This document shows, one piece after another, positions 1-27,739 of a DNA stretch of 27,739 nucleotides. A model generated the notes under the pieces. That model did not search any database, was not told the DNA's origin, and saw only the letters and a list, made by a program, of their open reading frames with translations. The first letter of the stretch is position 1. Every line of letters starts with the position of its first letter. This DNA comes from a virus: positions 1 through 27,739 of the IMG/VR virus record IMGVR_UViG_3300037071_000880; one strand, written 5' to 3'. The translations under genes were made by a program, and so were the position numbers.

Positions 1-561
1 GACACTACTGCATATTGCACGGATACCTCCGACACTCGCGCCCACTAAGGAAGCAGATACATCCGTGAAATTCCCAGTAGTTTCCCAACGAAGCAGTGCG
101 GTATTTGCATACGCTACATAGGTGACACCATTGATTTCTGCGAGAGATACTTGTGGAGTCGGGACGACGGGCGCGCCGGCAATAGGATTTGTTGAAACCC
201 ATGGTGCTCCAAAGTTAGGACTTACATAGTTCATCCCTTGTGCGGGACAGAAATACCACGTATTAACATCACCATCACGAAGTAGAAATGCGTCGTCAGC
301 TACTCCCGCGCCGGGAAAGACACTTATCTGACCTGCAGTGTACGCTACACTAAGAATGCCATCAGCATTTGGTATGATATTCTCACAAAACAGGATTTGC
401 GGGATGTTGTTCGGATTATTATCCAATACACTATTTACATTGTTTGTCGGATTCCGTAGCCTTCCATCATATTGCGGAATAATAATCGAACGATTCTGGT
501 ATCTTGTTACGAGTGGAAAGCTTGCTGCATTCAATGCTGCTGTCAGTGTGTAATCTGCCAT
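1..561 (-). CDS. Partial virion/tail protein of unknown function (3' end outside window)
   Basis: The reading frame opens with an ATG at 561 behind a good AAGGAG site and stays open for 187 codons to the window edge, so the C-terminus is missing. The N-terminus reads MADYTLTAALNAASF. The protein is rich in Asn, Pro, Gly, Val and aromatic residues, with beta-strand-like segments (for example DGDVNTWYFCPAQG and NGVTYVAYANTALLRWET), which suits a beta-rich virion component. It begins 13 bases after the tailspike gene stops, so it is probably co-transcribed with the late structural genes and made as part of the tail or receptor-binding apparatus. I recognise no family. A beta-propeller or fibre-associated protein is possible, but that rests only on composition and position. 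Confidence 0.8.
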   Translation of the reverse strand, partial: MADYTLTAALNAASFPLVTRYQNRSIIIPQYDGRLRNPTNNVNSVLDNNPNNIPQILFCENIIPNADGILSVAYTAGQISVFPGAGVADDAFLLRDGDVNTWYFCPAQGMNYVSPNFGAPWVSTNPIAGAPVVPTPQVSLAEINGVTYVAYANTALLRWETTGNFTDVSASLVGASVGGIRAICSSV

Positions 562-573
562 TTGCACTTCTCC

Positions 574-3500
574 TTATGGCAGTTCTACAAGGTGGATGAA
601 CACACTGTTGTCAACGTTAAATGGAACTGATCCACCTTCTAGTGCGACGACAACATGGGAGCCGAAGAATGCATCTTCAACAGAACTGTAGCCAAGATAT
701 CTCGTATTCGATTGTGCTTGATATAGAGATATGCGATTACCGAAAGTCATCGCTGCATCGGTAGCAAATTCCAAGCAAGAACCATACCGAAGATTATCCA
801 CTCTCGTCGGCCTTGACATTATGAATTTACCGTATGCGCCAACCGTAGCTGTCGGATCAGATTGCAAGAGTCCGACAGATATCGCTGGCATTGAAGCACC
901 GGGAAGTGCACCTTGGTATGTTAGTGTTGCACCTGCATCTGTACTGGTTGCCCAGTAGCGGTCAGTTACGGGCGCGCCCCCGGTTACTCGCATCGTAACT
1001 ACCACAGTTCCATCCGGATGGAAAGAAATGTTTGTTTCATCTACTGTAACTCCGGGTGGCGAGTTAGGCGCGCTAATATACCATGTGCCCGGTTGCCCCC
1101 AGTAATTACTCCACATTAAGCGGAAAGCACCACCGGATACAGTAACAGGAACGATGATTCTGTTAGGAGCTATGGGGTGGGTTTGTGGCAGCATAATCAT
1201 ACTGCCGCTGGGTTCTACGAGAGCGTATTCTCCAGAGAGTGCTTCGAAAATCCTGTACGGTACTGTCCAACGAGAGGGATTTCCATCGTCATCATTGAAC
1301 ATTACGTACACGCTACGTTTATCCGGTGTGAAGGTCGGATTATCATTAATCGTCAATACTGCAACGAGCTGTCCTTTGAATGGTCCATACGGGATTTTTA
1401 TTAAATTCGCAGCTTGTGCCTGTCCCGTACCAGTTAGCCAACCGGATGGTTGATAGAGAACGTATCCTTCGCTAATAGGAACAATAGTCCCGGCTATCTT
1501 GTTCGCTCGATACTTCCTTGCCATGATACGTGCGGGCGCTTCCGGATGGAATCCCGTATCATGTTTCTGTCCCCATGTGACAATATAATCTGCTTCGACA
1601 CCATCGTCAGAGAGTTTGCAAAGTGCAGGACTGCGATTCATCGTAGTGTTAGCAAACTCCGGATCAGAGTCCCATGCTACAACTTTGGAGTCCACTACAT
1701 GATTGTGTGTACCACTAGAATACCTCCATGTGTGGACAGAATCCTTGTCAACTGCACGATTCACGAAGAGTAGGCGAGATAAGAGCATTGCACCGTTAGA
1801 TCCACCACCAAGAGAGAGGGAATTTACAGTTGGTACATTGACAATGCGGCCATCAGTGGCAGGTACTTCACCATTGATGCTCATCAAGTTTTCATTAGCT
1901 TTCAATCTCGTAGTGACTTCAAGATGTTCGCCATCACCAAGTTGATAGAATGGATAGTTCTTAGTGTTAACTCCATCCTTAGAGTTCATGGTTACGAAAC
2001 CATTAGCTACGGATACCGACACTTGAATTGTTTGCGTAGCTGCTGTGTTGCCAAGACGAATGCTGCCGTCCCCGCTGTATGCTCCGTTACGACGCATAAT
2101 ATCTACGTAACCAGTGTATGCGGTGCTTGGCGTGAGCGCCGTAACTGGTACTGCGAAAGTATCGGCAGATTTTGTGACGTTCGCGCCAAACACAGATTTC
2201 GGCGTAGTCACAACAGGGTAGGCTGCATTGGCAGCGTACGCTACAATGATTGCATCAGCATTCGCGTCAATTTTAAATCCGAGTGTAGGATTCGCCACGC
2301 CCGTCGCATAACATGGAGTGAAGAACGCACTGCTGATAGTTACCACTTTCCATGTAGCACCGTTATCATTCGTAATTGACACTGGTCCAGTGCCGACGGA
2401 TCGTTTGATCCACGGAGTAAAAATCTGCGCAGTGCCAGCAGACACGACGGCTTGCAAACAAGTAGCATTAGCGCCGGTAGCAGTAAGTAACGAACAGGGT
2501 TCTCCTGCCGGTCCTGTTTGATTAAACAATGCTGTGCAATTTGTTTTCACCCACGCAGCATTTGTTAAATCTTCACTCCAGCGAGAGTTAATAGTTGTCG
2601 CAGGAGCCTCAATTGGCCATTGCGGTTTACCAGTCTGCGCATACGTGATTGGGATACCAACAGCAATTACTGCTGTAGTATTCTCATAATACGGTATCGT
2701 GTTCACGCCAAGATGCAGATGCGGTTTTTCTACCGTGAACGTATGACCAACCGTAGCATTCTTCGTAGCATCCGCATTGCTCACGCCACATGTAATCGTG
2801 ATACTGTTACCCGGCATTTGATATGACGCCTGAATCCTCTTGTATCCTGTGGGCAGTAATGTTCCATCCGCACGGAAATTAGAAATCAACGCACCAGTCA
2901 CTCCTGCATCTGTAGTAGCAATTGCCCACGTTGCAGTATTGAACCACACATGATGGTATGTACCGTCATTGAATGCCAAGTATATGAATGGTCCCGTACC
3001 TGCTTTTACGATCCATGATTCTGTATGCCATTGACCTGCGTATGCAGAACCAGAAATTGCAACTTGATGAAATGCTGCAAGTACAGTACTGGTGACAGTG
3101 CCAGTAGCTGCAGTCATGCCGCCATCGCTATCAGCCGCAGCAACTTGAGTAATACCACTTATATTAGCACCAGGATTATTGCTTTGCTTCGCCATGTTGT
3201 GTGGCGACCAACGAAGTGTCCGCATATCTGCTTGCACACATAGTCGCGGTTCTGTCCAGATGGTGCCAAGAACATCTGTGATCTTCACTACTTTGTTATT
3301 TGATGGATTTGCTGCATCAATTACTTTGACAGCTCGATCGGTGGGGGCGCGAGCATCCATAGCAATCGCACTAGTTTCCGTTCCAATCAGAGAATTCAAG
3401 AATCCATCAGGAATAACCGCTAGCGCACTTTCATCTGCATTAGCTACAGCATTAGCAATCATCTCCGCATAAGCAGCAGCTTCCGCAGCGCTCTCTGCAG

Positions 3501-3789
3501 CATCCGCTGCATAGCCAGCGACAAGAGAAAGATTCTCATTCAACCGTTTCCATCTCTTGCCATCTACTGCGATGATCGTATTCACGCCATCATCAAGACT
3601 AGTAATATCATTATCATCACGGAGAAACCAACCGGTGATCGCACTTGTTGGATCTTCTCCGATGAGACCAGTAATAAACGCAAGTCTGCGATTATCCTTT
3701 GTAATCATCCTCAATGTTGGAAGATCCGCCAGAAATAACGGATCGCGCACATGAACAATCTGACCAACAACTGATACGGCAACAGCCAT
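574..3789 (-). CDS. Tailspike/tail fibre with carbohydrate-binding and sialidase-like regions
   Basis: This is a 1071-residue receptor-binding protein, probably attached to the tail. Residues 1-85 look like a virion-anchoring head (SLDDGVNTIIAVDGKRWKR). Residues about 88-125 are Ala/Glu-rich and likely coiled coil. Two related modules follow, starting near LRWSPHNM (about 192) and SRWSEDLTNAAW; they resemble the carbohydrate-binding-like repeats of phage tail proteins. A LamG/concanavalin-like stretch (LGDGEHLEVTTRLKANENL) comes next. The last roughly 330 residues look like a sialidase-type beta-propeller, with an Asp-box STDAGATLT near 949-957 and a similar SITNDNGATW further upstream. The family role would be binding or cleaving host surface glycan. 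The catalytic residues cannot be assigned from the sequence alone. The start has a TGGAGA site. It follows the connector-like gene. Confidence 0.8.
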   Translation of the reverse strand: MAVAVSVVGQIVHVRDPLFLADLPTLRMITKDNRRLAFITGLIGEDPTSAITGWFLRDDNDITSLDDGVNTIIAVDGKRWKRLNENLSLVAGYAADAAESAAEAAAYAEMIANAVANADESALAVIPDGFLNSLIGTETSAIAMDARAPTDRAVKVIDAANPSNNKVVKITDVLGTIWTEPRLCVQADMRTLRWSPHNMAKQSNNPGANISGITQVAAADSDGGMTAATGTVTSTVLAAFHQVAISGSAYAGQWHTESWIVKAGTGPFIYLAFNDGTYHHVWFNTATWAIATTDAGVTGALISNFRADGTLLPTGYKRIQASYQMPGNSITITCGVSNADATKNATVGHTFTVEKPHLHLGVNTIPYYENTTAVIAVGIPITYAQTGKPQWPIEAPATTINSRWSEDLTNAAWVKTNCTALFNQTGPAGEPCSLLTATGANATCLQAVVSAGTAQIFTPWIKRSVGTGPVSITNDNGATWKVVTISSAFFTPCYATGVANPTLGFKIDANADAIIVAYAANAAYPVVTTPKSVFGANVTKSADTFAVPVTALTPSTAYTGYVDIMRRNGAYSGDGSIRLGNTAATQTIQVSVSVANGFVTMNSKDGVNTKNYPFYQLGDGEHLEVTTRLKANENLMSINGEVPATDGRIVNVPTVNSLSLGGGSNGAMLLSRLLFVNRAVDKDSVHTWRYSSGTHNHVVDSKVVAWDSDPEFANTTMNRSPALCKLSDDGVEADYIVTWGQKHDTGFHPEAPARIMARKYRANKIAGTIVPISEGYVLYQPSGWLTGTGQAQAANLIKIPYGPFKGQLVAVLTINDNPTFTPDKRSVYVMFNDDDGNPSRWTVPYRIFEALSGEYALVEPSGSMIMLPQTHPIAPNRIIVPVTVSGGAFRLMWSNYWGQPGTWYISAPNSPPGVTVDETNISFHPDGTVVVTMRVTGGAPVTDRYWATSTDAGATLTYQGALPGASMPAISVGLLQSDPTATVGAYGKFIMSRPTRVDNLRYGSCLEFATDAAMTFGNRISLYQAQSNTRYLGYSSVEDAFFGSHVVVALEGGSVPFNVDNSVFIHLVELP

Positions 3790-3822
3790 GTGAATCTCCA
3801 GTAAACGATACAGTATTGTTCG

Positions 3823-4443
3823 TTAGTTGTGACGTTGAAGTCCAATTGCTCGCAATTCATCAGCAAGCGTGTTACCCGGCGAACGATTGGCCGGATCTAC
3901 TTCCAATCCTACAAGTCTGTTCAATGACCTTGCTTCTTCTTGTTTACCTGTGAGATTGAAAAGAAATGCTAACGATCCTTGAACAAGAATGTCCGGCAAT
4001 TCATCTTTGATCCAACTGTTGTACGTGAGTGGCGATACGTCCGGATTTTGATAGTATCCCACGCGCACACCATTTGCACTGTATTGGAATCTTGCCTGAA
4101 TGTTGACACCAGCAAGATAATATGTATCAGGTTTGTATTGACTGTACTCATCAAGTACAGCAGCAGGCCCAGTTTCCGTTAGAAAATCACCGAGAATATC
4201 CGCATCGGAATCATAGTAACGAATGTACGCGAGTTGTCGAAAACGAATAAGTTGCGTGCTCACGTCTAGAGTCATCTGTGTATCCGGCGCGAAGAGTGCA
4301 TTTGCTTCCACCAGATCTCGCCAGAAGGTATCAATTCTGTGGCACCTAAGTGTCGTCATTCGCAAAGCAATTGCAATCTTGTCATCAATATCTCCACGCT
4401 TGGAGAGCAATCGAATATCATCTACCAATTCTGTATAAGTCAT
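3823..4443 (-). CDS. Putative head-tail connector/adaptor protein
   Basis: The start is placed at ATG 4443 (MTYTELVDDIRLLSKRGD) because AAGGAG lies just upstream. An in-frame ATG at 4488 would extend it back through a terminator hairpin. The 206-residue product has a helical N-terminal half (VDDIRLLSKRGDIDDKIAIAL) followed by mixed strands and a helical region near residues 160-185 (LPDILVQGSLAFLFNLTGKQEEA). That size and layout fit the adaptor proteins that sit under the portal in podoviruses. It lies between an unknown virion gene and the tailspike, where such proteins are often encoded. The adaptor assignment is inference from size, style and context. No catalytic motif is visible. Confidence 0.75.
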   Translation of the reverse strand: MTYTELVDDIRLLSKRGDIDDKIAIALRMTTLRCHRIDTFWRDLVEANALFAPDTQMTLDVSTQLIRFRQLAYIRYYDSDADILGDFLTETGPAAVLDEYSQYKPDTYYLAGVNIQARFQYSANGVRVGYYQNPDVSPLTYNSWIKDELPDILVQGSLAFLFNLTGKQEEARSLNRLVGLEVDPANRSPGNTLADELRAIGLQRHN

Positions 4444-4469
4444 TATGGTGCTCCTTACTAATAGGAAAT

Positions 4470-4504
4470 AAAAAAGCCGACACCGCATTTCTGCTAGTGT
4501 CGGC
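4470..4504 (-). terminator. Rho-independent terminator inside the late block
   Basis: On the minus strand a perfect 8-bp stem, GCCGACAC (4476-4483) paired with GTGTCGGC (4497-4504), is followed by six U residues (4470-4475). It lies between the 4534-5256 gene and the connector-like gene, so it should lower expression of the connector and tailspike relative to the capsid genes. No T-run follows in the plus direction. Confidence 0.85.
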
Positions 4505-4533
4505 AGGACTGTTCCAACAACAGTCTAGGGAGT

Positions 4534-5256
4534 TCAGGGTCTCTTTGAGACAGCATTCAAATCAGCAAGTGCTTGATCTGCCGCAATTTCCTGTGGAGTG
4601 CGCTCTTTCAAAGATGCACTCTCAGCTAGTTTCGAAGTATCTGCCAAGAGTGCAGAGAAATCTGCTTGCGGATTTGCGACATTGGTGGGAGCTGCGGTGG
4701 CTGCGGGCGCGAGCGTCTGTTCCTGCGGTCGCGTTTGTTTTGCAGTCAATGGAGTTACTGCTTGTGTGCCGCTAACAGAACTTTGCATTCCAACATTGCC
4801 ACCAACTGGATAAACACTCATTGGCGTACCTTGTACATGTTGCACATTGACAGGAATCACAGGTACATTCGGATCGTACATTTGATTTTGTGAGAGCGCT
4901 CGCGCCTGCGCTGTCTGCTGAATTGAGGAGTACAGTTGCGCTTGCAATTCCTGTTCAATCGCATGTTTCGCGTCATTATCCGGAAGCGTGTAGATGAACG
5001 TTCCCGGCATATCTGCTACCATGTCGAGTTGATCTTGTTCGCGCTTGTCATCGGTAATATATTTGTGATTTGCGAAGCCGATGGTCTTCACGCGTGATGC
5101 ACCAAGATCAATATGGAATTTTGCATAATTATGATGATGGAAATATATCTTCGGTTCCACCAAATACTCGCTTGGCGTCCTCGATTGTTCTGCAAGTCTC
5201 CTTGCATATTCATTTACCGTGACATTGGAAGAAGGGTTGACAGGATCTTGTGCCAT
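4534..5256 (-). CDS. Unknown virion-associated protein (240 aa)
   Basis: The gene lies directly after the major capsid gene and between two terminators. Residues 1-120 look folded (for example YAKFHIDLGASRVKTIGFANHKYI and GTFIYTLPDNDAKHAIEQELQAQL). The middle is low-complexity and rich in Pro, Val, Gln and Thr, and the last 40 residues are helical with Ala, Leu and Glu. This suggests an ordered head with a flexible tail, as in head-associated or minor virion proteins. I recognise no family. The ATG at 5256 has only a weak purine-rich ribosome site (GGATA), which may keep its expression below that of the capsid protein. A role in head completion is possible but rests on position only. Confidence 0.8.
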   Translation of the reverse strand: MAQDPVNPSSNVTVNEYARRLAEQSRTPSEYLVEPKIYFHHHNYAKFHIDLGASRVKTIGFANHKYITDDKREQDQLDMVADMPGTFIYTLPDNDAKHAIEQELQAQLYSSIQQTAQARALSQNQMYDPNVPVIPVNVQHVQGTPMSVYPVGGNVGMQSSVSGTQAVTPLTAKQTRPQEQTLAPAATAAPTNVANPQADFSALLADTSKLAESASLKERTPQEIAADQALADLNAVSKRP

Positions 5257-5280
5257 GATGGGAAATATCCAGAGTTGAGA

Positions 5281-5310
5281 AAGAAAAAGAAATGGGGGTG
5301 GCTAGCCCCC
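5281..5310 (-). terminator. Probable terminator after the major capsid gene
   Basis: On the minus strand GGGGG (5306-5310) pairs with CCCCC (5294-5298) across a 7-base loop, followed by a U-rich stretch AUUUCUUUUUCUUU. It begins 9 bases beyond the capsid stop. The stem is short but pure GC, and the U-tract is interrupted, so partial read-through is likely and would be needed for the downstream genes unless they have their own promoter. Confidence 0.6.
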
Positions 5311-5318
5311 GTGAGCTA

Positions 5319-6524
5319 TCAACCAACAGCACCAGCAGTGAAGTTATACAGTACTGCGTTAGCAGCTGGATTCTTCACTAGATTAGTGACCTCAGTAGTG
5401 AGAGTGCCGCCAACCGCGTCAACACCATTGTCAACAGGAACTCCGGTCGTACCGTATTCCTGATTGCTAGTCTTCCGACCTGCCATGTACGCGAGTGAGA
5501 ACGTGGCCGTATCGACCGCGATCCCCATCTTCGCCCACGTACTCGTATTACCATACGCGTTGAACAGTGGATGCTCGATGATCTGGAACGAGCCGCGAGG
5601 AATACGAATGGTGTCATACTGCAGACCCCACGAAGTTTCTTGTTGTTGAACGTAGTAGGTAGAGTTGAGCCGCGCAATTGCGTGAATCACTCTTCGTGCA
5701 ACACCACCAACAAATAGAATCCGTTGGTTAGGATTCATCGGATCAGTGTTCTGCATGAACACAGGATCGAGCGCAGCTTCAAATTGCGTGTAATTCGTCG
5801 TCGCGCCAAGAGTGGTGATGTTGCCACTGGCATTGTTCTGCACAGTGTTGATAAGGCCGTCCATCGTGGAGATTGGTTGACCATTCCTAGTACCGAGGAA
5901 TTTCTGTCCGAAAATCAGTGCTTTCTCGATATCTACCGCATGGAATGCTGCACACTCTTGGCGACTCTCTGCAACGTTGGAACCACCAGCGATGACTTGC
6001 GTAGCAGCCAAAGTGCCAGTAAGAGCCCATGAATTACGGAAGATCTGCGTGTAGTTGACAATTCGATTAGCAGCAATCGAGAGAGCCGGCGGACGAAGAC
6101 TTCCCTGTTCATACGCATTTCCAATCATCCACAAACTGACAGCGGAGAGAATTGCAGCCGCGCCAATCGTACCGAATGCTCGCTGCACTTGCAATTGCGT
6201 AAGTCCAAGGACTGCAACTACCAGCATGTTCTCATTGGTAGAATCACTCCGCAGCACCATGCCAGGAAGCATGTTGTTGGTATTGGTCACGTTGAGAACA
6301 GTATCGGTGGATGCCGCGTTCGCACTGAGCGTAACGAACGGAAACACCATCGTCTTGGAGAAATAACCATGCTCGATTTGAGCAGCAGTTTCCTCTTTCA
6401 GAAGTGCGGTAATACCGAACAGTGGCGCACCACCATTTGGCATCAATCGCGTAATCGCTGCAGCGAATGACTTCTTCGCAAGATCAACAGGAAGTTGCGA
6501 AGTATTCCAGGTACCGACAGGCAT
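5319..6524 (-). CDS. Major capsid protein (SU10/DUF5309-like, HK97 fold)
   Basis: This 401-residue protein should form the icosahedral shell. Segments typical of the SU10-type capsid family are visible: NRIVNYTQIFRNSWALTGT at 153-171, a helix with HAVDIEKALIFGQK at about 195-208, and QPISTMDGLINTV at 216-228. Residues about 65-135 are a beta-rich insertion (SADxxLxV and GMVLRSDSTNENMLVV), as seen in that family. An excellent AAGGAG site precedes ATG 6524, consistent with very high expression. It follows the scaffold and putative decoration genes and is closed by a terminator. The capsid call is strong from family resemblance plus context. The exact fold is inferred. Confidence 0.9.
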   Translation of the reverse strand: MPVGTWNTSQLPVDLAKKSFAAAITRLMPNGGAPLFGITALLKEETAAQIEHGYFSKTMVFPFVTLSANAASTDTVLNVTNTNNMLPGMVLRSDSTNENMLVVAVLGLTQLQVQRAFGTIGAAAILSAVSLWMIGNAYEQGSLRPPALSIAANRIVNYTQIFRNSWALTGTLAATQVIAGGSNVAESRQECAAFHAVDIEKALIFGQKFLGTRNGQPISTMDGLINTVQNNASGNITTLGATTNYTQFEAALDPVFMQNTDPMNPNQRILFVGGVARRVIHAIARLNSTYYVQQQETSWGLQYDTIRIPRGSFQIIEHPLFNAYGNTSTWAKMGIAVDTATFSLAYMAGRKTSNQEYGTTGVPVDNGVDAVGGTLTTEVTNLVKNPAANAVLYNFTAGAVG

Positions 6525-6545
6525 GAGGTTCTCCTTATGTGAGTG

Positions 6546-7181
6546 TTAATTGCCGGCCACGAACATACCGCGCACTTCGAATTGCGGCGTGAAGGTGAAT
6601 GCGGTAAGATCCGCAGTACCAGTTGCGTTGGCGCTCATAGTGACAGTGCCAGTGGCGAGGTTCACACCGACAACGGAAGTTGCAGCAGGAACGTTAGTTC
6701 CAGTTACCAACATACCGACGCCGATGTTTGCCAACTCGGAAGTTGCAATGTTGGTAAGTGTTGGCGATGCGTTAGTAGTGCTGCCCGGCATCACGCGCGA
6801 GCGCTTCGGTTCACTCAGTAGAGTTATTAGGTACTGTCGACCGCTGCTAGCAGCAACTGAGGTTGTGCCCGCGAGCGTAATTCCCGTACCTGCCGTGATC
6901 GTATTTGCAAACGCCACAGAACTCGTAATGATTACATCAAACGAATCCCCTCGCGTCAAATCCGGAAGCGCAGCAAGAATTGCATCCGCAGCGGGAAACA
7001 CATCTGCGTAACCAGCACCTGGACCACTACGATCAATCCAGCCGGCGAGAAGACCCGCTACTGGCAACGTAATATTACCTGCCGTCGCATCAGACAAACG
7101 ACGACGACCTGACAGTGAGCGATATCCAGCACTACCAGGAATCTCTGCACCGTATACACGAAGTTGAGGACGACCAAGCAT
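6546..7181 (-). CDS. Putative capsid decoration/virion protein
   Basis: ATG 7181 is chosen over the adjacent GTG at 7184 because AAAGGA then lies at a normal 7-base distance. The 211-residue product is small, hydrophobic and rich in Ala, Thr, Gly and Val. Its C-terminal half contains a strand-rich stretch (GMLVTGTNVPAATSVVGV, then TGTVTMSANATGTADLTAF). I associate this pattern with beta-sandwich modules in phage head and tail proteins. It sits between scaffold and major capsid protein, the usual place for a head decoration or stabilising protein. That role is inference; a minor head fibre is an alternative. Confidence 0.8.
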   Translation of the reverse strand: MLGRPQLRVYGAEIPGSAGYRSLSGRRRLSDATAGNITLPVAGLLAGWIDRSGPGAGYADVFPAADAILAALPDLTRGDSFDVIITSSVAFANTITAGTGITLAGTTSVAASSGRQYLITLLSEPKRSRVMPGSTTNASPTLTNIATSELANIGVGMLVTGTNVPAATSVVGVNLATGTVTMSANATGTADLTAFTFTPQFEVRGMFVAGN

Positions 7182-7199
7182 CACTCTATCCTTTCAAAG

Positions 7200-8075
7200 T
7201 TAGTGACCAGAACCTGCATTGGGATCAAGAAGTGCGAGCCAGTCGGGACCAGCAGCGTCTGCTTCTTTCTTCCTGTTAACAGGATCATTACGTTGGTTGT
7301 GGCTATTCATGTCATTCACCATAGCGGAGACATAATTTTCAGCCATTTCCGTAACGCGATCGGGAGAGAGAGTTGGATTGGTAGCAGCAATAGAGAACTT
7401 CAGACTTTCAATCATCGGTGCTGCCGCCGGATGAGAAAGTACAGGATTCTTCGGAGAAGTATTCCTGAGTTGAGTCTGACGAATACGCTCGGGAAGAGCT
7501 GCGTCGATTCGTTGAGAATGTCGAGAAAATGCCGTTTCAACAACTCCAGCGTTCGCTTGCATAGCTGCTAGGAAGCCATTCTGCGCTACAGTATTCAGGA
7601 CGTCCATGAAAGCCTGGGGATCTTGGCCGGACATTGCTTTCTGTAGTGTTTCTGGCGCGAGGCCATTTGCAAAATTCAGCTTACTAGCAGCATCTCTCAA
7701 CTTTGCTGGATCTACAGCTAGCAGTGGGCCAGCCATAGGATCTTGTTGTTGGACCGGATTTCCCTTATCATCTACTGGCAGTTTAAACAGATCCTTAAAA
7801 CTATCGAGTTGGGAACCTTGACCCTTTGTCGGATCAGCATTGTTGCTAGGATTGTTGGCGTTGGTAGGATCCTGTTGATTGTTATTGTTCTGTTGTTGAT
7901 TGTTAGGATCAGCACCGGGATTCTTCGGATCAAGTTGCTTGTTAGATGGGAAGTTAGGATTGTTCGGTTGATTGTTTTGTTGATTGTTCTGCGGATTCGC
8001 CGGTCCATTAACTGGATTGCTTCGATCGCTCATACCGAAGGGAAGATTGAAACCAAGGAAATTACCACCAGCCAT
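7200..8075 (-). CDS. Putative scaffolding protein, Asn/Gln/Pro-rich N-terminus
   Basis: The 291-residue product has a long low-complexity region (residues about 20-90) of Asn, Gln, Pro and Asp. A mostly helical, charged C-terminal half follows (for example AKLRDAASKLNFANGLAPETL, and PERIRQTQLRN onward), and the end is Arg/Lys/Asp-rich. Disordered N-terminus plus helical C-terminus, size, and position between portal and major capsid gene match phage scaffolding proteins, which fill the procapsid and leave or are degraded before packaging. ATG 8075 has a TGGAGAG site. No protease motif is seen. The call is from composition and context, since scaffolds share little sequence. Confidence 0.8.
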   Translation of the reverse strand: MAGGNFLGFNLPFGMSDRSNPVNGPANPQNNQQNNQPNNPNFPSNKQLDPKNPGADPNNQQQNNNNQQDPTNANNPSNNADPTKGQGSQLDSFKDLFKLPVDDKGNPVQQQDPMAGPLLAVDPAKLRDAASKLNFANGLAPETLQKAMSGQDPQAFMDVLNTVAQNGFLAAMQANAGVVETAFSRHSQRIDAALPERIRQTQLRNTSPKNPVLSHPAAAPMIESLKFSIAATNPTLSPDRVTEMAENYVSAMVNDMNSHNQRNDPVNRKKEADAAGPDWLALLDPNAGSGH

Positions 8076-8078
8076 GAT

Positions 8079-8399
8079 TTACTCTCCAGAATTGAAGGTG
8101 TTGCCACCGGGTTGAGAAACAGGATTTTCCACGGGAACAGGATCAGGATTGAGAATGCCTTCAAGAAGATCTGCAAGTAAGTCTAGTTTTCCTTTCAGGT
8201 ATGCTCGCGCGCGATGATTCTCACCATCTTTCAATGGATCGGTGAATTCCTGCGAGGCTAGTTGACGAAAGATTTCTACGCGAGAGTTTTGCAAATACAT
8301 GTATGACAGATTCTTGTCTGCCATCTGCATTGCCACATTCTTTTCATGCGGCGTGAGGATAGTTTCAACGAGATCACTTCCGGTGTGCAGTACAGCCAT
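8079..8399 (-). CDS. Small virion-module protein of unknown function
   Basis: A 106-residue protein encoded between portal and scaffold. It is mostly helical and charged (NVAMQMADKNLSYMYLQNSR, then HRARAYLKGKLDLLADLLEG), with a Pro-rich tail. AAGGAG precedes ATG 8399 and overlaps the end of the portal gene, so translation is probably coupled. Only three bases separate its stop from the scaffold start codon. I do not recognise the family. A head assembly accessory or a scaffold partner would fit the position. Confidence 0.75.
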   Translation of the reverse strand: MAVLHTGSDLVETILTPHEKNVAMQMADKNLSYMYLQNSRVEIFRQLASQEFTDPLKDGENHRARAYLKGKLDLLADLLEGILNPDPVPVENPVSQPGGNTFNSGE

Positions 8400-8411
8400 G
8401 TTGTGCGCTCC

Positions 8412-10373
8412 TTACTGTACTTTTGCGGGCGAGGGAAGTTGCGGTTGACCTGCAGAACCATTCTCAATTGCTTGTGCTTCTGCTTGCTCTTTTGGTCCCG
8501 CAGCCGCCTGTGTTGCCGCTTGCTTCTGTGCGATATACTCTTGTTGCTGTTGCGGTGTGCGCTCGAATTCTTTTAACCAGTGTGCGCCCATTGCCTTGAA
8601 ACCATACAGCATCATGCCAACAACATCATACTTGATATTGATTTCCGGTACAGCCATACCAAGTTGTGCAACTTGGCCAAGGAGTTCCATGTTTAACAAC
8701 TTCTCTGTTGGCGTCATTCCATCCGTCATTTTGAATTGCAATGTTGCAGTTCTCAATGCTTGCGGATCAATTTTCACCATATCCTGCGTTGTCATGTTAT
8801 ACAGTTCCTTCGGTCCTTGATACTGTATAATGTTCATTTTCACGATTTCTTTAATCGGTGCGAACCAAGCATCTTCCATTGTCATTGCTAACAATCTTGG
8901 ATGCCAATCACTCTTGTTCATTACGGTTTCGAATTCTGCTTTGGTCCTATTTCCTTTTTGGAATTGACCTTGCTGCGCATTATTAAGACCGTTTGCTTGC
9001 TGCGCCATTTGTTGTACTCGCGAAGCCATTTCTAGAATACCAACTACTTGATCATCTCGATAAGTGCTTGAGAAGATTGCGTCGGAGACGGGTTTTCCGT
9101 AAGCTCCGGCCTTAACAGGAATACGTGCGACAGACGAGGTGCGGTCAATATCTGTCTTGCTAATTCTGGATGGATCGTAGAAGATACGATCAAAGACAAG
9201 ACGCCTCTTTGATTCGATACCAGCAGCCCACAATGACGACGCCATTTCTTGGTAGGGAGTGACATTGTCACCAAAGCTCTTAGCTTGATACCCGAGTCCA
9301 TCGTCGAAAGGTTGTCCGACAACAATTGGTAAGTAATTATGGGCATTTGTCATCCTCTTGCAATAGATGATATACCGTTTATTCACTACCAATAATTTGA
9401 AGATTTGCGGAGTATTCTTCGACGGGAGATTGTTGAGTTTAAAATCACTCGGGAGAAATCTCGCGTATATGGTAGCAACCTCGTATAAGTCACGGTACTC
9501 TAACTTATCGTTGTCCCCAATCCCTGCTAGCCAAGATACCCAGTTGGTTCCAAATGTGGAAGACGCTGACAGCAGTGCCATCGGATTCACAAGAGGAATA
9601 TAGAATTCACCGGGGCTGCTCGCGCCCACTGTATACGTGTTCGTATTGCTTCTGAAAGCATCAGTCACGTTCATCGTGTTGCCAGAACCAAGATCAATGA
9701 TTAGTTGCTTCAACGCTGTTCTAGGCAAGAGTTCAACGTAGCCTACAAACTCTCCGATGGTGTGTATTTTGTTTGGTGCTACGCGCGTATCCAGGATCAT
9801 GTTGTACAGATCCATTCGCTTTGCGAAGTTACCTGCGTACATTTCTTCTGCTTGCACACCACCTTCGGATTCACGTTTTGTTGGATCGTTGATAACTGAG
9901 AAAACCTTCTTGTTTTCCCATGCCATCTCGAGACCCATGAGATTATATTTCAGTGCGTCGCGGAATGTCTTGACGAACTCGGCGCGCCAACCAAATCTGC
10001 GACCATTGTCAGAAATAACTGATTCCATTTGAGTGCCGGCATCGGCCATTGTTGGCGGCGCGAGCACTCCAAACATCGGCTCACCGGTACAGAACACTTC
10101 TGTAAAATATCCAACAGTTGCTTCTACTTGCGGCTGCACAACAGGGACAACTGTATTCTGCATCTTCTTTGCATCACCCCAATAGTTGGCCCAGCGTGCT
10201 TTCATCTGCGCATCTGTCCAATCTGTTTCGCGATAGTACACACGATCGCGATATTCGAGACCGGCACGAAGATTCAGATCATTGCCGCCAAGGAAACGAT
10301 ACACATCTTTGACGAAATTCATCATATCGTCATGTTGCTTCTGTGAGAGGATAATGGGAGTATCATTTTGCAT
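8412..10373 (-). CDS. Portal protein
   Basis: A 653-residue protein with the size, order and composition of a podovirus portal, which forms the 12-mer ring at the capsid vertex where DNA enters and the tail attaches. The N-terminal third is acidic and helical (NLRAGLEYRDRVYYRETDWT). A central region carries NTVVPVVQPQVEATVGYFTE and SSLWAAGIESKRRLVFDRIF. The end is a Gln/Ala-rich helical tail (about 600-653), as in portals with a barrel or crown extension. It lies between the large terminase side and the scaffold. ATG 10373 has AGGAGA upstream. No short diagnostic motif exists for portals, so confidence comes from length and neighbours. Confidence 0.85.
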   Translation of the reverse strand: MQNDTPIILSQKQHDDMMNFVKDVYRFLGGNDLNLRAGLEYRDRVYYRETDWTDAQMKARWANYWGDAKKMQNTVVPVVQPQVEATVGYFTEVFCTGEPMFGVLAPPTMADAGTQMESVISDNGRRFGWRAEFVKTFRDALKYNLMGLEMAWENKKVFSVINDPTKRESEGGVQAEEMYAGNFAKRMDLYNMILDTRVAPNKIHTIGEFVGYVELLPRTALKQLIIDLGSGNTMNVTDAFRSNTNTYTVGASSPGEFYIPLVNPMALLSASSTFGTNWVSWLAGIGDNDKLEYRDLYEVATIYARFLPSDFKLNNLPSKNTPQIFKLLVVNKRYIIYCKRMTNAHNYLPIVVGQPFDDGLGYQAKSFGDNVTPYQEMASSLWAAGIESKRRLVFDRIFYDPSRISKTDIDRTSSVARIPVKAGAYGKPVSDAIFSSTYRDDQVVGILEMASRVQQMAQQANGLNNAQQGQFQKGNRTKAEFETVMNKSDWHPRLLAMTMEDAWFAPIKEIVKMNIIQYQGPKELYNMTTQDMVKIDPQALRTATLQFKMTDGMTPTEKLLNMELLGQVAQLGMAVPEINIKYDVVGMMLYGFKAMGAHWLKEFERTPQQQQEYIAQKQAATQAAAGPKEQAEAQAIENGSAGQPQLPSPAKVQ

Positions 10374-10426
10374 GAGAGAGTTCTCCTGTGAGATTTACAA
10401 CGACGGTTTCCGTCCCGCGTAGATTG

Positions 10427-10612
10427 TTATTTCAGTGCCGGTAAACCAAGAGAATTGCCTGTCAACATGGAGATCAAGTAAATAATAACAATGATCCCAA
10501 AGATGATGAGTGCAATGTTCTTGAATGGCGGCGGGAGCGGTATCAACGTGATTATCCAATAGATTAATCCACATATCAACAGCAACACCAGCAAATTTAT
10601 CAGCAGTCCCAT
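10427..10612 (-). CDS. Small two-helix membrane protein
   Basis: This 61-residue protein has two clear membrane segments, residues about 2-24 (LLINLLVLLLICGLIYWI) and 33-51 (IALIIFGIIVIIYLISML), joined by a short LPLPPPFKN turn. The fold resembles small phage and bacterial membrane proteins I know as Thivi_2564-like. A holin or other membrane role is possible, but no lysis genes are adjacent; its neighbours are large terminase and portal. AAAGGG precedes ATG 10612. A short hairpin (GACGG-AAA-CCGTC) follows the gene without a U-tract. Confidence 0.75.
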   Translation of the reverse strand: MGLLINLLVLLLICGLIYWIITLIPLPPPFKNIALIIFGIIVIIYLISMLTGNSLGLPALK

Positions 10613-10650
10613 GATTTACCCTTTCAGGTGGTGGTTAAAGGTTAGAATCC

Positions 10651-12168
10651 TTAAAAAGCTAATGTCATTTCTTCGCCGAAGGAAGCAGTTATTTTCTCGC
10701 CAGTTCCTCCACTCATATCAAATACACGCATAAGGTTACCGCTGTTCTCCATGACAATCTTATGTGTGTATGTTGGCAAATCAAGTACATCATCCACGTT
10801 ATCTTGCTTTAGCGGGTTCCATGCTTGCGCTTGGTTCACAAATAATGAACGAACACTCGGATGAATGAGTTGATCTGCGTCTGCCTGGTTCTCTTTTGCG
10901 ATTGCTTTCAACATTTGGAAGATGCGTGAGTTCTTTGCTGCACGTTCTGGGTATATTTCATACACTGTGATGCCCTCTATACCAAGAAGTGTCATGAAAT
11001 GATTGATCCAGAATGCAAGTGTCGCTTGGTAGGCGACAGATTCTACGAAGAGTGCAGTGATACCGAATTCCAGGCAGAGTTTCAACGATTCCTGCACTTG
11101 TTCCTTTGGATCGAACTTCATGCTGCCATCTTCCTTGCGCGCGAGTTTCCTAAACATCGGTTTATCATGAACAAGGAATGCACCGATGGCAACATCATCA
11201 GATTTCTTCTTACCAACGGAAGGATCAATGATTACCCAACCAGAATGTGCTTGATCATCTGTCAAATACTCCGGCGCGAGCGCGATGAGCGTTATATCTA
11301 TGCCATGTTTCGCGCCAGCATTCTCATCATTCATTACTTCCGCTAGAAATATCTCCGGATGACCAAGATCAGTGTCACTTTGAAACTCGTCCAGCAACCG
11401 CTCCACTGGTTTCAATTCCGGCCAGATACTTTCTCCATCCTCGAGGATGGCCGCAGTTATGAAGGATAACCATGAGCTTGCAACTTTCAATTTTTTGAGG
11501 ATAGAACCTGGGTACGGGTACATATTCCCCACAAATACGTACAAACAACGCTCTGGGTCGTTTGTTTTCATGAGTGTACCCATCATCCACGATAAACTCC
11601 TGACGCTTTCAACAGCAGATTCCGCTTGTTCCTTCGATTGCATATCGTCCATGATGATAAAATCCGGACGAACGTATTTAATATTCAATCCGCGAGGGCT
11701 GCTGCCTGCGCCGATGGCTGCAAGGATGATATTTCTACCACGGAAATGAAATTTCTTCAAGTGCAAAGTCTCTTTAGAAAGTGAAAGGCGCCAATTTCCG
11801 AAGAGATTTCGAATGTTTCCGGAATCTAGTACGTCGCAAACGTCAGAAATGAAGTTTTCTGCAAGCTGCTCAGTGTTGCAGACAACAAGAATGAAGCGAC
11901 GATTGGTGAAAAGAATGGTGTAGACGACAATGAGCTTGAGAAAGATTGTTTTTCCGAAGCCGCGCGGGAGGCCAATTGCCAACCGTTGCATTCCTTCTTC
12001 AATTTGTAGATTTGCTGTGATCCATTGCCAAAGTGCGCGGAAGATTTTCGGGAAAAGATACTTGAAAATCTCCGGAACACAGAGCATTGCAAGGAAATTT
12101 AGATCTGTGCGCGCTGCGGATAGCGCTTCCTCGCGTGAAATGCCAGCTTCGAGAAGAGCATTTGCCAA
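10651..12168 (-). CDS. Terminase large subunit (packaging ATPase and nuclease)
   Basis: This motor protein cuts concatemeric DNA and pumps it through the portal. Counting from the upstream TTG at 12177, Walker A is LPRGFGKT (70-77), Walker B is FIIMDD (173-178), and the RNase H-like nuclease carries acidic residues at D318 (VIIDPSVGKKKSDD), E379 (LFVESVAYQ) and D462/D463 (DNVDDVLD). The frame has no ATG near its beginning. A TAG stop lies two codons above TTG 12177, and TAGGAG abuts that TTG, so the TTG at 12168 (spacing about 9) is preferred. The first ATG (codon 31) would delete conserved helices. It overlaps or abuts the upstream small gene. Confidence 0.9.
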   Translation of the reverse strand: MANALLEAGISREEALSAARTDLNFLAMLCVPEIFKYLFPKIFRALWQWITANLQIEEGMQRLAIGLPRGFGKTIFLKLIVVYTILFTNRRFILVVCNTEQLAENFISDVCDVLDSGNIRNLFGNWRLSLSKETLHLKKFHFRGRNIILAAIGAGSSPRGLNIKYVRPDFIIMDDMQSKEQAESAVESVRSLSWMMGTLMKTNDPERCLYVFVGNMYPYPGSILKKLKVASSWLSFITAAILEDGESIWPELKPVERLLDEFQSDTDLGHPEIFLAEVMNDENAGAKHGIDITLIALAPEYLTDDQAHSGWVIIDPSVGKKKSDDVAIGAFLVHDKPMFRKLARKEDGSMKFDPKEQVQESLKLCLEFGITALFVESVAYQATLAFWINHFMTLLGIEGITVYEIYPERAAKNSRIFQMLKAIAKENQADADQLIHPSVRSLFVNQAQAWNPLKQDNVDDVLDLPTYTHKIVMENSGNLMRVFDMSGGTGEKITASFGEEMTLAF

Positions 12169-12169
12169 T

Positions 12170-12406
12170 TTATGCAACTCCTACGCTAACGGGCGCGTGC
12201 GTTGTGCCCCACAGAGTGAGAATTATTGGCGCGCCGGCTTGCAATGCATCCAATTCTTCCCGCGTAGGTTGCCAAAATGATTGCACTACTGCAGTACCAT
12301 CTTCCAGAATCGCGTGTCGTACAGGAAGTGCTCCACACTCGTCAATAAGAACACCATGAGGAGCACCAAGCACACCATTACAACGAGTATCTTGAACATA
12401 TCTCAC
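12170..12406 (-). CDS. Conserved-type small phage protein, unknown function
   Basis: A 78-residue protein whose GTG start overlaps the stop of the preceding gene (GTGA), indicating translational coupling. The core (VRHAILEDGTAVVQSFWQPTR, then ELDALQAGAPIILTLWGTTHAPV) resembles a small family I have often seen in phages: a strand, an S-x-W-x-P segment, a helix EELDALQAG and a closing I-x-L strand. No function is known to me. Its own end overlaps the likely start region of large terminase. Position suggests a packaging accessory, but that is inference. Confidence 0.75.
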   Translation of the reverse strand: MRYVQDTRCNGVLGAPHGVLIDECGALPVRHAILEDGTAVVQSFWQPTREELDALQAGAPIILTLWGTTHAPVSVGVA

Positions 12407-12801
12407 AGAATGCTCCGAGTTTTAAATGTCTCTTTGCTGCGATCTTCCATCATATCTAGTATAATTTTATCTAATTCTTTACCAGTTAGTGGCCCGTGTT
12501 CAACATCGGCACGAAATCCTTCATCACGTTCAATGATTGCATCGACAACTCCTGGAGATTTGGTGAGAAGCCGATCTTCGATACCGGAGTATCCCGCGCG
12601 AGCGTCACTATAGATTTTCATTTTTGGATTCTTTTGCTTCATCAACTCCATGTTAGTTTCCATCCAGAGTTTGGGCGCGAGTGTCCTCATGAGAATATCT
12701 GCAAGATCCAGTGCTTTGTATGCTTCGATGCCAGCATCTAGCAACCTATCACCAGTAGGTTGACTTCTCTTTGCATTAGGATTGGGGAAGAAGTTTGGCA
12801 T
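12403..12801 (-). CDS. Unknown protein in packaging module (132 aa)
   Basis: The product is charged and mainly helical (KALDLADILMRTLAPKLWMETN), with a conserved-looking SDARAGYSGIEDRLLTKSPG segment and a C-terminal KELDKIILDMMEDRSKE helix. It lies between small and large terminase and overlaps the next gene by four bases. No ribosome site of good quality precedes ATG 12801, so initiation may be weak or use another signal. I recognise no family. A packaging or DNA-maturation accessory would suit the neighbours. Confidence 0.7.
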   Translation of the reverse strand: MPNFFPNPNAKRSQPTGDRLLDAGIEAYKALDLADILMRTLAPKLWMETNMELMKQKNPKMKIYSDARAGYSGIEDRLLTKSPGVVDAIIERDEGFRADVEHGPLTGKELDKIILDMMEDRSKETFKTRSIL

Positions 12802-12874
12802 AATCGTGTATTTAAAAGTTGACTATGACGTTGTTGCTCATGGCGCTCACTCGCCTTCGGCGTTCGGCTGGTCG

Positions 12875-13603
12875 TTATTCCTTATCTTTGAGAACATTCA
12901 TCACCGGTTCCGCATCTTCTCCATAGCCAATCTTTTCCAGAATACTTTCCACCTTTTTCCGCTCGAGAGATTTCGCTGTGGGTTGTACTGTGGATTGTAC
13001 CGGTGCTTGCAATGTATGCAGTGCTGGCATTGCAACGTCAACAACACCAATTGCATCTCGTGCCTCGCGCCGAGCTTTCAATTCCGCAATAAGATTTTTC
13101 GTAGGAAGTGCAGCCATCGAGCGGCCATCAACTTCTACTACTTGGGAATTACTATTCATCTGAAAGTGCACTGCGGCTCCGGCAGGCAGCGTAATATTCA
13201 CCACCGTACTTGCAGCTTGTTCTGCAGCACCGGAGAATTCTCCCGCGCGACGTTTCGCTGCATTCGCCATACCTGCAATCCGTACCAAATCACTTGGTCT
13301 GCTGACGAATGGCAGCATTTCCAATGCTTTATTCAATGCAATATCTTCTACTGCATTCCAGTTTTTATCCCGTTGGACGGTGGATTCCGCGTGTCCGGCG
13401 CGTAGCAACAGAACATCATATTTAAACTGCTCATCTTCCATGAGCTGAGATATATAACTCGGATCGCATCCAACTGCAGATGCAACCATTGTTCCCGGTA
13501 TACCGTTTCCCAGCATCTTCTTAATTCTCTCCGCTAGTGTTTCCGGTACTTCTGCTTCCGTGAGCAGTTCATCGCTCGTTTCCATCATTTCCATTCTTCC
13601 CAT
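12875..13603 (-). CDS. Putative terminase small subunit
   Basis: A 242-residue protein with a helix-turn-helix region at about 34-60 (GIPGTMVASAVGCDPSYISQ) followed by a helix containing DKNWNAVEDIALNKALEMLP. A Pro/Gln/Val-rich linker and a charged C-terminal helix (KSLERKKVESILEKIGYG) complete it. N-terminal DNA-binding, central oligomerisation and a C-terminal tail are the layout of small terminases, which recognise packaging sites and recruit the large subunit. It is the first gene of the late leftward block, with AGGAG before ATG 13603 and a promoter candidate upstream. A transcription regulator is a less likely alternative. Confidence 0.75.
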   Translation of the reverse strand: MGRMEMMETSDELLTEAEVPETLAERIKKMLGNGIPGTMVASAVGCDPSYISQLMEDEQFKYDVLLLRAGHAESTVQRDKNWNAVEDIALNKALEMLPFVSRPSDLVRIAGMANAAKRRAGEFSGAAEQAASTVVNITLPAGAAVHFQMNSNSQVVEVDGRSMAALPTKNLIAELKARREARDAIGVVDVAMPALHTLQAPVQSTVQPTAKSLERKKVESILEKIGYGEDAEPVMNVLKDKE

Positions 13604-13689
13604 AACATTTCTCCTGCATCTTTCTTTCCTATCTTCCCACTATCCCATTCTTCCCCCTTAACTACACTGTGGTAACCTTTGATCATTCA

Positions 13690-13719
13690 ATACTAACAAC
13701 ATTATGGAGAAGGAGTCAA
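13690..13719 (-). promoter_or_regulatory. Candidate late promoter for the virion operon
   Basis: On the minus strand TTGACT (13714-13719) and TAGTAT (13690-13695) are separated by 18 bases, matching sigma70 in 5 and 4 positions. Transcription would begin near 13683 and run into the small terminase gene, whose start is 80 bases away. The sequence around it is AT-rich. A phage-specific sigma factor or activator might be used instead. Confidence 0.45.
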
Positions 13720-13758
13720 AATTTTTTAGAAATTTATTGGAGGTCGCATAGGAAATCA

Positions 13759-13787
13759 CGTGTCGGAGCTTTGAAAAAGGTCCGGCA
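13759..13787. other. Hairpin in late leader/upstream region
   Basis: GTGTCGGA (13759-13766) pairs with TCCGGCAC (13780-13787), with one G-U pair and a 13-base loop. The gap 13604-13932 contains no convincing gene: it holds the late promoter candidate, this hairpin, several GCGAATG/CATTCGC inverted copies around 13805-13860, and the terminator at 13868-13922. The hairpin could be a regulator-binding or packaging-related structure; nothing in the sequence decides this. Confidence 0.4.
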
Positions 13788-13867
13788 CCCCGTGGCCGCT
13801 TTGCGAGCGAATGCGAGCAACTATTAATGGCATTCGGCGAAATGAGAATCATTCGCATTTAGGAGCG

Positions 13868-13922
13868 GAAAATAAGAGCAATGCAAGCAATTAGGAATTA
13901 GCTAATTGAGTGCATTGCTCTT
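13868..13922 (-). terminator. Long hairpin terminator closing the small leftward operon
   Basis: A 12-bp perfect stem, AAGAGCAATGCA (13874-13885) with TGCATTGCTCTT (13911-13922), continues through a 2x2 internal loop into a 7-bp CAATTAG/CTAATTG stem with a 7-base loop. In leftward RNA it is followed by AUUUUCC. It starts 10 bases after the stop of the 13933-14151 gene and so separates that unit from the late promoter. The stem is AT-rich and unusually long for a terminator. Confidence 0.65.
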
Positions 13923-13932
13923 GAATTACGAA

Positions 13933-14151
13933 TTACAGCAATTGCTGTGCCTGATCGAGATATTCCATTGTCGCAATGAATGCTGATTGGCGCTTTGCCA
14001 ATGTAAGCCAGTGAGGGATACCCCGTTCAGGGATATAGTACCGACTCCATACTGCTTCGATTTTCACGATTGCGGTAGCAGGATGCATTTTCAATTCGCA
14101 ATACATCAAAGGATCGGATTTGATTAGGTTTGCGAAGATTGGATTTGCCAT
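13933..14151 (-). CDS. Small unknown protein (72 aa)
   Basis: Last gene of a three-gene leftward unit. The product has short helical segments and a basic, aromatic middle (IEAVWSRYYIPERGIPHWL) with a C-terminal helix (FIATMEYLDQAQQLL). GGGGAAA precedes ATG 14151. It overlaps the preceding reading frame by 28 bases. I recognise no family. It is closed by the long hairpin terminator, and its position next to the control region suggests early expression, as with many phage host-interaction proteins. Confidence 0.6.
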   Translation of the reverse strand: MANPIFANLIKSDPLMYCELKMHPATAIVKIEAVWSRYYIPERGIPHWLTLAKRQSAFIATMEYLDQAQQLL

Positions 14152-14333
14152 GATGGTTTCCCCAAATTGCCAATATGTGATTTGCTGCTCTCCCGCAATG
14201 CCGCCTTCAATTGCAATTCTGCAATAGTCGGTGGTAGTACAGGGATGGGAGATATAGGAGTAATGGGAATAGGGGATATGGTGGTCCCCTCATTCTCATT
14301 TACCCCCGCATAGAAAGCGCGGGAGTTATCCAT
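14124..14333 (-). CDS. Possible small Pro/Ile-rich protein (69 aa)
   Basis: The frame starts at ATG 14333 (MDNSRAFYAGVNENEG), 11 bases after the upstream stop. It contains an odd Pro/Ile/Ser run (ISPIPITPISPIPVLPPT), then a basic helix-like stretch. No good ribosome site is visible, so it would rely on coupling to the gene before it. It overlaps the next gene by 28 bases. The repeat-like Pro/Ile run could be a polyproline tail, or this could be a degraded or non-coding frame. Confidence is limited. Confidence 0.45.
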   Translation of the reverse strand: MDNSRAFYAGVNENEGTTISPIPITPISPIPVLPPTIAELQLKAALRESSKSHIGNLGKPSWQIQSSQT

Positions 14334-14343
14334 GATTCTGCAA

Positions 14344-14988
14344 TTACAGAATTGAATCAAGTACGTTAGCGGAATCAGCGGTTTTCTTGGAAATTGCGGT
14401 AAGGCGGAGTTGAATACGCAATCCAGTATTGGATTCGGCATCGGAAGGATTCCAAAGATTGGTGAGAATCTTTGTAGCCTTTTCCGGTGTCAGTCCGTGA
14501 ACCGGTGAAGCTAGCTTAATGAATTGCTCTCCCATTGCCTTTCCAATTGCTTCACCATGAATGGAGGAAATGGATTTGATGGTTTCGCTGGATGTGAGCC
14601 AATTCTTGATTTCATCCCCATTAAGACGACCACTCATTGCAGCGCGTTCAGAATTCCAAGCAAGCAATGATGCAAGAGAGAAATCCGATTGCGGTACTTC
14701 TTTCCTGAGCATTTGGGATTCTTCACAGATTGTGCTTAGGTAATCTTTTGCCAATTCTGCAATTGAATCCAGAATATGCAGTTTCAATTGATCGGCGACA
14801 TTCTTTTCCGCGTGATTGATATTCACGTCGGACCAAATATCAACCGGCAATTGAATTGCACGGATTCGATTTGCAGGAGAAACCGTCTTCTTTTCCGTAT
14901 TCTTCCACATTGCGATGATTTGCAATTTGTCAGTATCGGATTCAGTTGCGACGGTGGAAATAGAAATGAGATTGGTTTGATTGTCCAT
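14344..14988 (-). CDS. Unknown protein, first gene of the leftward early-type unit (214 aa)
   Basis: The product is mixed alpha/beta at the N-terminus (KLQIIAMWKNTEKKTV, IRAIQLPVDIWSDVNI). A long helical part with LKLHILDSIAELAKDYLS and SLASLLAWNSERAAMSGR follows, ending with GLRIQLRLTAISKKTADS. It starts at the edge of the divergent control region with only a weak GGAA site. I recognise no family or motif. The DNA of this gene is unusually dense in AATTGC/GCAATT words, unlike most genes of the window. Its position suggests an early product, perhaps acting on host or phage DNA metabolism, but no function is shown. Confidence 0.7.
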   Translation of the reverse strand: MDNQTNLISISTVATESDTDKLQIIAMWKNTEKKTVSPANRIRAIQLPVDIWSDVNINHAEKNVADQLKLHILDSIAELAKDYLSTICEESQMLRKEVPQSDFSLASLLAWNSERAAMSGRLNGDEIKNWLTSSETIKSISSIHGEAIGKAMGEQFIKLASPVHGLTPEKATKILTNLWNPSDAESNTGLRIQLRLTAISKKTADSANVLDSIL

Positions 14989-15077
14989 GATTGATTGATT
15001 CCAATTGGATTACAGACATTGTTATTCCGGAGTCTGTTATATCCGGCCAGCCAATTGTTAATGAACAATATTCGCGT

Positions 15078-15116
15078 GCAATTAGTGGGCGAGAAACTTA
15101 ACGGGCCACTAATTGC
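15078..15116. repeat. Perfect 11-bp inverted repeat (stem-loop)
   Basis: GCAATTAGTGG (15078-15088) and CCACTAATTGC (15106-15116) form a perfect 11-bp stem with a 17-base loop. No T-run follows on either strand, so it is not a simple terminator. It lies in the leader side of the leftward unit and may be a protein-binding site, an RNA structure or part of the origin. Confidence 0.6.
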
Positions 15117-15269
15117 GAACGGTACGATTACCGCCGCGATGTTTTTATTTGTTGGACTCTTTTGGAATGCTGTTAGTTCCCGTACAAGTGTAAATTTCGT
15201 TAGGGTTTTCCCTGTAATACTTTGGTATGCAAAATACCGGAGTTTGTTACTAGTTACATCTTGGGATTT

Positions 15270-15298
15270 CTTAGACGGAATAACAGCTTTCTAGACAA
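15270..15298 (-). promoter_or_regulatory. Weak candidate leftward promoter
   Basis: On the minus strand TTGTCT (15293-15298) and TCTAAG (15270-15275) lie 17 bases apart, each matching sigma70 at 4 of 6 positions. It would drive the 14988-13933 unit with a leader of roughly 275 bases. Its -35 hexamer falls inside the repeated 15-mer described below. The match is modest and may be chance. Confidence 0.25.
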
Positions 15299-15364
15299 GA
15301 ACTGAGATTAAAAAAGAATGAATGATTGAAAATTCTACGTACTGTAATTAGCTTTATAGACAAG
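15285..15364. repeat. 15-bp direct repeat pair, 65 bp apart
   Basis: AGCTTTCTAGACAAG (15285-15299) and AGCTTTATAGACAAG (15350-15364) differ at one base. Similar GAGATT and AATGATT words follow both copies at different spacing. They could be iteron-like binding sites next to the origin candidate, or duplicated leftward promoter elements. Confidence 0.5.
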
Positions 15365-15381
15365 TCTTAGAAGTAAGTGAG

Positions 15382-15721
15382 ATTCAATGATTCCTTGAAT
15401 GTATAACAGTGTTGGTCTGTACGCCAGTATTTTGTATTGCTCCCCTCGTCTCCCCTGTTTCCACCCCCTTGATCGACCTTGGTAGTTATTATGTCCTTCC
15501 ATTACTATCTATCCTTCCACTCTCCTACCTTACATTACTCCTACTCCTATCTTAAATAATAATTACATTTAATTACATAAAATGAAGTACCCCTATAATA
15601 TACCGTATCGATAGAGGAGATGGCAAGTAGGATAACAAATCAGGCGGTCATGGAGGGGGACACGGGAGGCAGCATACTAAATACTGGCACACAGAGTTAT
15701 ACACCCGAGGAATCATTGAAT
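15382..15721. repeat. Large imperfect inverted repeat centred on an AT-rich core
   Basis: Colinear perfect blocks recur in inverted orientation: ATTCAATGATTCCT (15382-15395) with 15708-15721 (14 bp), TGTATAAC (15400-15407) with 15696-15703 (8 bp), and GCCAGTATTT (15423-15432) with 15679-15688 (10 bp). GTAT follows, then a looser pyrimidine-rich match to about 15455 on the left and 15655 on the right. The order and rough spacing are kept, so the arms look homologous. The centre near 15551 is the edge of the AT-rich segment. Confidence 0.75.
15552..15606. other. AT-rich core of candidate origin
   Basis: About 55 bases composed mostly of A and T (words such as TTAAATAATAATTACATTT and CTATAATATACC) lie at the centre of the inverted repeat. 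A C/T-rich plus strand is on its left and an A/G-rich plus strand on its right. Such a segment could serve as a DNA unwinding element. It contains TATAAT at 15594-15599, but no matching -35 hexamer at a normal distance. Confidence 0.45.
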
Positions 15722-15723
15722 GC

Positions 15724-15736
15724 GAGATAATATCTC
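15724..15736. promoter_or_regulatory. Palindromic operator-like site
   Basis: GAGATA-A-TATCTC is a perfect 6-bp dyad with a one-base centre. It lies between the right arm of the inverted repeat and the -35 of the rightward promoter, ending 12 bases before it. That is a common position for an activator or repressor site. No regulator gene is adjacent, so the binding protein is unknown. Confidence 0.4.
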
Positions 15737-15748
15737 AAATACCGGGGG

Positions 15749-15776
15749 TTGACAGGTAAGGAAACAGGCGTATGAT
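15749..15776 (+). promoter_or_regulatory. Strong rightward early promoter
   Basis: TTGACA (15749-15754) and TATGAT (15771-15776) are separated by 16 bases, a near-consensus sigma70 promoter. Transcription would start near 15783, giving a leader of about 40 bases before the first rightward gene at 15824. The context GGGGGTTGACAGG is shared with the second rightward promoter near 21026. Confidence 0.8.
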
Positions 15777-15823
15777 AAGTTTTGGTGTAGTTCATCCATC
15801 AACGTGATAATTGGAGAATATTC

Positions 15824-16171
15824 ATGACGGCATATTTAATGAAGAAAAGAATAGAGAAGACAACAGTATATTTCGTATTGAGAACAAGAATGGATGAGAA
15901 TACAAATATGACAGTTACAAGAGTATTGAACAAAGCATGGAAAAGTAGAAGTCACGCTGTGCGCGCGAGAGATTTCATCAATAAATGGGAAGGGAGAAAT
16001 GATGGAAAGATGATAGAGAATTTCATCTTTCTTCCGTGGGATAAGAAAGAAATACATGTGGAATTTGGAGATGATGGAATATCATGTATTGTGCTCGCGC
16101 CCACACAATCAACAGAAAAGATTAAACATATTCCAATAGAGATAAGAATGAAGGTTGTTGATAATGAATAA
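15824..16171 (+). CDS. Unknown early protein, first gene of rightward operon (115 aa)
   Basis: GGAGA lies seven bases before ATG 15824, and the strong early promoter is 50 bases upstream. The product is basic at the N-terminus (MKKRIEKTTVYFVLRTRMD), with a central helix holding KAWKSRSHAVRARDFINKWEG and a strand-rich C-terminal half (IHVEFGDDGISCIVLAPTQ). I recognise no family. Lys codons are mostly AAA, and the gene is A-rich compared with its neighbours. Being the first early gene, it may be a takeover or anti-defence protein, but nothing in the sequence shows this directly. Confidence 0.75.
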   Translation: MTAYLMKKRIEKTTVYFVLRTRMDENTNMTVTRVLNKAWKSRSHAVRARDFINKWEGRNDGKMIENFIFLPWDKKEIHVEFGDDGISCIVLAPTQSTEKIKHIPIEIRMKVVDNE

Positions 16172-16256
16172 CAATCCGTGTTACAATTTCACGGGAACTT
16201 TCACCGGGTATTTGACTCCAACAGTAACGGATACCGTGGCCGTCTCCACGGAATGA
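16164..16256 (+). CDS. Possible 30-residue microprotein
   Basis: ATG 16164 overlaps the stop of the preceding gene by eight bases and has GAAGG about nine bases upstream. The frame encodes MNNNPCYNFTGTFTGYLTPT, then a Thr/Val-rich end of ten residues, a strand-like pattern unlike random translation. It fills an otherwise empty 106-base gap before the next gene. A CCGTGG/CCACGG hairpin (16234-16251) overlaps its end and could instead be the reason this gap exists. Too short to be sure. Confidence 0.35.
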   Translation: MNNNPCYNFTGTFTGYLTPTVTDTVAVSTE

Positions 16257-16277
16257 GATAGAGAAAGGAAAGATAGT

Positions 16278-16490
16278 ATGTATTCTTTGAGCACTAAACA
16301 AGTTGTTCCTCTCCATGTTCTCTGTGGAGAATGGCAAGAGATTCTTAGTTCGGATGGTACGAGGTTTTGCGTTGTCGTGGGCAACAAAGAGAAAGCACAA
16401 GAAGTAGTAGATGAATTGAATGCACAATTCAAACGAACATTTGTAGAATCTCCAGATTATGATCCTTCACAATCTCCTATAAAGGAGTAA
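16278..16490 (+). CDS. Unknown small early protein (70 aa)
   Basis: AAGGA precedes ATG 16278 by eight bases. The product has two or three strands and a helix: LHVLCGEWQEILSSDGTRFC, VVVGNKEKAQEVVDELNAQF. It ends in an acidic, Pro-containing tail. The strand-strand-helix pattern looks like a compact folded domain. I recognise no family. It lies five bases before the next gene in what appears to be one early operon. Confidence 0.7.
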   Translation: MYSLSTKQVVPLHVLCGEWQEILSSDGTRFCVVVGNKEKAQEVVDELNAQFKRTFVESPDYDPSQSPIKE

Positions 16491-16495
16491 TCATC

Positions 16496-16876
16496 ATGCC
16501 ACCTATTGAACAACGTGAAAACAATACCGATCATTTTTTCATTCCACAGGAGATGCAAATGCTTGAACAAAAGGAAATGCTAGGAGTAATGAACGCGAGA
16601 GATAAAGCCACGCGTGCTATTAACGATTACACCTCTTTTCTCTGTAAACAAGGAATCATGGGACACATGACAATTGATGATTACATTAACAATTGCTTGG
16701 CTCTAGCACCCGTGAGAGATTATCTACACTTCGCGGATGATCATTGCAATCCTACATTAGATGATGGTATCAAGCGTTGCCTTGAACAACATCACACTAG
16801 AAACATACGAATCCATATTAGCTTGAAAATCAAAGAGTATATTGATGGTGATCTTCGCGCGCGAAACGCGAGCTAG
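16496..16876 (+). CDS. Unknown early protein (126 aa)
   Basis: AAGGAG precedes ATG 16496. The product is mostly helical, charged and His-rich towards the end (RDYLHFADDHCNPTLDDGIK, then RCLEQHHTRNIRIHISLKIK). The cysteines and histidines are not in a recognisable metal-binding spacing. I recognise no family. It belongs to the first rightward operon, with closely spaced genes on both sides. Confidence 0.7.
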   Translation: MPPIEQRENNTDHFFIPQEMQMLEQKEMLGVMNARDKATRAINDYTSFLCKQGIMGHMTIDDYINNCLALAPVRDYLHFADDHCNPTLDDGIKRCLEQHHTRNIRIHISLKIKEYIDGDLRARNAS

Positions 16877-16915
16877 GAACCACTATCATCTTCTCCACTC
16901 TCAAAAGGAATCATC

Positions 16916-17134
16916 GTGAATCAATCAACACCCAATTCACTTGACAACCATTTCTGGATTATGACTCCATTAGGCGCAACTTGGGGACATCGCGCCGATG
17001 ATCGACGTTTCTGGCATGTAACACACAGGAATGTCCATATTATCTGGGGAGGAATAATGGATGATTATGGAAATCTTGTCCATTCTCCTGTATACTGGCA
17101 ACCATATTCGGAGCGAACCGCAGAATATCATTAA
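16916..17134 (+). CDS. Unknown early protein with GTG start (72 aa)
   Basis: The frame starts with GTG at 16916 behind AAAAGGAATCATC. The product is Trp/His-rich (FWIMTPLGATWGHRADDRRF, then WHVTHRNVHIIWGG) and ends in an aromatic segment. Repeated aromatic residues suggest small antiparallel strands. I recognise no family. The gene ends 18 bases before the next start. Confidence 0.65.
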   Translation: MNQSTPNSLDNHFWIMTPLGATWGHRADDRRFWHVTHRNVHIIWGGIMDDYGNLVHSPVYWQPYSERTAEYH

Positions 17135-17152
17135 CAATTATTGGAATCAATT

Positions 17153-18388
17153 ATGGAAACAACCGCAACCATAACCAATGGCGATCTTGCCATATCCGCA
17201 GAAATCACAGAGCGAGAACGAAACGTCGCACTGCTAGGTTTCTTGCCGGAAACAAAGAGTCTCACTCTTTATTGTCATCTTACGGGAGAACCAATTGCAT
17301 CTATGGTTCTCTTGCAACAAGCTGGTAAACTACCTTTCCTATCTCAATGGAAAGAACCACTGTCGTATCATCCGTTGTTTTCATTGCCGCAGAGGCAATT
17401 GCTTTCGTGGACACGACACAATTGGAATATTCTCTTCAAAGCAGCATCAGATCATGTAACTGATGTTCAGAAGAAGCAATTCCAAATTGCCTTCATGGCA
17501 ATATTGCATTCTCTAAAATGTCTAGATCAACAACATCCGGCGCTTCCCACGTTCGATGTTGTCAATTCCAATATGCAGAGACTCATCGAACTCGCATACT
17601 GGTACAATTGGCTGGAAAGTAAGCGCTTTCGCTTTCCAACACTGAGGATCAACAAACTCAATGCGAACTTGAATCTATCGGATATACACACGTATTTTGA
17701 TATCTGTGATTCTGTTCGCCATGATTACGAAACATCAAAGGAAGCAAAATATGAGGAAGCGAAACTCGAAGCTGCGCGCCGCGCCGAAAAATCCGTCGCA
17801 GGAACTCATGTTCGTGCAGTATCCAAGAAACACCTATGGAACTGGTTCCTTTCTTGTATGCAGAACCATGATGCAAAGAAGTTCGCTCGCGCCGAGTGGC
17901 TTGCATGGAAAGAAGAAAAATCAAAACTCTGGTATGCGTCGGATACTGGCATCCTGAAGCATTCACCAGACGAAGTTACCGAGATAGAAGATATGTTCCT
18001 CATTGTCTGTTCACTAGGAACTACTATCTCCCATGCATTCACGAATGAGCTCAATCTCATTCGTGACAAGATCAACAATCACCTCAAGATCTTCTCTCTT
18101 GATATGATTGATACCATCAAGCAACCAAGCGTTCGACGTGTAGGAGTTGATGGGAAACCCGTGGTGATTGCTCCCGTTCATCCCGGAGATACTCCACCAA
18201 ATCCAAATGACTTCGAGAAACGTCATATGTATCTCGTCGCGCGCGCGAAATACGATGTGGCGATCATGCAATACAATGCATGGAAAGAGAAATATGGTGA
18301 AGATCATGAACAAACCGATTCCGAAGATTCTCCAGAAGAATCTAACAAAGACAGCGAGGACAATGATGACGATCAAACTGGCGAGTAA
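17153..18388 (+). CDS. Unknown early protein with strongly acidic C-terminal tail (411 aa)
   Basis: ATG 17153 is preferred over an in-frame TTG at 17141 because GGAA then lies at seven bases. The product is mostly helical (for example LNLSDIHTYFDICDSVRHDY, then ETSKEAKYEEAKLEAARRAE). It ends with about 30 residues dominated by Asp and Glu (from KEKYGEDHEQTDSEDSPEES onward). Acidic tails of this kind occur in single-strand DNA-binding and DNA-mimic proteins, but the end lacks the hydrophobic tip of bacterial SSB. It stands two genes before the helicase, so a replication role is possible. I recognise no family. Confidence 0.8.
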   Translation: METTATITNGDLAISAEITERERNVALLGFLPETKSLTLYCHLTGEPIASMVLLQQAGKLPFLSQWKEPLSYHPLFSLPQRQLLSWTRHNWNILFKAASDHVTDVQKKQFQIAFMAILHSLKCLDQQHPALPTFDVVNSNMQRLIELAYWYNWLESKRFRFPTLRINKLNANLNLSDIHTYFDICDSVRHDYETSKEAKYEEAKLEAARRAEKSVAGTHVRAVSKKHLWNWFLSCMQNHDAKKFARAEWLAWKEEKSKLWYASDTGILKHSPDEVTEIEDMFLIVCSLGTTISHAFTNELNLIRDKINNHLKIFSLDMIDTIKQPSVRRVGVDGKPVVIAPVHPGDTPPNPNDFEKRHMYLVARAKYDVAIMQYNAWKEKYGEDHEQTDSEDSPEESNKDSEDNDDDQTGE

Positions 18389-18419
18389 GCAACCACTCTC
18401 AAGGATGCCAAAGGAAATC

Positions 18420-18728
18420 ATGATGGTAAAACCTACGATGCCTGATAACCTTGCGCGCGAGTGGATTCGTACAGAATTTAATCTACCATCCTCTCTCGCT
18501 GATCTCTGTGATGAATATTTCATGCGAGTTTGGACTGGTTCTTTTGTTGATGAAAGCATTCAAGATGGTGTTCTCCACGGTCGCAGCGATTCTTGGATCG
18601 TACATTTCCAGAGTACACCAGAGATTATCAAGAACTCTGAACGTGTGGCTTGCAGCTTTCGTAAGTATCGTGGTGGCAACTATGTAGTTGTCAAAGTGTG
18701 GAATGCAGCAATAGCAATGAAGGATTGA
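18420..18728 (+). CDS. Unknown early protein (102 aa)
   Basis: The open frame extends far upstream inside the previous gene, but the sensible start is ATG 18420 or the next codon, with AAAGGA just before. The product MMVKPTMPDNLAREWIRTEF continues with a helix (SLADLCDEYFMRVWTGS) and ends in strands (CSFRKYRGGNYVVVKVWNAA). I recognise no family. It starts 31 bases after the acidic-tailed gene in the same operon. Confidence 0.65.
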   Translation: MMVKPTMPDNLAREWIRTEFNLPSSLADLCDEYFMRVWTGSFVDESIQDGVLHGRSDSWIVHFQSTPEIIKNSERVACSFRKYRGGNYVVVKVWNAAIAMKD

Positions 18729-18747
18729 AGGAATCAAGGGATCAATC

Positions 18748-18945
18748 ATGCCAGATATCAACGATTACCGTGGCCGTATCGCACTTTTGTTAATGGCTCT
18801 CAATGATGCTGTAGATATCATTGCGAATCTTGCAAAAATAAGCAACGATGAAACAATCATGCTGAATGCATTGAATTACATTGAAAAATCAACGAAACTT
18901 GTCAATGCTCTTCGTAGAGAACTTGAAGCAGAAAGGAATCAATAA
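18748..18945 (+). CDS. Unknown all-helical small protein (65 aa)
   Basis: AAGGGATCAATC precedes ATG 18748. The product is likely a two-helix hairpin: GRIALLLMALNDAVDIIANL, then TIMLNALNYIEKSTKLVNAL and a charged end. It stops two bases before the helicase start, so translation is probably coupled. It could be a helicase partner, but this rests on position alone. Confidence 0.65.
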   Translation: MPDINDYRGRIALLLMALNDAVDIIANLAKISNDETIMLNALNYIEKSTKLVNALRRELEAERNQ

Positions 18946-18947
18946 CC

Positions 18948-20765
18948 ATGGCTATCTCTCAATCATTTACTGAAAGACTTCGCGCGCAAGCAGAAGCGGC
19001 ACGTCAGCAACTAAAAGAAGCAGAGGAAAAAAGAAGATTGGAAAGAAACGGTTCAACCGAACCGGCGAAGCCGGCGCTAGCGCCACTTTCTCCACCTACG
19101 CAATCATCTACGAAACTTTCAATCGCAGATATTCTTCGCGCCCAACAGGAGAAGAAAGATGCAACACCACCAGAAATCATTGTTCCTTCTGCGGAAGCAA
19201 TGCAGAAAGCACTTATCGCTCACTCCCTCGGCGCCATTAACTGGAACGATAAGCAACGGCAAGCAATCACATTTGGTACACAGGGAAAATCGTTTGTTCT
19301 TATCGGCGCGGCTGGTACTGGTAAGACGACAACTCTTAAAGGTGTTCTCCAAGCATTAACAGTAAATGAGCTCATTGAACCACTGAAAAGTGGAACAAAA
19401 TATCTGACAACTGGCACTCCTGGTATTGCACTTGTTTCTTATACTCGTCGCGCTGTACGTCAGATTGCAAAACAAATGCCGGAGAATCTTCGCGCCCACT
19501 GTCTTACTATTCACAAACTACTCGAATTCGAACCAATCTTCTATGAAATTCCCGATGCTGATGGGAATCTCAAGAAGACAATGCGATTTGAGCCCACGAA
19601 ACATTCTGGGAATCCACTGCCAAGGGAGTTACGCCGTGTCATTGTTGACGAATCATCTATGGTATCAACTGAGTTGTTCGAAATGCTTCGCGCAGCATTA
19701 CCGGCCAATTGCCAAATTATCTTCCTTGGCGATCTTCACCAGTTGCCCCCCGTATACGGAGAGTCAGTACTTGCTGTTAAATTGCAAGAATTGCCAGTCG
19801 TTGAACTCACTGAAGTATACCGGCAAGCTCTTGATTCACCTATCATTAGGTTGGCGACTGATATCAGAGAAGGACGCGCTATTCCTTTCACCTCGAAGAA
19901 GCGAGAAACTAGCCCTGATGGCAAGTCCAATGTCGTTATCAATCCCTGGCCGCATCGGTTATCCGAAGAAGATGCTATGGACGCTATTTCGCATCAAATC
20001 AAAGCGGTAATCAACTCAGGAAATTTCAATGAAGATGAAGACGTTATTCTCATGCCACACAATGTTGGATTGGGTACCATCGAACTCAACTTACACATTG
20101 CTAATACTCTTGGTCTTCGCCGTAATGCTTGTGTACACCATGTCATCGCAGGATATACACATTGGTACTTGGCGGTTGGGGATCGGGTTCTTGTGGACAA
20201 GCAGGATTGTATCATTCGTAGCATTGATCGCAATCCCAAATATCTTGGAAAGTTGCCAATAGAACCAAGTGAAACTCTTGATCGATGGGGCGCGTATCAA
20301 GACAACAAGGAACATCATCATGTTGAAGAATCGGATATGGATGTTGATGACCTTCTACAACAAATGTCGGAAATCAACGTGGAGGATAAGACGAATCAAG
20401 CGAGTCACACACTCAAACTTGAATCGTTGGATACAGGTGCAATCTTTACAACTGGGGAAGTTGGAGTATTTAGCGGAATGGTATTTTCCTATGCACTTAC
20501 TGTTCATAAGAGCCAAGGATCAGAATGGAGGAGAGTGTTTCTTTTTCTTCACACGAAACACCATGCTATGTGTTCACGTGAGTTGGTATATACCGCGGTG
20601 ACTCGCGCGCGCGAAGACTTGATTATTCTCTGCGAACCAGATCGCCCGGGACAAAGAGGAACACTAACAAAGGCTGCGCAGTCTCCTCGTATCAAAGGAG
20701 ATACGCTTGAAGCAAAGTTGGAATTCTTGAAGTCACGTGCTGAGGAGAAATTAAATGGTAAATAG
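18948..20765 (+). CDS. SF1 DNA helicase (RecD/Dda-like)
   Basis: A 605-residue ATP-dependent helicase. Motifs in order: Q-like segment WNDKQRQAI (99-107), Walker A GAAGTGKTT (120-128), motif II VIVDESS (231-237), motif III IIFLGDLHQLPP (257-268), an arginine region EVYRQAL (289-295), motif V LTVHKSQGSEW (517-527) and motif VI YTAVTRARE (548-556). Residues 1-80 are a charged, partly coiled N-terminal extension. An acidic insertion (about 458-480, ESDMDVDDLLQQMSEINVED) may be a partner-binding loop. Known relatives unwind DNA 5' to 3' in replication or recombination. AAGGA precedes ATG 18948. Confidence 0.9.
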   Translation: MAISQSFTERLRAQAEAARQQLKEAEEKRRLERNGSTEPAKPALAPLSPPTQSSTKLSIADILRAQQEKKDATPPEIIVPSAEAMQKALIAHSLGAINWNDKQRQAITFGTQGKSFVLIGAAGTGKTTTLKGVLQALTVNELIEPLKSGTKYLTTGTPGIALVSYTRRAVRQIAKQMPENLRAHCLTIHKLLEFEPIFYEIPDADGNLKKTMRFEPTKHSGNPLPRELRRVIVDESSMVSTELFEMLRAALPANCQIIFLGDLHQLPPVYGESVLAVKLQELPVVELTEVYRQALDSPIIRLATDIREGRAIPFTSKKRETSPDGKSNVVINPWPHRLSEEDAMDAISHQIKAVINSGNFNEDEDVILMPHNVGLGTIELNLHIANTLGLRRNACVHHVIAGYTHWYLAVGDRVLVDKQDCIIRSIDRNPKYLGKLPIEPSETLDRWGAYQDNKEHHHVEESDMDVDDLLQQMSEINVEDKTNQASHTLKLESLDTGAIFTTGEVGVFSGMVFSYALTVHKSQGSEWRRVFLFLHTKHHAMCSRELVYTAVTRAREDLIILCEPDRPGQRGTLTKAAQSPRIKGDTLEAKLEFLKSRAEEKLNGK

Positions 20766-21009
20766 TATGAGTGAAAGTCCAAATGTTGTATTTGTAGATG
20801 CTGGTAGTCTCATGGATCCTTCACGCGCACTAGATGCTGCAAAGGATCTTGCTCGCGCACTTGGCAGGCCAGTTAACTTGCGAACACTGGTTTGCGAACA
20901 TGAGATTACTTATGCAATTACTTTGATAAGTAGTATCCAAGCTAATGTGACTAACGTAATGATAGCGAAGCAACTAAACGATATCTCAGAGTTCATGCTT
21001 CGCAAATAA
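20755..21009 (+). CDS. Unknown small protein, last gene of first early operon (84 aa)
   Basis: ATG 20755 lies seven bases after AGGAG and overlaps the helicase end by 11 bases, so it is coupled to helicase translation. The product reads MVNSMSESPNVVFVDAGSLM, then a helix DAAKDLARALGRPVNL and two more helices (ITYAITLISSIQANVTNVMI). I recognise no family. A terminator begins nine bases after its stop codon. Confidence 0.65.
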   Translation: MVNSMSESPNVVFVDAGSLMDPSRALDAAKDLARALGRPVNLRTLVCEHEITYAITLISSIQANVTNVMIAKQLNDISEFMLRK

Positions 21010-21018
21010 CTCATCGAC

Positions 21019-21044
21019 GGGGGGCTTGACAGGCTCCCCCTTTT
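21019..21044 (+). terminator. Terminator of the first early operon
   Basis: GGGGGGC (21019-21025) pairs with GCTCCCCC (21033-21040) around the loop TTGACAG, with one bulged base, followed by TTTT (21041-21044). The stem is GC-rich but the U-tract is short, so termination may be partial. The -35 box of the next promoter forms its loop. Confidence 0.6.
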
Positions 21045-21054
21045 GTGTCATACT
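21026..21054 (+). promoter_or_regulatory. Rightward promoter embedded in a terminator
   Basis: TTGACA (21026-21031) and CATACT (21049-21054) are separated by 17 bases: a perfect -35 and a 4 of 6 match -10. It would start the single gene at 21146 with a leader of about 85 bases. The upstream context GGGGGGCTTGACAGG copies that of the main early promoter at 15749. Confidence 0.65.
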
Positions 21055-21145
21055 GTCCGTAGGATGGGAAGTCTATCCCTCCTAGTTTCTAGTTTCCTCA
21101 ACCAGTGGTAATCATTGCCACATTTTCTGAAAGTTCAAAGCGATC

Positions 21146-21949
21146 ATGGCTCACATCCTCCGCTCCTCCGCTCTGTTTGCTGCACTCTCCGCTGGTCTCT
21201 ATCAGGAAGATACTGTTGGTGCTTCCAATGGAACTGGCACGCAAGCACAGAATCCTCCGCAAGCAACTCCTGCTCCCACTCCTGCTCCCGTAGTTATTCC
21301 GGAAGGAATGCGCGGCCAGCAATTCCACTTCCGTCGTGAGAAAATCAAGGCAGAAGGTTCGGAAGAAGTCATCGAAGTTTTCAAGCATCCTACGGTAACG
21401 ATTCCGCTGCCTGTTCCTACCGTTGAAGAATTGAAGGCAATCTTCAATGCTCCTACGCAAGGAGAGGGCGCTCGCGCCGTAGAACAGAAGTACATTCTCG
21501 ATCTGATCTTCGATGCATACTACGATCAAGTTCGTGAACAGATCAATGCTGCGCGCGACGAAGCACCAAAGACTTCCGTATCCGCAGATACGGTGGATTA
21601 TTCCAAGCTGACGATCCTTGCTCTTGCTTCCATGCCCGCATCCGAGCGTGGTTCCAAGGTTTCCGAAGAAGATATGGCTGCATTTCTGCAAGATTACTCT
21701 GCGATCATGCCGGAAGCTTCTGGAAAGGATCCTGCCAAGATCAAGGCGCAAGCTGGTATCTTGGAGAAGGGACTTCGCACTGTTCGCACGGACAAGAAGG
21801 TTCTGGAAATCATGGAGAAACTCCTTACGATCTGGGCGGGAGCGACGCAAAACATGGAAGAACATCAAGAAGTCTACGAGATGCTGACGAATCGTATCAA
21901 GAAGTGGTTGGCAACGGAACCGAAGAATGTTCTGGATTCGATCATGTAA
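21146..21949 (+). CDS. Unknown, probably abundant early protein (267 aa)
   Basis: The gene has its own promoter and a strong terminator, so it is expressed alone. Its codons differ from its neighbours: Lys is nearly always AAG, and C-ending codons are frequent, a sign of high expression. Residues 1-28 (MAHILRSSALFAALSAGLYQ) are mildly hydrophobic, and a Pro/Ala/Gln linker follows at about 33-52. A folded, charged, largely helical body then carries HFRREKIKAEGSEEVIEVFK and VEELKAIFNAPTQ. The C-terminus is helical (VLEIMEKLLTIWAGATQNME). I recall similar proteins in other phages but no function. A long antisense frame here is a codon-bias artefact. Confidence 0.8.
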   Translation: MAHILRSSALFAALSAGLYQEDTVGASNGTGTQAQNPPQATPAPTPAPVVIPEGMRGQQFHFRREKIKAEGSEEVIEVFKHPTVTIPLPVPTVEELKAIFNAPTQGEGARAVEQKYILDLIFDAYYDQVREQINAARDEAPKTSVSADTVDYSKLTILALASMPASERGSKVSEEDMAAFLQDYSAIMPEASGKDPAKIKAQAGILEKGLRTVRTDKKVLEIMEKLLTIWAGATQNMEEHQEVYEMLTNRIKKWLATEPKNVLDSIM

Positions 21950-22003
21950 GATCGAGTACAACTACCTATCTATCCTTTGGGTCCATTGATAGGAAAGTTG
22001 GAG

Positions 22004-22028
22004 AAGCCACCTTCGGGTGGCTTTTTTA
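22004..22028 (+). terminator. Strong rho-independent terminator
   Basis: AAGCCACC (22004-22011) and GGTGGCTT (22016-22023) form an 8-bp stem capped by a TTCG tetraloop and followed by a run of T to 22027. This is close to an ideal intrinsic terminator. It ends the single-gene unit of 21146-21949. TTGACAG follows at once (22029), but no good -10 is found 15-19 bases later. Confidence 0.92.
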
Positions 22029-22110
22029 TTGACAGAGCAGGAACATTTTCATCGGTCCTATTTTTACCAAGACCAAGATTCCTCCTCGATCTAACTTCTG
22101 GAAAAGGATC

Positions 22111-22434
22111 ATGCTGCATCGTCCCTTTGATACCCGAACAATGATACTAGCGTATCTTGGGGAACTTAAGCCAGAAGAATTCATTCCAGTTAGAATTCTC
22201 ATCTTCGATTTGAATTTGCGGTTTACCACTGCGAAGAATACGCTCACGAAATTGGAACAAGATTGGCTGGTGGAAAAGAAGATTACTGTTGACCGCGGTA
22301 CGATGGCAAGTTTTCGTATCTCTCCTACTGCGGTTATGGAGGAGAAGATCAACGGAATAGCAACTGGTAGGTCAGTTCCTTTTGTACCGCCAGAATGGAA
22401 TCCACAGTATGGCCGGCATCCACACGGTCTTTGA
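22111..22434 (+). CDS. Putative winged-helix DNA-binding protein (107 aa)
   Basis: AAGGATC precedes ATG 22111. Residues about 10-72 fit a winged helix: helix EEFIPVRILIFDLNL, recognition-type helix TTAKNTLTKLEQDWL, then a strand-turn-strand wing KKITVDRGTMASFRI. The C-terminus is Pro-rich and extended. Such small proteins often act as transcription regulators or origin-binding factors. It is the first gene after the strong terminator and overlaps the next gene by 26 bases. No ligand-binding domain is present. The fold call is from sequence pattern only. Confidence 0.6.
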   Translation: MLHRPFDTRTMILAYLGELKPEEFIPVRILIFDLNLRFTTAKNTLTKLEQDWLVEKKITVDRGTMASFRISPTAVMEEKINGIATGRSVPFVPPEWNPQYGRHPHGL

Positions 22435-22777
22435 TGTGATTGTAGACAATGGAGTAACTGGAAAGAAACTCGTTATTCCATTTGAAACAAGGAATGATTA
22501 TGAGACTGCACGGACCAGACTTGTCGCACTGTGGACTAAACACAAAGCTACGATACTTGAGATTGCTGGAGAGGATAGCGATCCACTCTTGGCATACAGT
22601 CTGTGTGCAGACTTTAAAAGTGATGGAGACAAGGATGGTAGCAATGGCTCCTCGCGCGGAACATTCTATCTTGGTAAACCACGGCGGAAAATGGCAAAGA
22701 ATTATTCATTTGAAATTGTGGATGATTCTGTTGCAGCGAATGAACTACCAAAGGTAGCAAATGATGACAACAACTAG
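22409..22777 (+). CDS. Unknown early protein (122 aa)
   Basis: The frame runs back to TTG 22382, but ATG 22409 (MAGIHTVFDVIVDNG) with GGAA upstream is the likely start. The product is strand-rich at its N-terminus (HTVFDVIVDNGVTGKKLVIP), helical in the middle (YETARTRLVALWTKHKATIL), and has a Gly/Ser/Asp-rich loop (SDGDKDGSNGSSRG) before YSFEIVDDSV. I recognise no family. It overlaps both neighbours by 17-26 bases, typical of tightly packed early genes. Confidence 0.65.
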   Translation: MAGIHTVFDVIVDNGVTGKKLVIPFETRNDYETARTRLVALWTKHKATILEIAGEDSDPLLAYSLCADFKSDGDKDGSNGSSRGTFYLGKPRRKMAKNYSFEIVDDSVAANELPKVANDDNN

Positions 22778-23078
22778 CGCACAGCATATTCCATCTGCTG
22801 CCGATCTTCCCGCGCGCCCAACCGCTGGCACATACAAAGATATCTGGAATGCACTGAAGAACAACACAACAAAAACCATTGTTGTTCGTTGCAATCCACT
22901 GCACATGGAAACGCTGATTCAAGCAGTGAAGAAAATCAAGAGCACAGAGAATGCTGCAAGGAAACGTCTCGATGATCCGACGGTTGTTCCGCATTATGGA
23001 CGATTGAAAGTGGAGATAGACAAGGATAAACGGACAGTGAAGTTTTCATTAACGTATGCTGTAGGCGACATTGTATGA
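22761..23078 (+). CDS. Unknown early protein (105 aa)
   Basis: AAAGGTAGCAA precedes ATG 22761. The product has a helix-strand-helix middle (TYKDIWNALKNNTTKTIVVR, then MLETLIQ-like HMETLIQAVKKIKSTENAAR) and C-terminal strands (RLKVEIDKDKRTVKFSLTYA). The pattern is that of a small alpha/beta domain. I recognise no family. Its stop overlaps the next start codon (ATGA). Confidence 0.65.
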   Translation: MMTTTSAQHIPSAADLPARPTAGTYKDIWNALKNNTTKTIVVRCNPLHMETLIQAVKKIKSTENAARKRLDDPTVVPHYGRLKVEIDKDKRTVKFSLTYAVGDIV

Positions 23079-23422
23079 ATGATGAACACGACTCCTCACC
23101 TAAACAAAACCTAGATACGAAAGATCACGTATCAAAGAGTGTGTACTTCCATTCACCAGAGATGATGGCACTGGTTAAGGAAATGCACGAACACTGGAGT
23201 GAAGATCCGAACACCGATGTTATTGGTGATCGGAGTTTCTTTTATTATTCTGGACTGCTGGTAACTTATCCAGAAGCATTTGTAGAACTCGCATGCTTGG
23301 AGTTCGGGCTGAATCTGCAATTCGATAGTGGGCGCGAAGCAGAAATCTGTTTCGATATTCTTAATGCTATGAGGAAAAGGAGAGGTGCTCCGACGCTCGC
23401 GCGCGAGAGCTTTGTATCATGA
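23075..23422 (+). CDS. Unknown early protein (115 aa)
   Basis: The ATG at 23075 overlaps the previous stop (ATGA), so it is translated by coupling. After a charged N-terminus the product has a helix (MMALVKEMHEHWSEDPN), a segment DRSFFYYSGLLVTYPEAFVE and a C-terminal helix (EICFDILNAMRKRRG). I recognise no family. Near its end the DNA carries CTCGCGCGCGAG, a variant of the repeated octamer. Confidence 0.65.
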   Translation: MNDEHDSSPKQNLDTKDHVSKSVYFHSPEMMALVKEMHEHWSEDPNTDVIGDRSFFYYSGLLVTYPEAFVELACLEFGLNLQFDSGREAEICFDILNAMRKRRGAPTLARESFVS

Positions 23423-23634
23423 ATAGTCCATTTCTTTACGCCACTACCGTTGGCGATCTTAAACAAATCTTGTCAGAACTTCCTGATGATATGAAAGTTC
23501 TCACGGATATGGCAGACATTCCATATGGTTGTACGATTGAAGTAGAGATTCGCAATGAATGGGATGACGAGAATTGGAACACGCATAAAGAACGTGTCGC
23601 ATACATCTGTCCAAACAAAGCAGCAAAGCCATGA
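23419..23634 (+). CDS. Small phage protein with VGDLKQILSELPDD motif (71 aa)
   Basis: The ATG at 23419 overlaps the previous stop (ATGA). The N-terminal pattern TTVGDLKQILSELPDDMKVL matches a small domain seen in many phage and bacterial proteins (helix of the GDL-x2-L-x2-LPDD type, followed by a strand pair). The rest is strand-like (GCTIEVEIRNEWDDENW, then RVAYICPN). I know of no assigned function. It is part of the coupled string of small genes. Confidence 0.65.
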   Translation: MNSPFLYATTVGDLKQILSELPDDMKVLTDMADIPYGCTIEVEIRNEWDDENWNTHKERVAYICPNKAAKP

Positions 23635-23885
23635 GCCATACTCCTGAAGAACTTCGAGCTATCGAAAAGGATATATCCAATGGCGTTACTTCCATTGTTG
23701 ATATGCTAACCGGCATTCACAAAGCACTACCGTTGGCAATTGGACAAATGAATCCTCATGCAACTGTCACGCGCAAGATGCTTGGCGCAATGAATAAACT
23801 CTATGAAGCTGGAGTTGAAATGCAGAATGTGAAGAATTGGCTACAAGCTAATGGTGTCCCATTGAAGAAGGAGATTAAGGAATAA
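23631..23885 (+). CDS. Unknown helical small protein (84 aa)
   Basis: The ATG at 23631 overlaps the previous stop (ATGA). The product is mostly helical (PEELRAIEKDISNGVTSIVD, then TRKMLGAMNKLYEAGVEMQN) and ends in a short basic segment. I recognise no family. It ends two bases before the next gene. Confidence 0.6.
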   Translation: MSHTPEELRAIEKDISNGVTSIVDMLTGIHKALPLAIGQMNPHATVTRKMLGAMNKLYEAGVEMQNVKNWLQANGVPLKKEIKE

Positions 23886-23887
23886 TC

Positions 23888-24187
23888 ATGAACATCACAC
23901 CTGAACAAGCTGGCAAGATGGATCCAAACAATCCTATCTTCGTTGTCATGGAAAAGTTGCAACTCATTGAGCAGAAGATGAAAGCTCAAGATCCATTGAT
24001 TTCTACGCATCTGAAAGAGATCTGGAAACACATGCAGCAGTACGAAGAACTCGCACATCTGTTGAATGACGAGGAAATCGGTGTGTTGTTCAGAGGACTC
24101 TCCAAGCATACTGGAATAACTCTCGTTGCAGAAGATTCCGGTAAGAGAAAGAAGGCGCCGAAGGTTGGTGTGGATGATTTGATTTGA
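23888..24187 (+). CDS. Unknown helical protein (99 aa)
   Basis: AAGGAATAATC precedes ATG 23888. The product is amphipathic and likely coiled coil (FVVMEKLQLIEQKMKAQDPL, then HLKEIWKHMQQYEELAHLLN). Its C-terminus is basic then acidic (GKRKKAPKVGVDDLI). The ending VDDLI recalls partner-binding tails, but this is weak. I recognise no family. Confidence 0.6.
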   Translation: MNITPEQAGKMDPNNPIFVVMEKLQLIEQKMKAQDPLISTHLKEIWKHMQQYEELAHLLNDEEIGVLFRGLSKHTGITLVAEDSGKRKKAPKVGVDDLI

Positions 24188-24210
24188 CAGCAGAATACAA
24201 GGAATCAACA

Positions 24211-24516
24211 ATGACACGTTTTCTCATCACAATCGTAGACCCTGAAGATAACACTACGCATTCTCATGGCGTTCGCGCCGCACACGCAGCAGAGGCCATC
24301 ATCAAACATAAGTGGATCACGGATATCTACAAGGATGAATGGGTTCGCAATAACATCCTTGCAGTTAACCATGAAGAAGCTACCATCAGCAACGTATTTC
24401 GTAAACTTGGGTGGGTTGTCATATGCAACAACTTGGACGAAGTGATTATGAAAGACTTGAACGGTGGAGATTCGAGTTACTCCTCCTCCCCCGTGGTTTC
24501 CTCCAGTGGCAATTAA
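24211..24516 (+). CDS. Unknown early protein (101 aa)
   Basis: ATG 24211 behind AAGGAATCAACA is preferred over the in-frame TTG at 24184. The product starts with strands and a helix (RFLITIVDPEDNTTHSHGVR, then HAAEAIIKHKWI) and ends in a low-complexity Ser-rich tail (SSYSSSPVVSSSGN). That tail lies where a second frame (24423 onward) is also open and looks coding, so the tail sequence may be constrained by the overlapping gene. I recognise no family. Confidence 0.6.
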   Translation: MTRFLITIVDPEDNTTHSHGVRAAHAAEAIIKHKWITDIYKDEWVRNNILAVNHEEATISNVFRKLGWVVICNNLDEVIMKDLNGGDSSYSSSPVVSSSGN

Positions 24517-24956
24517 AAGAAAGAAGTCATGGCGTCCCGCGTTTTGATATCCTTGTCCACAATTGCTTGCTCGCGACTGTACAGTGCAGCGACCAAGACA
24601 AGCTTCTACTCTCTTACTCTTGGGGAGCAACAACTCCTTATCCTCCAGTCTTCCCTACTCACATCCCCGGTTTTTGCTATCAATGTAAAAGCTCGGCAGA
24701 AACCTTCATTCCATATTGCAAACAATGTGGATGCCCAAAAGATAGTATACGCTACATGTGGGAGTTCTCATGGATAATGCAGACATATTTGCTCTCCTTG
24801 ACACCGAAATCGATGCTATCGGAAGTGGGAACGGACGGCAAATCACTGGCAGGATTCCTATTCCTGGACTTTCACATGAGGATATCGAATCCCTCAAGGT
24901 TCAGGGAAATCCTGTTGCAGCGCTTGCAATTGAAACTACAGATAAAGCATATATAA
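24423..24956 (+). CDS. Zinc-ribbon protein overlapping both neighbours
   Basis: This frame contains a classic zinc ribbon, C85-x2-C88-x10-C99-x2-C102 (GFCYQCKSS then YCKQCGC). It follows a region with YERLERWRFELLLLPRGFLQ and VPRFDILVHNCLLATVQCSD that reads like a genuine phage domain. ATG 24423 has only a GGGTGGG stretch upstream and lies inside the previous gene. The frame stays open to 24956, overlapping the nuclease gene by 187 bases, which is unlikely for the true end. A C-CCA-AAA heptamer at 24734-24740 would allow a -1 shift onto TAG 24743, ending the protein just after the ribbon (107 residues). DNA or protein binding is likely. Confidence 0.5.
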   Translation: MQQLGRSDYERLERWRFELLLLPRGFLQWQLKERSHGVPRFDILVHNCLLATVQCSDQDKLLLSYSWGATTPYPPVFPTHIPGFCYQCKSSAETFIPYCKQCGCPKDSIRYMWEFSWIMQTYLLSLTPKSMLSEVGTDGKSLAGFLFLDFHMRISNPSRFREILLQRLQLKLQIKHI

Positions 24957-25885
24957 CGCTGCATAAGCATAAGAATGTGGTGAGTAATTCCATTCTTTCT
25001 AGTCTACATTCCTGCCCGCGCAGATTCATTCAGGAAAAGATTAAAGCGAATAACCGGGAACTCCAAGGACTCCCTGAACAACCGAACATCGATTTCGTAT
25101 TCGGCCACTCTGTTGGTGCTGGTGTTCAATGCTATCTAGCGTTCGATTGTAATATTGAATATGGAATCTTCGCTGCATTCCTAGCGTGGAGATACGACTT
25201 TGACTTCGGGCGCGAGGACTACTATGCACGAAAGAAGAAAACTATCGAGCGAGCACTATTGGCTGTACAAATATTCAATCACTGGTGGACAGCCAACTTT
25301 AGTGAGTGGGAAATTTATCGACTGCCGGACGGAAAGCCAGCGGTGGAACTTTCTTTCTGCATTGACTTTGGAAAATATAAATACTTTGGTCATATCGACC
25401 TCATCCTCCGAAACAAAAGAACCGGTCGTATTGCGATTGGAGAGAATAAGACTACCGGATACTCCAATCCTCACCCAGCGGTCTATCAGAATTCCGGGCA
25501 AGCACTTGGCTATGCTATTGTACTCGATAAAATTGTTGGGCAATTGGCGGATTACGATGTACTCTACTATGCTTATTCCTCTGTTGGAGAAGAATGGCAT
25601 CACTTCCCTTTTGCAAAGACAACTGCTGCAAAGCTTGAGTGGGTACAAGACAGGTTTATCGACAATGGACATGTCGAACAGTATTTCAAACTACAGCACT
25701 TTCCAAAGAACGGAGGTAGCTGCTTCCAGTTTAACCGTCCGTGTCAATTTTTCGGAGACTGCGATATCGTTGATAGAAAGAGAATGGAAGCGTTACCTGT
25801 GTTGGATGATGTAGATGCAGGTTATCCCGTGGATTTCTGTGTGCATGTGAATGATATCATTGTTCAACAAGCGGAGAAAGTATGA
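24770..25885 (+). CDS. PD-(D/E)XK exonuclease with Fe-S-type cysteines (Cas4/RecB-like)
   Basis: ATG 24770 behind GGGAG is chosen; an in-frame GTG lies at 24758. The 371-residue product has the PDDEXK_1 signatures: SILSSLHSCPRRF (74-86), GHID with D210, GENKTTG with E225 and K227, and QALGYA from Q244. Cysteines C82, C318, C325 and C331 flank the nuclease core, as in the 4Fe-4S clusters of Cas4 and AddB. The expected role is DNA end resection for recombination or replication. Residues 3-17 (NADIFALLDTEIDAI) repeat in the SSB-like protein further downstream. It is followed by coupled genes for a small protein and a Sak4-like ATPase. Confidence 0.85.
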   Translation: MDNADIFALLDTEIDAIGSGNGRQITGRIPIPGLSHEDIESLKVQGNPVAALAIETTDKAYITLHKHKNVVSNSILSSLHSCPRRFIQEKIKANNRELQGLPEQPNIDFVFGHSVGAGVQCYLAFDCNIEYGIFAAFLAWRYDFDFGREDYYARKKKTIERALLAVQIFNHWWTANFSEWEIYRLPDGKPAVELSFCIDFGKYKYFGHIDLILRNKRTGRIAIGENKTTGYSNPHPAVYQNSGQALGYAIVLDKIVGQLADYDVLYYAYSSVGEEWHHFPFAKTTAAKLEWVQDRFIDNGHVEQYFKLQHFPKNGGSCFQFNRPCQFFGDCDIVDRKRMEALPVLDDVDAGYPVDFCVHVNDIIVQQAEKV

Positions 25886-26112
25886 TAGACGTTGCAAACA
25901 GAGCTACTGGTAGAACTACCAGAATTATACTTGCTTCTTTATGGCAAGCATCGCATACCCCAAATCAATGGGTTCTTTGTAGCGATCATTGGCCTGATGT
26001 ATCAGGTGCAGAGAATCTTATGAGGAAACTTAAAGAGACTAGTGAGTTTATACATATGCCAGTGAAAGTTCGGCGCGAAGATGTTCGTGTCTATATCATG
26101 TACGAATCATGA
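25882..26112 (+). CDS. Small GRTTR-motif protein (76 aa)
   Basis: The ATG at 25882 overlaps the nuclease stop (ATGA), and its own stop overlaps the next start. The N-terminal ATGRTTRIILASLWQA resembles the GRTTR segment of a group of small phage proteins that look like shortened P-loop folds. A strand (NQWVLCSDHW), a helix (ENLMRKLKETSEF) and another strand follow. There is no GKT/GKS, so ATP hydrolysis is unlikely. I know no function. Its location between nuclease and recombinase suggests an accessory role. Confidence 0.65.
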   Translation: MIDVANRATGRTTRIILASLWQASHTPNQWVLCSDHWPDVSGAENLMRKLKETSEFIHMPVKVRREDVRVYIMYES

Positions 26113-26930
26113 AACTCACTGAATACAAACCATCCGCCGCGCGGCATATCATGTGCTACGGTCCACCAAAATCTGGTAAGACCGTAGCAATCCTCATGCT
26201 TGCCATGTATGGCTATCGTCTTCACTATCTCGATGGTGAGGATGGAATCAAATCTGCGTGGACAGTTGATAATAATGGCAAGCGAATTATAACAGATGAC
26301 GCTCTCGCCAACATCGAACTGTTCCGATTGCCGGATACCATGATGTATCCAATCATGTTGGAAACTGTACTGAAAGTCATCAAAGGTGGACCATGCAAAA
26401 TTTGCCACAATCATGGCAAAGTAGATTGTCCAGTTTGCGCGAAGACGCCGGGCGCGAGCATTGCAACAATCGACGTGACAACATTCACAGCGAAAGATAT
26501 CTTGGTGATCGAGTCAGTGACACAACTCGGCAACAGTGCTATTGCTACCATCAAGAAATCAGATATTGCAAAGAGTCTCATGGCAGATGATTTGAAACTG
26601 TCATGGGATGAATGGGCAAGACAGGGATTTCTACTGGATAGAATTTTCTCCATTGTACAAACTGCACCATTTAATGTGATTTGTACCAGTCATGAAGAAC
26701 TATCGAAGATGGAAGATGGTAAAGAGAAGATTGTACCGAAGATGGGTACAAGAAACTTTTCGGCCGCGAGCGCCAAATACTTCGATGATGTTGTGTATTT
26801 CGACAAGGTGAATAACAAACTCAAACAAGCATCGAATGTCACGTACTCCAACAACATAATCACAGGTTCTCGTTCTGGAAAACTTGTTGAAAAGGAGAAT
26901 TCACGTGGCCTTATTGAACTATTCGAGTAA
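26109..26930 (+). CDS. Sak4-like RecA-fold ATPase with zinc-finger insertion
   Basis: This 273-residue P-loop protein has Walker A GPPKSGKT (18-25), a second strand with LHYLDGEDGIKSAW, Walker B-like DILVIESVTQLG (130-141) and a sensor segment NVICTSHEELS (189-199). It resembles the Sak4/AAA_24 phage ATPases, which act as single-strand annealing or RecA-like recombinases with an SSB. Between strands, residues 96-110 hold CKICHNHGKVDCPVC (C-x2-C-x7-C-x2-C), a probable zinc site of DnaJ type that I do not regard as usual for this family. It is translated by coupling (TCATGA) after the small GRTTR gene. A replication-initiator ATPase is an alternative. Confidence 0.8.
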   Translation: MKLTEYKPSAARHIMCYGPPKSGKTVAILMLAMYGYRLHYLDGEDGIKSAWTVDNNGKRIITDDALANIELFRLPDTMMYPIMLETVLKVIKGGPCKICHNHGKVDCPVCAKTPGASIATIDVTTFTAKDILVIESVTQLGNSAIATIKKSDIAKSLMADDLKLSWDEWARQGFLLDRIFSIVQTAPFNVICTSHEELSKMEDGKEKIVPKMGTRNFSAASAKYFDDVVYFDKVNNKLKQASNVTYSNNIITGSRSGKLVEKENSRGLIELFE

Positions 26931-27168
26931 AGACAAGATGATGACTTGCACTCTTTGCAACGGGAATGGATTCATTCCAGTGGAACTTCGTGTGAACATC
27001 CCGAGGTATCTCCTCGCGCCCCTCCCACCAAAAGAATTTACCTCATTCGATATGCTTGAAGTACGAGACTTCCTGTTCTCGCTTCTACATCCGGATGAGT
27101 TTGGTTATTCAGTGTCTGATGAAGTAAAAACAAAAGTGCGATCACTTCTGAAGTCACCGAATATCTGA
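26905..27168 (+). CDS. Small protein with CxxCxGxG motif (87 aa)
   Basis: The GTG at 26905 lies seven bases after AAGGAG and overlaps the ATPase end by 26 bases, so the upstream TTG codons are less likely. The N-terminus carries CTLCNGNGFI, half of a DnaJ-type CxxCxGxG zinc finger. The rest is Pro-containing and helical (IPRYLLAPLPPKEFTSFDML). One half-site would need a second to hold zinc: a dimer, or the neighbouring ATPase with its own CxxC pair, could supply it. I recognise no family. Confidence 0.65.
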   Translation: MALLNYSSKDKMMTCTLCNGNGFIPVELRVNIPRYLLAPLPPKEFTSFDMLEVRDFLFSLLHPDEFGYSVSDEVKTKVRSLLKSPNI

Positions 27169-27230
27169 TGCGGCAGTCTCCGCAAATGTCCCTTCCTAGT
27201 AACCAAGCAACCAAGGAGTTAATATCCATC

Positions 27231-27725
27231 ATGGCAAATTCCAAGCAAATGTCCGCTGATGACCTGTTCAACCTGCTCGATAAGGAAATCGATGATATCA
27301 AGGATCTTCCGTCATTCAAGTCTCCGTTCACTGGAATGTACAAGCTGCATGTGAAGGCAGAACCGAAGCCAATCAATGACAAGCCGGCGTTGGTTTTCAA
27401 CTTCACGGTGAGGGAACTCATTGAACTGGCGGATAATACCATTCCGGAAGAAGAACGCTCCAAGGCTGGAGATAAGTTCAACGTTACTTGCGTTCTGAAG
27501 GATGACGAAGGCAATGATTCTGAAATGGGTTGGGGCAAGGTAAAGGAATTCGCAAAGCCTTTCCAAGCACATTTCAGTATTTCCAATCTGCGTGCAGTTA
27601 TCCAAGGTCCGCTGACGGAAGGAGTTGATATCACTGCACTCGTCAAGCGCGTGCTGCGGAAGAAGAAGACCAAGGATGAAGACGATCAGTGGGATGCAAG
27701 GGTAGAGAATATCACGATTGATTAA
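27231..27725 (+). CDS. Putative single-strand DNA-binding-type protein (164 aa)
   Basis: ATG 27231 (MANSKQMSADDLFNLL) is chosen; AAGGAG lies 12 bases before it, and an in-frame ATG at 27168 overlaps the previous stop. The body is strand-rich (GMYKLHVKAEPKPINDKPAL, FNFTVRELIELADN, KFNVTCVLKDDEG) with a basic KRVLRKKKTKDEDD end. This fits an OB-fold-like protein and the usual companion of Sak4-type recombinases. Lys is mainly AAG and codons look optimised, suggesting abundance, as expected for an SSB. The N-terminal DDLFNLLDKEIDDI copies a motif in the nuclease. The SSB call is inference; no diagnostic motif exists. Confidence 0.7.
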   Translation: MANSKQMSADDLFNLLDKEIDDIKDLPSFKSPFTGMYKLHVKAEPKPINDKPALVFNFTVRELIELADNTIPEEERSKAGDKFNVTCVLKDDEGNDSEMGWGKVKEFAKPFQAHFSISNLRAVIQGPLTEGVDITALVKRVLRKKKTKDEDDQWDARVENITID

Positions 27726-27739
27726 GTATCAATTGTCTC

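Follow-up and report, generated by a model that had tools for sequence, protein, structure and literature searches.

Why does one short word recur so often in the DNA of an uncultured phage? The window analyzed here is the whole 27,739-nt stretch of that phage record (referred to as G000; 45.4% GC). An earlier note had picked out the octamer GGCGCGAG in it as strongly over-represented and had proposed selection on the DNA itself, by way of a Chi-like site, a modification target, a binding site, or imitation of a host genome word.

Excess of the octamer and its setting in genes

Each of the 16 exact copies listed in the earlier note was found at its coordinate, the plus strand showing eight as GGCGCGAG and eight as CTCGCGCC, a density of 0.58 per kb (577 per Mb). 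Strong over-representation was likewise confirmed: Markov models of order 1, 2, and 3 predict 0.54, 0.50, and 1.07 copies on both strands, and GGCGCGAG ranks first of the 168 octamers that share its composition, the mean of the remaining 167 being 0.43. The reversed word GAGCGCGG does not occur in G000. Models of order 4, 5, and 6 predict 2.7, 9.2, and 13.5 copies; at orders 5 and 6 the excess is absorbed into the model, GGCGCGAG being built of 6- and 7-mers that are themselves enriched. The order-6 model, which the earlier note had suggested as a check, therefore nearly reproduces the count (13.5 of 16) and is circular, since it contains the excess itself.

The earlier claim concerned a single octamer; GGCGCGAG is indeed enriched, as the most frequent member of a degenerate word family. 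The core GCGCGA has 52 copies on both strands over positions 1-27739, versus 13.6 expected (order 1), with 27 copies of GCGCGAG (2.8 expected) and 26 of GGCGCGA (2.6 expected). Base preferences flanking the 52 cores, from four positions before to two after, read approximately (T/G)-Y-S-S-GCGCGA-(G/A)-S, and the actual unit is wider than the octamer and degenerate, about SSGCGCGA(R)S. Near matches, also mentioned earlier, are frequent: GCGCGCGA has 15 copies, GGGCGCGA 12, and CGCGCGAG 10, and CGCGAGCG and CGCGCGCG are likewise enriched (palindromic words are scored twice in these counts, the 14 copies of CGCGCGCG being seven places). Overall, GGCGCGAG and its close variants stand ~15 to 30 times above prediction from composition, proteins, or codon use.

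The shape of this family bears on the main rival to the explanation that we prefer, a neutral signature of context-dependent mutation by phage or host replication and repair, with no reader and no function. Such a process would accommodate the enrichment of the overlapping variants GCGCGCGA, GGGCGCGA, and CGCGAGCG together with the depletion of the neighboring contexts AGCGCG, GCGCA, and TCGCGA in G000, and the order-5 model already gives 9.2 of the 16 copies, so that much of the excess sits in 6-mers. It would nevertheless require a context of 7-8 bases acting against a 45% GC background, and no more than 1.1 and 2.7 copies come from the models of order 3 and 4, in which known mutation contexts are included.

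All 16 copies lie inside ORFs. The word or its complement spells Leu-Ala-Pro at 4706-4713 (plus strand; ORF 4534-5256, minus), 7654-7661 (plus; ORF 7200-8075, minus), 10057-10064 (plus; portal gene), 11273-11280 (plus; terminase large subunit gene), 12674-12681 (plus; ORF 12403-12801, minus), 16094-16101 (minus; ORF 15824-16171, plus), and 27013-27020 (minus; ORF 26884-27168, plus). Gly-Ala-Ser is spelled at 35-42 (minus; ORF 1-567, minus), 9619-9626 (minus; portal gene), and 26451-26458 (plus; Sak4-like AAA_24 gene), and Ala-Arg-Ala at 3346-3353 (plus, antisense to ORF 574-3789, minus), 17886-17893 (minus; ORF 17141-18388, plus), and 21471-21478 (minus; ORF 21146-21949, plus). The remaining copies encode Gln-Ala-Arg-Ala at 4899-4906 (minus; ORF 4534-5256, minus), Arg-Arg-Glu at 13064-13071 (minus; terminase small subunit-like gene), and Gly-Arg-Glu at 25209-25216 (plus; PD-(D/E)XK exonuclease gene), the last being a site at which the 7-mer GGCGCGA is also present in the related phage G002 described below.

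Synonymous shuffles that keep the proteins and codon usage yielded 0.8 copies (maximum 5 in 400 shuffles) versus the 15 in genes; shuffles that also keep one codon-context base yielded 1.0, and those keeping two yielded 3.1±1.35 (maximum 6). The argument that codon-pair bias alone is insufficient thus stands, and neither simple composition nor codon usage or codon-pair context accounts for the excess. The use of both orientations and several codon registers is borne out as well, with a large excess in both orientations and enrichment over synonymous shuffles in all but one of the six orientation-by-frame classes, the exception having no copies versus 0.05 expected. These results support a pressure that acts on DNA, not on codons. 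The tripeptide Leu-Ala-Pro is itself in excess in G000 (8-9 versus about 3) and is spelled CTC GCG CC in seven of nine cases, and the word therefore appears to influence protein sequence.

The copies are scattered along the whole of G000 with near-random spacing: the coefficient of variation for the 16 octamers is 0.65, and 7% of random sets are equally even, which leaves evenness unsupported. They showed no clear preference of orientation with respect to transcription or genome half. The check on spacing and strand bias that had been proposed with the octamer thus gave no placement rule. A regulatory site of the stoperator or promoter type was rejected, all 16 copies lying in ORFs with eight on each strand.

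Relatives of the phage and turnover of the words

To judge from its genes, G000 is part of an uncultured podovirus-like, Fredfastierviridae-like phage of the PaMx41/119X group. Gene order follows that group, as do the terminase large subunit (10651-12177, minus), the SU10-type major capsid protein (SU10_MCP, 5319-6524, minus; PF17236, E 2.4e-35), which places the phage, and the portal protein (8412-10373, minus). Identity to Pseudomonas phage PaMx41 (Fredfastierviridae) is about 35-36% for the terminase, 40% for the capsid protein, and 28% for the portal, and terminase and capsid also match Polaromonas phage Tiera, Aeromonas phage P5, and EBPR podovirus 3. The 27.7-kb record is truncated, and the primase gene lies outside it.

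Two uncultured phages, G001 and G002, are equally close to G000 and have most genes in common with it, at about 50-88% identity; for G002, protein identities are about 55-80%. The genome of G002 contains 15 copies of GGCGCGAG versus about 2 expected (1.8-1.95) and has its own dialect, with 33-34 copies of CCGGCGCG versus 2.8-3.7 expected and 24 of GGCGCGAA. G001 lacks GGCGCGAG and favors CACGCCG (26 copies) and CACGCGC (23 copies), and GCGCGTG is enriched there (20 versus 3.9). The four cultured relatives show no excess of the word, and in the remaining relatives found by capsid protein it is absent save for scattered copies near expectation. When 55 windows of 12 kb were scored, the three highest octamer scores came from G000 and G002, and a few relatives came near them with different words. 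A possible third word-bearing phage, L028, was discarded, being 100% identical to G002 over 9.6 kb, and only two independent phages therefore carry the word. A word bias in two sister phages and another one in the third is a real, strong, DNA-level feature. That other phages of the group have private over-represented words too, though weaker, would suit a neutral origin; the complete difference in word between G001 and G002, equally distant relatives, argues against one.

Site retention was scored in codon alignments of G000, G001, and G002. Only 2 of 24 G000 words (8.3%) are kept in G002, versus 7.8% for all 7-mers, and none of 26 in G001; conversely, 9 of 42 G002 words (21%) are kept in G000 and 4 of 94 (4%) in G001. 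Since G000 words are retained no more often than any 7-mer, the copies turn over, and it seems that copy number matters and position does not. Conservation in related phages, which had been suggested as a check, thus holds for genome-wide enrichment in G002 and fails for the positions of the sites. Lack of conserved sites would be expected of a neutral signature. The word codons behave less simply: amino acid identity at G000 word codons is 0.53-0.54 versus 0.62-0.68 overall, an above-average rate of replacement that speaks against neutrality, although the reverse comparison from G002 to G000 departs in the opposite direction (0.77 versus 0.68). The proposal of selection on DNA is therefore upheld in part, as DNA-level pressure, by the shuffles, the orientations, and the lower conservation of word codons in G000.

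Candidate readers and the host

Many copies without fixed places, on both strands, private to a lineage, and changing in dialect are what would be expected of a recognition word whose effect depends on its count. We tentatively favor, as one possibility among several, a lineage-specific pressure that keeps SSGCGCGA(R)S at high copy number, as a fast-changing, genome-wide signal read by a protein, for which a Chi-like site is the most concrete candidate. The G000 genome would be under pressure to hold the word wherever its proteins allow, and some protein would read it, with a benefit that depends on how many copies there are rather than on where they lie. We infer that the reader would be part of the recombination machinery: the word may be a Chi-like signal for the RecBCD/AddAB-type enzyme with which the host would process DNA ends for recombination. 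Each copy would then shield phage DNA ends from degradation and pass them to recombination. The phage encodes a Dda/RecD-like helicase (18948-20765, plus; AAA_30, UvrD_C_2), a RecB-like PD-(D/E)XK exonuclease (24758-25885, plus), and a Sak4-like recombinase (26109-26930, plus; AAA_24), and the last two may participate in that recombination. The neutral long-context signature is nearly as likely as this Chi-like reading. A more specific version, to which we give little weight, is that an undescribed pair of recombination enzyme and Chi (or a phage-encoded reader) switches specificity between sister phages of one clade, each lineage re-creating about two core words per kb at fresh sites and paying for them in amino acid changes.

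The reader might instead be a factor of the phage, such as a primase, replication initiator, or DNA-organizing or packaging protein, whose binding or initiation site has drifted in specificity between relatives. This would fit the genome-wide spread over both strands, the turnover, and the shift of dialect; the dialects are related (GGCGCGA, CCGGCGCGA, and CGGCGTGA), and phages of the group encode a primase, polymerase, and helicase of their own. Known phage primases, however, read about 3 bases, and G001, whose orthologous factors are similar, uses different words; we consider such a factor unlikely.

A target of DNA modification or restriction is very improbable. Several palindromes are strongly avoided (CCATGG 4 versus 20.8, TCGCGA 8 versus 24.8), so that restriction pressure probably exists, but restriction yields avoidance rather than excess and the core word is not palindromic. 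No methyltransferase was detected in the scanned proteins of G000 or G002, a scan confined for G000 to the 27.7-kb window and covering all but some short ORFs; the earlier suggestion of a modification target thus finds no support as regards a phage-encoded one, and modification is the least likely reading for this reason.

The last alternative is imitation of, or descent from, word use in the host genome, with no specific reader. Phages often resemble their hosts in word use, and the restriction of words to close lineages, with other words in relatives, is what would be expected if the hosts differ. We counted GGCGCGAG and its reversed control in ~1,040 bacterial genomes (369 Gammaproteobacteria, 300 Burkholderiales, 190 Alphaproteobacteria, 145 Verrucomicrobiota, and 40 mixed named genomes), which represent a small share of genera. 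None of these genomes shows a phage-like excess. The ratio of word to control is mostly 0.3-1.3, versus 16 to 0 in G000, and higher ratios come with few counts or reach at most about 2.4, except in G796 (39 versus 5), the top overall; the best well-counted ratio in Gammaproteobacteria is about 2.4 (G380). The densest bacterial genomes hold 400-490 copies per Mb with similar control counts, versus 577 per Mb in G000. G796 was rejected as a host-word genome, a 179-kb sample of it having no excess of the word, and in the parts read of G380, G204, G208, G504, G108, G796, G838, G807, G881, and G762, GCGCGA words are not leading; the samples of G380 and G796 have other leading words, and GCGCGA is not in excess in them. 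The closest is G881, with GCGCGAG present 40 times versus 17.3 in 27 kb, yet CGCG is not in excess there. Neither the terminase, used as a query against a collection of genome contigs, nor tRNA genes, absent from G000, G001, G002, and G003, gave a lead: the former found no relative. With so small a share of genera sampled, the result weakens host imitation, as put forward earlier, and we regard it as unlikely. The Chi-like and neutral readings both rank above host imitation and a phage-encoded reader.

If a protein reads the word, a host and its recombination signal would be predictable from a metagenomic phage alone, and G000, G001, and G002 would form a natural series of a changed signal. 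A neutral bias, for its part, would amount to a mutational signature of long context and unusual strength. In both cases, tests made only at the level of codons would overlook a strong pressure on the DNA, one that apparently shapes protein sequence too.

Likeness to known genome words

The word bias of G000 falls in an already known class of exceptional genome words. Mycobacteriophage stoperators are likewise short asymmetric sites scattered over a phage genome in high number, but they are longer, mostly intergenic, and oriented, whereas the G000 words lie inside genes in both orientations. The cyanobacterial HIP1 (GCGATCGC) is a GC-rich octamer far above expectation, the cause of which is debated; it is palindromic and found in bacterial chromosomes, whereas the G000 word is non-palindromic and found in a phage. 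DNA uptake sequences (DUS/USS) are present in high copy number, are mostly tolerated in genes, and take the form of related words in related lineages, but they are longer and belong to transformable bacteria, whereas the G000 word is shorter, degenerate, and carried by a phage, with no such host genome seen in the sample.

In the literature searched on the word and on this phage family, nothing about such a word turned up. The Chi words of RecBCD, AddAB, and RexAB (GCTGGTGG, GCTGGCGC, and GCGCGTG) and the G000 word are alike in being short, GC-rich, asymmetric, genome-wide inside genes, and lineage-specific. In Escherichia coli, Chi has an observed-to-expected ratio of about 2.3 in the host genome, and phages without recombination functions of their own carry excess Chi (PMC3784561). 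The excess in G000 is far higher, at 0.58 versus about 0.2 per kb for E. coli Chi (PMC3784561), and the G000 word further differs from Chi in forming a degenerate family, in lacking the orientation bias that is possible for a Chi site, and in being a candidate signal known from sequence alone. In the cultured relatives, counts of known Chi words are small, with weak enrichment at best and no specificity for the hosts of those phages. Table 3 of PMC5959072 does not list GCGCGAG as a Chi word, and none of the five words counted from that table is strongly enriched in G000. With no excess of the word in the bacterial genomes sampled, a much stronger excess in G000 than in these Chi cases, and no orientation rule, we do not claim membership in the Chi class. 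The Chi of Lactococcus and Streptococcus, GCGCGTG, is nonetheless one base apart from GCGCGAG of G000 (PMC5959072), and in its many copies, turnover, and dialects the G000 word family resembles Chi or uptake words.

A second word set and avoided palindromes in the window

Across the window (1-27739), a weaker additional word set accompanies the GC-rich family with core GCGCGA, consisting of CAATTGC/GCAATTG, TTGCAA, and ATGGCAAG, all of which exceed the synonymous-shuffle expectation. CAATTGC/GCAATTG is present in 27 copies, and within genes CAATTGC was observed 23 times, compared with 8.2 expected after synonymous shuffling. Several palindromes are strongly under-represented over the same 1-27739 interval when observed both-strand counts are compared with expected ones: CCATGG (4 versus 20.8), TCGCGA (8 versus 24.8), TGATCA (8 versus 23.5), ATCGAT (10 versus 25.8), and TGGCCA (4 versus 14.6). 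This avoidance suggests restriction pressure on the window phage. A different palindrome, TTACGTAA, has a both-strand count of 12, against 0.2 expected, in 60 kb of the Burkholderiales genome G504 (L238-L240), sampled in the search for a host sharing the GC-rich word.

The uncultured relative G002

An open frame of 486 codons (L017:7163-8620, minus strand) lies antisense to the major capsid gene of G002 and spans that gene; it is probably a by-product of the GC-rich words of this phage. Contig 3300037423_000707 (L028) is 100% identical to G002 (3300037471_000539) across 9.6 kb, and the two are one phage recovered from two metagenomes.

Words of other relatives and known signals

Other relatives carry words of their own. 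CCTAGGCG / CTAGGCGC is over-represented in L040 and L095, with 7 copies in 12 kb of L040, where 0.2 are expected. Among the distant relatives L013 and L014, words like AACAGGATAAACAG are numerous in L013, which contains AGGATAAA 14 times (0.8 expected). AATGTGCC / CACATTGG words recur in L104 and L105, possibly as a dispersed repeat. EBPR podovirus 3 (L025) over-represents GCGGCCGC/ATGCGGCC as well as ACAAGCGG (8 versus 1.0 expected), the latter probably similar to a Pasteurellaceae uptake-signal core. For known Chi words the counts are small: Pseudomonas phage PaMx41 (L022) has five copies of the Pseudomonas syringae Chi GCTGGCGC, with 1.1 expected, and Aeromonas phage P5 (L024) has seven of the Escherichia coli Chi GCTGGTGG, with 1.7 expected; a similarly mild excess of Chi words is present in other phages too.
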